64,000 bases of DNA from a virus. Made by a program: the position numbers and the translations under genes. The stretch is from positions 1-64,000 of the IMG/VR virus record IMGVR_UViG_3300044904_000088; one strand, 5' to 3'. Positions 1-64,000 of the stretch are shown piece after piece (position 1 is the first letter of the stretch; the number at the start of each line of letters is the position of its first letter). Under the pieces are notes generated by a model. That model had not been told where the DNA came from, ran no database searches, and saw only the letters and a list, made by a program, of their open reading frames with translations.

Positions 1-50
1 AGGGTCTCGCGCCAGGAGCGCCATGGGGTAGAAGCTTGCGTGGTTGCCAT
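1..50 (-). CDS. XRE-type regulator, N-terminal fragment cut by window edge
   Basis: The first 16 codons (MATTQASTPWRSWRET) match exactly the start of the complete XRE protein at 46,654-46,857; the rest lies left of the window. It shows that another copy of the regulator, and so another early region or the closing end of a circular genome, lies upstream. The ATG is at 48-50, seven bases downstream of a good -10 box. Confidence 0.8.
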   Translation of the reverse strand, partial: MATTQASTPWRSWRET

Positions 51-57
51 GCGCGGC

Positions 58-85
58 AGCCTAGCACGTTATACGGCGTTGTCAA
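58..85 (-). promoter_or_regulatory. Sigma70-like promoter of XRE gene, left copy
   Basis: On the minus strand a TTGACA -35 (80-85) and a TAGGCT -10 (58-63) are separated by 16 bases. Only seven bases lie between the -10 and the ATG at 50-48, so the predicted transcript starts at or next to the start codon (leaderless). The spacer contains the imperfect dyad ACGCCGTATAACGT, a possible operator for the XRE protein. Confidence 0.65.
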
Positions 86-200
86 GCCCCTCGGAGACCT
101 GCCGCTGCTCGCCGTGCCGCTCCTGGCCTGGGCGGGGTCAGCGCGCCGCCAGGACCAGCCTCCCTCGTCTCAACACGGCCCGGAAGTGTTCCCCTGAACG

Positions 201-990
201 TCACGTCAGGGCGAGGGCGGCGATGGCCTTCACCTGTATCGGCGTCAGGGCAGCGCTGAACAAGGCAACCTCTGCCATCTGACCAACGAAGTACTCGGTC
301 GCGCCGCCGCTGCCGTCGTCGTCTGCCCCGATCTTCAGCGTGATCGAGGTATTGGCAAGAGTCGAGTTAGAGATGCTGCCCGTCCAGTCCACCCCGTCGA
401 TGTAGATTTGGTTCGCGCTCCCGGCCTTAGTCCAAGCGAAATGGTGTATGCCATAGGCGAATGCCGTCGGGCTAGTGCTGCCTAGGTCTGCGGTGCGGTC
501 CTTCAGGATGTCCACATAGTTACCCGAGATGGTGCGGAGATAGTAGCCGTTCGCTCCCTTAGAGACGATACCTTGGCCGCTCCCCTGGCTCGGGATATTC
601 ACGAGGGCCATGACGGTGAGATTGTCGCCAAGGTCAAAGGCCGCGTTCTCCACGAGGTAGATGTAGCCGGAACTAAACGCACACGAGTTGGCCGTGGGAT
701 CGCTGAGGGTGAGGCGTCCTTGACCAAAGGCCACCCCAGCCGTTGCGATGCCGCTCAGGTGATTTGGGGACGAGTCGGCGACCTGAGGTCCTGTCTGTTC
801 ATTGAGACGCCAATAGCCCACGAGGGACGGCGTGGCCAGTATCAATCTCGGCAGGGGAGTCAGGGCCGAGCGTCTCGCGCGCCCACTTCTGCGACTGGAC
901 AATAGAGGGGATCGGTGGGTCGGGCGCGATACGCGCGGGCCACACCGGGGCTACGGCCGTGAGGGCCAGTAGCAGCGCGAGCAGGCTCAT
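201..990 (-). CDS. LamG/concanavalin-like tail-associated protein, probably frameshifted
   Basis: Two overlapping frames appear to be one gene. An ATG at 990, 13 bp after the preceding fibre gene, encodes a signal-peptide-like start (MSLLALLLALTAVAPVWPA) and stays open to 799. A second frame open from about 902 to 201 encodes a LamG-type domain (LVGYWRLNEQTG, then DSSPNHLSG), but its only start near its beginning is a TTG. Joining them needs a +1 shift near 840-900. The C-terminal domain should be a sugar-binding jelly roll, as in many phage fibre proteins. This is the last gene of the unit 1 late operon; unit 2 has unrelated genes here. A real frameshift mutation, recoding or a sequence error are all possible. 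Confidence 0.55.
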
Positions 991-1003
991 GCTCGCTACT
1001 GTA

Positions 1004-2506
1004 TTACGAGGTTGCGAGCCCGATCTTGCTGTAGGTCGAGCCGGTCCAGCAATAGAGCCCGCCCGTGATCGACGTGCTGTCGAACCAGAGCGGGGCGACG
1101 TAGCTGCTGCCCGGCGCGCCGGCGTAAACGTATACCAGGTTCGCCCAGCCGATGCCGTCGGTCACTGCCGAGTTGGCCACTAGGACGGCCCCCGTAGCGC
1201 CAATGGTGAGCTTATCGGGAAGGCCCGCACCAGCGCCGAACAGCGAAGCCGTGTAGACGCCCCACCAGGTTGCCGTCGCGACGAACTGCCAGTACCGCGC
1301 CGTCTGCGCAGCGAATGACCAGGTGTCGTCGTTGCTCGTGTAGAAGTTGTGGGTGTCGGCCGTGTACCAGGTCGCGTCGTCGGTGCTGTACTGGACCGTG
1401 CAGGAGCCGACTCGGTCGCCGGAGGCGTTCTGCTTGATGCGCGCTCCGGCGACGCTTTGAGCGGTTTGGAGGTCGATACGCAGGGTGATTACTCCAGCCT
1501 CCTGGTACATGTCGACCGAAGATCCGTCGTTGCCGTCGTTGGCCGGGTCTTCAGTACTGTGAGAGGGCTCTTTCGTAGCTCTAGCCCCCGTCGCATATAG
1601 GGCGACATCCATTCCGGCCGCGTGCCCGACGATGAGGTCGCCGCCTGCAGTCATCGGGTTGGTCATGCCACCGCCGGTCACATCGGCAATCGTGGCGAAG
1701 ACATTGGCCCCGGATGGACTGGCCGCCCCGGTGATAGCCGCCACTTCGTCGCTGCTCAGACCGCCCGCCCCGAACACTGTCTCCGCGCCCGAGTCATCCT
1801 TGACGGCGAGGGCCGGCCCGGTCTTGGCGTAGACGCGCAGCTTCCCGGAGCCGGGAGTGCCCGGAGCCGCCGCTACCGTGGCATCGAGGTAGGTGAACAC
1901 GCCCTCGTCGGCCAGCCCGCTTCCACCCGACACGGCTACCCACGTTCCCGACGTGCCAGCTCCGGTGCAGATGTAAATGCTGCCGTCCTGTGTGACTACG
2001 TAGTCACCCACGGCGAAGGTGCCGGTGATGGGATGGCCCGAGGTCGTGCCCCCCACGTAGCGCGTGGCGGCTACCGCGCCGGTGAGGCCCATCGGCTGGC
2101 CGTTGGCGGCATCGCTTCCTGCCGCACCGGTTGCGCCGACACCTAGCTGCTGGCCCTGGTCCGAGTAGACGTGCCAGCCGTTGTCGTCCCATACCGCCAT
2201 GTAGTCGGCCGGGAGCGTGATCGTCCCGGTGATCGCGTTCGCCGCCACCAGCCCGCCCCGGAACAGTTGGAACGTGTGAGACGAGCTATCAGTATTGACG
2301 ACGGAGATCGTCTTGACGACGGTGACGGTGCCAGCCGGGACGGTGTAGATCGTGGCGGCAGAGGCCGCGAGCTGTCCCTGGTACAGCACCTTGCCCGCGT
2401 CCGCTCCCGTGGAGGTGGTGATCTCGTCTCCGGAGATCGTGCAGGTCAGCTTGCTCGCGGCAGAGGCCACGCCCGCGAGGGTATCGGCAGCGGCGAGGAA
2501 CAGCAT
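1004..2506 (-). CDS. Tail fibre / receptor-binding protein, unit 1
   Basis: A 500-residue protein. The start at 2506 (MLFLAAADTLAGV) lies one base after the stop of the collagen-like gene and matches the start of the unit 2 homologue. The N-terminal half, including a GATGAAGSDAANG stretch and DEGVFTYLD, is shared with unit 2. From about residue 285 the sequence is unit-specific and holds a discoidin-like segment (VQYSTDDATWYTADT, then ARYWQFVATA), a fold often used to bind carbohydrate. The pattern of conserved base and variable tip fits a fibre whose distal end contacts the host. No chaperone gene is recognised downstream. Confidence 0.7.
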   Translation of the reverse strand: MLFLAAADTLAGVASAASKLTCTISGDEITTSTGADAGKVLYQGQLAASAATIYTVPAGTVTVVKTISVVNTDSSSHTFQLFRGGLVAANAITGTITLPADYMAVWDDNGWHVYSDQGQQLGVGATGAAGSDAANGQPMGLTGAVAATRYVGGTTSGHPITGTFAVGDYVVTQDGSIYICTGAGTSGTWVAVSGGSGLADEGVFTYLDATVAAAPGTPGSGKLRVYAKTGPALAVKDDSGAETVFGAGGLSSDEVAAITGAASPSGANVFATIADVTGGGMTNPMTAGGDLIVGHAAGMDVALYATGARATKEPSHSTEDPANDGNDGSSVDMYQEAGVITLRIDLQTAQSVAGARIKQNASGDRVGSCTVQYSTDDATWYTADTHNFYTSNDDTWSFAAQTARYWQFVATATWWGVYTASLFGAGAGLPDKLTIGATGAVLVANSAVTDGIGWANLVYVYAGAPGSSYVAPLWFDSTSITGGLYCWTGSTYSKIGLATS

Positions 2507-2507
2507 G

Positions 2508-2834
2508 TCAGCCTCCCAGGGCGAAAATGCGAAGTATGTTGACGCCAGCCGCTGGCGTTTCCCAGTCGGTGGCGTAGTCGGTCCCGGAGGTCTTGGTGAG
2601 AACCTGGTGGATCGTGCCGCCCGTGGGCACACCCACTCCGTTCGTGCCATTCGTCCCGTTCGTGCCAGGGGCGCCGGGGGCACCAGGGGCACCGCCGCCG
2701 CCACTGCCGCCCCCACCACCGCTGACGCCGCCCGGGCCACCGGCTCCGCCTCCGCCGCCGCCCGCCGCCGTGCCGGGGATGCCCGCCAGCGATGCCTTGC
2801 GGACTTCCTTAGTGACGTGCAGCCGGACGCTCAT
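2508..2834 (-). CDS. Collagen-like short tail fibre protein, unit 1
   Basis: This 108-residue protein starts MSVRLHVTKEVRK at 2834, one base after the stop of the upstream tail gene. Its centre is glycine-rich with GXY triplets (GAPGAPGAPGTNGTNGTNG), and it ends VNILRIFALGG, exactly like its unit 2 homologue. Collagen-like triplets form trimeric stalks in phage fibres. It lacks the roughly 55-residue insert present in the unit 2 copy, part of which (GGGM-NPMT-GGDL) occurs instead inside the next gene of unit 1. Confidence 0.7.
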   Translation of the reverse strand: MSVRLHVTKEVRKASLAGIPGTAAGGGGGGAGGPGGVSGGGGGSGGGGAPGAPGAPGTNGTNGTNGVGVPTGGTIHQVLTKTSGTDYATDWETPAAGVNILRIFALGG

Positions 2835-2835
2835 G

Positions 2836-4608
2836 TCAGTCCACCAACGTCCCGCCGACGATGCCGACATAGGTGCCAGCGCCGCCCGGAACGACGGTCA
2901 TCTCGGTCCGGTAGGTGTCCACGAGCCAGAGGGAATCCTCGCCCATAACCGGGTCCACGACCCCTACCGTGTCGCCCTTCTGCAATCCCGGATGCCCGAC
3001 GATGCCGAAGTCGAAGATGCGCCGGAAGCCGTCCTGCTTCGCAAGCTGGGCCAGGGCCGTGACTCCGGCCTCAGTCGTGGTAGCGATGGCGGTCTCATTG
3101 ACGATCACCCGGCGGATCGCGTTGTTCAGGGACGCCTCCATCGGGCCGGTCACACCTTGCGGCTCCGGCAGGGAGACGAGCCCTACTCCAGCGATGGCGA
3201 CGGCCACCACGTCCGCCCTGGTCGAATCCTTGCCGACGACCTTGACGCGGGTGGCCAGCTCATACTCATCGCTGGCCCGCTCCAGAGAGAGCATGTCCAC
3301 CCCCGCGTGGAACGTGTAGGCCGCAGAGCCGAGGGCGATGGGATCGAAGTGGTAGCCGCCCTGCTCGTCGGCGAAACTCTGAAAGCCGACCATCGTGGCG
3401 AGCTGGCTGAACGCCGCCGCGAAGCTGGTCCCATCCGTCACCTCGAAGTCGGCCACGAGGTAGTCCGTCGTCGTGACGTGGGCCGACGGGAACTGGAGAT
3501 GCGTCAACAGGTCGAGCACGATGTCGCTGACCTGCATGTTCAGATAGACGTAGTTCGACGGATCCCGCACTGCCCCGGACGCGCCCGCTGCCTGTGGATA
3601 GGACACGATGGCGGACTGGACCAGGGCGTTTTTCATCCAGTCTCGCGCCGTCAGGGTGATCTCGCGGACCTTCGAGTCCCGCGTCTCGTCCGGCTTGTCG
3701 AGGAAGCCATAGAAGGTCTGGATCTTGTTAGCGTCATCCCCGTACCACTGGTGAACCCAGATCTTGCGATCGCACACGCAGAGGGGCAACCAGGCCGACC
3801 AGAGGGCCTCGTCCATCGCGGCCAGCTCGCACACCACCTCAAGCCCGTCCGAGTCGGTCTGGAGCGACTTGTCGATGGAGATCCGCTTTACTGGGATGGG
3901 CGCGGTTCCGACCGTGCCGCCCCAGAGCAGCATGGCGTAACAGGTCGTGAACATCCCACCTTCGGGGTTCGTCTGGCCCGCCGCAATGTGGATCGACCAA
4001 TAGCGGTGCGGCCCGGCAGCCACCGATCCTTGAAGTGATCCCTCGGCCCCGGGGTCGATGGTGGAGTCCGTCGTCCAGGTCGTCCCATCGTCGGAATGTT
4101 CGACCGACCAGTGCGCCCAGCAACCAGGGTTGTTCTCCTGAATGATCCCCTGGACCATCCAATGGGACACGATGGTCCCGGCGCCGAGGTCCCAGGAGAA
4201 GCGGCCCTCCCAGGATGCGCCGCCCTCTAGCGTCACGGAGGAGTTCATGCCGAACGTACAGTTTCCCGGCCAGCATGCGTCCCCGTTGGCATCCGTGAGC
4301 GTGTCGCTGTAGTAGCCGGGGACCCAGGGACCGCTGAATGAGGAGGATGCCGTGTAGGGACGGAGCGGAGAGTCGCCGTTCGGCAGTCCGTCGGTCCTGC
4401 TCGGCTGGTGGGTAGACGGGTAATACTGCGCTCCCCCGAAGCACCCGCCGAGGAGGTCCTGCGAGGTCGGGTTGCCTCCAGTCTCGGGCACGTAGTCCGA
4501 CGTCACATCACTGGGGTTCTCCAGTTCCACCAGCGCCCGGAAGCCGTGGGCACCCGCCTGGAACTTAGAGACGAGGATCTCCTCTAGGTCACCGGACAGC
4601 CCTTGCAC
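2836..4608 (-). CDS. Tail tip / baseplate protein, unit 1
   Basis: This 590-residue protein starts with GTG and lies one base downstream of the 122-residue tail gene. The N-terminal third contains a discoidin-like jelly-roll segment (VEHSDDGTTWTTDST, HRYWSIHI), which is a sugar-binding fold. The C-terminal two thirds (WVHQWYGDDANKIQTFYGFL, then TARDWMKNAL) resemble siphovirus distal tail and tail-tip proteins. The unit 2 copy is also 590 residues. Its place after the tape measure and before the fibres supports a role in the tail tip. Confidence 0.65.
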   Translation of the reverse strand: MQGLSGDLEEILVSKFQAGAHGFRALVELENPSDVTSDYVPETGGNPTSQDLLGGCFGGAQYYPSTHQPSRTDGLPNGDSPLRPYTASSSFSGPWVPGYYSDTLTDANGDACWPGNCTFGMNSSVTLEGGASWEGRFSWDLGAGTIVSHWMVQGIIQENNPGCWAHWSVEHSDDGTTWTTDSTIDPGAEGSLQGSVAAGPHRYWSIHIAAGQTNPEGGMFTTCYAMLLWGGTVGTAPIPVKRISIDKSLQTDSDGLEVVCELAAMDEALWSAWLPLCVCDRKIWVHQWYGDDANKIQTFYGFLDKPDETRDSKVREITLTARDWMKNALVQSAIVSYPQAAGASGAVRDPSNYVYLNMQVSDIVLDLLTHLQFPSAHVTTTDYLVADFEVTDGTSFAAAFSQLATMVGFQSFADEQGGYHFDPIALGSAAYTFHAGVDMLSLERASDEYELATRVKVVGKDSTRADVVAVAIAGVGLVSLPEPQGVTGPMEASLNNAIRRVIVNETAIATTTEAGVTALAQLAKQDGFRRIFDFGIVGHPGLQKGDTVGVVDPVMGEDSLWLVDTYRTEMTVVPGGAGTYVGIVGGTLVD

Positions 4609-4609
4609 G

Positions 4610-4978
4610 TCAGTCCTCGACCAGCGTGGCGTCCACGGTCCAGAGGCCGGGCGCGATCTGTGACGGCTTGAGTTCCTCCACGATTACGGTCAGCGTCTCT
4701 TCCGGCGCGACCCAAGTGACCGGCGTGACGGTCTCGTGATAGCCGCTCATCGTGGCCCAATCGGCGTCAGTGACCCACGGGAATGTCACCGTCGCCTGCC
4801 GGCGTGGTAAAGAGCCGCTCTGAATAACCTCGTTCTCGGTGGACGGCGTGCCCGCGATGGTCCCGATGATCCCGACGAGGGTGATGAATGGCGGGTGCTC
4901 AAAGCCGCTGTACTTGCCGTCCTCCACCCAGATCGGGCTGATCGAGCCGAGGGCGAAGCCGGAGGTCGGAGCTGTCAT
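4610..4978 (-). CDS. Minor tail protein (distal-tail-like), unit 1
   Basis: A 122-residue protein starting MTAPTSGFALGSISPIWVED, overlapping the tape measure stop as ATGA. It shares start and length with the unit 2 homologue, which fixes the start although the frame is open much further upstream inside the tape measure gene. It lies directly downstream of the tape measure gene, where distal tail proteins are usually encoded. No domain is recognised with certainty. Confidence 0.65.
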   Translation of the reverse strand: MTAPTSGFALGSISPIWVEDGKYSGFEHPPFITLVGIIGTIAGTPSTENEVIQSGSLPRRQATVTFPWVTDADWATMSGYHETVTPVTWVAPEETLTVIVEELKPSQIAPGLWTVDATLVED

Positions 4979-7623
4979 GGCCGTACTCCGCTGTACGAAC
5001 TGAACCGGGAGTTCTGTTTCTGCATCTCTGCCGCGATCTCGTCGTGGACCATAACGGCGAAGCGCTTGGCCGTCGCCCGGTCGGGGTTGCCCTCGAGCGT
5101 GAGTTGGATCGTGCCGATCGTGACGCCGCCGAGGCCGCCCGTGTTCTGGCTGGCCGGGATCACGGCCTCGCCCTTGTGGATATAGGCGAGCTGGTCGCTG
5201 GCCACGAAGGGCGTGCCGGTGGCGTAGTGCTTGGGTATCACCGGCGCCTTCGGCACATTCGCGCTGCTCGGCGAGCTGACCGTGCCGCCCGGAGTAGACC
5301 AGCTTGCGGTAGGCGGCTTCGCGTCGTTCCACCATGCGTCGATCGCAGCCTGAGCCGGAGGAGCGGCGTTCAGCGCTTCGTTGAATCCGAGGCCGAATTG
5401 CGTCGCTATGTTCGCGCCGTACACATAGGCATCGCTGCCGAGGGCGGCGAGGGCCGTCTCTGTGTCGGTCTGGACCGCCTGCCACATCGTGACCACGTTT
5501 GGATCGAGGCTGGCCAGCCCGTCCTTCATGGCTTGGCTTTGGAGCAGGACGTTGAGCTTGGTCCTCTGCTGAGCCTTCGTGCCGTACTGAGAGTCTTCCT
5601 CGAGCAGCGTCATGTAGGCCGACTGCTGCGTGTAGTACTGCTCTTGAAGCGCGTCCTTCTGTGCCTGGGAGAGCTTCGCATAGGTCTTCTTGTCTGCGAG
5701 GCTCTTCTTGGTCGCATTGAGCGCATCGAGGGCGTCGCGCTCTCGGTAGCTGATCGTGGCCTCGTCCGTGACCGCGGAGAGCGCCTCCGACCACGCGCCC
5801 GACAGCGCGGAGCGGCTACTCTTGATGAGGGCCACTTGAGCGTCCGTGCCCTGGCCGACCGTGGCGGTTGCGCTGTCCATCGTCGACTGGACGGCCGGAA
5901 CGACGCCGCTAAAGGCCGTGGTCGTTGCGGCCGTGATCGACGACTTGCTCCCAGCGAGGGCGACGGCGGAGCCTGAGAAGGTGGCCCCGTAGTCCGGCAC
6001 GGCGGGCGTGACGGTGGGCGTTAGAACGCCAGCGTTGGTGGCCGGCACGGGGGTCGCAGCGGTTCCGTAGCCGTAGGGCTGGCCGGTGATCGGGTTGATG
6101 CTGCCCGCGTTGAACATCGAGTTGTTGGCGGGGTGGGGGGCGCCCAGTTTCACGCCGAGGAGGTAGGGCAGAGCCCCGATCCCGAGCATGGCCGCCAACG
6201 GGGCGAGAGAGACTCCCACGGCTGCTAGGAAGCCGCCACCGAAGGTCGTCCCAAGAGCGCCTCCGACCGTGAGCAGATCCGCGCTCCCGGCCGCCGCTGC
6301 AATCTCAGGGCCGCCAGCCGCTACCGCGCCAGCCTCCGCCTCCACGAGCGCTCCGCCAGCCTCCAAGCCTACGGCGCCAGCGGCAACGTCAACCTCCGGG
6401 GATTGCGCCACGACGGCCGCGGCGACCGCGGGGCCGCCCGCTGCTACCGCCCCGGCCGTCCCGGTGACTTCGGCTCCGCCAGCTGCGGCTCCGCCGCCGA
6501 GCCAGGTGGGGAGAGTCAGACCGAGCTGCTCAGCGATCTTCGGGATGAGGGCACCAGCGAGACTGCCGAACCCGGCTGCGATCTTCGGCGTCATCTGGGC
6601 GCCGATTATCAGGAGCGGCCCGAAGCTCTGGCTGACGGAGGCGAGTGCCCCGCCGATGTTGTGCATGAGCAGCGTGAACTGATTGCCCCAATCGCTGCGG
6701 ATCGCGTCCGCTGCCTTCTGCGTCGCGTCCTGCGTATCGACGGTCGAGGTTTGGAACTGATCGAGGCTGGTGATCCCGGGCTTGAGAGCGTCGGCCAGTT
6801 GCGCGCCGGCCCGCGTGCCGAAGTCCTTGGCGGCCACCTGGGCGCGCTGCAAGGGGTCCTGGATCGAGCTGATCTGGGCGATGAGATCGTTGAGCGTCTG
6901 GCCGGGCTTGAGTTGCTTGATGGCCGTGTTCAGTGCCGTGGGCGCCTTGCTCGCGTCGATGCCTGCGGCGGCGAACATATTGAGCAGGTCGACGCCGTCG
7001 GAGAACTGCATGCCCATCGCGGTCAGCGCCGGCGCCATCTTCTGAAGGGACGTCTGGTCGTCGGTCACGCTCGTCCCGTACTTCTGGTGGCTGGCAACGA
7101 GCTGGTCCATGATCGTCCCCTCGTCGCTGGCCGAGAGGTTCCATGCGTCGGTGACCATCTTGAGCGCCGTCACGGCCTGGGCGTCCTGGCCGGTGGCCGT
7201 CTCGAAGGTCAACATCTTCTGGGTGAAGTCGTCGGCCGCCTGCCCGGACAGATTGAAGCCGCTGATGACCTCTGCCAGCGAGGCCTCGACCGAGTCCATC
7301 GACTGGAGATTGCCTCGGTACATCGAGTCGATGGCAGCGCTCTGCTGGGCGAGCGCCTGGCCCGTTAGCCCAGTGTCAGCCGCAAGCTTCTGAGTGGCGG
7401 CGTCGAGTGCCGCGCCCTGCTGGATGGCGATCCCGAAGAGAGCGCCGGCACCCGCGCCGATGGCGGAGCCCATGGCGCTCCGCAGCTTCGAGCCGAGCTG
7501 CTCTCCCATCGTCTGGCCGGCCGACTTGCCAGCCGTGTTCGCGGCGCTTACGGCGTCGGTCTGGAATTGGCCGGTGTCGAGTTGGAGCCGGACACTAGCG
7601 AATATGTCGGCAATGGCGCTCAT
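4975..7623 (-). CDS. Tape measure protein, unit 1
   Basis: This 882-residue protein scaffolds the tail tube and sets its length. Evidence is its size, its position right after the tail assembly chaperone pair (start overlaps their stop), long Ala/Gln-rich helical segments, and hydrophobic stretches (AIGAGAGALFGIAI near residue 60 and an Ala/Gly/Val-rich region around 380-500). The first 380 residues and the C-terminus are very similar to unit 2, while the middle (about 380-560) is divergent and carries indels. From the usual proportionality of tape length to tail length I infer a tail of very roughly 130 nm. Confidence 0.9.
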   Translation of the reverse strand: MSAIADIFASVRLQLDTGQFQTDAVSAANTAGKSAGQTMGEQLGSKLRSAMGSAIGAGAGALFGIAIQQGAALDAATQKLAADTGLTGQALAQQSAAIDSMYRGNLQSMDSVEASLAEVISGFNLSGQAADDFTQKMLTFETATGQDAQAVTALKMVTDAWNLSASDEGTIMDQLVASHQKYGTSVTDDQTSLQKMAPALTAMGMQFSDGVDLLNMFAAAGIDASKAPTALNTAIKQLKPGQTLNDLIAQISSIQDPLQRAQVAAKDFGTRAGAQLADALKPGITSLDQFQTSTVDTQDATQKAADAIRSDWGNQFTLLMHNIGGALASVSQSFGPLLIIGAQMTPKIAAGFGSLAGALIPKIAEQLGLTLPTWLGGGAAAGGAEVTGTAGAVAAGGPAVAAAVVAQSPEVDVAAGAVGLEAGGALVEAEAGAVAAGGPEIAAAAGSADLLTVGGALGTTFGGGFLAAVGVSLAPLAAMLGIGALPYLLGVKLGAPHPANNSMFNAGSINPITGQPYGYGTAATPVPATNAGVLTPTVTPAVPDYGATFSGSAVALAGSKSSITAATTTAFSGVVPAVQSTMDSATATVGQGTDAQVALIKSSRSALSGAWSEALSAVTDEATISYRERDALDALNATKKSLADKKTYAKLSQAQKDALQEQYYTQQSAYMTLLEEDSQYGTKAQQRTKLNVLLQSQAMKDGLASLDPNVVTMWQAVQTDTETALAALGSDAYVYGANIATQFGLGFNEALNAAPPAQAAIDAWWNDAKPPTASWSTPGGTVSSPSSANVPKAPVIPKHYATGTPFVASDQLAYIHKGEAVIPASQNTGGLGGVTIGTIQLTLEGNPDRATAKRFAVMVHDEIAAEMQKQNSRFSSYSGVRP

Positions 7624-8320
7624 GCGTCGTAGCCCTTCACGCTGCCCGGAACGAGCCGGGCGAGGCGTCGCATCTGGGCTCGGCCCCTGGCCTTGCTAGG
7701 CGGCGGGGTGGGCGGCAGATACCACGGCGGTTCGAGGTCATGGCGAGTTACGGCCACCTCGTACACCGGCACGGGTGCCCGCACGTTCGCGTCGTAGGTC
7801 GCCGCGTAGGTCTCGGCCATTCGGTCTCGCTGGTCTTTCGCTATGCGCGTTTGCGCCGCCTGGTGGTAGAGGAGGACCTGGCGGTAGGTGAAGGCTTGCT
7901 CGAGGTCGTCAGGGCGGATATGCCAGACGGCAAGGGCCCACTCGAGGAGTTCTGCGAGGCTGACTCCACGGCGCGGCGGATGATCGTCAGAACGAGGGCC
8001 GTCTGGCTGGAAGTTTTTGGGTAGGCCACTTCTAGGAGCTTGTCGTAGATCACGTCGATGTCGCGTTCCGTAGCGTCCTCTAGGTCGCCCAGGGCATGCG
8101 TCTGGTCGTAGGCCAACACGAGCTCGCGCTCGGTGTCGGACATAGCCCGTACGCCCTCTGGTGTGTCGGTGCGAACGTTGGCCAGCGCGATAAGCGCGGA
8201 CTCGAGCCGTTCCTGCCATTCCCGGTTCGGCCGCCACTTGAGCTCGGGCACGAGGCGCTCGACGCCACCGATGGTGAAGGGGAGGAGACCGCGAACGATC
8301 TCCTCCTCGTTCGCGCTCAT
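7620..8320 (-). CDS. Tail assembly chaperone, long form made by -1 frameshift, unit 1
   Basis: Reading the short-form frame to codon 102 and slipping back one base at CCCAAAA (8015-8021) gives a 233-residue protein that continues NFQPDGPRSDD and SLAELLEWALAVW and ends at 7620, overlapping the tape measure ATG. The downstream frame has no sensible start of its own. This is the gpG/gpGT arrangement known from lambda and most siphophages; the fusion helps coat the tape measure protein before tube polymerisation. Unit 2 has the same architecture. Confidence 0.85.
7841..8320 (-). CDS. Tail assembly chaperone, short form (gpG-like), unit 1
   Basis: A 159-residue protein read in the zero frame, starting MSANEEEIVRGLLPF and overlapping the tail tube gene stop (ATGA). 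Residues 1-100 are well conserved with unit 2; the part after the slippery codons turns Ser/Thr/Arg-rich, as expected for read-through of the unshifted frame. It lacks a 16-17 residue Cys-containing segment that is present in unit 2 after the residues ERELVLAYD. Confidence 0.8.
   Translation of the reverse strand: MSANEEEIVRGLLPFTIGGVERLVPELKWRPNREWQERLESALIALANVRTDTPEGVRAMSDTERELVLAYDQTHALGDLEDATERDIDVIYDKLLEVAYPKTSSQTALVLTIIRRAVESASQNSSSGPLPSGISALTTSSKPSPTARSSSTTRRRKRA
8015..8021 (-). other. Programmed -1 frameshift slippery site, unit 1
   Basis: The heptamer C-CCA-AAA (X-XXY-YYZ) lies in phase with the chaperone frame: the CCA codon begins at 8020, exactly 300 bases after the ATG. Shifting back one base joins it to the conserved downstream frame. 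The heptamer is kept in unit 2 although the adjacent bases differ. Confidence 0.85.
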
Positions 8321-8844
8321 ACCGTCAAGCGCTCAATGCTATAGGGGGCCAGAGTGGGATTGGCCGGGTCGCCGTAGCCGGTGAAGGTCACGGGAGTGCC
8401 GGCGGTCTCGGTGGTGCCGAACGTGCAGGTGATAGGGCCGGTCTGGAGTGCATCGGTGATCGTCACCGTGGCGGGCTGGCCGTCCGGACCAGTGGCCTTC
8501 ATCACGACGTCGTGGTGATCGGCGGTGAGTACCACGCCGATGCTCTGGGTGAGCTTGGTCATGCCAGGCGTGCCGGCCACGCTGGCCAGTGAGGTGTTCT
8601 GGAGCGCGGCCTGGAGCTTGGTGAGGGCGAGCTCGTTGAGCTTGGTCGTGAGCTCGGCCTTGATCTTGACGATCCGGGTCAGGCCCTTGATGGGACCGAC
8701 GGCCCCCTGAAAGTCGGGCTCGTACCGGGTCACCGTGATCACGAGCTTGGCCGGGTCCTCGGACGCGCCCAGCTCGACGCTGTCGTACTGGAGAGAGTCT
8801 GGCGGCCCGAAGAAGACGTCTTCGGGCGTGATCGTCATTGGCAT
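8317..8844 (-). CDS. Major tail tube protein, unit 1
   Basis: A 175-residue protein (MPMTITPEDVFFGPP at the start) in the standard tail tube position, between the tail terminator-like gene and the tail chaperones. It is very similar to the unit 2 protein of the same length. Phage tail tube proteins polymerise into the hollow tube through which DNA passes. Identification rests on size, position and the beta-rich sequence (LVITVTRYEP, then GTPVTFTGYGDP). The start has its own Shine-Dalgarno sequence (GGGGAG) rather than a coupled overlap, as expected for a highly expressed gene. Confidence 0.75.
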   Translation of the reverse strand: MPMTITPEDVFFGPPDSLQYDSVELGASEDPAKLVITVTRYEPDFQGAVGPIKGLTRIVKIKAELTTKLNELALTKLQAALQNTSLASVAGTPGMTKLTQSIGVVLTADHHDVVMKATGPDGQPATVTITDALQTGPITCTFGTTETAGTPVTFTGYGDPANPTLAPYSIERLTV

Positions 8845-8919
8845 TTGCGACTCCCCGCGAGAGGGGCTTGCCTCACCGCCCCCACTCGCATTCAGGGCGG
8901 ATCGGTTGCGCCAGCGGCG
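8845..8919 (-). promoter_or_regulatory. Conserved leader with SD-overlapping hairpin before tail tube gene
   Basis: This is one of the few gaps between structural genes. The minus strand reads GCCCCTCTCGCGGGGAGTCG just before the ATG, so the GGGGAG ribosome-binding site can pair with the upstream CCCC. The same arrangement, nearly base for base, precedes the unit 2 gene (56,351-56,424). It could tune translation of the tail tube protein or act as an RNA processing site; no promoter is clear. Confidence 0.35.
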
Positions 8920-9339
8920 CTAGGTTACGGTTTCGGTCCTCGTGACCGGGTACTCGATGGTGCTGTGCCAGAGGGGCTGGCGGGTGTCCGGATCGGTCTC
9001 GGGGGTGGACGCCGACACATAGCTGTGCCACGTCCCCAGTCCCGACGCCGCCGTCCGCCCGCCTTTGTCGTGGAAGACGGCTTCGACCGCCATGCCCATC
9101 GCCTCGGCGTCTGCCGGGGTCTTCCCATAGGAGCGCACGCCGAGCACCACCATCCGGATCGGAAGGCGGCGCCGTGGCATGCCATCGAGCCAGTTGACGA
9201 CGATGAACCTTTGATATTCGCTCGGCCCTTTGGCATCGCCCGGGGCGGGTTCGAAGGCGCGGACCGGAGCCTTGAGCGCGATGATCGCCGCGTCGGCATT
9301 GAGTTCGGCGACGGCACTGGTCAGGGGTGAGGAGATCAT
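8920..9339 (-). CDS. Tail terminator-like protein, unit 1
   Basis: A 139-residue protein starting MISSPLTSAVAELNAD at 9339, where the ATG overlaps the gp10-like gene stop (ATGA). An in-frame ATG six codons upstream is possible but lacks the overlap used throughout this genome. Its position between the gp10-like gene and tail tube gene matches phage tail terminator/completion proteins, which cap the tail tube. The family assignment rests mainly on order and size. Confidence 0.6.
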   Translation of the reverse strand: MISSPLTSAVAELNADAAIIALKAPVRAFEPAPGDAKGPSEYQRFIVVNWLDGMPRRRLPIRMVVLGVRSYGKTPADAEAMGMAVEAVFHDKGGRTAASGLGTWHSYVSASTPETDPDTRQPLWHSTIEYPVTRTETVT

Positions 9340-9911
9340 TTGAGTGCCTGGTTCCATGCGGTCTTGCGCGCCTTGGCAGCAGCGACGTTGCCCTGCTTGG
9401 ACGTCCCGCCAGCGGCCGTCACCGTCGCCCGGGCTGCACCGCCTGCGATGCGAGCCGCCATTGCCGGAAGCACGTATTTGCCGGTGCCCGGGATACCGGC
9501 ATTGACAGCCGGGAGGAAGAACGGCCGGGGAGCTTCCTTGACAGTGCCGTGCTCCGCGAAGTGGGATAGCGGCGAGCTGAACCACATTACGAGCACTATC
9601 TGATCGGCCGGCACCTTGAGGCCGCGGGGCTTCTGCGATGAGGCCGCCAGCGAGGAGTCGCCCTCAACGAGCTTGCCCATCGCCCATACGGCGCAATGCC
9701 CGGTGTCCTTCAGCATCGGGACTCCGCGCCTGGCCGCCTCGGCAGCATCCTTGGGCGCGCGGCTGGAGGCGTCGGCGATGATCGTCGTGCCGAGGGCGAA
9801 CAGGCCGTCCGCGATGCCGAGCCCGGCCGCATCCAGCGCGGCCTGGTTCATGACGATCACGGCGGCACGGTTGGCCAGGACCTTGGCGGAGGGAGCCTTA
9901 GAAACCGGCAT
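9336..9911 (-). CDS. HK97 gp10-like head-tail joining protein, unit 1
   Basis: A 191-residue protein with VPMLKDTGHCAVWAMGKLV and HFAEHGTVKEAPRPFFLPA, the pattern of HK97 gp10-family minor virion proteins (the xxEHGTxxxPARPF-like motif). Same length in unit 2. It lies between head closure and tail terminator-like genes, the normal place for this family. Confidence 0.75.
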   Translation of the reverse strand: MPVSKAPSAKVLANRAAVIVMNQAALDAAGLGIADGLFALGTTIIADASSRAPKDAAEAARRGVPMLKDTGHCAVWAMGKLVEGDSSLAASSQKPRGLKVPADQIVLVMWFSSPLSHFAEHGTVKEAPRPFFLPAVNAGIPGTGKYVLPAMAARIAGGAARATVTAAGGTSKQGNVAAAKARKTAWNQALK

Positions 9912-10310
9912 TTACTTCACCAGCTTCGCGTCGAGCTGGAGGTGGTGGCCGCGGCCGGCGGGGTCGACAACGCCGCTGACCTCCCAATACGGGCCGGCCG
10001 TGTCGGTGTTGAGGTGGATCCGATCCGCCGTGATCACGTCGACGTCGGGCAGCAGGAAGATCCGCGCCCAGATATCCTGGGCACCGCCCTGGCTGAACAG
10101 CGGGACCTCGGTTGCCTTGAGCGCTTGGATGGAGCCCATCTGCCACGTCGGGTTGGCGGGGTCGATCGGCTCCGGATCCTTCAGCGCTACCCAATCCCGG
10201 ATCGGGTGCCCGTAGTCGGTCAGTTGCTCGACGGGCGGCGTGCCCGCGATCATGCGGTCATAGGCCCGCTCGATGACAAGCAACTGCCGGAGGCCCTGGG
10301 CGATGCTCAT
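9912..10310 (-). CDS. Head closure (stopper-like) protein, unit 1
   Basis: A 132-residue protein starting MSIAQGLRQLLVIERAYDRM at 10310, overlapping the glycosyltransferase gene stop. The C-terminal half (DVDVITADRIHLN, then VSGVVDPAGRGHHLQ) resembles head-tail connector or closure proteins, which sit under the connector ring. Nearly identical in unit 2. In a standard phage this gene would directly follow the connector gene; here four modification genes separate them. Confidence 0.6.
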   Translation of the reverse strand: MSIAQGLRQLLVIERAYDRMIAGTPPVEQLTDYGHPIRDWVALKDPEPIDPANPTWQMGSIQALKATEVPLFSQGGAQDIWARIFLLPDVDVITADRIHLNTDTAGPYWEVSGVVDPAGRGHHLQLDAKLVK

Positions 10311-10993
10311 GACGCCACCGGGCCGGGGTACTGATGCTTGATCCGCTGGCGGATGCTGATTTGATGCATGCCGACGTTCGTTCCCTGTGCGCCGAGCCGT
10401 TCCAGCAGGGCGTGGCCGGCGACCATGCCCGGCACCTGGCCGATACGCATCCCAGCCGCGCGGAGGGCCATGCAGAAGTAGATATCCTGCTGGCCGAAGC
10501 GGCGGGCGTTGTCCTGTGGGCCCAGCTTCTTCTCCCAGCCCGCGCCGTGGTGGAAGTCGATGTACTGGTAGTCGGTGGAGAACCACGGCCGCGGCAGCTT
10601 CTCGAAGACCTCGCGGCGGATGAGGGTGCAACCGAGGCCGCACCATTCGATCTCACCCTTAGCGTCGCGCACCAGGCAGCCCCAACCGCTCTCAGCCGAG
10701 CCGACGGGATAGTCGACTGCCGCCACGTCCCAGCCCTCGTCCAGCAAGGCGATGCTCCGCTCCAGGGCATCTGCCGGCGGGATCACGTCTTCCTCTATGT
10801 ACCAGAGGAGATCGGCGTTGCTCGCCATGCCCACCTCAGCCAGCCTCTCGTCGCAGTCTGGGATTGGTAGGTCGTGGGTAAAGTGCCAATCCCACAGCGG
10901 CATCGAGCGGGTATTGGCAAGCACCGCCTCGACCGTGCGGCTGTGAACAAGCCCACGGGAAGGCGTGAGAATGGCGATCGCCCGGTTGCTCAT
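10307..10993 (-). CDS. Glycosyltransferase-like protein (GT-A fold), unit 1
   Basis: A 228-residue protein starting MSNRAIAILTPSRGLVHSRT at 10993 with ATGA coupling. It has a GT-A-like organisation: an N-terminal ILTPSRG strand, a DLLWYIEEDVIPP segment in the place of a metal-binding DXD region, and a WFSTDYQYIDF then QQDIYFCMALRAAG segment with acidic residues. It most likely transfers a sugar to a virion protein, a cell-wall polymer or DNA; the acceptor cannot be deduced. A diverged homologue is at 57,819-58,508. First of four modification genes inserted in the head-tail module. Confidence 0.65.
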   Translation of the reverse strand: MSNRAIAILTPSRGLVHSRTVEAVLANTRSMPLWDWHFTHDLPIPDCDERLAEVGMASNADLLWYIEEDVIPPADALERSIALLDEGWDVAAVDYPVGSAESGWGCLVRDAKGEIEWCGLGCTLIRREVFEKLPRPWFSTDYQYIDFHHGAGWEKKLGPQDNARRFGQQDIYFCMALRAAGMRIGQVPGMVAGHALLERLGAQGTNVGMHQISIRQRIKHQYPGPVAS

Positions 10994-11769
10994 GCCTTCA
11001 CCAGATCCTTCGGCGCAGTCCATTCGGCCCACCATCTCGCCAAAGCGCCGTCGTCCATCGCCCCGAGCTCGCGCCAATGGAAGCCGACGCCCTCGGCGTA
11101 CGGCGTGGCCTCAATGGCCATCCGTCCGTGGCGGACCTTGGCCCGCGTCTGCTCGAACGTCCGGTACGGGTAGTGGCGCAGCACGATCGGCTGGCCCTCG
11201 AAGCTGGCCGCGCCCACCACCTTGGTGTAACGGGGCTCGCCCTCCAGCGCATGGTTGCCGACCATCGGGACGTTCCAAGCGCTGGGCCGCCAGACAACCT
11301 TCTGCTGGTTGGAGTAGCGCCGACGCCAGACGATGCGCTTGAACGGGTCGACCTCGTTCGGATCGTCGCTCCGCTGAGGCACCATCTCCCACGAGCCGAC
11401 CGGCACGGAGCGGCCGGTGTGGGCGGCCAGGACGTCGGCGATCCGCTGGCCGGATGGGCAGAACCACATTTCGTCCGCGTCGAAAGCCAGGACCCACGAG
11501 GCACCACGCTCGACCGCAAGCGAGACAAGCCGTAAGGTCGTCTCTTGCTGGAGATAGGCCACGCGCGGTTCATCGACGATGATTAGGCGCCCACTCCCCA
11601 CAGGATCTTGCAAGTCGGGCGTGGCCATCACCTCAAGGATGTCGCGGGTCCGGTCGGTCGAGTTGTTGTCAGCCACGATGACCAGGTCGCACTCGGCGAG
11701 CATGTGGCGGACGACATACTCGACCACGTCCTCCTCGTTGCGCATCATGGCTACGGCCGCGACGGTCAT
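10990..11769 (-). CDS. Family 2-like glycosyltransferase, unit 1
   Basis: A 259-residue protein starting MTVAAVAMMRNEEDVVEYVV, with the classic GT2 start (MRNEE, then CDLVIVADNNSTDRTRDIL) and ASWVLAFDADEMWF as the DXD metal-binding motif. The C-terminal part (VLRHYPYRTFEQTRAKVRHG) is conserved with unit 2 and typical of the related family that begins with MVRNEEDII-like residues. Start and stop both overlap neighbours. Interesting contrast: the unit 2 copy reads ADFDEWWF at the DXD position, so both keep the acidic pair spacing. Confidence 0.8.
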   Translation of the reverse strand: MTVAAVAMMRNEEDVVEYVVRHMLAECDLVIVADNNSTDRTRDILEVMATPDLQDPVGSGRLIIVDEPRVAYLQQETTLRLVSLAVERGASWVLAFDADEMWFCPSGQRIADVLAAHTGRSVPVGSWEMVPQRSDDPNEVDPFKRIVWRRRYSNQQKVVWRPSAWNVPMVGNHALEGEPRYTKVVGAASFEGQPIVLRHYPYRTFEQTRAKVRHGRMAIEATPYAEGVGFHWRELGAMDDGALARWWAEWTAPKDLVKA

Positions 11770-12353
11770 AGGACGTCCGCCGTCATGGTCAGGCGCAGCG
11801 TCGCGCGGTAGGGAGCGAACGGACCGTCGTCCGTAAGCGCGGCGATCTCCCGGCCGATAGCAGGCCGAATGTCGGTTCCGCACGCCGGGCACTTCATGTG
11901 GCTGGGCCGTTCGGGCGATCGCATGCTCATGTGCCGGGCTGGCGGCCAGTGCCAGTGCGCCTCGTTGTATCCGGCGAGCCGAAGGTGGTTGATCCACGCC
12001 GAGTCGAGCGACTCCCAATGGCGCGCCTTGATCTCATCCGGCAGGTTCGGTAGGCGGCGAGTGAAACTGCCCCGGTAACGGACCGTACCGTGCCAGCAGC
12101 CCCACGTCTCGTGCATAAAGTAGGGGAGGCCGCACCACTCGCGCGGGCAGCGCTCGAAACTCCAGACCGTACCTTCCGGCAGAACCATGTCCTGCTCTAC
12201 GATCATGAAATCTTCGCCAGACAGCCAAGCCTCGCGCAGAAGACGCCAGTACGCCTCGGTGTCCTGAGGGTCGAGCCGGCTGCGCTCCGCCTCGGCCGGG
12301 AGCGCAGCGACCGCCTCGGGGAAGGATGTGACGTAGGGGTAGATCACGCGCAT
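11766..12353 (-). CDS. Glycosyltransferase-like protein, third of cluster, unit 1
   Basis: A 195-residue protein starting MRVIYPYVTSFPEAVAALP at 12353. It has EDFMIVEQDMVLPEG, which looks like the acidic nucleotide-sugar binding turn of GT-A enzymes, then CPREWCGLPYFMH and a C-terminal CPACGTDIRP knuckle. The unit 2 copy is the same length. It starts 10 bases inside the upstream methyltransferase gene. A glycosyltransferase is likely from context and the EQD motif, but an inactive scaffold is possible. Confidence 0.5.
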   Translation of the reverse strand: MRVIYPYVTSFPEAVAALPAEAERSRLDPQDTEAYWRLLREAWLSGEDFMIVEQDMVLPEGTVWSFERCPREWCGLPYFMHETWGCWHGTVRYRGSFTRRLPNLPDEIKARHWESLDSAWINHLRLAGYNEAHWHWPPARHMSMRSPERPSHMKCPACGTDIRPAIGREIAALTDDGPFAPYRATLRLTMTADVL

Positions 12354-12790
12354 CGCGGCTTCCTCAGCACGGCGCGGCCCCACGGCCCCCACTCGGCCTC
12401 GCCGGTCTCCCACGAGACCATCTCCCAGAGGTGGATGCCGTACTCGGCGTTGGCGACCATGCGCCCCGTGAAGTACCAGAAGGACTGCTCGACCCAGAAG
12501 CTGACGTGGGTCGGGTCCGCGACCGCCGCCCAGCTCGGGAACAGCGGCACGATGACCTCGAACGTGCCGCCGGGCTCCAGGACGCGCCAGACCTCGTTGA
12601 AGGCCTCAATGCGCTCCTGGCCGGCCGGCACGTGCTCCATGAGGTGCGAGCAGCGAGCGGCCTCAACGGAGTCGTGCTCGCACGGGATGCCGTCCTGGAT
12701 GCGCCGCTGCATGACGCCCTGGCCGTGGATGGGGTCTAGATTCGTGAAGCCTTCGTTGAGCGCCAGGCCGCCGCCGATGTCGAGTTTCAT
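12344..12790 (-). CDS. SAM-dependent methyltransferase, short class I, unit 1
   Basis: A 148-residue protein starting MKLDIGGGLALNEGFTNLDP, which matches motif I of class I methyltransferases that act on sugars or small molecules (the LDIGCG-like loop followed by an acidic strand end). SHLMEHVPAGQ and WRVLEPGGTFEVIVP correspond to the usual post-motif helix and the LKPGG strand. It is shorter than most family members (around 200 residues). Being in the same coupled cluster as three glycosyltransferase-like genes, it may O-methylate the transferred sugar. Confidence 0.7.
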   Translation of the reverse strand: MKLDIGGGLALNEGFTNLDPIHGQGVMQRRIQDGIPCEHDSVEAARCSHLMEHVPAGQERIEAFNEVWRVLEPGGTFEVIVPLFPSWAAVADPTHVSFWVEQSFWYFTGRMVANAEYGIHLWEMVSWETGEAEWGPWGRAVLRKPRCA

Positions 12791-13653
12791 CAGTAGATGA
12801 CGACCTCCTCATCTGTCCGCAAGGCCGCCAGGATGTCCTGCCGCTCGTCCTCCAAGCCGAAGCCCGCGCGCACCGGGTACTTCTCGCTCCATTCGCCGAC
12901 CGTCTGCCCCTGCAGACCGGGGACGGAGTTGAGGTCGAGCTTGACGAGATGCAATTGCACGCGCTTCCGGCTGAGCGTGTCGTCGAACCGCGTGTACGTC
13001 ACGGTGATGAGTTGGTTCGGGTACCAATAGCCGAAGCCAAAGGGATTGCCGAAGCCCCAGCCGCCCCAGCCCCACGCTGGGTTCGGGCCTGTGTTGAGGC
13101 GCCGGATCATGAGCCCGGTCCGCGACAGGATGTAGTCGGCCGGCTCCAGCGTTATGTCGCAGTCGATGACCTGCTGGATGCTCGAGGCCCGGTTATGGAG
13201 CATCAACAGATCGCCACCACGGCGCTGGGCCGAGTGCATGTATAGCTCGGTGACGCTCCCCAGCGGCCCGACGGCCTTCTCGATCGCCTCCTGTTCGGAG
13301 TCGAGGTAGAACTGCAGCGCTTCGTCGGGCAACTCCGAGCGGACGACCTGCCGAAAATCGGCAACGCTGAGCAGCCCGGGCACCACGCCCGCCTCGAAGG
13401 CGGCCGAGTAATCAGAGAACGACGAGCCAGCGGCGTCGGAGACGCGCGAGCGATACCAGGCACCGGGGTGCCCGGTCGGCGTCTCGTCGTCTATCGGGTA
13501 GAGGTACGTCCCAGACACGAGCGCAGCGGTCGCGACTTCGGCCCATGGACCCGTGTTTGCTTCAGCCGACTCCACCCGGAGCAGCGCGCCGGTGCCATAG
13601 GCAATCAGCAGCGTGTCCGGATCCGAGATTACGAAGCTGACTTGCTGTCCCAC
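12790..13653 (-). CDS. Head-tail connector (gp6-like) protein, unit 1
   Basis: A 287-residue protein starting with GTG at 13653. The core (VADFRQVVRSELPDEALQFYLDSEQEAIEKAVGP) resembles the gp6/gp15-type connector that binds below the portal, and the C-terminal part is strand-rich with a Trp/Gly patch (AWGWGGWGFGNPFGFGYW). The extra N-terminal 90 residues (fibronectin-like, AWYRSRVSDAAGSS) are unusual for the family. The unit 2 homologue has the same length and only scattered differences. Confidence 0.7.
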   Translation of the reverse strand: MGQQVSFVISDPDTLLIAYGTGALLRVESAEANTGPWAEVATAALVSGTYLYPIDDETPTGHPGAWYRSRVSDAAGSSFSDYSAAFEAGVVPGLLSVADFRQVVRSELPDEALQFYLDSEQEAIEKAVGPLGSVTELYMHSAQRRGGDLLMLHNRASSIQQVIDCDITLEPADYILSRTGLMIRRLNTGPNPAWGWGGWGFGNPFGFGYWYPNQLITVTYTRFDDTLSRKRVQLHLVKLDLNSVPGLQGQTVGEWSEKYPVRAGFGLEDERQDILAALRTDEEVVIY

Positions 13654-13654
13654 G

Positions 13655-13726
13655 CTAGAAGTCCTCGCACCAGTGCTCGCCAGCGAACCAGGTCATGCAC
13701 CAACGGCAGTACAGCGCTCCGCACAT
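13655..13726 (-). CDS. Possible 23-residue Cys-rich microprotein, unit 1 only
   Basis: A short ORF, MCGALYCRWCMTWFAGEHWC followed by EDF, has a good AAAGG eight bases before its ATG and ends two bases before the GTG of the connector gene. Four Cys and one His could bind a metal. Unit 2 lacks this stretch entirely: there, an indel places the connector start just after the small upstream gene. Translation is plausible but unproven. Confidence 0.35.
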   Translation of the reverse strand: MCGALYCRWCMTWFAGEHWCEDF

Positions 13727-13813
13727 TGCATTCGCCTTTCGTGCGCATTTCGTGCGCCAGAGACGCCGACGCCCCGCCCGATGCGGACGAGGCGCCGTAC
13801 ATTGCTCATCGAC

Positions 13814-14101
13814 TTACGCCGCCGACCGGATTGCGCCCTCGGGATCCGCTGATGCGGCCACGGTCTCTTGCCCTGCGGCCTTTGCCTCAGGCGCGGGCGC
13901 GGGTGAGGCGGCCGGCTGCGGCCTGGGCCCGATGGGCCCGAAGGTGGGCTCGAACGGATCGAAGGCATCCGGATGCCTGCGCAGGATCGGGTGCCCTTCG
14001 ATGATGGTGTCGCCCTCGCGGACCCAGATGTTGCCGCCCACGAGGAACGTCTTGCGAGCTCGGTACAGCCCGAACTCTGTTCGGATCAGCTTCTCGGCCA
14101 T
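13814..14101 (-). CDS. Small capsid-adjacent protein, unit 1
   Basis: A 95-residue protein starting MAEKLIRTEFGLYRARKTFL. The first 50 residues form a compact basic/beta-like segment (NIWVREGDTIIEGHPIL), followed by a Pro/Ala-rich tail. It lies between the capsid and connector genes, a position often held by head decoration or completion proteins, but I do not recognise the family. Unit 2 has a 92-residue copy that differs mainly by a short deletion (IGPR region) in the linker. Confidence 0.6.
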   Translation of the reverse strand: MAEKLIRTEFGLYRARKTFLVGGNIWVREGDTIIEGHPILRRHPDAFDPFEPTFGPIGPRPQPAASPAPAPEAKAAGQETVAASADPEGAIRSAA

Positions 14102-14128
14102 CGGCCTTGTTCCCTTTCCGAACGGTGA

Positions 14129-14152
14129 GGCGGCGGCTGAGGGGCCGCCGCC
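14129..14152 (-). terminator. GC-rich hairpin after capsid gene, unit 1
   Basis: A 9-bp perfect stem (GGCGGCGGC/GCCGCCGCC) with a six-base loop lies between the capsid stop at 14174 and the next gene start at 14101. It is identical in unit 2 (61,520-61,543). There is no U tract, so it may be a partial terminator or an mRNA stability element that raises capsid expression over downstream genes. Confidence 0.45.
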
Positions 14153-14173
14153 GCGTTCAGCTAGTCGCTGCGG

Positions 14174-15673
14174 TTAGGAATGGGCCGCGAGCACGAAGGC
14201 GTTGGGGACGAGGAGCTTGGCGCCGGTGCGCCAGCGGCAGTAGATGCCGCGCTGGCCGAGCACGTTGCCGGACCCATCGAACATCTGCGGAATGAACTCC
14301 GTGGCCAGGCCGAGGCGGTCGACGACCACGTAGCCGGTGGCGAAGTCTCCGAAGACGTCGTAGTTCGTCTTGCTGGGCGTGCCGGCGAAGGTGGCGTCCA
14401 TGTAGGAAGCCTCGAACACCGGGTAGCCGTGCAGAGTCGCGGAGAGCGGGTCGTAGATGCTGTTGGCCGGCTGGCCCGCGACGCCCAACTGCCGGTACTT
14501 CTGGAGCATGCCGAGGTTGGCCATGTGAGCGGCGCGCCCGCCATTGCGGAAGCGCGGTCCCAAGGTCAGTTCCTGGAAGTCGAGGGCGTCCAGATCGAAC
14601 GTCCCGCTCGTCACCAACCTGGTCGGCGAGGCCGCGATCAGCGCCGTGACCAGGCCCCAGGGCTCGTTGGTGCCCGAGCCGGTGATGAACTTGTTGGCCT
14701 CGAGGACGTCCTTGGCGTCCGCGACGATCCGGCCGAGCTCGGAGCTGATCGCGGCGGCGCCGTAATCCTCCTGGTACTCGGCGGTGAACTGGACGAGCAC
14801 GTGGCCCCGGACTGGAGTCACGGTGAGGTCCGTGAAGTCGGACGGCGCCACGTCCTGCGCTGCCGTGATTTCAGAAGCGGCATAGGCGGCCACTACGCCC
14901 GCCGTCGCGACAGGCTCCCAGGCCTTGGTGACGATCGTTTCGATGCGGGCGAGGGGCTGACCCGTTTTGGGGTTGGTCTGCCGCATCGGGCAGGCCGCGC
15001 CCACGTTGGTCAGGATGAAGGTCGGGTCGATGGTGAACGGGATGGCGTAGCCACCGTCCGCGCCGGTGTAGGTCTGCAAGGCAGCCTGCATCCGCGGCGT
15101 GAGGGAACTCAGGCCGCCAGTCGCGTAGCGCGCCCACGCCTCCTGGTACAGCGGATCGCTGGTGCCGAGGACGTGGCGGCTGACCCAGCCGTGCTCCTGG
15201 TCGGCATGCTTGGTGAGCAAGCGCTCGACGGCCGTCCGGAAGCGGTCGGCCTCGGTCGAGGTTTGCGCGGACGGGAAGGCGATCTTCTCGATGACCCGCT
15301 TGGCGCCGTCGCGGTAGGCCATCGGCAGGTCATCGATCGAACTGACCTGCTTGCGGTATGCCGCCAGGTCGTGGACGTTCTCCGGGACGCGAGGCTTGAC
15401 GTTGAACAGCGGGAAGGCGGGGCCTTCGACGCCGGTGCCCTGCTCGCCAGCCAAGCGAGCGATGTCGGCCGAGCGGATCTCCAGCTCGTCGATACTGGCG
15501 CCGAACTGCTCGAGCAAGCCGCCCTTGCCCATGATCTGCTCGTATTCCTGGCGCTGCGTGTCCGTGAAGGGCTTGCCGTCCGCTAGGGCGTCGAGCTCCT
15601 TGACCCTGTCGCGCAACTCGGCATCGGCCGCCTTGAAGGCGTCGAGGCCACGAAGCGATCCGATGTCGATCAT
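14174..15673 (-). CDS. Major capsid protein, HK97 fold, unit 1
   Basis: A 499-residue protein starting MIDIGSLRGLDAFKAADAEL at 15673 (ATGA overlap with the protease). Residues 1-110 form an acidic helical scaffold-like delta domain with charged heptads, to be removed by the adjacent protease. The rest has HK97 landmarks: DGGYAIPFTIDPTFIL, ARIETIVTKAWEPVA, then EANKFITGSGTNEPWGL, and a C-terminal GYVVVDRLGLATEFIPQM. The unit 2 protein has identical length; the C-terminal 200 residues are almost the same while the delta domain varies more. Confidence 0.92.
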   Translation of the reverse strand: MIDIGSLRGLDAFKAADAELRDRVKELDALADGKPFTDTQRQEYEQIMGKGGLLEQFGASIDELEIRSADIARLAGEQGTGVEGPAFPLFNVKPRVPENVHDLAAYRKQVSSIDDLPMAYRDGAKRVIEKIAFPSAQTSTEADRFRTAVERLLTKHADQEHGWVSRHVLGTSDPLYQEAWARYATGGLSSLTPRMQAALQTYTGADGGYAIPFTIDPTFILTNVGAACPMRQTNPKTGQPLARIETIVTKAWEPVATAGVVAAYAASEITAAQDVAPSDFTDLTVTPVRGHVLVQFTAEYQEDYGAAAISSELGRIVADAKDVLEANKFITGSGTNEPWGLVTALIAASPTRLVTSGTFDLDALDFQELTLGPRFRNGGRAAHMANLGMLQKYRQLGVAGQPANSIYDPLSATLHGYPVFEASYMDATFAGTPSKTNYDVFGDFATGYVVVDRLGLATEFIPQMFDGSGNVLGQRGIYCRWRTGAKLLVPNAFVLAAHS

Positions 15674-17307
15674 CGCCGGTGTCTCCTTTGCATACGCTGG
15701 TTCCACTCCTTATCGGAGCGTCGGGTGGATGCGGCAATCGCCGCTGGTGCTAGGACGACCTCGCCCTGGTGGAGGATCGCCAAAGTGCCCGGCGCGAACT
15801 CGGAAGCCGCGCTGGTGTTCGTGGCCTTGGGCTTAGGCAGAAGACCGCGAACCGTGTCCTCGAGCGTGCCGATACGGTCGACCATTCCGGCAGCCTTGGC
15901 CTTGGCCGCGAGCAACGTTCGGCCACCGCCGTAGTCGGCCGCAACTGCCTCGGAAGTGGTCATGCGGCCCCTCGCGACGTCGCCGAGGAACATGCCGTAG
16001 AAGGTGTCGATCTGGTCCTGGAGGGCTGCCCGCGCGTCGTCAGTGAGCGGGGCGAAGCTGGAGAGCTCCGTCTTGTACGGGCCCGCCGAGACGAGCGTGA
16101 TCGCCACGCCCTGCATCTCGAGGGCTTCGCTGTCGTCCTCGTGCGCCGCGAAGACACCGATCGAGCCGACCTCGCCCGAAGGCGTGCAGACGATCTGGTC
16201 GCACTGCGACGCGATCCAATAGGCGGCCGAGGCGCAGAGGGTGTTGACGCAGGCGATGATCCGCTTGCCCTGGCCGACGACCGACCGCACGTAGGCAGCG
16301 AACTCGGGCACGCCATCGGTCGATCCGCCCGGCGAATCGATGTCGAAGACGATCGCGCTGATGGCGGTGTCCTTGAGCGCGTCGTCGAGGTCGGCCCGCA
16401 TCGCCTCGACGCTCGTCCCTCCAGACATGTCCTCCATGAGCGACATCCGCTGGCTGAGCGCGCCGTACATCGGGATGATCGCCACCGAGCCGACGGCGCC
16501 GCCGCCGGTGCGGTCGCCGTTGAACTGCGCGGCTGCTGCGAGGCGCCGCTCGATCTCCTCGGAACTGAACCGGCCGCCAGCTGCCCGGAAGGAGACGAGC
16601 TCCGCGACCTGCTTCAGCTTCCGGGGCTCCATCGCCCAAGGCACGTCGAAGACGGCGCGGGCGATATGCACATACCGGCGGCCGGCCTTCTGGTACTCGG
16701 CCACGCTCCGATAGGGGACGAAGCCGGTGCCCTTGAGCGTCGGCGGCTCGTAGTCCTCCTCGCCCTTGTGCGCGTCGCGCAGGTGGGCGACCAGATGGTC
16801 GTACACGCCGTGGCGGTTTGCCTCGGTCATGTCGCCAGGGCCGGCGCGACCGCCGTTGAGGACGCCGATGTGGTCGGAGCAGTGCTGCGTGCTGGCGGCT
16901 CCGATCGAGCCGTCCTGGTTCACGAAGTGGTGCTCGTAGGCGTAGTTGCTCTTGACCTCAGGGTTGCCGCCGGCGAAGTAGGCGAACAGCGCCTCGCACT
17001 TGGCCTGGGACCAAGCGTCGTCCGGGATCCGGCTCGACTGGTCTTCCCACGGATCGTCCGAGGTGGCTGTGTGGTGGGGCGGGATCGCGCGTGCTGGTAG
17101 GTCCTCTGGCTCAGCGGCGGCTACGCGTCTGTTCTCTTGCTGGACAAGCGTGACCACGGCGCGGCCGATACGCGTGGCGGCGACTGTCTCGGGATTGCTT
17201 TGGAGGGCGTGGGCGGGACAGGCGCACTGATCGCAGTTGCAGACGTATGGATGCCCGCAGTCAGCGCATGCACCCGGCCAAGGAGTGGGCGCGGTGATCT
17301 TTGGCAT
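15670..17307 (-). CDS. Capsid maturation protease, S49/ClpP-fold, unit 1
   Basis: A 545-residue protein. The peptidase domain (about 275-480) has the SppA/S49 pattern: FDIDSPGGSTDG (325-329), nucleophile Ser360 in CASAAYW, and catalytic Lys412 in AGPYKTE. The N-terminal 270 residues are unusual: a Cys-rich knuckle (C14, C17, C23, C25, C28, C30) and a segment EALFAYFAGGNPEVKSNYAY then FVNQDGSIGAAST that may be a separate minor head domain. Downstream overlap with the capsid gene is typical of protease-capsid pairs. It should remove the capsid delta domain after assembly. The gene upstream is not portal but an oppositely oriented operon. Confidence 0.88.
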   Translation of the reverse strand: MPKITAPTPWPGACADCGHPYVCNCDQCACPAHALQSNPETVAATRIGRAVVTLVQQENRRVAAAEPEDLPARAIPPHHTATSDDPWEDQSSRIPDDAWSQAKCEALFAYFAGGNPEVKSNYAYEHHFVNQDGSIGAASTQHCSDHIGVLNGGRAGPGDMTEANRHGVYDHLVAHLRDAHKGEEDYEPPTLKGTGFVPYRSVAEYQKAGRRYVHIARAVFDVPWAMEPRKLKQVAELVSFRAAGGRFSSEEIERRLAAAAQFNGDRTGGGAVGSVAIIPMYGALSQRMSLMEDMSGGTSVEAMRADLDDALKDTAISAIVFDIDSPGGSTDGVPEFAAYVRSVVGQGKRIIACVNTLCASAAYWIASQCDQIVCTPSGEVGSIGVFAAHEDDSEALEMQGVAITLVSAGPYKTELSSFAPLTDDARAALQDQIDTFYGMFLGDVARGRMTTSEAVAADYGGGRTLLAAKAKAAGMVDRIGTLEDTVRGLLPKPKATNTSAASEFAPGTLAILHQGEVVLAPAAIAASTRRSDKEWNQRMQRRHRR

Positions 17308-17494
17308 GGAGCGAGCCTGAGGCGTGTCGGCATGCTCACGTCAAGACGTGTCGCCTGCTCATTTGCGGGGTGTCGGGTGATCAATTGCAGCGAAGTGGGC
17401 GTACAATCGGGCGGTCGGCTGTGCTGGAGCCGCTTTCTCATGCCCGGCCCTCGGCCAGTACCCGGGGACCGGGCTATCCGTCTGGAGGACGGGA
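17308..17494. promoter_or_regulatory. Divergent intergenic region between protease gene and plus-strand operon
   Basis: This 187-bp gap separates the protease start (minus) from the three-gene plus operon. On the plus strand a TACAAT -10-like box is at 17,402-17,407, but no good -35 lies 16-18 bases before it. The operon has an excellent ribosome-binding site, GGAGG at 17,484-17,488, six bases before the ATG. Promoters in both directions are expected here but not proven. Confidence 0.4.
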
Positions 17495-17857
17495 ATGACT
17501 GCTGAAAGGGAGCAAAGAGAGCGACTCGCCCAACAGCGGGCCACGAGGCTCGGCCTCGAATTGGTGGGCAGAGGCAAGGTCCAGATTTTCTGTCCGGTGT
17601 GCGGGCAGAAGCACTGGCTTGCCACCGCCGCCGCGCGAACCCATCTGACGAGGCTGGAGCGGGCACTGCCGCTGGGTTACCTTGACGCCGTAAGGACGAT
17701 TTCGGCCATGACCGACCAGATGGAGGAAGTCGCGCGCAAGCACCCTCGTCAACTTGTAGAAGTCTCGGTGGAACTGTTCGCGGATACCGTGTCGGACCCC
17801 CTCCGCGCACTCGCTACGAAGCTGCGAGGGCGATCCGCCAAGTTGCGCGAGGTCTAA
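17495..17857 (+). CDS. Zinc-ribbon protein of the plus-strand cassette
   Basis: A 120-residue protein, first gene of the only plus-strand operon seen. It begins MTAEREQRERLAQQRATRLG with a strong GGAGG six bases upstream, and has VQIFCPVCGQKHWLA, a CxxC...H knuckle, followed by helices (LDAVRTISAMTDQMEEVARK). Function unknown; size, strand and separate RBS suggest a moron (independently expressed accessory gene), for instance a host-takeover or superinfection factor. It precedes the next gene by three bases. Confidence 0.7.
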   Translation: MTAEREQRERLAQQRATRLGLELVGRGKVQIFCPVCGQKHWLATAAARTHLTRLERALPLGYLDAVRTISAMTDQMEEVARKHPRQLVEVSVELFADTVSDPLRALATKLRGRSAKLREV

Positions 17858-17860
17858 ACG

Positions 17861-18154
17861 ATGCCAAAACCGCGCGAGGATGTGACCATCCCTCTCAGCC
17901 AAGGCGAGGCCGATGCGCTCGCCGATTGGCTCAAATGTCTCATCCCCGGTGAGCCAGTCAGTCGCAAGTTCCGGCTGGCCGTTACCGCTGAGATGTACGT
18001 CGCGGCCAACGACGCGGGGTGCCGTGCGCCCGTTCGCCGCGTCGCCGCCTTGCAGTCTTTGTCTTTCGAGGGGGCGTGGAACAAGATCGCCGAGGTGACG
18101 CCCGAGATGGCGTCGACCCCGTTCCCGGCGCTCGCTGGCGAGGGCGGAGGATGA
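17861..18154 (+). CDS. Hypothetical protein of the plus-strand cassette
   Basis: A 97-residue protein starting MPKPREDVTIPLSQGEADAL, three bases after the previous gene and overlapping the next as ATGA. It is helical and contains SRKFRLAVTAEMYVAAND. No family recognised. The tight coupling with its neighbours and high third-position GC support it as a real gene even though it lies opposite to the surrounding late genes. Confidence 0.65.
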   Translation: MPKPREDVTIPLSQGEADALADWLKCLIPGEPVSRKFRLAVTAEMYVAANDAGCRAPVRRVAALQSLSFEGAWNKIAEVTPEMASTPFPALAGEGGG

Positions 18155-18417
18155 GCGTCGAGATGCAGCGCAGCGCCTACGTCACCGTTGCTGTCTCCCG
18201 CCAGTTGTGGTGGGAGGGGCCGAGATCCTTCTGGCGCCGGGACCTTCGGAAAATGCGGCAGGAGGCCCTGCGGGAGTTGGCCATCGAGGTGTCTGGACCA
18301 TCCGTCGTTTCGGTCGTCGCCAGCCTCGCACTCCTGGAATTCACTTGGTTCTATGGCCCGACCCGACTGAGACTCCTAGAACGGGTCAGGCTAGACCAGG
18401 TGCCTCCCCGTAGGTGA
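18151..18417 (+). CDS. Hypothetical protein, last of the plus-strand cassette
   Basis: An 88-residue protein starting MSVEMQRSAYVTVAVSRQLW at 18151 by ATGA overlap. It has basic and Trp-rich stretches (WWEGPRSFWRRDLRKM) and one moderately hydrophobic helix (SVVSVVASLALLEFTWFYG) that could touch the membrane. Its stop at 18,415-18,417 abuts the portal stop on the other strand at 18,418 with no space. Function unknown. Confidence 0.6.
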   Translation: MSVEMQRSAYVTVAVSRQLWWEGPRSFWRRDLRKMRQEALRELAIEVSGPSVVSVVASLALLEFTWFYGPTRLRLLERVRLDQVPPRR

Positions 18418-20292
18418 CTAGGTGGGCGCCTTCAGGCGACGGCGTACCGTTTCGCGAGAGACTCCAAGAGCGCCGGCCACGGACTCGTATCCGGCCGGCC
18501 GGCCGGCCGTCAGCAGCTTGGATCGGGCCGCCAGGACCTGCTCTCGACTAACAATCGGGCTCACGGTGATCCGTTCGGGTGTCTGGACCGACTCGAACAA
18601 GCTCGGGAAAGCCCGCACGATCGGATGTGCCGCGCTGAACGTGTCGCCCGCCTCGATCACCTCGCCGTCCCATTGACCCAAGACGACGGAGGCTTTTGCG
18701 TCCGCCGGACCGCTGCCCGCCGTGAATGTCGTCACGGCGCGCACGCTGGTAGAGCGATAGCTGCTGACCAGGCAGGGGCCGCCCGACGTCGGGCTCCGAA
18801 GATTGATCGCGGTGATGCCCATCGAATGTAGCCGACCCCAGTCGCCGGCAACCAGAGCCTCGATCGCAGCGGCATCGGTCGCGGATGCGGCCACGTAGCC
18901 GACACGCAGGAGAGAGCCGATCTCAGCCGCTGGCTGCCGCGGTGCGCCCAGGCCGGTCGGCATGATGTCCGCGCTGCCCGCCGGCGCGGTGAGCGATGGC
19001 TGCAACTGGACGGAGGTCAGACCCGTGTCCACGAGCCGGCCCCAATCCCCGTCTGCCGTGACGGCGTCGACGACACTGGCCTTCACCCAGCCGTTGTTGA
19101 CGAGGGTCGCGATCTGGGCGGCCTCGGCGGAACGGATGTCCGCGCGGTCCTTCGCGTCGCCGCGCAGGAAGGCGATGTCGCGGTCGTCATACCAGAGACG
19201 CGTGCCCGGGCGGATCGGGATCAGCGTCTGCATCGAGCCGGAGAAGTTGCGCCAGAGCGGGCGGAGCGTGGCGTCGCCGACGAGGCGGGCGGCGCTCTGG
19301 AAGTTACCGGCGTTCAGAGACGAACCACTCAGCCCCTCGGACAGCGCGGCCACCACGGGGTGCATGCCGGTGAGGGAGGCGATGCGCGTCTCGACCTTGC
19401 CCTGCATCTCGGAGAAGGTCATCTGCTCGAAGTTGAGACCCACGGATACCGGCTCGGCCCCGCCGCCGAAGTAGATCGTCCGGTAGGCGTTCATGGCGCC
19501 GCGATGGTCCGCCTCGAACAGTTCGATCCACTCCTCGGCCTTCTCGCGGTTGAGGGTCGGGGGCAGCTTCAAAGCCAGGTTGGGGGTGGCAGCATTCTCG
19601 AAGAAGCTGAGCTTGTGGCTGGTGGCTGCAGTGTCCGCCATGATCTCGCGCAGCGCGGAGGTGATCAGGCTGATGCCCCGGTTGCGCGCGAGCGGATCCC
19701 GGTGAGGGGCGAAGTGGCAGATCTCGTTCGGCATGAAGGTCTGGACCGTCTCGCCCGAAGAGAGGCCGCCCGGGTGGTAGCCATAGCCGATGACCTCGGC
19801 GTCCGGATCCCAGCCGCCGAGTTCGGACGCCCGCCCCTTCGTGCCGTAGACGATGGTGACCCAGTCTGGGCGCAGGCGGCGGATCGCGGTGGGCCGCCCC
19901 AAGTTGAACGAGTTGCCAGCCAGGTCCGCATCGATGATCGCCGTGGTCAGGAGGTCGCCCGTCACTTTGCCGTTCTCGGGGTTCTCAAGCACGGCAAGGT
20001 CTTGTGTCCCAAAGAGGTTGCCTGGCCGGCCGCCGCGCAGCTGCTGGAATTGGAAACGGGCCTCGGAGAAGAGGCGAGCGCGGATCGCCAGGCAGGAGAA
20101 CACAACGGAGTTCCGCATGTAGGTGCCAGCGACGTAGCCGATGAAGGTCGGCTGGATCTGTTCGCGGTCGCCGGTCATCGTCGTGTTGAGCAGGAATTGC
20201 ATGTTGTCCGGACTGAACCAGGACACCCACTCCTCGAACGAAAGCGAGGCCTGCCGCCGGCCGGACATCAGGGAACGGATCAGGGCAGGCAT
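18418..20292 (-). CDS. Portal protein with C-terminal repeats and HTH, unit 1
   Basis: A 624-residue HK97-type portal: landmarks are VFSCLAIRARLFSEARFQFQ near residue 65, PNEICHFAPHRDPLARNRGISLI, SFFENAATPNLALKLP, and an inferred crown helix near 340-420. It forms the dodecameric ring through which DNA is packaged. It is longer than usual (about 400-500). The extra C-terminal part holds two copies of a short module (GDWGRLVDTGLTSVQL and GDWGRLHSMGITAINL) and ends in a helix-turn-helix-like segment (VAGALGVSRETVRRRLK). It lies just downstream of the terminase and a small membrane protein. Confidence 0.88.
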   Translation of the reverse strand: MPALIRSLMSGRRQASLSFEEWVSWFSPDNMQFLLNTTMTGDREQIQPTFIGYVAGTYMRNSVVFSCLAIRARLFSEARFQFQQLRGGRPGNLFGTQDLAVLENPENGKVTGDLLTTAIIDADLAGNSFNLGRPTAIRRLRPDWVTIVYGTKGRASELGGWDPDAEVIGYGYHPGGLSSGETVQTFMPNEICHFAPHRDPLARNRGISLITSALREIMADTAATSHKLSFFENAATPNLALKLPPTLNREKAEEWIELFEADHRGAMNAYRTIYFGGGAEPVSVGLNFEQMTFSEMQGKVETRIASLTGMHPVVAALSEGLSGSSLNAGNFQSAARLVGDATLRPLWRNFSGSMQTLIPIRPGTRLWYDDRDIAFLRGDAKDRADIRSAEAAQIATLVNNGWVKASVVDAVTADGDWGRLVDTGLTSVQLQPSLTAPAGSADIMPTGLGAPRQPAAEIGSLLRVGYVAASATDAAAIEALVAGDWGRLHSMGITAINLRSPTSGGPCLVSSYRSTSVRAVTTFTAGSGPADAKASVVLGQWDGEVIEAGDTFSAAHPIVRAFPSLFESVQTPERITVSPIVSREQVLAARSKLLTAGRPAGYESVAGALGVSRETVRRRLKAPT

Positions 20293-20295
20293 GGC

Positions 20296-20496
20296 CTACT
20301 TCCTCCGCTGCGCAGTGAGGTGGCCTGCCCCTGGGGCGAGCAGCGCGTCGAAGTCCAGGAGCAGTGTGCCGAACAGCAAGAGGCCGGCGCAGATCAAGCC
20401 CCAGGGCAGGTAGACCAAGGCGACGCCGACGGTCACGAGCAGGCCGCTGGCGACGACCAGGGCCAGCGCGAGCAGGGTGCGCCGACGTTGGATCAT
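20296..20496 (-). CDS. Small two-helix membrane protein
   Basis: A 66-residue protein starting MIQRRRTLLALALVVASGLL at 20496, ATGA-coupled to the terminase stop. Two hydrophobic helices (about 8-30 and 32-48) follow a basic N-terminus, so inner-membrane insertion is likely. Its place between terminase and portal is unusual for a holin; it may be a small virion-membrane or superinfection protein. No family recognised. Confidence 0.6.
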   Translation of the reverse strand: MIQRRRTLLALALVVASGLLVTVGVALVYLPWGLICAGLLLFGTLLLDFDALLAPGAGHLTAQRRK

Positions 20497-22328
20497 CGCC
20501 GGCTCCCGATTACGAAGGGCTCGACCACCTCGTCGCCGGCGTGCGCCATCAAGCGGGCGATGGCCATATCCAGGGCGACCATGCCGTCGATCTTTTCGGA
20601 CGACCGGGCCTTCGACGGTTTCTGGTTGCCAGCGGCATCCGTCTCGGTTTCGACGTTGCCAGCCATCCACCGCAAGATCGGGTGGCCGCCGTGGCGCACC
20701 TTGTGCTCGAGGACTAGCCGTTCGAATTCATGCCAGCCGGGCGCAAGGCCAGTCCAGGTCTGCGAGATCTTGAAGATGGAGGCGCCATCCTGCGGCAGTT
20801 CGGCCTCGAGGTTGCCCATGCCCCAGCTGTCGTATCCCAGGTCCACGAGTTCGTAGACGGCCGCCAGCTTGTTGATCTCGGCGCGGATGAACTCGTGGTC
20901 GGTCACGTTCCCGGGCGTGGCGATCAGGTAGCCGTCGCGGATCCAGTCGTCGTAGGGCACGCCGTCGCGCCTTGAGCGTTCGACCGTTCCCTCCTCTGGG
21001 CACCAGAAACGGCAGAGGACATCGACGGTCCCCTCCGGCCCTCGGCCGACCGCCACGAGCGCCGTCAGGTCCTGCAGGGAGGCGAGGTCCAGCCCTGCGT
21101 AAATGAGAGTCCGTTCGGGCAGGACCCTCGCCGTCCATTCCTCGTATGTCTCGGGGTTGCCGTCGGCATCGGTCACCAGACCAGCGCACTTGTCCCACTC
21201 GTCAATGTCGATCGCTCGCGTCGACTGCTGCGTCGGGACGTTCATGTGGAAGCGCAGATAGGCCTGCAGCGCGCCAGGCGATCGCTTCGCCTTGGCTGCC
21301 CGCTCGCGCAGGAAATCGAGCCCTACCGAGACACCGAGGTTCGGGTTGGCCTTGATCCAGACCGCCTCGTCGAATGGATCGTCGCCCTCGTCGAGCGTGT
21401 AGACGATGGCGAACATCGAGTCGTCGGTCGCGCGGCCCTCCAGCACGGCGATGGCGTCGGACCGCTCCTCCCACCAGACGCCCTCGCGCTTGACGCCGGC
21501 CGTCGTGATCTTCCAGACCATCGGCTGGCGCCGGGTCGAGCCCGCCTTCTCGATGTTGTCTAGGAGGTCGCGGCTGTCGTGGACGTGGAGTTCGTCGATG
21601 ATCGCGCCGTTCGGGCGGATGCCCTGGTCGGAATCGGAGTCCCGCCCCAGTGGCTGGAAGAAGCTCGCCGAACTGATCTGCGAGAGGCTGTCGGCATTGA
21701 TCTGGATCCGTTTCCGGAGGCTGGCGCTCTTGAGAACCATCTGCATCGCAGCGGTCCAGGGGATCTTGGCCTGCTGGTGCTTGGTGGCCGCCGAATAGAC
21801 CTCGCCACCGGGCTCGCCGTCGAAGAAGGCCAGGCGCAGGCCGGCGCCGCCGGCAATCGTCGATTTCCCATTCCCCGAGCCGACCTCGAGATAGACGGTC
21901 CGGAAGCGCCGGGAGCCATCGGCGCGCTTCCAGCCAAAGGCCGAGCCGACGACGAACTTCTCCCAGCCCTCGAGCACGATCAGATCGTCCCGGCCCTTGT
22001 AGTGGTGGAGCAGGTGGTAGAACCCGATCGAATGCTGTGCCTGCTTCGCTTCCCACCGCAGTCCGCGTTCTCCTCCGGTCGCGAGGTCGGACAAATGGCG
22101 CTCGCAGGCTTTGCGGACATAGCGGCAGGCCACGATCCGGGCGGCCACCACATCGAGTGCGTACTGCGTCACCGGGTCGGTCGGTGGAGGCGGGACCATC
22201 TTGTGGAGGGCGCGCGGGGCGAGGCTGGTGATCTTCGCCCGCGGAGTTGCCGCGACGTCGACGAGGCGCCCCTGGCCAGCGCGGCCATAGGCGTCCCCCG
22301 CGACGATTGGAGTGTGGCTGGTCGTCAT
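20493..22328 (-). CDS. terL: Terminase large subunit
   Basis: A 611-residue packaging motor and headful or cos nuclease. The ATPase has Walker A EVGSGNGKST (150-157) and Walker B GAIIDELH (241-248), then the coupling motif KITTAG. The C-terminal RNase H-like nuclease begins around residue 400 with IYAGLDLASLQDLTAL, and LVDLGYDSWGMG carries another acidic residue. HK97-type (Terminase_1). The start overlaps the small terminase stop as ATGA. Confidence 0.95.
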   Translation of the reverse strand: MTTSHTPIVAGDAYGRAGQGRLVDVAATPRAKITSLAPRALHKMVPPPPTDPVTQYALDVVAARIVACRYVRKACERHLSDLATGGERGLRWEAKQAQHSIGFYHLLHHYKGRDDLIVLEGWEKFVVGSAFGWKRADGSRRFRTVYLEVGSGNGKSTIAGGAGLRLAFFDGEPGGEVYSAATKHQQAKIPWTAAMQMVLKSASLRKRIQINADSLSQISSASFFQPLGRDSDSDQGIRPNGAIIDELHVHDSRDLLDNIEKAGSTRRQPMVWKITTAGVKREGVWWEERSDAIAVLEGRATDDSMFAIVYTLDEGDDPFDEAVWIKANPNLGVSVGLDFLRERAAKAKRSPGALQAYLRFHMNVPTQQSTRAIDIDEWDKCAGLVTDADGNPETYEEWTARVLPERTLIYAGLDLASLQDLTALVAVGRGPEGTVDVLCRFWCPEEGTVERSRRDGVPYDDWIRDGYLIATPGNVTDHEFIRAEINKLAAVYELVDLGYDSWGMGNLEAELPQDGASIFKISQTWTGLAPGWHEFERLVLEHKVRHGGHPILRWMAGNVETETDAAGNQKPSKARSSEKIDGMVALDMAIARLMAHAGDEVVEPFVIGSRR

Positions 22329-22798
22329 CCGAGTTCGTCCAGCCAGTCCTGGGTCGCGTCGCCGGAGCCCGTCGCGGGCATCGTCAGGCCCTCGCGCGCG
22401 GCCGGCGAGAAGCCGAGTTCGCGGGCCAAGGCGCGCAGCAAAAGAGCGTCAGCGCGGACCAGCGAGTGGAGGGGGTTCTTGACGAGTTCGCCGTGCCGGG
22501 CCCCGCGGATGAGGGGGCCGCTGTTCGCCAGCGAAAGCGACTCCTGAGCGTGCCGGGCCTCGGTCTCGCAATAGGCCCGGAACAGGCCGCCCCCGTCGAC
22601 GCGCGTCAGGATCCCGGTCTGGCCGAAGTCCCGCATAATCTTTCGCCAGACGCGTTTCCCGGCGTCGCTCATGTCTGCCGGCATGACCGGGCGGTTGGAC
22701 CGCGGCTTCGGAGCCGCGCGGTTCAAACGCGACTCGCGCTTCTCGCCGTGGAGGAGCTTGAGGCCCGTCGGCATCTTGGGGGGACCGCTCCTACCCAT
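22325..22798 (-). CDS. terS: Terminase small subunit, P27 family
   Basis: A 157-residue protein with the P27-family N-terminus (LKLLHGEKRESRLNRAAPKP) and a central helical DNA-binding segment (MSDAGKRVWRKIMRDFGQTG, then DGGGLFRAYCE). It recognises the packaging site and regulates the large subunit. It directly precedes terL, with an ATGA overlap, and starts eight bases inside the methyltransferase gene. Confidence 0.88.
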   Translation of the reverse strand: MGRSGPPKMPTGLKLLHGEKRESRLNRAAPKPRSNRPVMPADMSDAGKRVWRKIMRDFGQTGILTRVDGGGLFRAYCETEARHAQESLSLANSGPLIRGARHGELVKNPLHSLVRADALLLRALARELGFSPAAREGLTMPATGSGDATQDWLDELG

Positions 22799-23699
22799 CG
22801 AGGTGCTCCGCCTTCCGGCCGGTGAAGTTCTGCCAGCGGTCGATGGTTACCTGGGCGTAGCGGGGCTCCAGTTCCAGGGCGAAGCAACGGCGGCGCAAAC
22901 GCTCTGCGGCGATGATCGTCGTGCCGGAGCCAACGAAGGGGTCATAGACGTCGCCGGTGTGGTTGGCGATGGGGATCTCGAAGAGGACGACCGGCTTTTG
23001 CGCGGGGTGGTCGTACTTCTCCTCGGTCGAGCCGCCCATGATCATCTTGGGGGAGGGTGCCCGCCAGATCGTGCTCTGGGTGTGGTCGGACCCGACGAAG
23101 AGGTTAGGCACGCCCGGACGTCTCACCGCCCAGCAGGGTTCGTGGCCCCAGTGATACCAGGACCGGCCCATGGCGAAGAGGCCCTTGTCCCAGATGATCT
23201 GGGAAACGATCTCGAAGCCGATCCGCTCGAGGCCGACGGCCACGTCTGCCGCGTGGACGCCGGCGTGCCAGACGTAGCCAACCTGGAGACTCGGGACCAG
23301 GGCGAACGCCTCCGACCAGTCCGCCCGCGTGTCACCGCTGAGCGTGGTGTTGCGATGGCCCTCCGTTCGCCTGTGGCTACCAGACGGCGCTTGAGTGGCG
23401 TCATCTGCCTCGGTCTGGCCATCGATCCGCATATACGGCTTCTCTGCCGGGCCCAGGGCGTTGTAGACACCGTCGCGCCAGGTCGGGTCGAGAGCCACGC
23501 CGTATGGCGGGTCGGTCGCGAGGAGGGTCGGCTCCGCGCCAGCTAGGAGGCGCGCCACATCCTCGGGGTCGATGGCATCGCCCGCGCGCTGCGCCTTCGG
23601 ATGCGTGCGCCAGTTGAGCGGATTGGCGAGGAGTTGCTCGGGCGCTTCCTCGCCCTGGCCGACGATCCGGTTGCGCCAGGGAGCGGCGGGGGCGGTCAT
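22791..23699 (-). CDS. Adenine/cytosine-N4 DNA methyltransferase, ParB domain apparently deleted
   Basis: A 302-residue beta-type DNA methyltransferase: catalytic DPPYG at 63-67, and the SAM motif VYDPFVGSGTTIIAAE near the C-terminus. The N-terminus (PEQLLANPLNWRTHPKAQR) is the start of the ParB-like domain found in phage enzymes of this type, but it runs at once into GDAIDPEDVARLLAG, normally found after the ParB domain. The intervening 100 or so residues seem to be missing in frame. The enzyme probably protects phage DNA from restriction. Confidence 0.85.
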   Translation of the reverse strand: MTAPAAPWRNRIVGQGEEAPEQLLANPLNWRTHPKAQRAGDAIDPEDVARLLAGAEPTLLATDPPYGVALDPTWRDGVYNALGPAEKPYMRIDGQTEADDATQAPSGSHRRTEGHRNTTLSGDTRADWSEAFALVPSLQVGYVWHAGVHAADVAVGLERIGFEIVSQIIWDKGLFAMGRSWYHWGHEPCWAVRRPGVPNLFVGSDHTQSTIWRAPSPKMIMGGSTEEKYDHPAQKPVVLFEIPIANHTGDVYDPFVGSGTTIIAAERLRRRCFALELEPRYAQVTIDRWQNFTGRKAEHLDG

Positions 23700-24031
23700 G
23701 CCACGGCCTTCCGATCCCGGCGCAGGCCGATCCGATCGTGGCAGCGGTGATTGGCGGATCGACAGAGCCAGCGCTTGTTCGAGGCGATCTCGGGACCGCC
23801 GAGCCCGACCGGCACCCGGTGATCACGCTGGAGGCAGGAGAGGTCGGTGCAGCCGCAGGATTCGCAACGGGCGCCCGGGAGGGCCGCGCGGCGCTCGCGC
23901 TGATGTGCCGTTCCGTACCCGCGCTCAGTCGTGTTTTGGCGATGCTCTTCGCAGCGGCCACGGCCACCCGGCACCGCCCGGTTGGGGCAGCGGGGTTCGA
24001 GGCAGGCTGGGGCCGGGGCGTAGGGCATCAC
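23696..24031 (-). CDS. HNH endonuclease
   Basis: A 111-residue protein with paired Cys knuckles (CLEPRCPNRA, CESCGC, CRSANHRC) and the HNH core LQRDHRVPVGLGGPE then NKRWLC. HNH proteins next to terminase genes are common in HK97-like phages and assist packaging-site cleavage. Start overlaps the next gene stop (ATGA); it overlaps the methyltransferase start at its 3' end. Confidence 0.88.
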   Translation of the reverse strand: MMPYAPAPACLEPRCPNRAVPGGRGRCEEHRQNTTERGYGTAHQRERRAALPGARCESCGCTDLSCLQRDHRVPVGLGGPEIASNKRWLCRSANHRCHDRIGLRRDRKAVA

Positions 24032-24375
24032 TGCGGCTCCGCCGTCAAGACAATCGCGATGGGATCACCTAGGCTGGCCTGCATCCGACCGCCTATCTCC
24101 CAAGGCGAGCAGCCGATGCTGATGTCATATCGCAGACCGTTGGCCAGGATCACGATGGCGCGGTGCGAAAGAATCGGGAGACGGCAGCCTATGCGCATGA
24201 GCATCCAGCGCCATAGGGGACGCCAGCGCATCCGGACTTTGACATTGAAGGTGGCGGTCGTGCCGGACACGCGGAAGGCCGGGACGTCTCCCGGCTCATT
24301 CCGCCTAGCCGCCCGATTCGGCTCCGGTCCAGCGGCCCCATCGGGGCTCGGCCGCTGGCCGCCCAGCACGCTCAA
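24028..24375 (-). CDS. Hypothetical 115-residue protein
   Basis: Starts at a TTG (24,373-24,375) six bases after AAAGG. The first 45 residues are Pro/Arg-rich and probably disordered; the rest (TTATFNVKVRMRWRPLWRWM, then YDISIGCSPWEIGGRMQA) is strand-rich and basic. It ends by overlapping the HNH start. No family recognised. Confidence 0.5.
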   Translation of the reverse strand: MSVLGGQRPSPDGAAGPEPNRAARRNEPGDVPAFRVSGTTATFNVKVRMRWRPLWRWMLMRIGCRLPILSHRAIVILANGLRYDISIGCSPWEIGGRMQASLGDPIAIVLTAEPQ

Positions 24376-24385
24376 GGCAAGCCTT

Positions 24386-24649
24386 TCAGACGGCAGGTGG
24401 CGAGGGCGGCGTCGCGGCGGTGGTGATCGCGTTCACCGCCGCGTCGATCGTGGCGACCGTGGCGTCCAGGGTGTCGACCTGAGCCTGCGTGATCACGCCA
24501 GCGACCAGGGCGCCTACCGCCGTGTTGAGCGTGCCCACGTCGGTGCCGAGTTGAGCGAGGTCCGCCTGTAGCTTCGTGAGATCGGCCATGACCTTTTCCC
24601 GTCCTTTCAGGACTTCCTCGAGTGGATGACGATGAAACCAGCGCGGCAT
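24386..24649 (-). CDS. Coiled-coil protein of the lysis region
   Basis: An 87-residue protein (start MPRWFHRHPLEEVLKGREKV; an alternative start MADLTKLQADLAQLG is at 24589, with a better purine-rich leader). It is almost entirely heptad-like (LTKLQADLAQLGTDVGTLN). Small coiled-coil proteins of this kind lie beside holins in many GC-rich phages, sometimes as spanin-like or virion-tip parts. Function unknown. Confidence 0.55.
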   Translation of the reverse strand: MPRWFHRHPLEEVLKGREKVMADLTKLQADLAQLGTDVGTLNTAVGALVAGVITQAQVDTLDATVATIDAAVNAITTAATPPSPPAV

Positions 24650-24651
24650 GG

Positions 24652-24849
24652 CTACGGCTTACGGCCGAGCATCGTGCCTGTGACGGACTGATTGGCGAGC
24701 AGGCCGAGCGTGGCCAGGACCAGCGCGACCACCGTGGCCACGACAGCGGCGGGGATGCTGTTTCCCATCCACGCCGCGCCCGCTACGACAGCGGCGGCGA
24801 TGGCCTGGACGAGGTTCGTCCAGAGTTGAATGCTGCGGCCAAATAGCAC
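24652..24849 (-). CDS. Holin-like small membrane protein
   Basis: A 65-residue protein, GTG start, MLFGRSIQLWTNLVQAIAAA, with two hydrophobic helices (about 10-28 and 32-52) and a short basic tail. Size, topology and proximity to the lytic enzymes suggest a holin or holin partner, which would permeabilise the membrane for the endolysin. Confidence 0.6.
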   Translation of the reverse strand: MLFGRSIQLWTNLVQAIAAAVVAGAAWMGNSIPAAVVATVVALVLATLGLLANQSVTGTMLGRKP

Positions 24850-24864
24850 GGTGAACCTTCCTTC

Positions 24865-25923
24865 CTAGACGAGACGTACCTGGCCCTGATTGACGAGCAG
24901 GCCGTTCGGGTGGGCGACTGTGTGACCGTAGACGCCGTCAGCCACTTCGAGATACGGGCCGCCGCGAGGGAACGGGGCCGAAGTGCCGGGAAACCCGGGC
25001 CAGGTGACATAGACGACTGCATCGGCATGAGCACTCGAGGCGAAAGGCCAGGGCGTCAGCCGACCGAACCGGCCGTCCGGATAGGCCGGGTCGAAGCCGA
25101 CGAGAGTCGTGCCCTTCGAGATGAAGAACTGCCGCGGAGCCGGGAACGGCGTCCTGGCGATGACGGGGACTGGTGCCGGGTTGATCAGGTCGACTGCCTT
25201 CCAGGCTTCCCAGCCGAGGTTGTCCCACCAATCCCCGTGGACCCGGAAGTGATCTGGGTAATCGGGGTCGTGGCCGAACGTGCCCCACGTCTGGTGATGG
25301 ATCGTGTCGAAGCCGCAGCGACATGTTGAGCAGGGGACCCAGCCGCAGCCCTCGAAGGCATGGCCGCCCTTGGTCGGCCCGGGATTCGGCATATAGCCCG
25401 CTGTATTCGTGTTCCACCAGTTGTTCGGCCAAGCGGCCGTGAACTGGCAGGGGCCGAGCTGCAGCAACGTCTGCTGATAGGCGTCCAGGAACACCGCGTT
25501 GCTACCCGGCTTGCCGATCATCAGGTAGCTGGCGTCTTTGCGCGGTGCGCTGCCATCCTTCGTCGGCCAGCCGTGCGCCTTGGTGTACGACCACAGTTGG
25601 ACCGGGTCCAGGCCCGGGTTCGCATCCTGCTTCGGATTTATGAGCGGCCAGGGCAGCCCCTTGACGAGGGCGTAGGCGTGCAGCGGGTCGATCACGTTCG
25701 GCAGGTCGCCGGGCTCCTGGTCGGCCTGGACGTAGGCACCGCTGTAAGCCACGCACGCGCCGAAACCGTCCTGGTCGATGGTGATGTGCTGGCACTTCGG
25801 GGAATGGAAAGAGGCAGGCGCGGGCACTGGCGCCTCTGCCAGGGCGAGCCCGATAGGCCACGCCTGAGCCAGGATCTCGGGCGGAGTCTGGAGAGCGCCG
25901 GTGGAACGTCGAATGTCTGTCAT
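24865..25923 (-). CDS. Papain-like (C1 fold) cysteine peptidase-like protein
   Basis: A 352-residue protein with papain-like landmarks: DQDGFGACVAYSGAYVQ with candidate nucleophile C57, KGGHAFEGCGW with candidate H188, and HQTWGTFG where papain has NSWG, so the usual Asn is replaced by Gln. The C-terminal 110 residues (FFISKGTTLVGFDPAYPDGR) are an unrelated strand-rich domain. No signal peptide. It lies between holin-like genes and could cleave host wall peptides or serve as a virion enzyme; function is inferred from fold only. Confidence 0.6.
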   Translation of the reverse strand: MTDIRRSTGALQTPPEILAQAWPIGLALAEAPVPAPASFHSPKCQHITIDQDGFGACVAYSGAYVQADQEPGDLPNVIDPLHAYALVKGLPWPLINPKQDANPGLDPVQLWSYTKAHGWPTKDGSAPRKDASYLMIGKPGSNAVFLDAYQQTLLQLGPCQFTAAWPNNWWNTNTAGYMPNPGPTKGGHAFEGCGWVPCSTCRCGFDTIHHQTWGTFGHDPDYPDHFRVHGDWWDNLGWEAWKAVDLINPAPVPVIARTPFPAPRQFFISKGTTLVGFDPAYPDGRFGRLTPWPFASSAHADAVVYVTWPGFPGTSAPFPRGGPYLEVADGVYGHTVAHPNGLLVNQGQVRLV

Positions 25924-26141
25924 GGTTGCTCCGCGTCTGCCTCCCGCGCGATGATTTCGGTGCAGTTATCACAGGGGCGGCGATCGCCGAGCAGATCGAC
26001 CCAGCGCCATTCCTCGTCAGGGTTCGCGGCCGGGATGCCGCAGACGGTCGTTGGCGACTGCTGGCGGACGGCGTGCCAGATGTCCTCACTGACCCTGATC
26101 GGTGGCGTCCCCAGGCAGCACCAGTCGTAGGGATCGATCAT
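25920..26141 (-). CDS. Small Cys-containing hypothetical protein
   Basis: A 73-residue protein starting MIDPYDWCCLGTPPIRVSED, coupled by ATGA on both sides. It has CC near the start and a CDNC pair (RRPCDNCTEII) that could bind zinc. No family recognised. Confidence 0.6.
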   Translation of the reverse strand: MIDPYDWCCLGTPPIRVSEDIWHAVRQQSPTTVCGIPAANPDEEWRWVDLLGDRRPCDNCTEIIAREADAEQP

Positions 26142-26371
26142 GGCGGTGGCTCCTTCTCGTCATCCGGCTCGCATGTGTTGGCCTCGAGGTTGGCGCCGAA
26201 ATCGCCCCGGAGGCGGTATTTCTGGTCGCCGAAGCCGCCCTCCGGTGGCGTCAGTGCCTTGGCCATCCGGGCCCGCGCCTTGCGATTGTCGCGTTCGTCC
26301 AGCCAGACGGCGAGGCACCAGAGGCCGAAGACGGCGGCGAAGACCACGAGGACGATCTGCCAGTCGGTCAT
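26138..26371 (-). CDS. Small single-pass membrane protein
   Basis: A 77-residue protein starting MTDWQIVLVVFAAVFGLWCL: one N-terminal membrane helix, then a charged cytoplasmic or periplasmic tail. Start overlaps the upstream gene stop (ATGA). Topology and location in the lysis cassette suggest a holin or spanin-like role; unproven. Confidence 0.6.
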   Translation of the reverse strand: MTDWQIVLVVFAAVFGLWCLAVWLDERDNRKARARMAKALTPPEGGFGDQKYRLRGDFGANLEANTCEPDDEKEPPP

Positions 26372-26760
26372 ATCACGCCCAGCCAGTGCAGCAGGCTCGC
26401 GCTGTTGTTGGCGATGATCAGGAGAACGCTCACCAGCACGAGGATGGCCATCCCCCAGCGGAGAACCCGGAGGGTGGCTGCCATCGAACTCTCGAGCTTG
26501 TCCTGCCTGTTGCAAACCTCGTCGGCGACCTTCTTCGCATCGGTTGCCTGTTGCTTGGCCTCGTCGATCCGTCGCGCCATCTCGCGGCCGGCGTGGGTCG
26601 AGTCGGGATCCTCGTTCGCTCTTTCGAGACGCTGGACGGCCTGACTGATCTCCTCGAGCTTCGGCTTGAAGGTCTCCTCGAGCAGGGTCTCGATCCTCAC
26701 GAGGCGACCTCCTACATCGGTGGGACGGGACAGGGACGGCGACGCGGCGCGGGCTGGCAT
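26368..26760 (-). CDS. Coiled-coil membrane protein (holin-like)
   Basis: A 130-residue protein. An acidic/basic coiled coil (about 20-90, KLEEISQAVQRLERANED then EVCNRQDKLESSM) precedes one C-terminal membrane helix (LRWGMAILVLVSVLLIIANN). This layout is common for phage membrane proteins next to endolysins. It lies four bases downstream of the transglycosylase gene. Confidence 0.65.
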   Translation of the reverse strand: MPARAASPSLSRPTDVGGRLVRIETLLEETFKPKLEEISQAVQRLERANEDPDSTHAGREMARRIDEAKQQATDAKKVADEVCNRQDKLESSMAATLRVLRWGMAILVLVSVLLIIANNSASLLHWLGVI

Positions 26761-26764
26761 CAGA

Positions 26765-27304
26765 TCAGTACCAGCCCTGCTGGAGCCAGGTCGCCCAGGC
26801 GTTGCAGGCCGAGCCGTACCGCTCCTTCACGTACCAAGCCATCCAGTGGACCTGGGTCATCGGATCGGTCAGGTAGTCGTCCCCGAAGGCGGCCATCTTG
26901 CTGGCTGGCTTCGCTTGCGGGATGCCGTAGGCGCCCGAGCCTTTGCGGTTCCACACCAGCGGATCCCAACGGCTCTCGGCCTGGGCGATCGCGTCGAGAC
27001 AGGCATATTGCCTCGCTCCGAGTGTCGCGCGGGCCCAGGCCTTCGCGTCGGCGACCGTCGGTTGCTCGAACGACCCGCCATAGGTCTGGACCACGGCGAT
27101 AGGCGTCGGGGCTGGCGTGGATGTTGGAGCCAGGATCAGGAGATCCGGGAGCAGGGCGAGAGGTGCCACCGGGAGCAGGGAGGGCGCAGATGATACGGCC
27201 ACCGGAGATGCAGAGGGCCGCGATGCCGGGGTAATCACCGGCGCGGCGGCCGCCATCCCAAACAACGCCGTCAATGCTGCCCCCGCCAGCCAGCGCCTCA
27301 ACAT
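26765..27304 (-). CDS. Secreted lysozyme-like transglycosylase (endolysin candidate)
   Basis: A 179-residue protein starting MLRRWLAGAALTALFGMAAA at 27304, which gives a classic signal peptide; the frame is open further upstream but this start is the only one preceding a signal. After a Pro/Ala/Ser linker, the C-terminal 90 residues have the SLT/lysozyme-like pattern: LDAIAQAESRWDPLVWN with catalytic Glu, GSGAYGIPQAKP, and DPMTQVHWMAWYVKERYG. It should cut peptidoglycan after export, so a signal-arrest or Sec-dependent lysis is possible. Confidence 0.82.
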   Translation of the reverse strand: MLRRWLAGAALTALFGMAAAAPVITPASRPSASPVAVSSAPSLLPVAPLALLPDLLILAPTSTPAPTPIAVVQTYGGSFEQPTVADAKAWARATLGARQYACLDAIAQAESRWDPLVWNRKGSGAYGIPQAKPASKMAAFGDDYLTDPMTQVHWMAWYVKERYGSACNAWATWLQQGWY

Positions 27305-27580
27305 GATCCGAGCCGGCTCGTGCGGCCAAAGAAGAAGCAGGCGAGTCGGTGCATGGGGCACCTCCGAGTTGGGGAAGCGCACCAGGCACGCCGTCACATG
27401 CGCCCGGGCGCCGCTCGACCGGGGGAAGGCAAAGGGAACGGGGCGCCGGTGCTGTGAGGCCATCAGGCGCCCCGACGAAAAGTGAAAGGCCGTTCGCACC
27501 CGCGACCACACGGGCGAAACCGCATGGGCTGTCAGACATCGCGGACGAATCGGCCTTCACAGCTTTTGAGCGTAGCCGCG
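27305..27580 (-). promoter_or_regulatory. 276-bp intergenic region with inverted repeat
   Basis: No convincing gene is seen between the HTH gene and the transglycosylase. An 8-bp inverted repeat, GGGGCGCC (27,440-27,447) and GGCGCCCC (27,466-27,473), encloses an 18-base loop and is followed on the minus strand by GTTCCCTTTG. It may be a terminator between early and lysis genes or an operator. A promoter for the lysis/late genes is expected here but I cannot identify one confidently. Confidence 0.4.
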
Positions 27581-27817
27581 CTAGCTGCCAGTGGCTACCC
27601 GCTCAATCAGGCCATCCTCATCCGGCAGGGTCGTCCACCGAAGAGCGATCGTCGCGGCGAGACGGGAAGCGACGCCCTCCTTGCGATAGACGGCTTGGAC
27701 GTGGTGGTGGACGGTCGAGTACGAGAGCCCGAGTTCGGTCGCGGCGCACTTCTCGCTGTCAAGTCGGCAGACGGCGAGGAAGACTTCGAGCTCGCGATCA
27801 CTGGGCTCGGCGCTCAT
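27581..27817 (-). CDS. LuxR/GerE-type HTH regulator, small
   Basis: A 78-residue stand-alone HTH of LuxR type: SDRELEVFLAVCRLDSEKCA, then ATELGLSYSTVHHHVQAVYR, matching the recognition helix pattern. No receiver or ligand domain. Being the last gene before the lysis and late region, it is a good candidate for a late-gene activator. It overlaps the methyltransferase stop. A second, similar HTH is at 31,549-31,854. Confidence 0.75.
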   Translation of the reverse strand: MSAEPSDRELEVFLAVCRLDSEKCAATELGLSYSTVHHHVQAVYRKEGVASRLAATIALRWTTLPDEDGLIERVATGS

Positions 27818-29343
27818 GCCATCCGCCAGAGGGAATCGTCTGGTGCCAGTTTGTCGACCACTGGCTCAGGTTCGTGGTTGTCCCATTCGACCGTCGCGCG
27901 CTTAAGCATCTGCGCCAAGTAGCCGGAGTTCAGGTCGATCAGGATCGAGCGGCGGCCTAGGGCGCGGCTCACCATACCTACGGTGCCCGAGCCGCCAAAG
28001 GGGTCGAGGACGACGCAGGGCACGAGCTGACGCGGCGTGAGAGTCAATGTCGCATCTCCAATGCCAAGAGCTGCAGTTTCCGGCGAGGGCGTCAGTGGGA
28101 TTCGTGGGCGGTGCTTGCAGGTGGGATGCCAGCCGGTCGTCTCGGTTGAGCCAAGTCGGTTCCACTCCTGCCCACTTAGACGCCCCGCGGCATAGTTAGC
28201 GTCTGACTCATCATTCCAAGGTTGGTCTTGCTCGTGTGGCGCGAACTGCGAGAGGTCGGGCCGCACCTTCGTCGTCTCTCGATCCCACGGAACGCCGCAC
28301 TCCGGGCAGCAGCCGCGCTCTGACGTGCCGGCCAGGATCATCGGCTCCACGAGCTTCGGAGGGAACGTGGCGAAATGGGCTTCGGGGTAGGGGGCTGTGG
28401 GGATTGTCCAGACGCTTCGCTTGTTGCGACCCGAAACGAGGATGTCCCGAGGTCCAGATGAGCCGGGGTAGGTGTTGTTCTCGTGCCCGGTGTTCTTCTG
28501 TGAGCCGTCGTAGGAGACGACGCGCCCTTCGTTGATGGCGGCCTCCTTAATAGCCTCCGCGTCATAGAAGTACCGCGCGCTCCGCGTCAGCAGGTACACC
28601 ATCTCATGAGCGGGCGTCGTGCGATCCGTGACAGAGGATGGCATCGGGTTCGGCTTGGCCCATACGATCTCGTCGCGGAGCCACCAGCCGTCAGCCTGCA
28701 ACTCCAAGGCGACGCGGGCCGGGACCATCATGCGGTCCTTGGGTTTCAGACTCCCGAGGTCCATCCGCCGGGGCTCATATCTAGACGCGCCGTTGGCATG
28801 ACCCTCGGGGTGAAAGCCGCCGCCGGCATCCCGCTTGCAGTTCAGACCGCTGGACGTGCCATCGCCGCCCGACCCTTTCGTCCCGCTGGCGTAGCTATCC
28901 CCCATGTTCAGCCAGACCGTGCCGTCCTTTCGCAGCACGCGCCGCACGCCTCGGAAGATCTCTACTAGGTGGGCGACGTACAACTCGATTGTGGGCTCCA
29001 AACCCAGGACGCCGAGCCATGCGCCACAGGGACAGAAGTTGCCCATTGACGAAACAAAGGCGGTGCGTTGAGCGCTTGGATGCATGTCTCGCGGACCCAC
29101 CACACCCTGCTGCCCGTTGCGGGATTGCTGTGGCGAGGATGACCGAACTCCGGCGCTACCGCCCCACTCGTGCTCGTGCGCCTCTCCGCCCCAAACGGTC
29201 GGCTCGATGCCGTAGTCCCGCAGTCCGAGATAGGGCGGGCTCGTCACGACGCACTGGACGGACTCGGGCTCCATCGCCGCCATGACTTCGCGACAGTCGC
29301 CAGAGTAGACGGTCAGCATCCGGTCGGCGTAGTACGGCGTCAT
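27814..29343 (-). CDS. DNA methyltransferase (N4-cytosine/N6-adenine type)
   Basis: A 509-residue protein starting MTPYYADRMLTVYSGDCREV at 29343. Catalytic motif TSPPYLGLRDYG at 35-38, target-recognition region with CPEC/CGVPWD knuckles in the middle, and the SAM motif VVLDPFGGSGTVGMVSRALG followed by ILIDLN near the C-terminus. Order of motifs marks the beta class. It differs in sequence from the beta-class enzyme at 22,791, so the phage carries two such enzymes plus a C5 enzyme. The region upstream holds four copies of an 11-bp repeat. Confidence 0.88.
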   Translation of the reverse strand: MTPYYADRMLTVYSGDCREVMAAMEPESVQCVVTSPPYLGLRDYGIEPTVWGGEAHEHEWGGSAGVRSSSPQQSRNGQQGVVGPRDMHPSAQRTAFVSSMGNFCPCGAWLGVLGLEPTIELYVAHLVEIFRGVRRVLRKDGTVWLNMGDSYASGTKGSGGDGTSSGLNCKRDAGGGFHPEGHANGASRYEPRRMDLGSLKPKDRMMVPARVALELQADGWWLRDEIVWAKPNPMPSSVTDRTTPAHEMVYLLTRSARYFYDAEAIKEAAINEGRVVSYDGSQKNTGHENNTYPGSSGPRDILVSGRNKRSVWTIPTAPYPEAHFATFPPKLVEPMILAGTSERGCCPECGVPWDRETTKVRPDLSQFAPHEQDQPWNDESDANYAAGRLSGQEWNRLGSTETTGWHPTCKHRPRIPLTPSPETAALGIGDATLTLTPRQLVPCVVLDPFGGSGTVGMVSRALGRRSILIDLNSGYLAQMLKRATVEWDNHEPEPVVDKLAPDDSLWRMA

Positions 29344-29348
29344 GCCAC

Positions 29349-29528
29349 TGGACCGATTGACTGGACCGATTGCCAGGCATCTGGTGGCCGCTGGTGGCTG
29401 CCCCTGGCCAGTCGGGCACGAGGGAAAGGTGCGCGTCCTGAGTGAACAGAGGCCCCCACCATCTGAGGTGGAAACAGATGGTATTGAGCGTGAAACGGGC
29501 GATTCTGGACCGATTGCTGGACCGATTG
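29349..29528. repeat. Four-copy 11-bp iteron (TGGACCGATTG)
   Basis: TGGACCGATT(G/A) occurs at 29,349-29,359 (last base a G), 29,362-29,372, 29,506-29,516 and 29,518-29,528, in two close pairs (period 12-13 bp) about 145 bp apart, all in the same orientation. They lie in the gap between two minus-strand genes, just upstream of the methyltransferase start. They could be operators, or iterons of a replication origin. Confidence 0.6.
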
Positions 29529-29563
29529 AGGGCGGCGGAGGGGCATCGACCGGTCCATCGGGG

Positions 29564-29983
29564 CTACTCGCCCCCGCGTCGATACTGGTTTGCAAAGGCG
29601 CGGTGGCCTGCAGTGTCGCCGAGCCGTGACGGCGCCATCAATTCATAGGACTCGATGACGGCGACGGCGCGTCCTGGACTAGCTGACTCGTGGTCATCTT
29701 CCAGCGACGAGCCCGGTGCCATTACCCAGACGCGCCGGGTGGCCTGCGGGGGGCCACTGCGATAACGCTCTCGCAGCAAACGACCAATCTTGTCGGCTCC
29801 GTCGATCCAGAACAATTCCCGCACCGCGTCGCCGAGGCTCTGGTATACATACTCGGGGATGAAATCGAGATGGCGGTGGTCTCCGCCCTCGTTCTCTTGC
29901 CAGGTCCAACCGTGAGAACAGAGGCTGTCGCGCCAGCATTGACAGTCCTCGCCCGGATCGTAAATGACCCATACCCGGTTCAC
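29564..29983 (-). CDS. Hypothetical protein with CxC...H cluster
   Basis: A 139-residue protein whose GTG start at 29983 overlaps the previous stop (GTGA). The N-terminus reads NRVWVIYDPGEDCQCWRDSL with Cys and His residues spread through the first 50 positions. The C-terminal part (VAVIESYELMAPSRLGD) is not recognised. High coding quality but no family assignment. Confidence 0.55.
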   Translation of the reverse strand: MNRVWVIYDPGEDCQCWRDSLCSHGWTWQENEGGDHRHLDFIPEYVYQSLGDAVRELFWIDGADKIGRLLRERYRSGPPQATRRVWVMAPGSSLEDDHESASPGRAVAVIESYELMAPSRLGDTAGHRAFANQYRRGGE

Positions 29984-30168
29984 CCTTCGCCTCGCAGTTT
30001 CGCCGCCCACCATTTGCCCATATCGGCCACGGCCAAGTCCGGATGGTCGCAGACGGGACATCGCAGCGCAGGCCGTCTACCGCTAGGCCAGGGAGGATTG
30101 GGCAGCGCGTGGCAGGGGCAATACCAGCCGGTCACACGGCAGAATCTCTGCTCGGCCGTCTCGCTCAC
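29980..30168 (-). CDS. Small double-CxxC zinc protein
   Basis: A 62-residue protein with GTG start (30168) overlapping the neighbour as GTGA. It contains FCRVTGWYCPCHALP and ALRCPVCDHPD, enough ligands for one zinc. No family recognised; such small zinc proteins are common in this early region. Confidence 0.6.
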   Translation of the reverse strand: MSETAEQRFCRVTGWYCPCHALPNPPWPSGRRPALRCPVCDHPDLAVADMGKWWAAKLRGEG

Positions 30169-30482
30169 CGTTCGCCCCGCTTGGCCGCGGCGAACCAGCG
30201 GTCGACCTCGCGGCCGATCCGGATGGCCAGCGTGACCTTGGGGTCGCAGTCCGAGTACGACAGGCCGAACAACCATGCCGCCTCTGCGGCCTCCTGGACC
30301 GAGACGGTCCAGCGTTCTAGCACGAGCGAAACGAGGGGCCAAGCCGCCCCCGCCGCGAGATCACTGAAAGCGTCGTTCAGCGCCTCCATGTGTGCGGACA
30401 TCGTGCCGGGCCAGCCACAGCCAGCCTCCGCCCAATCGCGGAGCCGTTGCGCTCGTGCCTCGCGCCGCTCTCGGGTGGTCAT
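30165..30482 (-). CDS. Hypothetical 105-residue helical protein
   Basis: Starts MTTRERREARAQRLRDWAEA with ATGA coupling. Mostly helical with a basic N-terminus and LERWTVSVQEAAEAAWLFGL in the centre. No family recognised. Confidence 0.6.
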   Translation of the reverse strand: MTTRERREARAQRLRDWAEAGCGWPGTMSAHMEALNDAFSDLAAGAAWPLVSLVLERWTVSVQEAAEAAWLFGLSYSDCDPKVTLAIRIGREVDRWFAAAKRGER

Positions 30483-30673
30483 GGCCTCTCCCGGCGGTTG
30501 TACGTCACGACGATCGTCTGCTCGCAGCCCACCGCGTGGCCGGTCCGGCGTGCGTGAAGACTGGCCAGAGCCATCCCGTTTCGCCGGTAGGAACCCGACC
30601 AGCCGCAGTCATGGCACTCGACGGAGCTGAAGACCACGCCGGACCAGCGGTTGCGGAGCGGCGGCAGCCTCAT
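30479..30673 (-). CDS. Small C2H2-like zinc protein
   Basis: A 64-residue protein starting MRLPPLRNRWSGVVFSSVEC, ATGA-coupled to the small membrane protein. It has CHDCGWSGSYRR then LASLHARRTGH, spacing like a single zinc finger. An upstream in-frame start at 30718 would overlap the neighbouring gene and is less likely. Confidence 0.6.
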   Translation of the reverse strand: MRLPPLRNRWSGVVFSSVECHDCGWSGSYRRNGMALASLHARRTGHAVGCEQTIVVTYNRRERP

Positions 30674-30822
30674 CGCCGGTACTTCCGACGCTTCGGTCTT
30701 GGTGCCGCCCAAGCCCATAGATAGCGCTCATACCGGTACTGCGCCCGGGCTGCAAAGACGATGAGGGTCGTCCCTGCCGCTATCACCAGAGCAACAGCAG
30801 CGCCGACCAAGGCGTCGCTCAT
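30670..30822 (-). CDS. 50-residue single-pass membrane protein
   Basis: Reads MSDALVGAAVALVIAAGTTL then IVFAARAQYRYERYLWAW and a very basic tail (RPKRRKYRR). One membrane helix followed by positive charges predicts an outside-in topology with the tail in the cytoplasm. ATGA overlaps at both ends support it despite its size. Confidence 0.65.
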   Translation of the reverse strand: MSDALVGAAVALVIAAGTTLIVFAARAQYRYERYLWAWAAPRPKRRKYRR

Positions 30823-30998
30823 CCCAGGACCTTGCGCCGCGACCAAAGCCAGCGCCAGAAGACCCCGGGGGCGATTCGGACCATGAGCAGCCAGAAGCCC
30901 GGGTGGCGACGGTTGACCTCAAAGGTGAAGATGACCGAGCGGCCATCGGGCGCGAGTTCGGGCTTTCCCACCTGCCGCAGATAGCCGGGGAGATTCAT
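30819..30998 (-). CDS. Hypothetical 59-residue protein
   Basis: Starts MNLPGYLRQVGKPELAPDGR, ATGA-coupled to the VRR-NUC gene. Strand-like centre (SVIFTFEVNRRHPGFWLLMV) and Trp-rich basic end. No family recognised. Confidence 0.55.
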   Translation of the reverse strand: MNLPGYLRQVGKPELAPDGRSVIFTFEVNRRHPGFWLLMVRIAPGVFWRWLWSRRKVLG

Positions 30999-31552
30999 CG
31001 CAGCACCTCCGCGATGTCCGCCAGTTGACTGGGCCGCCAGACGAAGACTTCGATTCGTGGAGCCCGGGCGGCGGATTTGTCCATGCCATCGCACACGCCG
31101 TCCATGTAGGAGCGGAGCTTCATCGGCGGCAGATCGTCGGGCAATTCGGTCACGTCGACCACCAGGCACCGCAGCAAGTCCAGGACAGCCGCCTGGCGCG
31201 CGGACAGTTCGCGGGCTTCGCCTTTGAGTTCGGCGAAGATCAGCCGGCGATCGCGACGGCGGACCAGAGTCAGGTCGGGCCAACCCTTCTCGGCCTGATG
31301 CATGGCGCTCGCCGCGTGGTAGACGAGTCCGGGCAGTACGTCCTCGTCTTTGTAGCCGCAGGACCAACCGCCGCGATGCACGAGTTCCATGACCTTGGCC
31401 CGGAACTGGTCCTTGCCCTCCTCGTTCATCCACAGCCAGGCTGGATCGATCTCGTGGCCATCGGCGGTGTGCGTCTTCCGGCCGCGGCGGATTGGCGGGA
31501 CCGGGAGCAGGCCGAGGTCCTGCGCCTGGGCGACGGTGTAGCGGAGGGTCAT
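30995..31552 (-). CDS. VRR-NUC nuclease
   Basis: A 185-residue protein with the VRR-NUC pattern: KGWPDLTLVRRRDRRLIFAELKGE (catalytic D93, E108, K110), then ELSARQAAVLDLL and a terminal VFVWRPSQ. These stand-alone nucleases resolve Holliday junctions or flaps and are common in phage recombination modules. Coupled on both sides. With SbcC/SbcD and the possible annealing protein it suggests recombination-dependent DNA metabolism. Confidence 0.85.
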   Translation of the reverse strand: MTLRYTVAQAQDLGLLPVPPIRRGRKTHTADGHEIDPAWLWMNEEGKDQFRAKVMELVHRGGWSCGYKDEDVLPGLVYHAASAMHQAEKGWPDLTLVRRRDRRLIFAELKGEARELSARQAAVLDLLRCLVVDVTELPDDLPPMKLRSYMDGVCDGMDKSAARAPRIEVFVWRPSQLADIAEVLR

Positions 31553-31854
31553 GGCAGCCAGTCCTGTTTCGGTCCCACCAATCGGTCGAACTCGGGATAG
31601 GCCATTAGCCGGGCGGCGAGACTAGCGGTGGAGTGGGCGCCCCGGCGCTCCATGAGCCTGCCTAGCGTCTTGGCAAGCGTGCCATATGCGATGCCAAGGG
31701 CGCTGGCAGCTTCCTTGTAGCCACCGCACCGCACGACGGCGGCGGCGACTTCCAACTGACGGGGCGTAGGTGTGGACCCGTGCATTGCAGTCAGCGACTT
31801 GACCGCGACCGGTTGGTCTCGGAAAAGATGAACAGGTCCACACTTGCGCCTCAT
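31549..31854 (-). CDS. LuxR-type HTH protein
   Basis: A 101-residue protein starting MRRKCGPVHLFRDQPVAVKS at 31854 (ATGA with the 27-residue gene). The C-terminal half is a LuxR-like HTH: TPRQLEVAAAVVRCGGYKEA then ALGIAYGTLAKTLGRLMERR. Probably a phage transcription regulator, related in design to that at 27,581-27,817. A later ATG (31785) would give the HTH alone. Confidence 0.65.
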   Translation of the reverse strand: MRRKCGPVHLFRDQPVAVKSLTAMHGSTPTPRQLEVAAAVVRCGGYKEAASALGIAYGTLAKTLGRLMERRGAHSTASLAARLMAYPEFDRLVGPKQDWLP

Positions 31855-31934
31855 CGCAGCACCGCCCCGAGTACCACGCCGACGAACAGGCCCACGAAGA
31901 AGCCGAACGCCGCGAAGTCGAGGCGCCAGCTCAT
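31851..31934 (-). CDS. 27-residue hydrophobic peptide
   Basis: Reads MSWRLDFAAFGFFVGLFVGV then VLGAVLR: one short membrane helix with Gly zipper spacing. Start and stop both form ATGA overlaps with neighbours, which is why I consider it real despite its length. Confidence 0.55.
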   Translation of the reverse strand: MSWRLDFAAFGFFVGLFVGVVLGAVLR

Positions 31935-32374
31935 GGCAGTGTCCGCTCTGAGCCATCAAGGTTCAGCCAGGGGTGCCTTGGCGTCGGCGGACGGTCCCAG
32001 TGGCTCAGCCCGTCACCGCGCATGTCGCCGAACCAGACAAGCTCCCAGTGCAGGTCGGTCGGCTCGCCGTCCCGAATAGACCACTCACGGCGGAGGCACC
32101 TGAGGCGGCCCAGGCCCCGGTCTGCGCCGTAGGCAAGCACTGCCGCGAGCGCCCGCCAGCCCTCGCAACGAGAACCCGCAAACGCCACGGTCGGCTCAGG
32201 GTAGGCGTGGTTCTGCCCACCCTGGCAAGACTCGAAAGTCTCAATACCGGCTTGATCAAGCAACTCGACAGCGGCTCGGATGCCGGGGTCCAGCTCGTCC
32301 AGTGTTTCAGACGACAGACGGCCCTTTCCCAGACGCGGAGCACCAATGCTCGGGAGCATTTCGGAGACGGTCAT
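31931..32374 (-). CDS. Conserved phage hypothetical protein (ESCQGG type)
   Basis: A 147-residue protein starting MTVSEMLPSIGAPRLGKGRL at 32374. It carries LDPGIRAAVELLDQAGIETF then ESCQGGQNHAYPEPTV, a pattern I have seen in many actinophage hypothetical proteins; no function is known. ATGA-coupled. Confidence 0.65.
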   Translation of the reverse strand: MTVSEMLPSIGAPRLGKGRLSSETLDELDPGIRAAVELLDQAGIETFESCQGGQNHAYPEPTVAFAGSRCEGWRALAAVLAYGADRGLGRLRCLRREWSIRDGEPTDLHWELVWFGDMRGDGLSHWDRPPTPRHPWLNLDGSERTLP

Positions 32375-32787
32375 GGTCTTGGCTCGCCGAACTTCGAGCA
32401 GCACCAGTACTCGAACTGGCCGCCGCCCGTATCGGACAGGATGTAGTCATGGACGCACCCGAGCGGCTCCCCGATGGTGGCGCTCTCGCCCATCTCGACC
32501 TTTATGCCGACCGTCGGTTCCCCGGTGCCCGCGTGGGCCAGGGTCGGCTCCAGGGCTGCGCGGGCGAACGCGAGATCCTCTTTGAGAATGCGACGAAGAC
32601 GCTTGGAACCATACCGTTCGGCGTGGACGGTGAGGTGTCGCAGCGCCGCTCGCAGCCGCTCGATTTCACGGTCGCCCTCGGCGGCTTCGGCCATGCGGAT
32701 GAGTTCGAGGGCCTCGTCGCCGAAGATGCCAGCGGTCTGCGTGCTGACGATGCGTTCCCTGAGTTCGGCTAGTCGCTTCAGATCCAT
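32371..32787 (-). CDS. Hypothetical 138-residue protein
   Basis: Starts MDLKRLAELRERIVSTQTAG at 32787, ten bases inside the upstream gene. An N-terminal helical half (AEAAEGDREIERLRAALRHL) precedes a compact second half ending CVHDYILSDTGGGQFEYWCC. No family recognised. Confidence 0.6.
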   Translation of the reverse strand: MDLKRLAELRERIVSTQTAGIFGDEALELIRMAEAAEGDREIERLRAALRHLTVHAERYGSKRLRRILKEDLAFARAALEPTLAHAGTGEPTVGIKVEMGESATIGEPLGCVHDYILSDTGGGQFEYWCCSKFGEPRP

Positions 32788-33212
32788 TCGTCCTCCTCCT
32801 TCGGCGGCTCGGCATCGGGCGTGACGGGGGCGGCTGGCTCGGGCAGTCTGCCCTTCTGCAGGTCGCCAATTAGCGCCGGGTTCAGCGGCGGGGGCACCGG
32901 AGCTGACCGCGTAAGAGGCGCCGGTTCCCGCTTCGCGTCCGGCTGCTCGCCGCGCTCGAGCAGCGGCCAGGCCTCGCCGGCGGCCAGGACACGGGACCGG
33001 CAGGCGTCGACGTCGAGGCAGCGCGGGATCGTGGTGATCTGCTTGCCGTCGGATCCGGGCTCGCGCCACCAGGCGGGCTTGAGCCAGACCTCCGCCGTCG
33101 TCGCCTCGAGCCCACAGAGCAGGCAGGTGGCGGGCTGCGGACCTCGGCCTTCCGCGTCGACCGGGAAGTCGCGCTCGGTGTCGAAGTACGGCTGGGGCTG
33201 GCTCACGACCAC
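32778..33212 (-). CDS. Hypothetical zinc-knuckle protein with Pro-rich tail
   Basis: A 144-residue protein. N-terminal half has CLLCGLEATTAEVWLKPAWW then IPRCLDVDACRSRV (four Cys for zinc). The C-terminal half is Pro/Ala-rich with an acidic end (PPKEEDEWI). It may be a small nucleic-acid or protein adaptor; family unknown. Confidence 0.6.
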   Translation of the reverse strand: MVVSQPQPYFDTERDFPVDAEGRGPQPATCLLCGLEATTAEVWLKPAWWREPGSDGKQITTIPRCLDVDACRSRVLAAGEAWPLLERGEQPDAKREPAPLTRSAPVPPPLNPALIGDLQKGRLPEPAAPVTPDAEPPKEEDEWI

Positions 33213-33331
33213 AGCCCCTGAAGAGGTGGCAGTTGGACCGGGGCTGGACGGGTCTTTTCGGGACAGATTCGGGGTTCGGGGATGACGCGCTGGTGGGCGT
33301 CCGTGCTCACGGGCTGCTCCCGGGAGGCCAT
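33203..33331 (-). CDS. Possible 42-residue protein
   Basis: Reads MASREQPVSTDAHQRVIPEP then RICPEKTRPAPVQ, overlapping the downstream gene start by ten bases. Pro-rich, no fold apparent; the frame is open to 33448, so the start is uncertain. Supported only by position in the coupled series. Confidence 0.35.
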   Translation of the reverse strand: MASREQPVSTDAHQRVIPEPRICPEKTRPAPVQLPPLQGLWS

Positions 33332-33437
33332 TTCGGCCCCCCTGACAGAAAACATGCCAACCTGGAGGCGGCGAATAAGGAGCGCGCGGGACAGGGAGAA
33401 GCGGCCTCGCGCCCCGTCGCGACCTATCCCCCTACCC

Positions 33438-34142
33438 TTATGCATCATCGCCGCTTCCTATCCATTCGTCTGGCGTTCTATCCACGACAATCGGCTTGAC
33501 GGCCGGGATTTGATCTGTAGGGTGCGCCGCGTTCCACGCCGCCGCTCGCTCCGCCAGATTCGCCAGCGCCCGGGAATCAACCTCCGGGGTCCCCTCGAGC
33601 AACTGACGAGGGCTACGCCCACTAGCCCGTAGCGTCTCGCCTCTTTGTCGTCTTGAATTCCGGTACCCCCTTTTAGGGGGTAAGGGGGTAGTAGATTCAT
33701 ATGGGACGGGACGGGGGCTAGCCCCGCGTGCTTGGATTGTGCTTAGCACTGTGCTAGCGGCTTGCTTAGCACTCTGCCTGCCGTCTGCTAAGTCGCTCGC
33801 CTGCCCTCTGGCTCGGGCGTAGCCACCCTTGCGGCCGGCCTCGACCTTCTGTTCACGCTCAATCTCGACCTGGTCGCGGCTCTTGTTGCGGCTCAGGAAG
33901 TCGTGGATGGCGTAGCCCTCGCCCTCGTGGTCGAACAGCCCCGCCTCGACCAACCTCTCGGCGAGTGCACAGGACCCGCCGAGAGTTCGTATGCGGTTCA
34001 AGTCGAGTTTGCCGTCAGTTAAGTACCGGTTCGACCACGAGATCGCGAGGAAGTACAGGCCGATGCAGGGCAGCCGCTGGCGACCGAGGGCCAGCACCTT
34101 CGGGTGGTCGTAGAAGTCGTCGTCCACGCGGCCCCAGGGCAT
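33438..34142 (-). CDS. DnaD-like replication initiation/organiser protein
   Basis: A 234-residue protein with the winged-helix N-terminus known from phage replisome organisers: MPWGRVDDDFYDHPKVLALG, then LPCIGLYFLAISWSNRYLTD and LGGSCALAERLVEAGLFD. A linker with KVEAGRKGGYARARG follows, then a long disordered stretch and VVDRTPDEWI at the end. It should bind the phage origin and help recruit host helicase. No helicase, primase or polymerase gene is seen, so host enzymes are probably used. A CCCCCT-AAA-AGGGGG hairpin lies inside the gene (about 33,663-33,680). Confidence 0.65.
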   Translation of the reverse strand: MPWGRVDDDFYDHPKVLALGRQRLPCIGLYFLAISWSNRYLTDGKLDLNRIRTLGGSCALAERLVEAGLFDHEGEGYAIHDFLSRNKSRDQVEIEREQKVEAGRKGGYARARGQASDLADGRQSAKQAASTVLSTIQARGASPRPVPYESTTPLPPKRGYRNSRRQRGETLRASGRSPRQLLEGTPEVDSRALANLAERAAAWNAAHPTDQIPAVKPIVVDRTPDEWIGSGDDA

Positions 34143-34427
34143 CTAGGCACCTCCCTGCTGGGCAGCCAGCATCTCGCGCTGTATCCCCCGTCGCGCCTTG
34201 GCTCTGGCGCGTTCGAGCTCGACATGACGCCAGTAATACCGGTGGCGCCGGAGTCGCGCTCCCGCCTTCCGGTTCTCCCGGCAACAGGCCTTGCAGCGGT
34301 GCCAGCCGCGCTTCTGGTACCAGAAATCGTTACTGAGCGGCCACCAGGAATGGCACTGTTCGCAGCGCATCTCGGGCTCGCCGCGGAAGCGGATGGCGTG
34401 CCAGGGCGGAAGATTGTCCACATGCAT
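34143..34427 (-). CDS. Zinc-ribbon protein
   Basis: A 94-residue protein starting MHVDNLPPWHAIRFRGEPEM. Two CxxC pairs, CEQCHSWWPLSNDFWYQKRG and HRCKACCRENR, form a ribbon of the type seen in many phage proteins next to replication genes; a very basic helix follows (HRYYWRHVELERARAKARRG). DNA or RNA binding is likely. Confidence 0.7.
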   Translation of the reverse strand: MHVDNLPPWHAIRFRGEPEMRCEQCHSWWPLSNDFWYQKRGWHRCKACCRENRKAGARLRRHRYYWRHVELERARAKARRGIQREMLAAQQGGA

Positions 34428-34429
34428 GG

Positions 34430-34780
34430 CTAGTCGACCGTCTCGACAGTTTCGAGCGAGGGCGGCTTGGCCTTGACCGCCCGGGCGGCGGCGAAGCGGT
34501 CACTGATCGCCTGGCGCTGCCCGGGACTGAGGTTCATCACGCGCTTGGGCGCATCTGTGGCCGCCGGGGCGGCCTTGTGGCCTTTCTTCTCCGGCAGGTA
34601 GGCCTCGCAGTCCACCGTGGCGCTCAGGACGAGCGTGAGGCCCGCAGGGAGGCCCTGATCGTCGGCGACGTACATCTCGCCACCGAGCTTTTCGATCGCC
34701 GCGCGCCACCCGCACACGAGTTCGTGCAGGCAACTGGCGCAGGGCGCCGAGATCGCAACTCGGGTGTTCGCGATAGACAT
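34430..34780 (-). CDS. Hypothetical 116-residue protein
   Basis: Starts MSIANTRVAISAPCASCLHE with a strong AAAGGAGAT site; the frame is open upstream but that part has no coding character. First half has CASC and later VDCEAYLPEK; the C-terminal half is a basic helix (VMNLSPGQRQAISDRFAAAR). No family recognised. Confidence 0.65.
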   Translation of the reverse strand: MSIANTRVAISAPCASCLHELVCGWRAAIEKLGGEMYVADDQGLPAGLTLVLSATVDCEAYLPEKKGHKAAPAATDAPKRVMNLSPGQRQAISDRFAAARAVKAKPPSLETVETVD

Positions 34781-35129
34781 CTGGCGGATCTCCTTTCTCG
34801 CCGGCAATGCCGGCTCGTCTTCGTCGCGTTCCTGGCCGCCCGGCTGGCCGTTGCAGCGGCCAGCCGGCTCGCATCTCCTGAGCGAATGGCAGCAGGCAGT
34901 CATGGCAGGGCAGCACCCGGTCTTGCCGGGCGCTCCAGCCGTTCCAGCGAGCCAGTTCCTCGGCGTCGAAGCAGAGCGGGACGAAGGCCGGAGCCTGTTC
35001 AGAAGGCTGCTCAGAAGTAGACGGCTCCGGCTCGCTGCCTTTCGCGCGCCACTCGCGGCTGAACACGCGAACGCCGTCATCGGCGTGGCGCTGGGCATGC
35101 CAGGAGGTGGGCGGCGGGGCCTTGGTCAT
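34500..35129 (-). CDS. Hypothetical protein, C-terminal extent doubtful
   Basis: The ATG at 35129 forms ATGA with the end of the overlapping methyltransferase-frame ORF. The first 100 residues look genuine (SREWRAKGSEPEPSTSEQ, FVPLCFDAEELARWNGWSAR, VLPCHDCLLPFAQEM). Beyond that the frame runs 280 bases into the next gene and turns Arg-rich, so the real protein may end earlier through a frameshift or sequence error near 34,800-34,850. Confidence 0.45.
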   Translation of the reverse strand: MTKAPPPTSWHAQRHADDGVRVFSREWRAKGSEPEPSTSEQPSEQAPAFVPLCFDAEELARWNGWSARQDRVLPCHDCLLPFAQEMRAGWPLQRPAGRPGTRRRRAGIAGEKGDPPDVYREHPSCDLGALRQLPARTRVRVARGDRKARWRDVRRRRSGPPCGPHARPERHGGLRGLPAGEERPQGRPGGHRCAQARDEPQSRAAPGDQ

Positions 35130-36097
35130 TGCTTAGTCCCACCCTTCGAGCAGTCGCCGCCCGATGACTTCGATGACTTGCGGCACGACGGCGTTTCCGA
35201 GGGACCTAAGTCGGTCCACCCGAGAGGGAACCCCATGAGCCACTCGACCCACGTTGGGTTCAACGAGCCACCAACCTGATTGGCTAGTTGCTCCCCGTGG
35301 TCCACCTTCCGGGGCGTATGCGTCCGGGGATGGGCCGTCGGAGTCGCCCAACGTTCGTTGAGGGCTGTCTGAGCCAGTGACGGTGCCCCTGTCCGCTTGC
35401 GGTCCTGAGCCCCCCGTAGCGTCCGCCCATCCCGTGCTGTCATCGTCGGGAAACGGCGGTAGAACTCCGTCCGGCTCATCCCACTCGAGCGTTTCCCCGA
35501 GCAGGGGCGAGGCGTGGGATAGCGGGTCGCCTGCGAGTAGGCTGGCCGTCGTGGATCGGAACCCGCGAAACGCGCTTGGTCCTGATCCTGCGCAGTCACC
35601 ATTGAGTTGGTGGGCGTGGGCCACGATGTAGACCCGATAACGGAGGTGGGGGGCACCGATGGCCGCAGCAGGTATGCAGTCCCATTCCGCGTCATACCCG
35701 AACGCGACCAGGTCCCCGAGTACGTCCCCGAACCCTCCGTGAGCCCCAAGGAGCCCTGGGACGTTTTCCACGAGGACGAGTCGGGGTCGTAGCTCGCGAA
35801 TGGCGCGTGCGAACTCGGGCCAGAGCCATCGCTCGTCGGCCTGAGCGAGTTGCTTTCCGGCGACGGAGACGGGCTGGCAGGGGAAGCCTCCAGCGAGGAG
35901 GTCGACCCGCTCGATTCCGCTCCAGTCGATGGTGCGGATGTCGCCGTAGCGGGCCACATCGGGCCAGTGCTTGGCGAGGACGCGGTTGCAGAAGGGGTCG
36001 ATCTCGACCTGCCAGCGTGGCGTCCAGCCTGCCCGTTCGAGGCCGAGGTCGATGCCGCCGATGCCAGCGAAGAGGCTGCCGAAGGTACGCACGTCAC
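35126..36097 (-). CDS. Overlapping ORF antiphase to the C5 methyltransferase
   Basis: A 323-codon frame fully overlaps the methyltransferase gene. Its GTG at 36097 overlaps the PolX stop as GTGA and its TGA overlaps the next gene as ATGA, the coupling used throughout this genome. The N-terminal part is Ser/Ala-rich, but the C-terminal half (TWSRSGMTRNGTAYLL, TSWPTPTNS, and SLNPTWVEWLMGFPLGWTDL then PSETPSCRK) matches sequences I know from many annotated phage methylase-associated proteins. Either it is translated, or the family recurs because this frame of C5 genes is generally open. Confidence 0.45.
   Translation of the reverse strand: MTCVPSAASSLASAASTSASNGQAGRHAGRSRSTPSATASSPSTGPMWPATATSAPSTGAESSGSTSSLEASPASPSPSPESNSLRPTSDGSGPSSHAPFASYDPDSSSWKTSQGSLGLTEGSGTYSGTWSRSGMTRNGTAYLLRPSVPPTSVIGSTSWPTPTNSMVTAQDQDQARFAGSDPRRPAYSQATRYPTPRPCSGKRSSGMSRTEFYRRFPTMTARDGRTLRGAQDRKRTGAPSLAQTALNERWATPTAHPRTHTPRKVDHGEQLANQVGGSLNPTWVEWLMGFPLGWTDLGPSETPSCRKSSKSSGGDCSKGGTKQ
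35133..36092 (-). CDS. C5-cytosine DNA methyltransferase
   Basis: A 319-residue enzyme with GTG start (36092), one base after the upstream stop. Motif I FGSLFAGIGGIDLGLE at 4-19, motif IV GGFPCQPVSVAG with catalytic C72, motif VI VENVPG (ENV 109-111), motif VIII-like region, and motif X RLRSLGNAVVPQVIE near the end, so it is complete. It probably protects phage DNA against restriction. The same DNA is open in another frame that also resembles known protein sequence (see 35,126-36,097). Confidence 0.9.
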   Translation of the reverse strand: MRTFGSLFAGIGGIDLGLERAGWTPRWQVEIDPFCNRVLAKHWPDVARYGDIRTIDWSGIERVDLLAGGFPCQPVSVAGKQLAQADERWLWPEFARAIRELRPRLVLVENVPGLLGAHGGFGDVLGDLVAFGYDAEWDCIPAAAIGAPHLRYRVYIVAHAHQLNGDCAGSGPSAFRGFRSTTASLLAGDPLSHASPLLGETLEWDEPDGVLPPFPDDDSTGWADATGGSGPQADRGTVTGSDSPQRTLGDSDGPSPDAYAPEGGPRGATSQSGWWLVEPNVGRVAHGVPSRVDRLRSLGNAVVPQVIEVIGRRLLEGWD

Positions 36098-36687
36098 GGC
36101 ACCCGCCTCTCGCTCGGCTCGATCCACGGCAGCCCGAGCGCGGTGTAGACGCTCTCCTCGCTCGGCGTCGGGATGACCGGGCAGGTGCAATCCTCGCGGC
36201 CCGGCGTGCCAAGGCCCCTGTGCAGCCGTCCGCCGATGACGTGGAAGCCCCTATGGCGGGCGTAGGTCACCAGCCACTGGCTGTAGTCGGCTGGACCCGT
36301 TCTGATCAGGAGGATCAGGCCCCATTGCTCTGCGGTCGTCAGGAACAGGTCGACCTGCATGCCACTGGCCAGGTGGCGCAGCTTGACGTAGCGATCGCCG
36401 CCGGAGAGCCGTTCCAGCATCGCGCTGTGCGTGCGCTCCGGCCGCTCGCCTTCGAGCATGGCCAGCGTCTCGGATAGGACGCTCACCTGGGCGGTGTCGC
36501 CCCACAGGCTCGCCGGCTCCTCGCGGTACCGCGGGATGGCCACGAACTCGATGTCGCCCACGTCCGCCTTTTCGCGGCGGACCGAACCCGCTACTCCGAG
36601 GCGGACGCAGGACGGGGCGAGTTGGCCATAGATCTCCTGGGCGACGCGGGCGGCGTCGGCGAGGGGTAGGCGGAGGCCAGTGCTCAT
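36094..36687 (-). CDS. PolX-like nucleotidyltransferase
   Basis: A 197-residue protein with the polymerase X palm: GVAGSVRREKADVGDIEFVA (GS at 34-35, catalytic D45 and E47), then MQVDLFLTTAEQWGL with D113. HRGFHVIGGRLHRG near the end matches the family. It lacks the HhH and 8-kDa domains of PolX repair polymerases, so it may be a minimal gap-filling polymerase or other nucleotidyltransferase. Its stop overlaps the reading frame described at 36,097. Confidence 0.75.
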   Translation of the reverse strand: MSTGLRLPLADAARVAQEIYGQLAPSCVRLGVAGSVRREKADVGDIEFVAIPRYREEPASLWGDTAQVSVLSETLAMLEGERPERTHSAMLERLSGGDRYVKLRHLASGMQVDLFLTTAEQWGLILLIRTGPADYSQWLVTYARHRGFHVIGGRLHRGLGTPGREDCTCPVIPTPSEESVYTALGLPWIEPSERRVP

Positions 36688-36696
36688 GGCGCGGAT

Positions 36697-37404
36697 TCAG
36701 ACCGGGAAGACGTGGTCGCCCGGGTGCTCGGCGGGCATGTTGCAACCGGGCATCGGGCAGCCTTCGACCGTGTTGACCGTGATCGAGCGCCGCTCCTTGT
36801 CGACGACGGCGCCGGGGAAGTACTCATCAGCGTGGTCCAGGACGGCATCGACGATGCGTTCCGGCAGGTCTTTCTCAGGCCGCGCGAACGGGACGACCTT
36901 CTGCTCGCCCTCGGTGGGCGCAGTGCCGAAGCCGGGCTCGAACATCGCCAACTGGCGGTCGAAGAGCGCGATCTCGTCCTGCCAGGCGCCGTACTTGCGC
37001 ACCACGAACCCGAACTCCTCGAGGTCGTGCTTCATGACGCGCAGGGCGCCTTTCTCGGACATCGAGCCGTGGCAGAGCTCGTGGCTGACGAGCGCTTCCT
37101 GCTGGCTGGCGGAGAGCCGCGTCCAAGCCCATTCCTCGACGCGGATGATGGCGTCGTAGGCGGTCAGGCCGTGCCAGAGCGGGGCGACTTTGACGAAGCG
37201 GGCCAGGACGACGCAACCGCCATGCTCCTTGGGCTTGGCGCCGCGGACGATGACGCAGCCGAGCTTGAAGTTGTTAGCCCAGCCGAACTGGACCGGGTTG
37301 AGGCGGATGAGGCGGTGCATAACCGTCTCGATCTCGCCGCTGATCTCGTAGACGACCGGCGCGGCCGGCTCCCTGTGGGCGCGAACATGACGTGGCATGG
37401 CCAT
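36697..37404 (-). CDS. Putative phage metallopeptidase
   Basis: A 235-residue protein starting MAMPRHVRAHREPAAPVVYE at 37404, with AAAGGAG about ten bases upstream. VSHELCHGSMSEKGALRVMK carries the HExxH-like zinc site (HELCH), placed as in the phage metallopeptidase family, followed by a conserved EFGFVVRKYG helix. A C-terminal CPMPGCNMPAEHPGDH knuckle is added. Substrate unknown; in other phages this family lies near recombination genes, as here. Confidence 0.72.
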   Translation of the reverse strand: MAMPRHVRAHREPAAPVVYEISGEIETVMHRLIRLNPVQFGWANNFKLGCVIVRGAKPKEHGGCVVLARFVKVAPLWHGLTAYDAIIRVEEWAWTRLSASQQEALVSHELCHGSMSEKGALRVMKHDLEEFGFVVRKYGAWQDEIALFDRQLAMFEPGFGTAPTEGEQKVVPFARPEKDLPERIVDAVLDHADEYFPGAVVDKERRSITVNTVEGCPMPGCNMPAEHPGDHVFPV

Positions 37405-37420
37405 GGGAACAGGACTCCTT

Positions 37421-37705
37421 TCAGCGCCGCGGCAGGGCGACGCGCTGGCTCGGGCTGGGCTGCGGCCCGCCCGCATCCGCATTGGCTGGGTAGAGATCGC
37501 CGACGACGGTCCTGATGACGGTGAGTTGGAGAACATCGACTGCCAGGGCCTCTGGCACCTTGCCGTCCGCGCCGACCCTGGGCTGGACCAAGGCGCGGGC
37601 GCATCCCGTTAGGTACTGAAGGACGGCGATGGCGGTGCCCTCCACCTGAGTGATCTCGTCCCGGACGTAATCGCCGAGGCCGATGCCGTTGGTTTCGATC
37701 TGCAC
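37421..37705 (-). CDS. Hypothetical 94-residue protein
   Basis: GTG start after GGAGGTT six to seven bases upstream. It begins MQIETNGIGLGDYVRDEITQ and contains GTAIAVLQYLTGCARALVQP then AVDVLQLTVIRTV. The pattern resembles small SH3-like or acylphosphatase-like phage proteins (GDxVxDxITxxxG), but I do not assign it. Confidence 0.6.
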   Translation of the reverse strand: MQIETNGIGLGDYVRDEITQVEGTAIAVLQYLTGCARALVQPRVGADGKVPEALAVDVLQLTVIRTVVGDLYPANADAGGPQPSPSQRVALPRR

Positions 37706-37717
37706 TTGACGAACCTC

Positions 37718-39994
37718 CTAGTAGATCTGGGTGACTACGGACCCGGACGGGCCCTTGACGACCTCGTAGACCGAGTCGCCGACGTCGGCGAGATCCTGGT
37801 GGTGAGAGACGAGCACGACCCGCTCCAGTTCGCCCTGGTGGGCGAGGATGCGGAGCGCCTGGCCGAAGGAGCGGCGGGCGTCGGCATCCAGCCCATCCGG
37901 CTCGTCGATGACCAGCGTGCGTATAGCCGTGCCCGCGCGCCGCGCAACCAGGCGCGAGAGTCCGACGGCGATGGCCAATGACACGCTCATGCGCTCACCG
38001 CCGCTGTAGAGCGCTAACGCGCGCTCACCGGCGTCGTCTGAGACAATCAGGTCGAGCGCCTCGACGATGCCCTTGCCGTCCTTCTTGGCCCGTTGGGCGC
38101 GGATGTCCAGCGTCATGCCCGGGCGCAGTTGCTCGAGCAGTGCATTCGCGCTGGAAGTGAGCTCCGGCAGGACGGATTCGATAATCCGGGCCGGGATACC
38201 GGTGGCGCCGAAGGCGGCCACGAGACGGCGCAGACGGGCGAGCCACAGGTCGGCGGCCCTGAGCGTGTCCCGCAAGACGTCCCGCTCCTCAGCGATGCGC
38301 TCGAGGCGCTCAAGGCCAGCCACAGCCTGGGCGATGGTGCCTGCGACGCGCCGGCGCTCCTCAGCCCGCGCCCGCAGGTTGCTCTCGACCTGGCCCAGGG
38401 CGAACTTGGTCTCTTCGGCCCGGGAGCGCAGGGCATCGCCCTCGCTGGCTCGGGCTTCTGCCTCGCCCAGCGCGGTGCGGGCGGCCTTGCCAGCGGCCTC
38501 GATCTCTGCCAGTTCGGCCTCGGCCTCGGCGATGGTGGCGCGGGCCGTCTCGGCTGCGGAGCGCATCGACTCGAGGAAGCGAGCCGCCTCGCGAGCCGCC
38601 AGAGCGGCACGGTGCCCCGCGCGGGCGTCCGTGAGATTGATCGGGTCGTATGCCAGGGCGTGCCGATTGATCCTCAGGCGCTCCACCTTCGCAGCCTCCA
38701 TCGCGAGGTGCAGCGGCTCCTGGGGCTCGGCTCCGATGTCTGCGATGTCCAGTCGCGCCTGCCGCAGCTTCTCCCCGAGGCCTGCCTGATCGTGCTGCCA
38801 GGAGTGGTTGCAGTTCGGGCAGGTGATCGGCGGCAGCTTCCGCAGGTCATCGACCAGTTCGTCGACGCGGCTCTGGCGGGTGGAGCGCTCGTGGAGCCAA
38901 GCTTCGTGCAGGACATCAAAACGGTGTCGGTCGGCTTCGACCGCCGCCGCGTTGGTGGCGATCGCCCGCTCCAGTTCGCGGTCTTCGGCCTCAGCCCGCT
39001 CGAGGCGGCCGACCTCGATCTCCAATGCTTGGACGTCGGGGATAGCGGAGAGGTCGGGATCTGCGGCCGCGATTGCCCGCGTCGCCTCCTGGCCTTTGCC
39101 GAGGGCATCCATTCTTCGTGCGTTCACGCGCCGGTAGCGGACCGCCTGCTCCTCGAGGTCGGCCTTGCGTTGAGCGGCCTCGCGGGAAGCTGCCTCGCCG
39201 GCCGCGATCCCCACCGCAAGCCCCTGCAAGGTGGCCGCCAGGTTGGCGCGTGTCGCCTCGTCCTGCTGGTCTTCCGCCTCGAGGCCCGCCGCCAGAGCGA
39301 CCGCCTGTGCCCGGTCGGCCTCCATCGCCTCGCGCGCCTCCAACTCCGCCTCGAGTCGCGCCACGGTGGCGCGGTCGGCTGCAGTCTTGCCTTCGACGCC
39401 GCGCGTCTCTTCCCGAGCTCGGACCTCTGCCCGTTCCCACAGATCGAGCCCCAGGACGGTCCCCAGGATCCGCTTGCGGTCGCCAGCGGTGGCCTCGGCG
39501 AAGCGGTTAGCCTGGCCCTGGCCGAGCAGGACGGCGGTGTCGAAGGTCGGGGCGTCCATACGCAGGAGGGCCTCGATCTTGGCCTGCGTGTCGCGGATCG
39601 TGTCGCCGGTCAGCGGCCGCCAGCCGCCCGCGTCCCCTTCTTCGCAAGCTGCGCCGTGCTCGAGAGGATTGGGGCAGACATGAGGCGCACGGATCGCGAG
39701 TTCGAGGAAGGAGGAGCCGCGCGCTTTGGTCGAGCGGCCGCGAGTGATGGCGTACTCGGCGCCGGCGAAGGCGATCTCCGCGCGGACGCTCATCTCGTTC
39801 TGCCCGAGCTGCACCAGGTCGTCGGTGCGGCCGCGGGCGTCATCGAACAAGCTGTACCTGAGGGCATCGATCGCGAGTGCCGATTTACCTGATCCATTCG
39901 AACCCACGAACGTGGCGAGCCTCGCCCCCCCGAAGGCCAAGTCCGTGTGCTCGTGCGAAATGAAATGGCGCAAGCTGAGGCTGTTCAGGCGCAC
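37718..39994 (-). CDS. SbcC/Rad50-like ATPase
   Basis: A 758-residue SMC-family protein, GTG start (39994) after GAGGTGGG. Walker A GSNGSGKSA (31-38), Q-loop LGQGQANRFAEA (158-169), coiled coil with zinc hook CPNC (C392, C395), second coiled coil, signature YSGGERMSVSLAIAVGLSRL, and Walker B TLVIDEPDGLDADARR. With the adjacent SbcD partner it should process DNA ends and hairpins. An extra Cys-rich insert (CPNPLEHGAACEEGD, about 107-121) is unusual. Confidence 0.92.
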   Translation of the reverse strand: MRLNSLSLRHFISHEHTDLAFGGARLATFVGSNGSGKSALAIDALRYSLFDDARGRTDDLVQLGQNEMSVRAEIAFAGAEYAITRGRSTKARGSSFLELAIRAPHVCPNPLEHGAACEEGDAGGWRPLTGDTIRDTQAKIEALLRMDAPTFDTAVLLGQGQANRFAEATAGDRKRILGTVLGLDLWERAEVRAREETRGVEGKTAADRATVARLEAELEAREAMEADRAQAVALAAGLEAEDQQDEATRANLAATLQGLAVGIAAGEAASREAAQRKADLEEQAVRYRRVNARRMDALGKGQEATRAIAAADPDLSAIPDVQALEIEVGRLERAEAEDRELERAIATNAAAVEADRHRFDVLHEAWLHERSTRQSRVDELVDDLRKLPPITCPNCNHSWQHDQAGLGEKLRQARLDIADIGAEPQEPLHLAMEAAKVERLRINRHALAYDPINLTDARAGHRAALAAREAARFLESMRSAAETARATIAEAEAELAEIEAAGKAARTALGEAEARASEGDALRSRAEETKFALGQVESNLRARAEERRRVAGTIAQAVAGLERLERIAEERDVLRDTLRAADLWLARLRRLVAAFGATGIPARIIESVLPELTSSANALLEQLRPGMTLDIRAQRAKKDGKGIVEALDLIVSDDAGERALALYSGGERMSVSLAIAVGLSRLVARRAGTAIRTLVIDEPDGLDADARRSFGQALRILAHQGELERVVLVSHHQDLADVGDSVYEVVKGPSGSVVTQIY

Positions 39995-40061
39995 GTCGCC
40001 CACCTCTTCCCTTGGGCGGCCACTCGGTGATCGCACCCCTCGACGGAGTACTTCGTCGGTC

Positions 40062-41222
40062 TCACGACGCCACCTCCGCCAGCAGCCGCCGGCCCTCTTC
40101 GACCAGCGCGGGTTCGTCGTCGTCGCCGCGGAAGAACGTTTCCAGCGCGTCGCCCGGGCTCATGGCCTCAGACAGCCCGCCAGCCAGTTCCGGGATGACC
40201 ATGGGGCGGCGGCGGATCTCAGCCACCTCGAAGGCGCCGTGGCTTTCTAGGAACCTGCGGACCTCGCCGGCGTCAATCTCGGGGGGCAGGTTGTGAACAC
40301 GGACGATGGCGCCCATGAAACGCATCTGATCGACGGCGGCGTCGATCGCGAAGTCCTCTCCGTCGATCGTCACGAACCGCCGCGTGGGCGTTTCGACAAA
40401 GCGCCAGTCGAACCGACCCGGGCCGACGTCGGCGATGACAAAGCCCTTGATCTCCCGCTCCTCGCCGAAATCCACACGTTCGATCGAACCCGGAATCACG
40501 ACCGGGCAAGCGAGGCCCTCGAGCATCTGGTGCCGATGCAGGTGGCCCGCCACGATCCCCTCGAAGCCGATGGCCGCCAAGCGGCCCGCGTCGACCACGG
40601 TTCCGCGATCCCCGAGGAAGGCCTGTTGCGTCTCGCTCATGTGGGCGCCAGCGAGCGTCTGGTGGAGGACCAGGACGACGCCATCCGCGACATTCAATGG
40701 CGTCGAGGCGGCCCCGGCCAATGCCTGGGCATAGAGCCCGCCCGCGATCGCCACGATCTGGTCGGCGAGTATCCCGAAGACCTCGTCGTCGGGAATGTGC
40801 TCCATGCCCGGCTGGGCGCGGAGCCAGTGGCGGTCAAGGTACGGGATGCAGCAGATCGCAGTCCGGCCGATCCACGCCACGCCCGGGCGCGCGAAGGCGC
40901 GATCCTCGCCGGAAAGCGTGCGGCCCAGGACCGTGACGATGGATTCGCCGGCGATCTCTCCGTCGTGGTTGCCGCGAAGGAGCACGAGTTTGTCGCCTAG
41001 CGCGCCGGCGATCTTGCCGACCAGCCAAGGGGAGGGATGGCGTCGCTCGGTGAAATCCCCAGCGACCACGAGGGCGTCGCAGCCCTGGCGGAGGGCTTCG
41101 GCTGCGCTCCACCGGAGCGTCGCGAGATCGTCGACCAGGCGGGCGTTCAGGCCCGTCTGCGGGTCGATCCGCTGGCCGTAGGCATCGATGTGGAGGTCAG
41201 CGGTGAAGGCGATGCGGCTCAT
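40062..41222 (-). CDS. SbcD/Mre11-like nuclease
   Basis: A 386-residue calcineurin-like phosphoesterase with all metal motifs: DLHID (9-13), GDF (55-57), GNHD (84-87), and GHLHRH plus IPGSIERVDFGEEREIKGF, the SbcD hallmark. The C-terminal part (MRFMGAIVRVHNLP) should contact the SbcC coiled coil. Genes for nuclease and ATPase are adjacent, as in bacterial sbcDC. Confidence 0.92.
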   Translation of the reverse strand: MSRIAFTADLHIDAYGQRIDPQTGLNARLVDDLATLRWSAAEALRQGCDALVVAGDFTERRHPSPWLVGKIAGALGDKLVLLRGNHDGEIAGESIVTVLGRTLSGEDRAFARPGVAWIGRTAICCIPYLDRHWLRAQPGMEHIPDDEVFGILADQIVAIAGGLYAQALAGAASTPLNVADGVVLVLHQTLAGAHMSETQQAFLGDRGTVVDAGRLAAIGFEGIVAGHLHRHQMLEGLACPVVIPGSIERVDFGEEREIKGFVIADVGPGRFDWRFVETPTRRFVTIDGEDFAIDAAVDQMRFMGAIVRVHNLPPEIDAGEVRRFLESHGAFEVAEIRRRPMVIPELAGGLSEAMSPGDALETFFRGDDDEPALVEEGRRLLAEVAS

Positions 41223-41530
41223 GCCTCTGCCTCCGCGCCAGCCAGATCGTCCTCGAGCCCGAGCGGCGTATCGCTTGGCGCGATCCAGTCGGCGACGATG
41301 CTCTGGCCAGCGGCGCGGAGATCGAACTCGGCCTCGTCGACGGCGTGGCAGGTCCCGCGGTAGCGCCCGCCCGCGCAGCCGTCGCAGACCAGGATCCCGG
41401 CGGTGACGAGGCCGTTTAGGACGCGGCGGTCGTCTGGGGCGGCCGGGTGCACGAGGTGGTAGTAGGTGCCCTCCCGAGACAGAATCACGAACGTCCGGCG
41501 GTCGATGTCGTAGAAGACGGGACCGCTCAT
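41219..41530 (-). CDS. Hypothetical 103-residue protein
   Basis: Starts MSGPVFYDIDRRTFVILSRE, coupled on both sides. It contains LVTAGILVCDGCAGGRYRGT with a CxxC pair and ends in an acidic tail. No family recognised. Confidence 0.6.
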   Translation of the reverse strand: MSGPVFYDIDRRTFVILSREGTYYHLVHPAAPDDRRVLNGLVTAGILVCDGCAGGRYRGTCHAVDEAEFDLRAAGQSIVADWIAPSDTPLGLEDDLAGAEAEA

Positions 41531-41700
41531 GCCGCCGCCGGCTTCCGAACCGGGCAGCGCTTCAGGTCGCGCAGCCGCCGGTGGTTATGACCGCAGGGCG
41601 GCTTTGGGCCGCTGCAGGGGAAGCAGATGGAGGCCCTCTCGCGGGAACGCGTCTTGGCGGTAAGCCCGCGGCCGCAGAGGGTGCAGTACTTACCACTCAT
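41527..41700 (-). CDS. 57-residue zinc-ribbon protein
   Basis: Reads MSGKYCTLCGRGLTAKTRSR then ASICFPCSGPKPPCGHNHRR: two CxxC knuckles plus a CGH. Starts by ATGA overlap with the annealing-like gene stop and ends by overlap with the next gene. Conserved layout of a small zinc finger; function unknown. Confidence 0.65.
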   Translation of the reverse strand: MSGKYCTLCGRGLTAKTRSRERASICFPCSGPKPPCGHNHRRLRDLKRCPVRKPAAA

Positions 41701-42800
41701 GCCGCTTGCCCCGCCTTGATTGCCGCGATCTGGGCGAGTTCGATCCAGAGCGAGCGGAACTCCTCGGCCGGCAGGCTCTTGAACACTGCCTCGAGTGCCT
41801 CGGCCTGGGCTGCGCTGAAGGTGAGGCCGCCCTTCGGATGCTTCTCGTCGACGACGGGCTGCAGCGCGAATACCAAGCCCATGACCGTGCGGATGGACTC
41901 ACCGCCGAACGGGCCCAGGATGGCCTTGAGCACCGTCTGCTGCTCTTCGGTTGCGGCTCCGGTCTTGATCGAGCCCGCGGCACCGTCCTGGAGCAGCGCG
42001 AGGAGCCTATGGCGGGGCGGGCCGATCGGCGCGGTGGACGTGCCGCTGATCCAGTCGGGCTCCTCGATGGCCTGGCCCTCGATGACGCCGTCATCGTCGG
42101 CTGCCTCGGGCAACTGGTAGTCCTGGCCCGGACCGACCGCCTTGGCCTGTTCGGGCCCGTAGAGCGCTGGCACGGCTCCGGCCATCGCCTGGAGCATCGC
42201 CTTGCGGACGTCGGGGTGGGCGGTGTTGGGGACGAAGGTGACGACCGCGAAGGGCCTGCGGATCTCCTCGTTCGTATAGCTCGACTTGAGTGAGAGGATC
42301 GCGCGGATGGCGCGGCAGCGGGCCCGGGTGGCCACATGCTCGTAGAAGAAGCCGCGGAACTTCGCGCGCTCCTTGTCGCTGGCCCACGCACGGCGATTGA
42401 GATCGACCTCCTTGGTCCCGGTCGCGGTGATGCGCTGGCCGGTCGGCAGGATCATGGCCACGCCGACGGTGACCCGGATGAGGTCCGGGTTGGTGCCGTC
42501 GTCGACGCGGCGCTCATCGAAGAAGCTGAGGCCGGCGACGCTCGCGAACTTGTTGAGCGCCCGAGCTCCGGGGGCGCGATGGCCATCCGGGACATCGTTG
42601 CTCTTGTAGGTGTCGTCCTCCCAATCGAGGGTCACCACATGGACGACGGGCACCAGCAGATCGGTCGTCATGATCGTCTGCGTGGGCACCAGGCGGTTGA
42701 ATTTGTCCTCGGGGAAGCCATCGAGGCTGAACTTGCTGGCAGGCTTGGCGACCAATGCGCCAGCCAGCGCCGCTGTGGCGAGGCCCTTCTCCTCGGTCAT
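41697..42800 (-). CDS. Possible single-strand annealing protein (RecT/Sak-like)
   Basis: A 367-residue protein starting MTEEKGLATAALAGALVAKP at 42800. The core has GLSFFDERRVDDGTNPDLIR, then VDLNRRAWASDKERAKFRGF and ATRARCRAIRAILSLKSSYT-EEIRRPFAVV, which resembles the central region of phage annealing proteins. The C-terminal third is Gln/Ala-rich and helical. Its place between replication and SbcCD genes fits a recombination role. Assignment is from pattern memory only. Confidence 0.45.
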   Translation of the reverse strand: MTEEKGLATAALAGALVAKPASKFSLDGFPEDKFNRLVPTQTIMTTDLLVPVVHVVTLDWEDDTYKSNDVPDGHRAPGARALNKFASVAGLSFFDERRVDDGTNPDLIRVTVGVAMILPTGQRITATGTKEVDLNRRAWASDKERAKFRGFFYEHVATRARCRAIRAILSLKSSYTNEEIRRPFAVVTFVPNTAHPDVRKAMLQAMAGAVPALYGPEQAKAVGPGQDYQLPEAADDDGVIEGQAIEEPDWISGTSTAPIGPPRHRLLALLQDGAAGSIKTGAATEEQQTVLKAILGPFGGESIRTVMGLVFALQPVVDEKHPKGGLTFSAAQAEALEAVFKSLPAEEFRSLWIELAQIAAIKAGQAA

Positions 42801-43066
42801 TGGGACTGTCCTTTCTGGCCGCGCACCTTCGCTCGGCGCGCGTGTCGTGACGGCTGATTGATGAGGCGCCTGTTCGGCCAGCCGGTCCTGGCGGCGCGAA
42901 GTACCTTCTCGGTGCAGCGGGCGCAGGTCCCAGAGGCTCCGCGGCCGGCCATCGGGCTCTCGCAGATCGAACACTTCAGCGGCTCGGGCTCGGGACGGGC
43001 GACGGGCGGGCGAGGAAGCCCTCGGCGGTCGTCGCCGGCGAGACGGCGGAGGCGGGCAAGACCCAT
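42797..43066 (-). CDS. Small zinc-knuckle basic protein
   Basis: An 89-residue protein starting MGLARLRRLAGDDRRGLPRP. Two CxxC pairs (LKCSICESPMAGRGA, TCARCTEKVL) followed by a basic tail (RHARRAKVRGQKGQ). Likely nucleic-acid binding. TGATG coupling with the upstream gene. Confidence 0.6.
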   Translation of the reverse strand: MGLARLRRLAGDDRRGLPRPPVARPEPEPLKCSICESPMAGRGASGTCARCTEKVLRAARTGWPNRRLINQPSRHARRAKVRGQKGQSQ

Positions 43067-43485
43067 CAGCCGCCCGCCACTGGATCGCGCCACTGATAGC
43101 GGCAGGTTCGGCAATAGCGGTGAAGATGCTCGCCTGTCTGGCCCTCGGCGATCTGATCGCCCCATGAGCATTGAGGCTGCCCACTGCCACTCTCGAACAG
43201 GCCCGCGTGCCAGGTTGTATGGATATCCGCGCCTAGACACTTGGCGCACGAGAGAGCCGAACCCGTCGGCGGCGCGGCGGGCAGTGAAGGCGTCGTGAAC
43301 CCGCCCCAGACGTCATGGAAGGGACAACTGCCGGAGGTGCCCACGGGGGGGCAGTTGCACCGGAACTCAACCGCAGGAGGCACCCAGCGAATCTCTCGCG
43401 ACCTCGTGCTCTCTGCGATCTCAGCCAGCGAGCCCTCGATTCGGCGCAACAGGCTCATGAGGTTCAGGAAGTCGGCGTCAGTCAT
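43066..43485 (-). CDS. Cys/His-rich hypothetical protein
   Basis: A 139-residue protein; I prefer MTDADFLNLMSLLRRIEGSL at 43485 because it overlaps the previous stop as TGATG. An N-terminal coiled helix is followed by three Cys/His clusters (FRCNCPPVGTSGSCPFH, SCAKCLGADIHTTWH, HRYCRTCRYQW). No family recognised. Confidence 0.6.
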   Translation of the reverse strand: MTDADFLNLMSLLRRIEGSLAEIAESTRSREIRWVPPAVEFRCNCPPVGTSGSCPFHDVWGGFTTPSLPAAPPTGSALSCAKCLGADIHTTWHAGLFESGSGQPQCSWGDQIAEGQTGEHLHRYCRTCRYQWRDPVAGG

Positions 43486-43719
43486 CAGCGGTTCCATTCC
43501 CGAAGAGCCTCAAGCACCTGCTCGCGGTCGAGATAGTCGCCATCGCGGTCGTTTCTCATCTGGACGTCGGTGCCGGTCTCGGTCAGTTCCGCGTCGTAGC
43601 GGTCGAGCGCTCGCACCGCGTCCTCGATATCCGCGCGGACCGACTCCTCGATCCCCTCGACGGCTGGCCGGATGCTGTCGACCAGGCGCTATCCCCTCGG
43701 TGGTCTTGATCTTGTTCAT
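43485..43719 (-). pseudogene. Small acidic protein gene with apparent +1 frameshift
   Basis: A strong site (AAGGAGA, six bases) precedes ATG 43719, and translation begins MNKIKTTEGIA. A different frame from about 43685 to 43485 encodes a clearly coding acidic helix, VDSIRPAVEGIEESVRADIE then LDREQVLEALREWNR, and ends in a TGATG overlap with the next gene. The two frames join by skipping one base near 43,686-43,690. The frame with the good start otherwise reads only Arg-rich sequence. Sequence error, mutation, or recoding. Confidence 0.5.
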
Positions 43720-43907
43720 GCCTGTCTCCTTGCCATCTCCCCGAGCGCCCGCATCCAGCGGTTCGGGCTGCTCGCCAGCGCCTCTGCAGCGATCCTGTCG
43801 AGCACCTTCTGCTCGCGGCGATCGGCCTCGCGGTTGACGCGCTGCCGGATGGCGAACCCGCGTCCGCGGCGGATCTGGTGCTTTGATCTCATGTGGCGGG
43901 ATCTCAT
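43716..43907 (-). CDS. Basic 63-residue protein
   Basis: Starts MRSRHMRSKHQIRRGRGFAI, ATGA-coupled on both sides. A basic N-terminus leads into an amphipathic helix (VLDRIAAEALASSPNRWMRA). Possibly DNA-binding; unknown family. Confidence 0.55.
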   Translation of the reverse strand: MRSRHMRSKHQIRRGRGFAIRQRVNREADRREQKVLDRIAAEALASSPNRWMRALGEMARRQA

Positions 43908-45133
43908 CCGAGCGCCTTCCACGCCGTAAGAAGATCGCCCACGAACGCCTTGACGGCGACCTTGCGGGCGATGCCTTCGATCTGGATGGGACGCAGGGAG
44001 CCAGGGGGGGCCTCGATCTCACGGTCGGGCTCGGCTCCCTGCGTCTCGATTGCGATGGGCCGGAGGCCAGGCGCTTTCCCGATCCCACGGCGCAACTCGG
44101 CATCCGGCCCCTCCGGAAGCGCTGAACCATCCCAGGCGGCGGCCTCAATGGCAGCAACGGCTCCGCGCTCCCGCTGTAGCCGCTCTTTGGCCGCGTCATA
44201 GATCTCTCGGTAGACGGGCACCCGATGGCGCACGATCTGTTCGGCGATGCCCCCGGGCTGCAGGCAGATGGTCCGGCCGATGGGGTTCCAATCGGCTTTC
44301 TGGAGCTTGGCCTTGCGCGGACTCTTGCCGTTGACGACGTGCAGGCCGAGGTAGTGCCAGAGCGAGCGCGTGCCTGTCCCGCGCCGCGGTTCGAGCATCG
44401 TGCCAGCGCAAGCGGCCACCGCGCCATCGGCGTCGGGCTTGGACCGTCGGGGGCAGGGATCGCCGACGGCGAAGCGCGCCGGCGCGATGTGGCCCTCGGT
44501 GCAGGGCTGGCCGGGGAAACGGTGCGGATCGCCGATGAGAGCCACCAGGCGGGCCACGTGAACGCCGCCGAGGCCGGGGAACTGCGAGAGCCAGGGCCAG
44601 ATCGGCTGGCGGCGCAGTTCGCGCTTCACCTGCTCGGCGAGGCTGGTCCCGACTTTCAGGAGCGACTCAGAGAGCGTCGTCAGGCCGCGCTGCTCGGCGG
44701 CGAGACGGGCCTGCTGAATGTCGCGCCAGGACCAGGAAAGAGAGGCGAGGAGGGAGCCAGACCGTGCGTCGATCTCAGTTTCGTCTACGGCTTCCTCCTC
44801 GTCTTCTGGGAAGGAGGCAGGCAAGCCACTGGTTGAATCGCCCACATAGTCTTCCTCGGCCTGCCCGCCTCCGTTTGGTGGGGTGGAGATGGGCAGGCCT
44901 TGGGCGACGTCGATCTCACGGACTACGTCGGCCTGCCCGTCTCCGTTGGTGCCCGGACCATGGTCGGGATCGCTCTCAGTTCGAAGCTCGGTCCGGGCTC
45001 CATCTGTTGCGGGAGGAAAGTGGACGAGCAGGCCAAGAAGTGCATCGATCTCACCAGGGACTTCGGCCTGCTCGTCTACCTCGGCTCGGCCATGACCAGC
45101 GTTGTTGTCGATCTCAGGCAGTCGTTCGGTCAT
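43904..45133 (-). CDS. IS110-like HhH-domain protein with acidic repeated N-terminus
   Basis: A 409-residue protein. The C-terminal two thirds resemble the C-terminal half of IS110 transposases: FPGLGGVHVARLVALIGDPH (HhH), RSLWHYLGLHVVNGK, then RHRVPVYREIYDAAKERLQR. The N-terminal RuvC-like nuclease domain of IS110 is absent; instead there is a 130-residue acidic region with three degenerate repeats (QAEVPGEIDALLGL, QADVVREIDVAQGLP, EETEIDARSG-like). It is coupled within the operon, so it looks like a phage gene rather than a mobile element. Confidence 0.55.
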   Translation of the reverse strand: MTERLPEIDNNAGHGRAEVDEQAEVPGEIDALLGLLVHFPPATDGARTELRTESDPDHGPGTNGDGQADVVREIDVAQGLPISTPPNGGGQAEEDYVGDSTSGLPASFPEDEEEAVDETEIDARSGSLLASLSWSWRDIQQARLAAEQRGLTTLSESLLKVGTSLAEQVKRELRRQPIWPWLSQFPGLGGVHVARLVALIGDPHRFPGQPCTEGHIAPARFAVGDPCPRRSKPDADGAVAACAGTMLEPRRGTGTRSLWHYLGLHVVNGKSPRKAKLQKADWNPIGRTICLQPGGIAEQIVRHRVPVYREIYDAAKERLQRERGAVAAIEAAAWDGSALPEGPDAELRRGIGKAPGLRPIAIETQGAEPDREIEAPPGSLRPIQIEGIARKVAVKAFVGDLLTAWKALG

Positions 45134-45693
45134 GACCAGGCCGCCTTCGCAATCACCTTGAGACTGTCGCGGGCCGGTGCTGCGAGTTCGGCCACGGTCG
45201 CCTTGCCGTCGCGCACCAGGAGCTCGATCGCCCGCTCGGCGACATTCTTCTGCTTGAGGGCGGTGGCCGCACGAGAGCCGCGGTCGGCGGCGATGAACTG
45301 CCAGTCGGCGAGAGTGAAATGCAGCAGCGAGCGGCGAATGCCGTCGGCGCCGACCAGAGTCAGCGTGAGGGGATCGCCGAGCACTCGCGACGGTGCGACG
45401 GCCGCCTGGCGGGCGGACCGCTCGCGGTCGGGATCGGCCGCGGCTTGCTCATGCCGAAGTTCGTCGAGAATCGCCTGAATGCCCGACGCCAGGCCGACGC
45501 GGATGAGTTCGGTCGTCGCCTGCTTGTTCGGTTGCATCCGATCGAGGATGGCAACAGCCGCGCGCTCGGCGGTCAGTTGCTCAGCCTCTGCCAGCTTTCC
45601 CCCTGCGAGTTCGAGCTCAGTACGGCCGACGAGGGGCAGAGGCTTGGCGAGGATGGCCTTTGCGGTCATCGGTCGGGCAGCGGCGATGGTCAT
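45130..45693 (-). CDS. Hypothetical 187-residue protein
   Basis: Starts MTIAAARPMTAKAILAKPLP (or at the second Met). It contains ERAAVAILDRMQPNKQATTE then ELRHEQAAADPDRERSARQA helices and a strand-rich centre (LTLVGADGIRRSLLHFTLAD). I do not recognise it. It follows a 65-base leader that contains a strong stem-loop, so it may be the first gene of the main early operon or attenuated. Confidence 0.55.
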   Translation of the reverse strand: MTIAAARPMTAKAILAKPLPLVGRTELELAGGKLAEAEQLTAERAAVAILDRMQPNKQATTELIRVGLASGIQAILDELRHEQAAADPDRERSARQAAVAPSRVLGDPLTLTLVGADGIRRSLLHFTLADWQFIAADRGSRAATALKQKNVAERAIELLVRDGKATVAELAAPARDSLKVIAKAAWS

Positions 45694-45716
45694 GAGGTGA
45701 CGGGCCTTTCGATTGA

Positions 45717-45753
45717 GGCCGGGGGGCGTAACACCCGGAGACGCCCCCCGGCC
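45717..45753 (-). terminator. Strong 13-bp stem-loop upstream of 45,693 gene
   Basis: GGCCGGGGGGCGT (45,717-45,729) pairs perfectly with ACGCCCCCCGGCC (45,741-45,753) around an 11-base loop. It is the most stable inverted repeat seen in the window outside genes. No U tract follows on either strand, so it may be an attenuator or RNA processing site between the XRE cluster and the main early operon. Confidence 0.55.
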
Positions 45754-45758
45754 GCTGG

Positions 45759-46019
45759 CTAGCTAGGGCCGGGCGGCAACATCGCCGAAGCGCTCGGCCC
45801 TACTGAGCCGACCGGGGGGGGGCGCGATCGGCTCAGTGCGGACGAGGTTCGGAGTGGCGAGGGATAGTGGGGTGAGCGAGGCGGGATGGCGTGCTGGAGG
45901 TAGCCCGGGAAGCGCCCGGAGGCGACCAGCGGGATGCCGCATGGCGCACCAGCCCGCCCATGGCGGCAGAGCGGCCCTGCGTGGCCCACGCTGGCGGTCC
46001 GTGGCTCGTGGGCGGTCAT
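45759..46019 (-). CDS. Possible 86-residue protein
   Basis: The ATG at 46019 overlaps the upstream stop (ATGA). The first half has good coding character (LCRHGRAGAPCGIPLVASGR then FPGYLQHAIPP), the second half is Ser/Pro-rich and runs through a 9-bp inverted repeat at 45,803-45,836. Real gene with low confidence; otherwise this is a 320-bp regulatory gap. Confidence 0.4.
   Translation of the reverse strand: MTAHEPRTASVGHAGPLCRHGRAGAPCGIPLVASGRFPGYLQHAIPPRSPHYPSPLRTSSALSRSRPPPVGSVGPSASAMLPPGPS
45803..45836. promoter_or_regulatory. Second inverted repeat of the early-region gap
   Basis: CTGAGCCGA (45,803-45,811) and TCGGCTCAG (45,828-45,836) form a 9-bp stem around a G-rich 16-base loop. Together with the stem at 45,717 it makes a doubly structured leader upstream of the 45,693 gene. 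Could be an operator dyad or an RNA structure. Confidence 0.4.
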
Positions 46020-46219
46020 CGCGTGATCTCCGGGTCGAACATCTCGTTGGAATGGGCCTGACGCAGCAAGTTCAGGAGCCAGCGGAAGCCCGCCGCCCGC
46101 TCCTGCATGCCAGCCCGCCGACAGGCGTCCTCGCAGGCACGGAAGTGGACGACCTGCCGGGCGATCTGCAGGAGCACGGCCTTGCGGGCGGCCTCGTCGA
46201 GGGCGGTCAGGTCGTTCAT
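46016..46219 (-). CDS. Hypothetical 67-residue helical protein
   Basis: Starts MNDLTALDEAARKAVLLQIA at 46219 by ATGA overlap; helical throughout (VVHFRACEDACRRAGMQERA). No family recognised. Confidence 0.6.
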   Translation of the reverse strand: MNDLTALDEAARKAVLLQIARQVVHFRACEDACRRAGMQERAAGFRWLLNLLRQAHSNEMFDPEITR

Positions 46220-46356
46220 GGCGCCGGCACCAGGAGGTACACCAACGCCACGCCCGCCGCGAGGAACGCGAGGAAGACGGCGCACTCGGCGGCGCTCACG
46301 ACTAAGACGCGCCACCACGGCGGCGTACGGCGTTCGTGCGCCTGCCAGCGGGTCAT
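46216..46356 (-). CDS. 46-residue single-pass membrane protein
   Basis: Reads MTRWQAHERRTPPWWRVLVV then SAAECAVFLAFLAAGVALVY and a short end. One membrane helix after a basic, Trp-rich N-terminus. ATGA overlaps on both sides. Confidence 0.6.
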   Translation of the reverse strand: MTRWQAHERRTPPWWRVLVVSAAECAVFLAFLAAGVALVYLLVPAP

Positions 46357-46550
46357 GCCGGCCGCTCGCAGTACCGCGTCGTCAGGTGCGTCGCGTCGGC
46401 GAAGGGGCGGCCGCAGTACGGGCAGGTGGCGAGCTGGCGGGCCAGGTGGGCCGCCTCGCGCGCGTCGATCAGGGTGAGGACGGCCGGAGACGAGGATGCT
46501 CGGCCCGCCTCCGGCCGCGTGGAGCCGCTCATCTTCGGCTCCGTAGTCAT
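46353..46550 (-). CDS. Small zinc-knuckle protein
   Basis: A 65-residue protein, MTTEPKMSGSTRPEAGRASS at the start; a helix LTLIDAREAAHLARQL then ATCPYCGRPFADATH and RYC, one C2HC-like knuckle. ATGA-coupled. Unknown function. Confidence 0.6.
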   Translation of the reverse strand: MTTEPKMSGSTRPEAGRASSSPAVLTLIDAREAAHLARQLATCPYCGRPFADATHLTTRYCERPA

Positions 46551-46657
46551 GGCCGCACCAGCGGGGCTAGCTGCGCTGCGGCAAAAGCGGCGATCGCCAG
46601 GGCGAAGACCAGCATGCCGACGAGGGTGACGGCGAGGCGAAGGTCGTAGGGAGTCAC
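46547..46657 (-). CDS. 36-residue membrane peptide
   Basis: GTG start (46657) overlapping the XRE stop as GTGA; reads TPYDLRLAVTLVGMLVFALA then IAAFAAAQLAP. One membrane helix. Supported by overlaps at both ends. Confidence 0.55.
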   Translation of the reverse strand: MTPYDLRLAVTLVGMLVFALAIAAFAAAQLAPLVRP

Positions 46658-46857
46658 GCCGTGGCCTCCGGGCTCGGCGTGGCGCCGATCAGGACAGCAC
46701 GCAGCTTGTTGGCCTCCGCCTCTGTGGGCGGCACGCCGCGTTCAATAATCGACAGCCGCCCCGGGTTGATGCCTGTGCGCCGGGAGACCTCTCGGAGAGA
46801 GAGGCTCAGGGTCTCGCGCCAGGAGCGCCATGGGGTAGAAGCTTGCGTGGTTGCCAT
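46654..46857 (-). CDS. XRE-family HTH repressor-like protein
   Basis: A 67-residue HTH protein: WRETLSLSLREVSRRTGINP then GRLSIIERGVPPTEAEANKL. It is the first gene of the leftward operon, and its own promoter overlaps a weak dyad, so autoregulation is likely. It is little more than the DNA-binding domain (no dimerisation or peptidase part). With no integrase visible, it may control copy number, immunity or early gene expression. Its first codons are repeated at the left edge of the window. Confidence 0.8.
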   Translation of the reverse strand: MATTQASTPWRSWRETLSLSLREVSRRTGINPGRLSIIERGVPPTEAEANKLRAVLIGATPSPEATA

Positions 46858-46934
46858 GCGCGGCAGCCTAGCACGTTATACGGCGTTGTCAAGCCCCTCG
46901 GAGACCTGCCGCTGCTCGCCGTGCCGCTCCTGGC
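46808..46934. repeat. 127-bp perfect direct repeat, right copy
   Basis: Identical to 1-127; covers the XRE start and promoter and ends at the first mismatch (46,935). The structural genes on its right repeat the order of those at 0.2-17 kb. This is the junction between unit 1 and unit 2. Confidence 0.95.
46865..46892 (-). promoter_or_regulatory. Sigma70-like leaderless promoter of XRE gene
   Basis: TTGACA (46,887-46,892) and TAGGCT (46,865-46,870), 16-base spacing, seven bases before the ATG at 46,857-46,855. The -35 is a perfect consensus. The predicted transcript begins at the start codon. It drives the leftward early operon. Confidence 0.7.
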
Positions 46935-46963
46935 ATGGGCCGGCTCAGCGCCCCGCGGGAATA

Positions 46964-47221
46964 TCACCCGTGACTGGCTAGCCCGTAGACCGGCTCGATC
47001 CTGACGACGATCGGCGTGGGGTTCGTCTGCGGGATGCCGGGGTTGTCCTGCACGATGCACTGCAAGAGATACTGCGTCACCCGCGCCTTTCCGGTCGGGT
47101 TCTGCAACAGCGCCTCCACGACAAACTGAGTCACGCCCGCCCCGGTCGGAGTCGCGGGATTACGGGCCGGGGTCGGCGCTATGACCTCGACGACGAACTG
47201 GCTGACTCGCGCCTTTGCCAT
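46964..47221 (-). CDS. Three-repeat tail-associated protein, unit 2 only
   Basis: An 85-residue protein made of three similar modules: ARVSQFVVEVIAPT, AGVTQFVVEALLQN and ARVTQYLLQCIVQD, separated by Pro/Gly/Thr linkers. Similar one-module-per-strand proteins lie near tail fibres of other actinophages. It overlaps the next gene start as ATGA and is the last gene of the unit 2 late operon, replacing the LamG gene of unit 1. Confidence 0.65.
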   Translation of the reverse strand: MAKARVSQFVVEVIAPTPARNPATPTGAGVTQFVVEALLQNPTGKARVTQYLLQCIVQDNPGIPQTNPTPIVVRIEPVYGLASHG

Positions 47222-48249
47222 CAGGAGATCAGCTTGTATCCGCCTTCCATGGCGTTGACGTCCGTCACGGACCAGGCTGGCGTTCCACCTACCGGCTCCG
47301 TGTCGTAAATCTGCGTCAGGAAGGCGTAGCTCGTGCCGAGTGATTGGGTCGTCCCAACGTAGTCCGCTCCGCCGATGCGGAGTAGCGGGGCGATGGTCCG
47401 CGCTGCGCCTGCGTCCTTGCGCCCCACGATGATCGGCTGGACGGCGTAGACCGTGGACCCGGACGCTACGGGGAGGTCCTGCATCTCGTAGCTGTCGATG
47501 TTGTTGGCCGTGGCCGACATGTTGAATGTGGAGTCGCCGTCCTCGAACATGTCATCCACACAACCGACGTTCGTACCGCCGTTCGGCGTCCAGTCTCCGT
47601 AGAACCCAGCGGCTGCTGGGTAGACCGGGATAACACGCACGTCGCCAAGGAACGTCGTGTTGGTGCCGGTAGACGTGTCGAGGGCGTAAATGTCATCATA
47701 CTTCGCCGAATTGTTCGACCCGGCTATGCCAAAGCCGTTCCACTGCACGTTGGCGGTTGCCTTCGTGTTGAGCGAGCCGGTCGAGGCGATCTCTGTCGCG
47801 CCGTTCAGGTGAAGCTCGACCACGCCGGTCGAGCCGTTGATTGTGAACTTGAGTTCGACGTAATACCACGTGTTGGAAGTCAGAACAGTCGTTCCGGTTG
47901 CCAGCAGAGTGTCTTCTCGCGAAACAGTCAGGACGCCGGAGTCGTTTGTCCTGACACTAATCTGTTCGCTTGTCCCGTCCAGAATAAAGAGCACCCCAGA
48001 CTGGCGGGCGGCCGCAGGCAAGTTTACAGCAAAGCCGACGCACCCAGAGACATAGTTGGCGCCGAATGACTTGCTGATCCACCCGGGAACACCGTTGAAG
48101 TTATAGGACAATAGTCCCTGCCCATCCCCCCTCGAAGAGGAAGAACTGATCGACCCGTTTTCTCCACTGTTATAGACTTGCGTCCATCGCCTTAGAAGAT
48201 CGGTCATAGACTGGTAGTAATCGAAACCGTCCATGAAGATGCAGGCCAT
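47221..48249 (-). CDS. Concanavalin-like lectin tail protein, unit 2 only
   Basis: A 342-residue protein starting MACIFMDGFDYYQSMTDLLR at 48249 with ATGA coupling; the open frame extends upstream but that part is a shadow. The jelly-roll lectin pattern is clear: TSNTWYYVELKFTINGSTGV then VELHLNGATEIAS and YDDIYALD. The C-terminal segment (NVGCVDDMFEDGDSTFNMSA) is common in phage proteins ending near MEGGYKL. Probably binds host polysaccharide. Confidence 0.75.
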   Translation of the reverse strand: MACIFMDGFDYYQSMTDLLRRWTQVYNSGENGSISSSSSRGDGQGLLSYNFNGVPGWISKSFGANYVSGCVGFAVNLPAAARQSGVLFILDGTSEQISVRTNDSGVLTVSREDTLLATGTTVLTSNTWYYVELKFTINGSTGVVELHLNGATEIASTGSLNTKATANVQWNGFGIAGSNNSAKYDDIYALDTSTGTNTTFLGDVRVIPVYPAAAGFYGDWTPNGGTNVGCVDDMFEDGDSTFNMSATANNIDSYEMQDLPVASGSTVYAVQPIIVGRKDAGAARTIAPLLRIGGADYVGTTQSLGTSYAFLTQIYDTEPVGGTPAWSVTDVNAMEGGYKLIS

Positions 48250-48641
48250 CAGTAATCGCCTCCACTCGCCACCATATCGGTCGTCTTTCCGGCGGTCATC
48301 GCGGCGACACACCCGGCCTGTAGCGTCCAGCCGGAGGGGACCACGAGGTACCCTAGTTTCGGCGAGAGCGTGGACATGGCCTCGACTCTCGGCACGGTCG
48401 TATATCCCGATCCCGCCGGAACGGCCACCACGCCGATGTAGTGATTGGTCGAGCCGTCGTTCAGGTAGAACGCCAGGTTCACCGCCGCCGTGTCGTTGGT
48501 GCTGCACATGATCGAGTCGAAGCGCGTGCCGTTTGATCCGATGGAGCCGAGCGACTTAGCGACGGTCGTGTCGGTGATCGTGAACTGGACTGCATCGACG
48601 CAGATCGCAGCCTCGAAGATCGGGGAAGTTCCTGCTGACAT
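48249..48641 (-). CDS. Strand-rich tail-associated protein, unit 2 only
   Basis: A 130-residue protein starting MSAGTSPIFEAAICVDAVQF, with FYLNDGSTNHYIGVVAVPAG then LVVPSGWTLQAGC. The pattern matches small phage proteins encoded beside tail fibres. Function unknown. Confidence 0.6.
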   Translation of the reverse strand: MSAGTSPIFEAAICVDAVQFTITDTTVAKSLGSIGSNGTRFDSIMCSTNDTAAVNLAFYLNDGSTNHYIGVVAVPAGSGYTTVPRVEAMSTLSPKLGYLVVPSGWTLQAGCVAAMTAGKTTDMVASGGDY

Positions 48642-48661
48642 GGTCGTCTCCTAGTCGTCTC

Positions 48662-49786
48662 CTAACGGAAAAGGTTATAGGCGGTGATGAGCCCTTCGGC
48701 ACTCTGGACAGCCGGGACGCTCCCGCCGCCACCCGCTGGGTGAACATGGTCTTCGTGGCTCGCGGTCGCCGCCGTTCCGACCGAGCCGGAACCGGACTCT
48801 ACAAGCGGCGTATCGGAACCCAGGCTCACGCCCGAGCCGAAGGTTGTCTCTGCGCCCGTATCGTCCTTGACGGCGAGGATCTTGCCGGTCTTGGCATAGA
48901 CGCGCAGCTTGCCCGAGCCGGGCGTCCCCGGAGCAGCGGCCACCGTGCCGTCGAGGTAGGTGAACACGCCTTCGTCGGCGAGCCCGCTGCCGGCCGCCGG
49001 CATACCGTGCTTGTGGTCGCGCCGAGCGGCCACGGTGGCCGAGCCTGCGGCGGCCGCGTCGCTGTAGGCTTGCGTCACGGGCACGGTCGCATCGAAGACC
49101 AGGATCGTGTCGTCATCCCGGAGGAAGGTGCCCGAAGACCCGGCGCTATTCGCGGTCCCTAGCGTCAGGGCAGGCGTCCCACCCGATGCACCGCCGCCAG
49201 ACACAGCCGCCCACGTTCCCGGCGAGCCTGCCGACGTGCAGATGTAGATGCTGCCGTCCTGCGTGACCACGAAGTCACCCACGGCGAAGGTGCCAGTGGC
49301 AGGAGCGCCGGAGGCCGTGCCGCCGACGTAGCGCGTGGCCGCCACGGCTCCGGTGAGGCCCATCGGCTGGCCGTTGGCGGCATCGCTCCCTGTCGCACCG
49401 GCTGCCCCGGTTGCCCCGACGCCCAACTGCTGGCCCTGGTCGCTGTAGACGTGCCAGCCGTTGTCATCCCAGAGAGCCGAGTAGTCGGCTGGCAGTGTGA
49501 TCGTCCCGGTGATCGCGTTGGCCGCTGCTGTGCCACCCCGGAACAGTTGGAACGTCCGCGAGACGCTATCGGTGTTGACCACCGTGATCGTCTTGACGAC
49601 GGTGACGGTGGTAGCCGGAACGGTGTAGATCGTGGCGGCAGAGGACGCGAGTTGGCCCTGGTACAGCACCTTGCCCGCGTCGGCCCCGGTAGCGGTGTTG
49701 ATCTCGTCCCCGGAGATCGTGCAGGTCAGCTTGCTTGCGGCAGAGGCCACGCCTGCGAGGGTGTCGGCGGCGGCGAGGAATAGCAT
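48662..49786 (-). CDS. Tail fibre protein, unit 2
   Basis: A 374-residue protein starting MLFLAAADTLAGVASAASKL, matching the unit 1 fibre up to residue about 195. It then carries RRDHKHGMPAAGSG and later HEDHVHPAGGGG, His-rich turns typical of phage fibre shafts that bind metal along the trimer axis. It ends at AYNLFR without the discoidin-like part of unit 1. Confidence 0.7.
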   Translation of the reverse strand: MLFLAAADTLAGVASAASKLTCTISGDEINTATGADAGKVLYQGQLASSAATIYTVPATTVTVVKTITVVNTDSVSRTFQLFRGGTAAANAITGTITLPADYSALWDDNGWHVYSDQGQQLGVGATGAAGATGSDAANGQPMGLTGAVAATRYVGGTASGAPATGTFAVGDFVVTQDGSIYICTSAGSPGTWAAVSGGGASGGTPALTLGTANSAGSSGTFLRDDDTILVFDATVPVTQAYSDAAAAGSATVAARRDHKHGMPAAGSGLADEGVFTYLDGTVAAAPGTPGSGKLRVYAKTGKILAVKDDTGAETTFGSGVSLGSDTPLVESGSGSVGTAATASHEDHVHPAGGGGSVPAVQSAEGLITAYNLFR

Positions 49787-49787
49787 G

Positions 49788-50288
49788 TCAGCCTCCCAGG
49801 GCGAAGATGCGAAGGATGTTGACGCCGGCGACGTGCCATGTCGGCTCCGTGGCCGCGCCGTTGGAGGTTAGGACGGTGCCTGCCGCTCCCGCTCCGATCC
49901 GATCCGGTACTCCGACCGGCGGCGTACCAGCGATGACAGCCGAGGCGGTGACCAGATCTCCCACGGTGGTCATGGGGTTCGCCATGCCGCCCCCGTCGCC
50001 GCTCGGCCAGAGCCAGCCCGTGTCGTAGTCAGCGCCGGAGAACTTCGTCAGCACCTCGCCGAGCGAGCCGCCCGTGGGCACTCCCACGCCGGGCGCTCCA
50101 GGCGCACCGGGCGATCCGGGGGCTCCAGGCGCACCAGGCGCTCCGGGAGGACCACCGCTACCGCCGCCGCCGCCGCTGACACCCCCGGGGCCTCCCGCAC
50201 CGCCGCCGCCGCCGCCTGCAGCCGTACCGGGGACACCGGCGAGGGATGCCTTGCGGACTTCCTTGGAGACGTGCAGCCGGACGCTCAT
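49788..50288 (-). CDS. Collagen-like fibre protein, unit 2
   Basis: A 166-residue protein, start MSVRLHVSKEVRKASLAGVP. Glycine-rich and collagen-like centre (GAPGAPGAPGSPGAPGAPG), then a 55-residue insert absent from unit 1 (GGGMANPMTTVGDLVTASAV), and the shared ending VNILRIFALGG. The insert motif is found in unit 1 inside the neighbouring fibre gene. Confidence 0.7.
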   Translation of the reverse strand: MSVRLHVSKEVRKASLAGVPGTAAGGGGGGAGGPGGVSGGGGGSGGPPGAPGAPGAPGSPGAPGAPGVGVPTGGSLGEVLTKFSGADYDTGWLWPSGDGGGMANPMTTVGDLVTASAVIAGTPPVGVPDRIGAGAAGTVLTSNGAATEPTWHVAGVNILRIFALGG

Positions 50289-50290
50289 TG

Positions 50291-52063
50291 TCAGTCCACC
50301 TTCGTTCCGCCGACCGCGCCGACGTAGGTGCCAGCGCCGCCGGGGACCACGGTCATCTCGGTCCGATAGGTGTCCACGAGCCAGAGGGAGTCCTCGCCCA
50401 TGACCGGGTCCACAACCTCCACCGTGTCACCCTTCTGGAGCGCCGGGTGGCCCACGATGCCGAAGTCGAAGATGCGCCGGAAGCTGTCTTGCTTCGCCAG
50501 TTGAGCCAGGGCCGTGACCCCCGCCTCAGCCGCAGTGGCGATAGCGGTCTCGTTGACGATGACCCGCCGGATCGCGTTGTTCAGGGAGGTCTCCATCGGG
50601 CCGGTCACACCTTGCGGCTCCGGCAGAGAGACGAGCCCGACCCCAGCGATGGCAACGGCTACCACGTCCGCCCCGGTCGAGTCCTTGCCGACAACCTTGA
50701 CGCGAGTAGCCAGCTCATACTCGTCGCTCGACCGTTCCAGCGAGAGCATGTCGACTCCGGCGTGGAACGTGTAGGCCGCGGAGCCGAGGGCGATGGGATC
50801 GAAGTGGTAGCAGCCCTGCTCGTCTGCGAAGCTCTGGAAGCCGACCATCGTGGCAAGCTGGCTGAACGCCGCCGCGAAGCTGGTTCCGTCCGTCACCTCG
50901 AAGTCGGCCACGAGGTAGTCCGTCGTCGTGACGTGGTGGGATGGGAACTGAAGGTGCGTCAGCAGGTCGAGCACGATGTCGGAGACCTGCATGTTGAGGT
51001 AGACGTAGTTCGCCGTGGTGCGCACAGCCCCGGTCGCTCCTACCGCCTGGGGATAGGAAACGATGGCACTCTGAACCAGGGCGTTTTTCATCCAGTCCCG
51101 CGCCGTCAGGGTGATCTCGCGGACCTTCGAGTCCCGTGTCTCGTCCGGCTTGTCGAGGAAGCCGTAGAACGTCTGGATCTTGTTGGCGGCGTCCCCGTAC
51201 CACTGGTGAACCCAGATCTTACGGTCGCAGACGCAGAGCGGAAGCCAGGCCGACCAGTCGGCCTCGTCCATCGGTGCCAGCTCGCACACAACCTCGAGAC
51301 CATCCGAGTCGGTCTGGAGGCTCTTGTCGATGGAGATGCGTTTCACGGGGATCGGCGCGGTCCCTACCTTTCCGCCCCAGAGCAGCATGGCGTAACAGGT
51401 CGTGAACATGCTGCCGGTCCCGGTCTGCCCCGCCGTAATGTGGATCGACCAGTAGCGATGCGGCCCGGCAGCCACCGATCCTTGAAGTGGTCCCTCGGCC
51501 TCGGCCCCGGGGTCGATGGTGGAGTCCGTCGTCCAGGTCGTCCCATCGTCGGAATGTTCGACCAACCAGTGCGCCCAGCATCCAGGGTTGTTCTCCTGAA
51601 TGATCCCCTTGACCATCCAGTAGGTCACGACGGTCCCGGCTCCGAGGTCCCAGGAGAAGCGGCCTTCCCACGACGCGCCGCCGTCTAGCGTCACGGAGTC
51701 GTTCATGCCAAAGCGGCAGTTGCCCGGCCAACAGGCGTCCCCGTTGGCATTCGTGAGCGTGTCAGAGAAGTAACCAGGAACCCAGGGACCGCTGAACGAG
51801 GATGACGCCGTGTAGGGACGGAGCGGAGAGTTGCCGTTCGGCAGCCCGTCCGTCCTGCTCGGCTGGTGGGTAGACGGATAGTACTGCGCGCCATGGAAGC
51901 AGCCGCCGAGGAGGTCCTGCGAGGTCGGGTTGTTTCCCTCGGGCACGTAGTCCGAGGTCACGTCGGCAGGGTTCTCCAGCTCCACCAGCGCCCGGAAGCC
52001 GTGAGCGCCGGCCTGGAACTTGGAGACCAGGATCTCTTCCAGGTCGCTGGAGATGGTTTGCAC
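50291..52063 (-). CDS. Tail tip / baseplate protein, unit 2
   Basis: A 590-residue protein with GTG start, homologous to 2,836-4,608 along its length. The discoidin-like segment (VEHSDDGTTWTTDST) and the tail-tip core are both conserved; the differences are scattered, with small compensating indels (for example YVPEGNN versus YVPETGGN). Confidence 0.65.
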   Translation of the reverse strand: MQTISSDLEEILVSKFQAGAHGFRALVELENPADVTSDYVPEGNNPTSQDLLGGCFHGAQYYPSTHQPSRTDGLPNGNSPLRPYTASSSFSGPWVPGYFSDTLTNANGDACWPGNCRFGMNDSVTLDGGASWEGRFSWDLGAGTVVTYWMVKGIIQENNPGCWAHWLVEHSDDGTTWTTDSTIDPGAEAEGPLQGSVAAGPHRYWSIHITAGQTGTGSMFTTCYAMLLWGGKVGTAPIPVKRISIDKSLQTDSDGLEVVCELAPMDEADWSAWLPLCVCDRKIWVHQWYGDAANKIQTFYGFLDKPDETRDSKVREITLTARDWMKNALVQSAIVSYPQAVGATGAVRTTANYVYLNMQVSDIVLDLLTHLQFPSHHVTTTDYLVADFEVTDGTSFAAAFSQLATMVGFQSFADEQGCYHFDPIALGSAAYTFHAGVDMLSLERSSDEYELATRVKVVGKDSTGADVVAVAIAGVGLVSLPEPQGVTGPMETSLNNAIRRVIVNETAIATAAEAGVTALAQLAKQDSFRRIFDFGIVGHPALQKGDTVEVVDPVMGEDSLWLVDTYRTEMTVVPGGAGTYVGAVGGTKVD

Positions 52064-52064
52064 G

Positions 52065-52433
52065 TCAGTCCTCGACCAGCGTCGCGTCCACCGTCCAGAG
52101 ACCAGGCGCGATCTGGTTCGGCTTGAGTTCCTCCACGATCACGGTGAGCGTCTCCTCCGGCGCGACCCAGGTGACCGGCGTGACAGTCTCGTGGTAGCCG
52201 CTCATCGTGGCCCAATCGGCGTCAGTGACCCATGGGAAGGTCACCGTCGCCTGCCGGCGCGGCAGGGAGCCGCTCTGAATGACCTCGTTCTCGGTAGAGG
52301 GCGTGCCCGCGATGGTGCCGATAATCCCGACGAGGGTGATGAATGGCGGGTGCTCAAAGCCGCTGTACTTGCCGTCCTCGACCCAGATCGGGCTGATCGA
52401 GCCGAGGGCGAAGCCGGAGGTCGATGCTGTCAT
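52065..52433 (-). CDS. Minor tail protein, unit 2
   Basis: A 122-residue protein differing from the unit 1 copy at only a few positions (MTASTSGF versus MTAPTSGF, KPNQ versus KPSQ). It is one of the best conserved late genes, suggesting strong structural constraint. Confidence 0.65.
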   Translation of the reverse strand: MTASTSGFALGSISPIWVEDGKYSGFEHPPFITLVGIIGTIAGTPSTENEVIQSGSLPRRQATVTFPWVTDADWATMSGYHETVTPVTWVAPEETLTVIVEELKPNQIAPGLWTVDATLVED

Positions 52434-55081
52434 GGCCGTATCCCGCTGTACGAGCTGAACCGGGAGTTCTGTTTCTGCATCTCGGCCGCGATCTCGTCGT
52501 GGACCATGACGGCAAACCTCTTGGCCGCCGCCCGGTCCGGGTTACCCTCGAGCGTGAGTTGGATCGTGCCGATCGTCACGCCGCCGAAGCCGCCCGTGTT
52601 CTGACTCGCTGGGATGACCGCCTCGCCCTTGTGGATGAAGGCGAGCTGATCGCTGTCCACGTACACCGTGCCGGAGGCGAAGGCTTTGACTGCGGCCCGG
52701 GGCTTCGGCCCGGGGGTCACGGGCACCTTGGCGCTGCTCGTCGAACTGACAGTCCCGCCCGGCGTGGACCAGCTTGCGACGGACCCCGGGGGCGGCGTCA
52801 CCAGGCTCGGGCTGTTGAGCAGGGCCGTCGCCCACTTCCCGTTAGCGATGCCAGCCAGGAAGCCCGCGGAATATGCCGTGCCAGCGGCCGTCCCGCCCGT
52901 CGATACCGTGCCGTTCAGCGTGGCCAGGGCTTGCTCCGTATCGCTCTGGACCGCCTGCCACATCGTCACCGTGTCGGGGTCCATCGACGCCAGCCCGTCC
53001 TTGAGCGCCTGGCTCTGGAGCAGGGCCTGCATCTTGGTGGCCTTCTGCGCGTCGGTGCCGTACTGCGTGTCCTCCTCGAGCAGCGTGAGGTACGCCGCCT
53101 TCTGGGTGATGAGTTGGGTCTGCAGCGCGTCTTTCTGGGTAGCGGTGAGCTTGGCATAGGTCGCTTTGTTGTTGACCTGCTTCTGCGTCGCGTCCAGAGC
53201 CGCCTTGGCATCCTGCTCGCGATAGCCGATGGTCTGGGCCGCGACCACGTTGTTCATGGCCTCGGTCCACGCCCCGGACAGGGCAGTCCGGGCGGTCTTG
53301 ATCAGGCCCACCTGCGCGTCGGTGCCTTGGGCCAGCGCATCGGTGGCACCAGCAGCGGCGTCGGTAGCCGCCGGGGCGATGCCGGAGTAGGCCTCCGTCG
53401 CGGCAGCGGTTATGGCGGGCTGCTGTCCGGCGAGGGCGGTGGCGGAGCCGGAGAAGGTGGCTCCGTAGTCCGGCACGGTGGGGGCAGGGGTACCGCCGAG
53501 GATGTTCTTGAAGGGGCCGAGGTCGATGGTCGGCGTGTTCTTCGGTCCGAGCGGCCAGGGGAGATTGTTCGCCCAATCGCCAATCCCGGCGAGCGGGCCG
53601 CCGCCGGATCCGAAGAGCATCGAGTTGAGGTTCAGGTTCTTGTTGAGCCAGTCCTGGATCGTGGGTGCCGCTGCGGCCAGGCCGACCATGAGAGCGAGGG
53701 GCAGGGCCACGGCCAGCGCTCCGCCAGCCAGGGTGCCGACGCCTCCTGCCGCCACGGCTACCTCTGCCCCGCCGGCTGTGACCGCTCCGGCCTCTGCCGT
53801 GGCCATCGCCCCGCCCGCCTCGAGGCCGGACGCGCCTGCGGCGGCATCGATCTCTGGAGATTGCGCCACGACGGCCGCCGCGACAGCGGGGCCACCGGCC
53901 GCGACCGCCCCGGCCTCGCCCGTCACCGTGGCACCGCCGGCGGCGGCTCCGCCGCCAAGCCAGGTGGGAAGCGTCAGGCCGAGCTGCTCTGCGATCTTCG
54001 GGATGATTGCCCCGGCAAGGCCTCCGAACCCGGCCGCGATCTTCGGGGTCATCTGGGCGCCGATTATCAGGAGCGGACCGAAGCTCTGGCTGACGGACGC
54101 TAGGGCGCCGCCGATGTTGTGCATGAGCAGCGTGAACTGGTTGCCCCAATCGCTCCTGATCGCATCCGCCGCCTTCTGCGTCGCATCCTGCGTGTCGACA
54201 GTCGAGGTTTGGAACTGGTCGAGGCTGGTGATCCCGGGCTTGAGAGCGTCGGCCAGTTGCGCGCCGGCGCGGGTGCCGAAGTCCTTTGCGGCTACCTTGG
54301 CACGCTCGAGCGGGTCCTGGATCGAGCTGATCTGGGTGATGAGGTCGTTGAGTGTCTGGCCGGGCTTGAGTTGCTTGATGGCCGTGTTCAACGCCGTGGG
54401 GGCCTTGCTCGCATCGATGCCTGCGGCGGCGAACATGTTGAGCAGGTCGACGCCATCGGAGAACTGCATGCCCATCGCGGTCAGCGCGGGTGCCATCTTC
54501 TGAAGGGACGTCTGGTCGTCGGCGACGCTCGTCCCGTACTTCTGGTGGCTCGCGACGAGCTGGTCCATGATCGTCCCCTCGTCGCTGGCCGAGAGGTTCC
54601 ACGCGTCCGTGATCATCTTCAAGGCGGTGACCGCCTGAGCGTCCTGGCCGGTCGCAGTCTCGTAGGTGAGCATCTTCTGAGTGAGGTCGTCGGCCGCCTG
54701 ACCGGACAGGTTGAAGCCGCTGATGACCTCTGCCAGCGAGGCCTCAACCGAGTCCATCGACTGGAGGTTGCCCCGATACATCGAATCGATGGCACTGCTC
54801 TGCTGGGCGAGCGCCTGGCCGGTCAGGCCGGTGTCGGCCGCAAGCTTCTGAGTGGCAGCGTCGAGTGCCGCGCCCTGCTGGATGGCGATCCCGAACAGTG
54901 CGCCGGCACCCGCGCCGATGGCGGAGCCCATCGCGCTCCGCAGCTTGGAGCCGAGCTGTTCGCCCATCGTCTGGCCGGCCGACTTGCCAGCCGAGTTCGC
55001 GGCGCTTACGGCGTCAGTCTGGAACTGGCCCGTGTCGAGTTGGAGCCGGACGGAGGCAAAGATGTCTGCGATCGCGCTCAT
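52430..55081 (-). CDS. Tape measure protein, unit 2
   Basis: An 883-residue protein, one residue longer than in unit 1 although the middle has many indels. The first 380 residues are nearly the same; residues about 380-560 carry a rewritten Ala/Gly-rich hydrophobic region (LAGGALAVALPLALMVGLAA) and a different loop (NKNLNLNSMLFGSGGG). Near-equal length despite divergence is expected if the tail length is fixed. Confidence 0.9.
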   Translation of the reverse strand: MSAIADIFASVRLQLDTGQFQTDAVSAANSAGKSAGQTMGEQLGSKLRSAMGSAIGAGAGALFGIAIQQGAALDAATQKLAADTGLTGQALAQQSSAIDSMYRGNLQSMDSVEASLAEVISGFNLSGQAADDLTQKMLTYETATGQDAQAVTALKMITDAWNLSASDEGTIMDQLVASHQKYGTSVADDQTSLQKMAPALTAMGMQFSDGVDLLNMFAAAGIDASKAPTALNTAIKQLKPGQTLNDLITQISSIQDPLERAKVAAKDFGTRAGAQLADALKPGITSLDQFQTSTVDTQDATQKAADAIRSDWGNQFTLLMHNIGGALASVSQSFGPLLIIGAQMTPKIAAGFGGLAGAIIPKIAEQLGLTLPTWLGGGAAAGGATVTGEAGAVAAGGPAVAAAVVAQSPEIDAAAGASGLEAGGAMATAEAGAVTAGGAEVAVAAGGVGTLAGGALAVALPLALMVGLAAAAPTIQDWLNKNLNLNSMLFGSGGGPLAGIGDWANNLPWPLGPKNTPTIDLGPFKNILGGTPAPTVPDYGATFSGSATALAGQQPAITAAATEAYSGIAPAATDAAAGATDALAQGTDAQVGLIKTARTALSGAWTEAMNNVVAAQTIGYREQDAKAALDATQKQVNNKATYAKLTATQKDALQTQLITQKAAYLTLLEEDTQYGTDAQKATKMQALLQSQALKDGLASMDPDTVTMWQAVQSDTEQALATLNGTVSTGGTAAGTAYSAGFLAGIANGKWATALLNSPSLVTPPPGSVASWSTPGGTVSSTSSAKVPVTPGPKPRAAVKAFASGTVYVDSDQLAFIHKGEAVIPASQNTGGFGGVTIGTIQLTLEGNPDRAAAKRFAVMVHDEIAAEMQKQNSRFSSYSGIRP

Positions 55082-55826
55082 GCGTCGTAGCCCTTCACGC
55101 TGCCCGGCACGAGCCGAGCGAGGCGTTGCATCTGGGCGCGTCCCCGGGCCTTGCTAGGCGGCGGGGCAGGCGGCAGATACCAGGGCGGTTCGAGGTCATG
55201 GCGAGCCACGGTCACCTCGTACACAGGCACGGGTGCCCGCACGTTCGCGTCGTATGTCGCCGCGTAGGTCTCTGCCATTCGGTCTCGCTGTTCTTTGGCT
55301 ACGCGCGTTTGCGCCGCCTGGTGGTAGAGGAGGACCTGGCGGTAGGTGAAGGCTTGCTCGAGGTCGTCAGGGCGGATATGCCAGACGGCAAGGGCCCACT
55401 CGAGGAGTTCTGCGAGGCTGACTCCACGGCGCGGCGGATGATCGTCAGAACGAGGGCCGTCTGGCTGGCCGCTTTTGGGTAGGCCACTTCTAGGAGCTTG
55501 TCGTAGATCACGTCGATGTCGCGCTCGGTGGCGTCTTCGAGGTCGCCGAGGGCATGGCCGGGGTGGCAGCGCGGCACGACGCCCGGCTTGTAGTCCGGGC
55601 AGCTTCCGGCGTCGTAGGCCAGCACGAGCTCGCGCTCGGTGTCGGACATGGCACGCACGCCTTCGGGGGTATCGGTGCGGGTATTGGCCAGGGCGATGAT
55701 CCCGGCCTCGAGCCGCTCCTGCCACTCCCGGTTGGCCCGCCACTTGAGCTCCGGCACGAGGCGCTCTTCGCCGTTGATGGTGAACGGGAGGAGACCGCGA
55801 ACGACCTCCTCCTCATCCGCGCTCAT
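55078..55826 (-). CDS. Tail assembly chaperone, long form by -1 frameshift, unit 2
   Basis: Slipping at CCCAAAA (55,473-55,479) gives a 249-residue fusion that continues SGQPDGPRSDD and SLAELLEWALAVW. Ends overlapping the tape measure ATG. Same design as 7,620-8,320. Confidence 0.85.
55299..55826 (-). CDS. Tail assembly chaperone, short form, unit 2
   Basis: A 175-residue protein. Compared with unit 1 it has an extra segment, GSCPDYKPGVVPRCHPG, after ERELVLAYD; the segment adds two Cys and a His. Start overlaps the tail tube stop. Confidence 0.8.
   Translation of the reverse strand: MSADEEEVVRGLLPFTINGEERLVPELKWRANREWQERLEAGIIALANTRTDTPEGVRAMSDTERELVLAYDAGSCPDYKPGVVPRCHPGHALGDLEDATERDIDVIYDKLLEVAYPKAASQTALVLTIIRRAVESASQNSSSGPLPSGISALTTSSKPSPTARSSSTTRRRKRA
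55473..55479 (-). other. Programmed -1 frameshift slippery site, unit 2
   Basis: C-CCA-AAA in phase with the chaperone frame (116 codons from the ATG). Downstream bases (GCGGCC) differ from unit 1 (ACTTCC), but the heptamer is unchanged. Confidence 0.85.
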
Positions 55827-56350
55827 ACCGTCAAGCGCTCAATGCTGAACGGAGCCAGGGTCGGGACGGCGGGATCGCCATAGGCCGTGAATGTCACAGG
55901 CGTGCCGGCGGTCGAGGAGACGCCGAACTCGCAGGTGATGTTGCCCGTCTGGAGCGCGTCGGTCAGGGTGACCACCACGGGCTGGCCGTCCGGCCCAGTG
56001 GCCTTCATCACGACGTCGTGATGATCGGCGGTCAGGACAACGCCGATGCTCTGGGTGAGCTTGGTCATGCCAGGCGTGCCGGCCACGCTGGCGATGGACG
56101 TGTTCTGAAGGGCCGCCTGGAGCTTCGAGAGCGCCAGCTCGTTGAGCTTGGTGGTCAGCTCGGCCTTGATCTTGGTGATCCTGGTCAAGCCCTTGAGCGG
56201 GCCGACGGCCCCCTGAAACTCGGGCTCGTAACGGGTCACGGTGATGACGAGCTTGGCCGGGTCCTCGGACGCGCCCAGCTCGATGCTGTTGTACTGGAGA
56301 CTGTCTGGCGGTCCGAAGAAGACGTCCTCGGCCGTGATCGTCATTGGCAT
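55823..56350 (-). CDS. Major tail tube protein, unit 2
   Basis: A 175-residue protein, collinear with unit 1 and with the same GGGGAG leader hairpin. Differences cluster in the C-terminal third (ITCEFGVSSTAGTPVTFTAY versus ITCTFGTTETAGTPVTFTGY). Confidence 0.75.
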   Translation of the reverse strand: MPMTITAEDVFFGPPDSLQYNSIELGASEDPAKLVITVTRYEPEFQGAVGPLKGLTRITKIKAELTTKLNELALSKLQAALQNTSIASVAGTPGMTKLTQSIGVVLTADHHDVVMKATGPDGQPVVVTLTDALQTGNITCEFGVSSTAGTPVTFTAYGDPAVPTLAPFSIERLTV

Positions 56351-56424
56351 TTGCGACTCCCCGCGAGAGGGGCTTCCCTCCCCGCCCCCACTCGCATTCA
56401 GGGCGGATCGGTTGCGCTAGCGCG

Positions 56425-56844
56425 CTAGGTTACGGTTTCGGTCCTCGTGACCGGGTACTCGATGGTGCTGTGCCAGAGGGGCTGTCGGGTGTCTGGGTCG
56501 GTCTCGGGACTGGACGCCGACACATACGAGTGCCACGTACCCAGGCCCGACGCCGCCTGACGCCCCCCCCTGTCGTGGAAGACGGCTTCGACCGCCATGC
56601 CCATCGCCTCGGCGTCTGCCGGGGTCTTCCCATAAGAGCGCACGCCGAGAACCACCATCCGAATCGGGAGGCGGCGACGTGGCATGCCATCGAGCCAGTT
56701 GACGACGATGAACCTTTGATATTCGCTCGGCCCCTTGGCGTCGCCCGGAGCGGGCTCGAAGGCGCGGACCGGAGCGCGGAGCGCGATGATCCCCGCGTCC
56801 GCATTGAGTTCCGCGATCGCGCTGGTCAGGGGTGAAGAGATCAT
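56425..56844 (-). CDS. Tail terminator-like protein, unit 2
   Basis: A 139-residue protein, start MISSPLTSAIAELNADAGII at 56844 by ATGA overlap, the same choice as in unit 1. Placed between the gp10-like and tail tube genes. Confidence 0.6.
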   Translation of the reverse strand: MISSPLTSAIAELNADAGIIALRAPVRAFEPAPGDAKGPSEYQRFIVVNWLDGMPRRRLPIRMVVLGVRSYGKTPADAEAMGMAVEAVFHDRGGRQAASGLGTWHSYVSASSPETDPDTRQPLWHSTIEYPVTRTETVT

Positions 56845-57416
56845 TTGAGCGCCTGGTTCCATGCGGCCTTGCGAGCTTTGGCGGCGGCGACGTTGCCTGC
56901 CTTGGCGGAGCCGCCGGAGGCCGTCACCATCGCCCGGGCTGCCCCGCCTGCGATGCGAGCAGCCATCGCGGGGAGCACGTACTTACCGGTGCCCGGCACA
57001 CCCGCATTGACAGCCGGGAGGAAGAATGGCCGGGGGGCCTCCTTGACCGTGCCATGCTCCGCGAAGTGGGCCAGCGGCGAGCTGAACCACATTACGAGCA
57101 CCATCTGGTCGGCTGGCACCTTGAGGCCGCGGGGCTTCTGCGACGAGGCGGCCAGACTCGAGTCGCCCGCGACCAGCTTGCCCATCGCCCACACGGCGCA
57201 GTGCCCGGTGTCCGCCATCATCGGGACGCCGCGCTTAGCTGCCTCGGCGGCATCTTTGGGCGCACGGCTGGAAGCGTCGGCGATGATCTGCGTGCCGAGG
57301 GCGAACAGGCCATCCGCAATGCCGAGCCCGGCCGCGTCCAGGGCGGCCTGGTTCATGACGATCGCGGCGGCGCGGTTGGCGAGCACCTTGGCGGAAGGAG
57401 CTGCGGAGACTGGCAT
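56841..57416 (-). CDS. HK97 gp10-like head-tail joining protein, unit 2
   Basis: A 191-residue protein with the same HFAEHGTVKEAPRPFFLPA core as unit 1. Seven bases separate it from the head closure stop, whereas the two genes abut in unit 1. Confidence 0.75.
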   Translation of the reverse strand: MPVSAAPSAKVLANRAAAIVMNQAALDAAGLGIADGLFALGTQIIADASSRAPKDAAEAAKRGVPMMADTGHCAVWAMGKLVAGDSSLAASSQKPRGLKVPADQMVLVMWFSSPLAHFAEHGTVKEAPRPFFLPAVNAGVPGTGKYVLPAMAARIAGGAARAMVTASGGSAKAGNVAAAKARKAAWNQALK

Positions 57417-57423
57417 CGTCAGG

Positions 57424-57822
57424 TCACTTCACTAGTTTGGCGTCGAGCTGGAGATGGTGGCCACGGCCGGCGGGATCCACGACGCCGCTGACTTCCCAAT
57501 ACGGGCCGGCCGTGTCGGTGTTGAGGTGGATGCGATCCGCCGTGATCACGTCGACGTCGGGCAGCAAGAAGATCCGCGCCCAGATGTCCTGAGCGCCGCC
57601 CTGGCTGAACAGCGGGACCTCGGTTGCCTTGAGCGCTTGGATGGAGCCCATCTGCCACGTCGGGTTGGCGGGGTCGATCGGCTCCGGATCATCCAGCGCG
57701 ACCCAGTCCCGGATCGGGTGCCCGTAGTCGGTCAGTTGCTCGACCGGCGGCGTGCCCGCGATCATGCGGTCGTAGGCCCGCTCGATGACAAGCAACTGCC
57801 GAAGGCCCTGGGCGATGCTCAT
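57424..57822 (-). CDS. Head closure (stopper-like) protein, unit 2
   Basis: A 132-residue protein differing from unit 1 at a single residue as far as I can see (ALDDPEP versus ALKDPEP). Such conservation next to strongly diverged glycosyltransferase genes shows very uneven divergence along the late region. Confidence 0.6.
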   Translation of the reverse strand: MSIAQGLRQLLVIERAYDRMIAGTPPVEQLTDYGHPIRDWVALDDPEPIDPANPTWQMGSIQALKATEVPLFSQGGAQDIWARIFLLPDVDVITADRIHLNTDTAGPYWEVSGVVDPAGRGHHLQLDAKLVK

Positions 57823-58508
57823 GGCGACACCGGACCGGGGTACTGCTCTTTGATCTGTCGGCGGACGCTGATCCGGTGCATGCCTACGTTCGTCCCGGGG
57901 AGGCCCAGCTGCTCCACGAAGGCCTGCCCGGCGACCATGTCCGGCACTTGGCCGATGCGAAAGCCAGCGGCACGGACGTTCATGCAGAAGTAGATGTCCT
58001 GCCCCCCCCACCGGCGGGCGTTGTCCGCAGGACTCGGATGCCTCTCCCAGCCCCTTCCGGTGTGGAAGTCGACGTACTGCCAGTCGGTGGAGAACCACGG
58101 GCGGGCGAGCTTCTCAAACACCTCGCGGCGAATGAGGGTGCAGCCGAGGCCGCACCATTCGATATCGCCCTTCGGATCCCTTACGAGACAGCCCCAGCCA
58201 CTTCCACCGACGGGGTAGTCGACCGCCGCGACGTCCCAGCCCTCGTCCAGCAAGGCCAGGCTCCGCTCCAGGGCATCTGGAGGCGGGATCACGTCTTCCT
58301 CGATCAGAAGCAGAACCTCTGCCCCCGTGGCGAGCCCCTTCTCAACGATGGCTTCGTCGCAGTCCGGAATCGGCAAGTCGTGGCTGAACACCCAACCGCG
58401 GAAGTCGTGCCCGCGTGCCTGCGCATTGGCCACGTTCGCCATCACCGCGTCGACGGTGCGCGAATGGATTAGCCCACGGGATGGGGTGCAGACGACAAAG
58501 CTGCTCAT
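57819..58508 (-). CDS. Glycosyltransferase-like protein, unit 2
   Basis: A 229-residue protein starting MSSFVVCTPSRGLIHSRTVD. Homologous to 10,307-10,993 but clearly diverged in the first 80 residues (VANAQARGHDFRGWVFSHDL versus TRSMPLWDWHFTHDL). The acidic EEDVIPP site is kept. Confidence 0.65.
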   Translation of the reverse strand: MSSFVVCTPSRGLIHSRTVDAVMANVANAQARGHDFRGWVFSHDLPIPDCDEAIVEKGLATGAEVLLLIEEDVIPPPDALERSLALLDEGWDVAAVDYPVGGSGWGCLVRDPKGDIEWCGLGCTLIRREVFEKLARPWFSTDWQYVDFHTGRGWERHPSPADNARRWGGQDIYFCMNVRAAGFRIGQVPDMVAGQAFVEQLGLPGTNVGMHRISVRRQIKEQYPGPVSP

Positions 58509-59263
58509 GCCTTCACCAGATCCTTCGGCGCGGTCCAGTCGGCCCACCAGATGCGCAGTGCCTCGTCGTCCATCGCCCCAAGCTCGCGCCAGTGGAAACC
58601 GGTGCCCGCGGGGTATGACGTGGCTTCCAGCGCGGTCCGGCCGTGGCGCACCTTGGCGCGCGTCTGCTCGAAGGTCCGGTACGGGTAGTGGCGCAGGACG
58701 ATCGGCTGCCCGATGAAGCTGGCCGCGCCGACCACCTCGGTAGACAGGGGCTCGCCTTCGAGGGCATGGTTCCCAACCGTGGGGACGTTCCACGGGCCGG
58801 GGCGCCAGACGACCTTCCGCTGGTTCGAGTAGCGACGCCGCCAGACGATGCGCCGGAAGGGGTCAGGCTCGTTCGAATCGTCGGTCGGCTGGGGCACCAT
58901 CTCCCACGAGCCGACCGGCACGGAGCGGCCGGTGTAGGCGGGAAGGACATCGGCGATGCGCTGGCCAGTCGGGCAGAACCACCACTCGTCAAAGTCCGCC
59001 GGGACGACCCACTCCGCGCCCATCTCGATTGCGAGCGAGACGAGACGCATCATCGTTTCTTGCTGGAGGTAGGCGAAGCGTGGCTCGTCCACGATGAACA
59101 GACGCGGGTCGCCTATGGACTCCAAGATCTTCCGTGTCCCGTCGGTCGAGTTGTTATCGGCCACGATGACGGCGTCGCATTCAGCCAGCATGTGAAGGGC
59201 AAACGGCCGAGCGGTGTCCGCCTCATTCCGACACATCGCAAGACCCACGACCTTGACGGTCAT
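58505..59263 (-). CDS. Family 2-like glycosyltransferase, unit 2
   Basis: A 252-residue protein starting MTVKVVGLAMCRNEADTARP. VIVADNNSTDGTRKILESIG and VPADFDEWWF mark the donor-binding site. The region corresponding to the DPVGSGR segment of unit 1 is seven residues shorter here. ATGA-coupled at both ends. Confidence 0.8.
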   Translation of the reverse strand: MTVKVVGLAMCRNEADTARPFALHMLAECDAVIVADNNSTDGTRKILESIGDPRLFIVDEPRFAYLQQETMMRLVSLAIEMGAEWVVPADFDEWWFCPTGQRIADVLPAYTGRSVPVGSWEMVPQPTDDSNEPDPFRRIVWRRRYSNQRKVVWRPGPWNVPTVGNHALEGEPLSTEVVGAASFIGQPIVLRHYPYRTFEQTRAKVRHGRTALEATSYPAGTGFHWRELGAMDDEALRIWWADWTAPKDLVKA

Positions 59264-59847
59264 AGAACGTCCGCCGTCATGGTCAGGCGCAAGGTCGCGC
59301 GGTAGAGAGCGAACGGGCCGCCGTCCGTCAGCGCGGCGATCTCCTGGCCGATCGCGGGCCGGATATCGGTCCCGCAGGCCGGGCACTTCATGTGGCTGGG
59401 CCGCTCCGGCGAACGAGTGCTCAAGTGCCGGGCGGGCGGCCAGTGCCAGTGAGCTTCGTTGTAGCCGGCGAGACGAAGGTGATTGATCCACGCCGAGTCC
59501 AGCGACTCCCAATGGCGCGCCTTGATCTCGTCTGGCAGGTCCGGCAGGCGGCGGGTGAAGCTGCCCCGGTAGCGGACCGTGCCGTGCCAGCAGCCCCAGG
59601 TCTCGTGCATGAAGTAGGGGAGGCCGCACCACTCGCGCGGACACCGCTCGAAGCTCCAGACCGCGCCGGTGGGCAGGACCATGTCCTGCTCTACGACCAT
59701 GAAGTCGTCGCCGGATCGCCATGCCTCACGCAGGAGGCGCCAGTACGCCTCGGTGTCGGCGGCCTTGATCTGGATGCGCTCAGCGCCGACCGGGAGCGCG
59801 GCCACGGCCTCCGGGAACGACGTGACGTAGGGGTAGATCACGCGCAT
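59260..59847 (-). CDS. Glycosyltransferase-like protein, third of cluster, unit 2
   Basis: A 195-residue protein starting MRVIYPYVTSFPEAVAALPV. The DDFMVVEQDMVLPTG site and CPACGTDIRP knuckle are kept; substitutions are concentrated at residues 20-35 (GAERIQIKAADTEAYW). Confidence 0.5.
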   Translation of the reverse strand: MRVIYPYVTSFPEAVAALPVGAERIQIKAADTEAYWRLLREAWRSGDDFMVVEQDMVLPTGAVWSFERCPREWCGLPYFMHETWGCWHGTVRYRGSFTRRLPDLPDEIKARHWESLDSAWINHLRLAGYNEAHWHWPPARHLSTRSPERPSHMKCPACGTDIRPAIGQEIAALTDGGPFALYRATLRLTMTADVL

Positions 59848-60284
59848 CGCGGCTTCCTCAGCACGGCGCGGCCCCACGGTCCCCACTCGGCCTCGCCCGT
59901 CTCCCAGGAGACCATCTCCCATAGGCGGATGCCGTACTCTGCGTTCGCGACCATGCGGCCCGTGAAGTACCAGAAGGACTGCTCGACCCAGAAGCTGACG
60001 TGGGTCGGGTCCGCGACCGCCGCCCAGCAGGGGAACAGCGGCACGATGATCTCGAACGTCCCGCCGGGCTCCAGGACCCGCCAGACCTCGTTGAATGCGT
60101 CGATCCGCTCCTGGCCGGCCGGCACGTGCTCCATGAGGTGCGAGCAGCGGGCCGCCTCAACGGTGTCGTGCCCACACGGGATGCCCTCCTGGATACGCCG
60201 TTTCATGACGCCCTGGCCGTGAATAGGGTCGAGATTCGTGAAGCCTTCGTTGAGCGCCAACCCCCCGCCGATGTCGATCTTCAT
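59838..60284 (-). CDS. SAM-dependent methyltransferase, short class I, unit 2
   Basis: A 148-residue protein, MKIDIGGGLALNEGFTNLDP, almost identical to the unit 1 enzyme. Coupled to the connector gene stop (the ATG overlaps TGA). Confidence 0.7.
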   Translation of the reverse strand: MKIDIGGGLALNEGFTNLDPIHGQGVMKRRIQEGIPCGHDTVEAARCSHLMEHVPAGQERIDAFNEVWRVLEPGGTFEIIVPLFPCWAAVADPTHVSFWVEQSFWYFTGRMVANAEYGIRLWEMVSWETGEAEWGPWGRAVLRKPRCA

Positions 60285-61147
60285 CAGTAGATCACGACCT
60301 CCTCGTCCGTCCGAAGTGCCGTGATGATGTCCTGCCGCTCGTCCTCCAAACCGAAGCCCGCACGGACCGGATACTTCTCGCTCCACTCGCCGACCGTCTG
60401 GCCCTGCAGGCCTGGGACGGAGTTGAGGTCGAGCTTGACGAGGTGCAGTTGAACGCGCTTCCGGCTGAGCGTGTCGTCGAACCGCGTGTACGTCACGGTG
60501 ATCAGTTGGTTCGGGTACCAATAGCCGAAGCCGAACGGGTTGCCGAAGCCCCAGCCTCCCCACCCCCACGCCGGGTTCGGGCCCGTGTTGAGGCGCCGGA
60601 TCATGAGTCCGGTCCGCGACAGAACGTAGTCAGCCGGTTCCAGCGTTATATCGCAGTCGATGACCTGCTGGATGCTGGAGGCCCGGTTGTGGAGCATCAG
60701 GAGATCGCCACCGCGACGCTGGGCCGAGTGCATGTACAGCTCGGTGACGCTCCCCAGCGGGCCGACGGCCTTCTCGATCGCCTCCTGCTCGGAGTCGAGG
60801 TAGAACTGCAGCGCTTCGTCAGGCAACTCCGAGCGGATGACCTGCCGAAGGCTGGTGACGCTGAGCAGCGCGGGCACCACGCCCGCCTCGAAGGCTGCGG
60901 AGTAATCGGAGAACGACGAGCCAGCGGCGTCCGAGACGCGCGAGCGATACCAGGCACCAGGGTGCCCGGTGGGGGTCTCGTCGTCGATCGGGTAAAGGTA
61001 CGTCCCAGACACGAGGGCAGCGGTTGCGACTTCGGCCCATGGACCCGTGTTTGCTTCAGCCGACTCCACCCGGAGCAGCGCGCCGGTGCCATAGGCAATC
61101 AGCAGCGTGTCCGGATCCGAGATTACGAAGCTGACTTGCTGTCCCAC
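60284..61147 (-). CDS. Head-tail connector (gp6-like) protein, unit 2
   Basis: A 287-residue protein with GTG start preceded by GGGGAGC. Same length as unit 1 with a handful of substitutions (LLSVTSLRQVIRSELPDEAL versus LLSVADFRQVVRSELPDEAL). Confidence 0.7.
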   Translation of the reverse strand: MGQQVSFVISDPDTLLIAYGTGALLRVESAEANTGPWAEVATAALVSGTYLYPIDDETPTGHPGAWYRSRVSDAAGSSFSDYSAAFEAGVVPALLSVTSLRQVIRSELPDEALQFYLDSEQEAIEKAVGPLGSVTELYMHSAQRRGGDLLMLHNRASSIQQVIDCDITLEPADYVLSRTGLMIRRLNTGPNPAWGWGGWGFGNPFGFGYWYPNQLITVTYTRFDDTLSRKRVQLHLVKLDLNSVPGLQGQTVGEWSEKYPVRAGFGLEDERQDIITALRTDEEVVIY

Positions 61148-61213
61148 GTTTGCTCCCCAGAGACGCCGGCGCCCCGCCCGATGCGGACGAGGCGCCGTGC
61201 ATCGCTCATCGAC

Positions 61214-61492
61214 TTACGCCGCCGACCGGATCGCGCCCTCGGGATCCGCTGAGGCGGCCACGGTCTCTTGCGTCGCGGCCCTTGCCTCAGGCGCGGGCGC
61301 GGGTGAGGCGGCCGGCTGTGGCTTGGGTCCGAAGGTGGGTTCGAATGGATCGAAGGCATCCGGGTGCCTGCGCAGGATCGGGTGCCCTTCGACGATGGTG
61401 TCGCCCTCGCGGACCCAGATGTTGCCGCCCACGAGGAACGTCTTGCGAGCTCGGTACAGCCCGAACTCTGTTCGGATCAGCTTCTCGGCCAT
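61214..61492 (-). CDS. Small capsid-adjacent protein, unit 2
   Basis: A 92-residue copy of 13,814-14,101; the conserved first 55 residues are followed by a shortened Pro/Ala-rich tail. The ATG context is identical in both units. Confidence 0.6.
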   Translation of the reverse strand: MAEKLIRTEFGLYRARKTFLVGGNIWVREGDTIVEGHPILRRHPDAFDPFEPTFGPKPQPAASPAPAPEARAATQETVAASADPEGAIRSAA

Positions 61493-61519
61493 CGGCCTTG
61501 TTCCCTTTCCGAACGGTGA

Positions 61520-61543
61520 GGCGGCGGCTGAGGGGCCGCCGCC
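61520..61543 (-). terminator. GC-rich hairpin after capsid gene, unit 2
   Basis: The same 9-bp stem and loop as at 14,129-14,152, including flanking bases. Conservation in a non-coding stretch supports a function. Confidence 0.45.
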
Positions 61544-61564
61544 GCGTTCAGCTAGTCGCTGCGG

Positions 61565-63064
61565 TTAGGAATGGGCCGCGAGCACGAAGGCGTTGGGGAC
61601 GAGGAGCTTGGCGCCGGTGCGCCAGCGGCAGTAGATGCCGCGCTGTCCGAGCACGTTGCCGGACCCGTCGAACATCTGCGGAATGAACTCCGTGGCCAGG
61701 CCGAGTCGGTCGACGACCACGTAGCCGGTGGCGAAGTCTCCGAAGACGTCGTAGTTCGTCTTCGAGGGCGTACCGGCGAAGGTGGCATCCATGTAGGAGG
61801 CCTCGAACACCGGGTAGCCGTGCAGGGTCGCGGAGAGCGGGTCGTAGATGCTGTTGGCCGGCTGGCCCGCGACGCCCAACTGGCGGTACTTCTGGAGCAT
61901 GCCGAGGTTGGCCATGTGAGCGGCGCGCCCGCCATTGCGGAAGCGCGGTCCCAAGGTCAATTCCTGGGTGTCGAGGGCGTCCAGATCGAACGTCCCGGTC
62001 GTCACCGCCCTGGTCCCGTTCGCGACTAGCGCAGCGACGAGACCCCAGGGCTCGTTCGTGCCTGAGCCGGTGATGAACTTGTTGGCTTCGAGGACGTCCT
62101 TGGCATCCGCGATGATCCGACCGAGTTCGCTGGAGATTGCGGCGGCGCCGTAGTCCTCCTGGTACTCGGCGGTGAACTGGACCAGCACGTGGCCCCGGAC
62201 CGGAGTCACGGTCAGGTCCGTGAAGTCGGACGGCGCGACGTCGGACGCTGGCGCGACTTCGGAGGCGGCATAGGAGGCCGTCACGCCCGCCGTCGCGACA
62301 GGCTCCCAGGCCTTGGTGACGATCGTTTCGATGCGGGCGAGGGGCTGACCCGTTTTGGGGTTGGTCTGCCGCATCGGGCAGGCCGCGCCCACGTTGGTCA
62401 GGATGAAGGTCGGGTCGATGGTGAACGGGATGGCATAGCCGCCGTCCGCGCCGGTGTAGGTCTGCAGGGCAGCCTGCATCCGCGGGCTGAGCGAACCGCG
62501 GCCGCCAGTCGCGTAGCGCGCCCACGCTTCCTGGTACAGCGGATCGCTCGTGCCGAGGATGTGGCGGCTGACCCAGCCGTGCTCCTGATCGGCATGCTTG
62601 GTGAGCAGCCGCTCGACGGCAGCCCGGAAGCGGTCTGCCTCAGCGCCCGTCTGGGCCGAGGGGAAGGCGATCTTCTCGATGACGCGCTTCGCGCCGTCGA
62701 GATAGGCCTTCGGCAGCTCGTCGATCGAACTGACCTGCTGGCGGTATGCCGCCAGGTCGTGCAGATTCTCGGGCACGCCCCGCTTGACGTTGAACATGGG
62801 GAAGGCCGGGCCCTCGACGCCGCGAGGAGACTGCTGGCCAGCAAGCGCTTTGATGTCCTCCGAGCGAATCGTCAGCTCTTCGATGCTGGCGCCGAGCTGG
62901 TCGAGCAAGCCGCCCTTGCCCATGAGCTGCTCGTATTCCTGGTGCTGCGGCTCGGTGAAGGGCTTGCCGTCCGCGAGGGCGTCGAGCTCCTTGACCCTGT
63001 CGCGCGCCTCGGCATCGGCCGCCTTGAAGGCGTCGAGGCCACGAAGCGATCCGATGTCGATCAT
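61565..63064 (-). CDS. Major capsid protein, HK97 fold, unit 2
   Basis: A 499-residue protein, MIDIGSLRGLDAFKAADAEA. The mature part is nearly identical to unit 1; the delta domain (residues 30-110, for example ASIEELTIRSEDIKALAGQQ) shows most of the changes, matching the changes in the partner protease. Confidence 0.92.
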   Translation of the reverse strand: MIDIGSLRGLDAFKAADAEARDRVKELDALADGKPFTEPQHQEYEQLMGKGGLLDQLGASIEELTIRSEDIKALAGQQSPRGVEGPAFPMFNVKRGVPENLHDLAAYRQQVSSIDELPKAYLDGAKRVIEKIAFPSAQTGAEADRFRAAVERLLTKHADQEHGWVSRHILGTSDPLYQEAWARYATGGRGSLSPRMQAALQTYTGADGGYAIPFTIDPTFILTNVGAACPMRQTNPKTGQPLARIETIVTKAWEPVATAGVTASYAASEVAPASDVAPSDFTDLTVTPVRGHVLVQFTAEYQEDYGAAAISSELGRIIADAKDVLEANKFITGSGTNEPWGLVAALVANGTRAVTTGTFDLDALDTQELTLGPRFRNGGRAAHMANLGMLQKYRQLGVAGQPANSIYDPLSATLHGYPVFEASYMDATFAGTPSKTNYDVFGDFATGYVVVDRLGLATEFIPQMFDGSGNVLGQRGIYCRWRTGAKLLVPNAFVLAAHS

Positions 63065-64000
63065 CGCCGGTGTCTCCCTTGCATTCGCTTGTTCCACTCC
63101 CTATCGGAGCGTCGGGTGGAAAGTGCGGCAATCGCCGCTTGGTCCAGGACGGCCTCGCCCTGGTGAAGAACGGCCAGAGTACCCAGCGCGAAGTCGTAAC
63201 CCGCGCGAGCGTCCGTGGCCTTGGGCTTGGGCAGGAGAGCGCGAACCGTGCCCTCGAGCGTGTCGATGCGGTCGACCATTCCGGCGGCCTTGGCCTTGGC
63301 CGCGAGCAGCGTTCGGCCGCCGCCGTAGTCGGCAGCGACTGCCCCGGGCGTGGTGCCGCGGCCCTTCGCGACGTCGCCGAGGAACATGCCGTAGAAGGTG
63401 TCGATCTGGTCCTGGAGGGCCGCGCGCGCGTCGTCTGAGAGCGGGGCGAAACTGGAGAGTTCCGTCTTGTATGGGCCTGCCGAGACGAGCGTGATCGCCA
63501 CGCCCTGCATCTCGAGGGCCTCGCTGTCGTCCTCATGCGCCGCGAAGACGCCGATGGAGCCGACCTCGCCCGAAGGTGTGCAGACGATCTGGTCGCACTG
63601 CGACGCGATCCAATACGCGGCAGACGCGCAGAGCGTGTTGACGCAGGCCACGATTGGCTTCGCCTTGCCCGCGACCGACCGGATGTAGGCCGCAAACTCG
63701 GGCACGCCGTCAGTCGATCCGCCCGGCGAGTCGATGTCGAAGACGACGGCGGTGATGGCGCTGTCCTTGAGCGCGTCATCGAGGTCGGCTCGCATCGCCT
63801 CGACGCTCGTGCCGCCGGACATGTCCTCCATGAGGGACATGCGCTGGCTGATCGTGCCGTACATCGGGATGATCGCCACCGACCCCACGGCACCGCCGCC
63901 GGTGCGGTCGCCATTGAACTGCGCGGCGGCTGCGAGGCGCCGCTCGATCTCCTCGGAACTGAGCCGGCCGCCAGCCGCCCGGAAGGAGACGAGCTCTGCG
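63061..64000 (-). CDS. Capsid maturation protease, C-terminal part, unit 2
   Basis: The gene runs off the right edge; about 312 C-terminal residues are visible. They keep FDIDSPGGSTDG, the Ser in CASAAYW and AGPYKTE, so the active site is intact. The C-terminal tail (TLAVLHQGEAVLDQAAIAAL) differs from unit 1. Confidence 0.88.
   Translation of the reverse strand, partial: AELVSFRAAGGRLSSEEIERRLAAAAQFNGDRTGGGAVGSVAIIPMYGTISQRMSLMEDMSGGTSVEAMRADLDDALKDSAITAVVFDIDSPGGSTDGVPEFAAYIRSVAGKAKPIVACVNTLCASAAYWIASQCDQIVCTPSGEVGSIGVFAAHEDDSEALEMQGVAITLVSAGPYKTELSSFAPLSDDARAALQDQIDTFYGMFLGDVAKGRGTTPGAVAADYGGGRTLLAAKAKAAGMVDRIDTLEGTVRALLPKPKATDARAGYDFALGTLAVLHQGEAVLDQAAIAALSTRRSDREWNKRMQGRHRR

Follow-up and report, generated by a model that had tools for sequence, protein, structure and literature searches.

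In a de Bruijn graph, edges overlap by k bases, and at k=127 a contig that starts from a branching vertex begins with a 127-mer that is also present elsewhere. The metagenome assemblies of the JGI are made with metaSPAdes at k=33, 55, 77, 99, and 127 (PMC7171226; PMC10604447). In the work on CheckV, repeats at contig ends were found to be often k-mers of the assembler, and contigs of IMG/VR with repeated genomes were regarded as probable assembly artefacts (PMC8116208). Variant phages on common graph components (Phables, PMC10563150) and chimeric viral contigs (PMC5610896) are likewise known problems.

The stretch of DNA analyzed here ("the window") comprises 64,000 bases and is the first part of an IMG/VR-type record of 64,518 bp, the first base of the window being the first base of the record. 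Like the wrapped contigs described with CheckV, the record exceeds the length of one genome, has an end repeat of length k, and repeats the gene order in a second lap. In contrast to them, the second lap is a diverged strain (~87% identity), and the test for repeated genomes by k-mer frequency may therefore not flag the record. The Phables components with variation and the chimeric contigs are similar in that related phages lie on chained or mixed paths, but here the paths were deduced from the contig alone. The record is very probably an assembly chimera, in which a wrap-around has chained two strain variants, and not a phage with two genomes.

The 127-bp repeat at the start of the record

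The initial annotation had described an identical repeat of 127 bp, and the repeat comparison confirmed it exactly. Positions 1–127 are the same as 46,808–46,934, and the mismatches begin at base 128. Beyond the repeat there is partial similarity up to about base 149, and then none. The first copy is read as the branching vertex of an assembly graph with k=127. The second copy includes the 5′-end of an XRE gene together with the region upstream of it, and it forms the joint between unit 1 on its left and unit 2 on its right. Unit 1 (128–46,807) represents one lap of the genome with nearly all genes on the minus strand, and it is assigned to the path of a strain A, which is possibly mosaic. Unit 2 (46,935–64,000, minus strand) is assigned to the path of a strain B; it runs from the tail fibre to the S49 protease and extends to base 64,518 of the record.

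Of the XRE gene, the repeat contains the first 17 codons, together with about 77 bp of upstream DNA. The gene (46,654–46,857, minus strand) is the first gene of the early region and encodes an XRE/HTH regulator, which matched the Pfam family HTH_3 with an E-value of 9.5e-5, just below the cutoff of that family, and a PHROG annotated as transcriptional regulator. It had been proposed that the window also begins inside an XRE gene at its left edge. The 17 codons are indeed present there, but the gene runs leftward, from 46,857 to 46,654 in the second copy, and the left edge of the window is the end of the contig, as the parent record of 64,518 bp starts at the same base.

An exact repeat of length k, starting with the very first base, was thus found at a contig end. 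For a contig with a random start, the chance that the exact match ends after exactly 127 bases was estimated to be about 2.3e-4 (4 of ~17,100 start positions in unit 1). Two points can be raised against a wrap-around. First, the second contig end at 64,518 has no repeat elsewhere within the record, and no neighboring contig was found in IMG/VR with either the core of the 127-mer or a 60-mer from near the record end. Second, at the vertex the assembler passed from the end of unit 1 to unit 2, a step that paired reads could have supported.

Two units and a one-unit relative

The late genes of the two units are collinear and on the same strand, over 1,762–17,118 in unit 1 and 48,829–64,513 in unit 2. 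The identity was 86.6%, based on 14,981 ungapped columns from position 1,923 on. The recurrence of the late genes had been annotated for 0.2–17.3 kb and 47–64 kb; order and strand were verified from 1,762 onward, but the regions 150–1,761 and 46,957–48,828 are not homologous at the nucleotide level and encode different tail-tip genes. The strain-specific tail-tip genes are located at 201–2,506 in unit 1 (minus strand; laminin-G-like and F5/8 type C) and at 46,964–48,249 in unit 2 (minus strand; including a phrog_2448 protein). Further genes, all on the minus strand, encode the tape measure protein (phrog_1272; 4,975–7,623 in unit 1 and 52,430–55,081 in unit 2), the major capsid protein (Pfam Phage_capsid; 14,174–15,673 and 61,565–63,064), and the S49-type head protease (Pfam Peptidase_S49; 15,670–17,157 and from 63,061 on, where it is cut by the record end). 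The portal protein (18,418–20,292, minus strand, Pfam Phage_portal) and the large subunit of the terminase (20,493–22,328, minus strand, Pfam TerL_nuclease and TerL_ATPase) are present in unit 1 only, as unit 2 stops before the portal gene.

For 15 shared genes, the dN/dS values between the units ranged from 0.03 to 0.28, with 0.28 for the major capsid protein. In most of these genes, the distance between A and B was similar to the distances of A and of B to the closest relative. Purifying selection together with distances of this size argues that the units represent independently maintained genomes. The agreement of both ends in order and strand could also be expected for genuine terminal redundancy, that is, for one phage with direct terminal repeats that are about 17 kb long and have diverged. 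However, packaging repeats are identical copies, whereas the two copies differ by about 13% and contain replaced genes, and the ends of the closest relative overlap by only 145 bp. Ordinary terminal redundancy was rejected because of the ~13% divergence of the copies, and this explanation retains practically no probability.

The closest relative was IMGVR_UViG_3300039251_000013 (G001), a record of 48,303 bp with one unit, the late region of which mostly showed 75–92% nucleotide identity to the window. Its 145-bp end overlap contains one mismatch. The window region 41,692–43,069 aligned without interruption across the closure of this record (91.5% identity over 1,379 bp), which confirms a natural closure. 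Along the closed circle, the chain of matches covered 46,028–46,234 of the window and continued from 48,262 on into unit 2, and thus passed through the joint of the two units. The natural genome, as seen in this relative, is one self-closing unit. Since its circle carries the late-to-early joint of the window, the record corresponds to about 1.39 laps of one genome of ~47 kb. The two records share most of the gene order, the late-to-early joint, and the lack of an integrase. They differ in that the relative has one unit and no nucleotide match to the repeat or to the region 43.9–46.0 kb, which includes the Tas gene described below. A second relative (G003) was 99.99% identical to the first over 28.4 kb. 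No copy of the 127-bp repeat was found in the relatives G001–G004. The major capsid protein is related to those of actinobacteriophages of Gordonia, Rhodococcus, and Mycobacterium with about 30% identity, but this similarity is a distant one and restricted to the protein level. A megablast search with the first 25 kb did not yield a match among 50,697 phage records.

The units share exact runs of 252 bp (14,003–14,254), 166 bp (at 7,845), and 152 bp (at 14,895), and there are only four places in unit 1 where an exact match to unit 2 reaches 127 bp or more. Because these three runs are longer than k, the A and B paths may switch inside the units. In addition, the early region of unit 1 leads into unit 2, and it may thus belong to either strain; it could be A, B, or both. 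Thus, unit 1, too, cannot be regarded as a proven genome of one strain, and it may be a mosaic; neither unit is to be read as a clean haplotype.

Integration genes and the origin of the tandem arrangement

Profile searches with positive controls detected neither a tyrosine integrase (PF00589) nor a serine recombinase (PF00239) in the record and in its closest relative, in agreement with the initial annotation, which had reported that no integrase is visible. In the window, no tRNA was found. No host-like genes were recognized among the proteins and families searched, and at both ends of the record the sequence is still that of the phage. Searches of GTDB genomes for a host or prophage, one with the terminase and one with Tas, did not result in a confirmed case. 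A more distant relative, IMGVR_UViG_3300036766_001059 (G004), has a serine recombinase at 21,432–21,851, which is missing in the record and in the closest relative, and the lifestyle may thus differ within the group.

These results bear on the explanation that one host chromosome carries two related prophages in tandem, each of them starting with the 127 bp as a common attachment core. Tandem integration would be expected to leave a direct repeat where each unit begins, and the record does begin at the repeat. However, the repeat is situated in the promoter and 5′-end of the XRE gene and not at an attachment site beside an integrase, the attachment core would have the length of k only by coincidence, and the one-unit relative has neither an integrase nor a copy of the repeat. 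The absence of integrase and recombinase, of a tRNA, and of host-like genes in the searched families, together with the lack of the repeat in all four relatives, makes tandem prophages highly unlikely.

Head-to-tail concatemers arise in phage replication, and co-infecting relatives often recombine. Two co-infecting or co-resident genomes might therefore have recombined at the early promoter and been kept as one molecule, either as a phage-plasmid dimer or as a replication concatemer, and the repeat would be a possible place of this recombination. Such a heterodimer leaves unexplained why the record starts exactly 127 bp before the divergence. It would have a length of about 93 kb, twice the 48-kb unit of the relative, and a related record of dimer length was not found. 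A real heterodimer or concatemer of this kind is improbable, and a stable heterodimeric phage DNA in which two genomes with 13% divergence are joined at a common early promoter region is equally improbable.

In the favored explanation, a wrap-around of the assembly, two related, circular-mapping phages of ~47 kb would have been present in one metagenome, where circular mapping would be obtained with circular DNA or with linear DNA whose ends are permuted or terminally redundant. Both phages would have in common at least 127 bp where the early region begins, namely the XRE promoter and 5′-end, followed by different tail-tip genes. In a de Bruijn graph with k=127, the common stretch would form one vertex with two exits. 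The assembler would have left this vertex on strain A, circled the genome once, and returned to the vertex, and would then have taken the second exit on strain B until it was stopped at 64,518 by coverage or branching. What was observed is the exact repeat at the first base, the circular-mapping relative, the collinearity along 1.39 laps, and no integration genes; which assembler was used, that two strains were present, and how the path ran through the graph are what we infer for this record.

The initial annotation had favored a phage-plasmid or circularly permuted genome with two strain variants that were chained by the assembler. The chaining of strain variants is borne out by the k=127 signature and by the one-unit relative with the same joint, and it is further backed by the lack of integration genes and of recognizable host DNA. 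A genome that maps as a circle was likewise supported, but specific support for a phage-plasmid was not obtained, as a linear phage that is circularly permuted or terminally redundant would give the same circular shotgun mapping. A match to a replication-initiation family at 33,438–34,142 (phrog_2447, 2e-30) belongs to a family that is also carried by phages, and the proteins searched did not include a recognizable partition gene. The two genome units in tandem, as named in the heading of the initial annotation, should not be taken for a physical arrangement and are most likely an assembly artefact.

The Tas gene and its candidate stem-loop array

Unit 1 of 47 kb contains three genes for DNA methyltransferases (22,791–23,699, 27,814–29,343, and 35,133–36,092), two of the N6/N4 type and one of the C5 type. 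An intein was considered for the second of these, but inspection of the sequence by eye revealed no sign of it. An SbcC/SbcD-like gene pair (37,718–41,222) adjoins a gene of a phage metallopeptidase family (36,697–37,404).

An open reading frame of 409 amino acids at 43,904–45,133 (minus strand) matched the NCBIfam TIGR-Tas model with an E-value of 6.5e-24 and 85 bits, which is below the cutoff of 100, and the PDB entry 9mty by sequence with 2.5e-10. It encodes a Nop-only Tas of the TIGR-Tas family and appears to carry an array of stem-loop guides in frame within its own coding sequence. Tas relatives in actinobacteriophages have a length of about 235–250 amino acids, compared to 409 here, and the extra length is mainly due to an N-terminal stretch and to later insertions, one of which is located just before the C-terminal helix. 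The stem-loop units are found in the N-terminal stretch and in the last insertion. Each unit consists of a 13-nt stem, a 30-nt loop with the core TGAGATCGA, and a second 13-nt stem. Based on core and stem pairing, eight units were located on the minus strand, with the T of the core at 45,116, 45,053, 44,978, 44,918, 44,846, 44,777, 44,087, and 44,021. The spacings of all eight are multiples of three, and the cores lie in one codon phase. Two units precede the conserved C-terminal helix and would thus be translated if the protein is complete.

A relative (L049, 3,222–4,792), the Nop part of which is 58% identical, contains four units in the same phase as in the record, of which one lies in the upstream ORF and two precede the C-terminal helix. 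The covariation of the stems was strong across 12 units: 91% of the cells were paired, 11 of the 13 pairs were changed on both sides, and the score was reached by none of 500 shuffles, although this count is inflated because core and stem pairing had been used to choose the units. A scan that made no use of the core had also shown an excess of 30-nt loops in the Tas stretch. The TIGR-like spacers had no self-targets in the record or in the closest relative. An AlphaFold model of the ORF made without an alignment had a mean pLDDT of 38 and was not used.

The units in the Tas ORF resemble the stem-loops of TIGR arrays, but in the latter, an intergenic region is described between the subarrays (PMC12045711). 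In mycobacteriophage relatives, similar hairpins are situated in front of tas and not inside it. The layout of the array is possibly new. Stem-loop units with loops of about 30 nt were also seen before Tas-like genes in the Mycobacterium phage prophiFSAT01-1 (gp26; L052, 1,633–1,857) and in the Mycobacterium phage Euphoria before gp70, a "transposase" (L053, 1,549–1,883). The Tas-like genes behind these units are annotated as hypothetical protein or transposase, and gp26 of prophiFSAT01-1 may be an array that was annotated as a gene.

Taken together, the tandem genome in this record is most likely a database artefact of a known kind; as a real tandem genome, it would be surprising. The record is a useful example, as checks based on k-mer frequency may miss a wrap-around that continues on a diverged strain. 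Such a wrap-around can inflate the genome length, and wherever an exact run reaches k bases or more, strains can be mixed. The phage belongs to a group that has been little sampled. The Tas locus, although a by-product of the analysis, is more interesting than the tandem question and deserves a study of its own.
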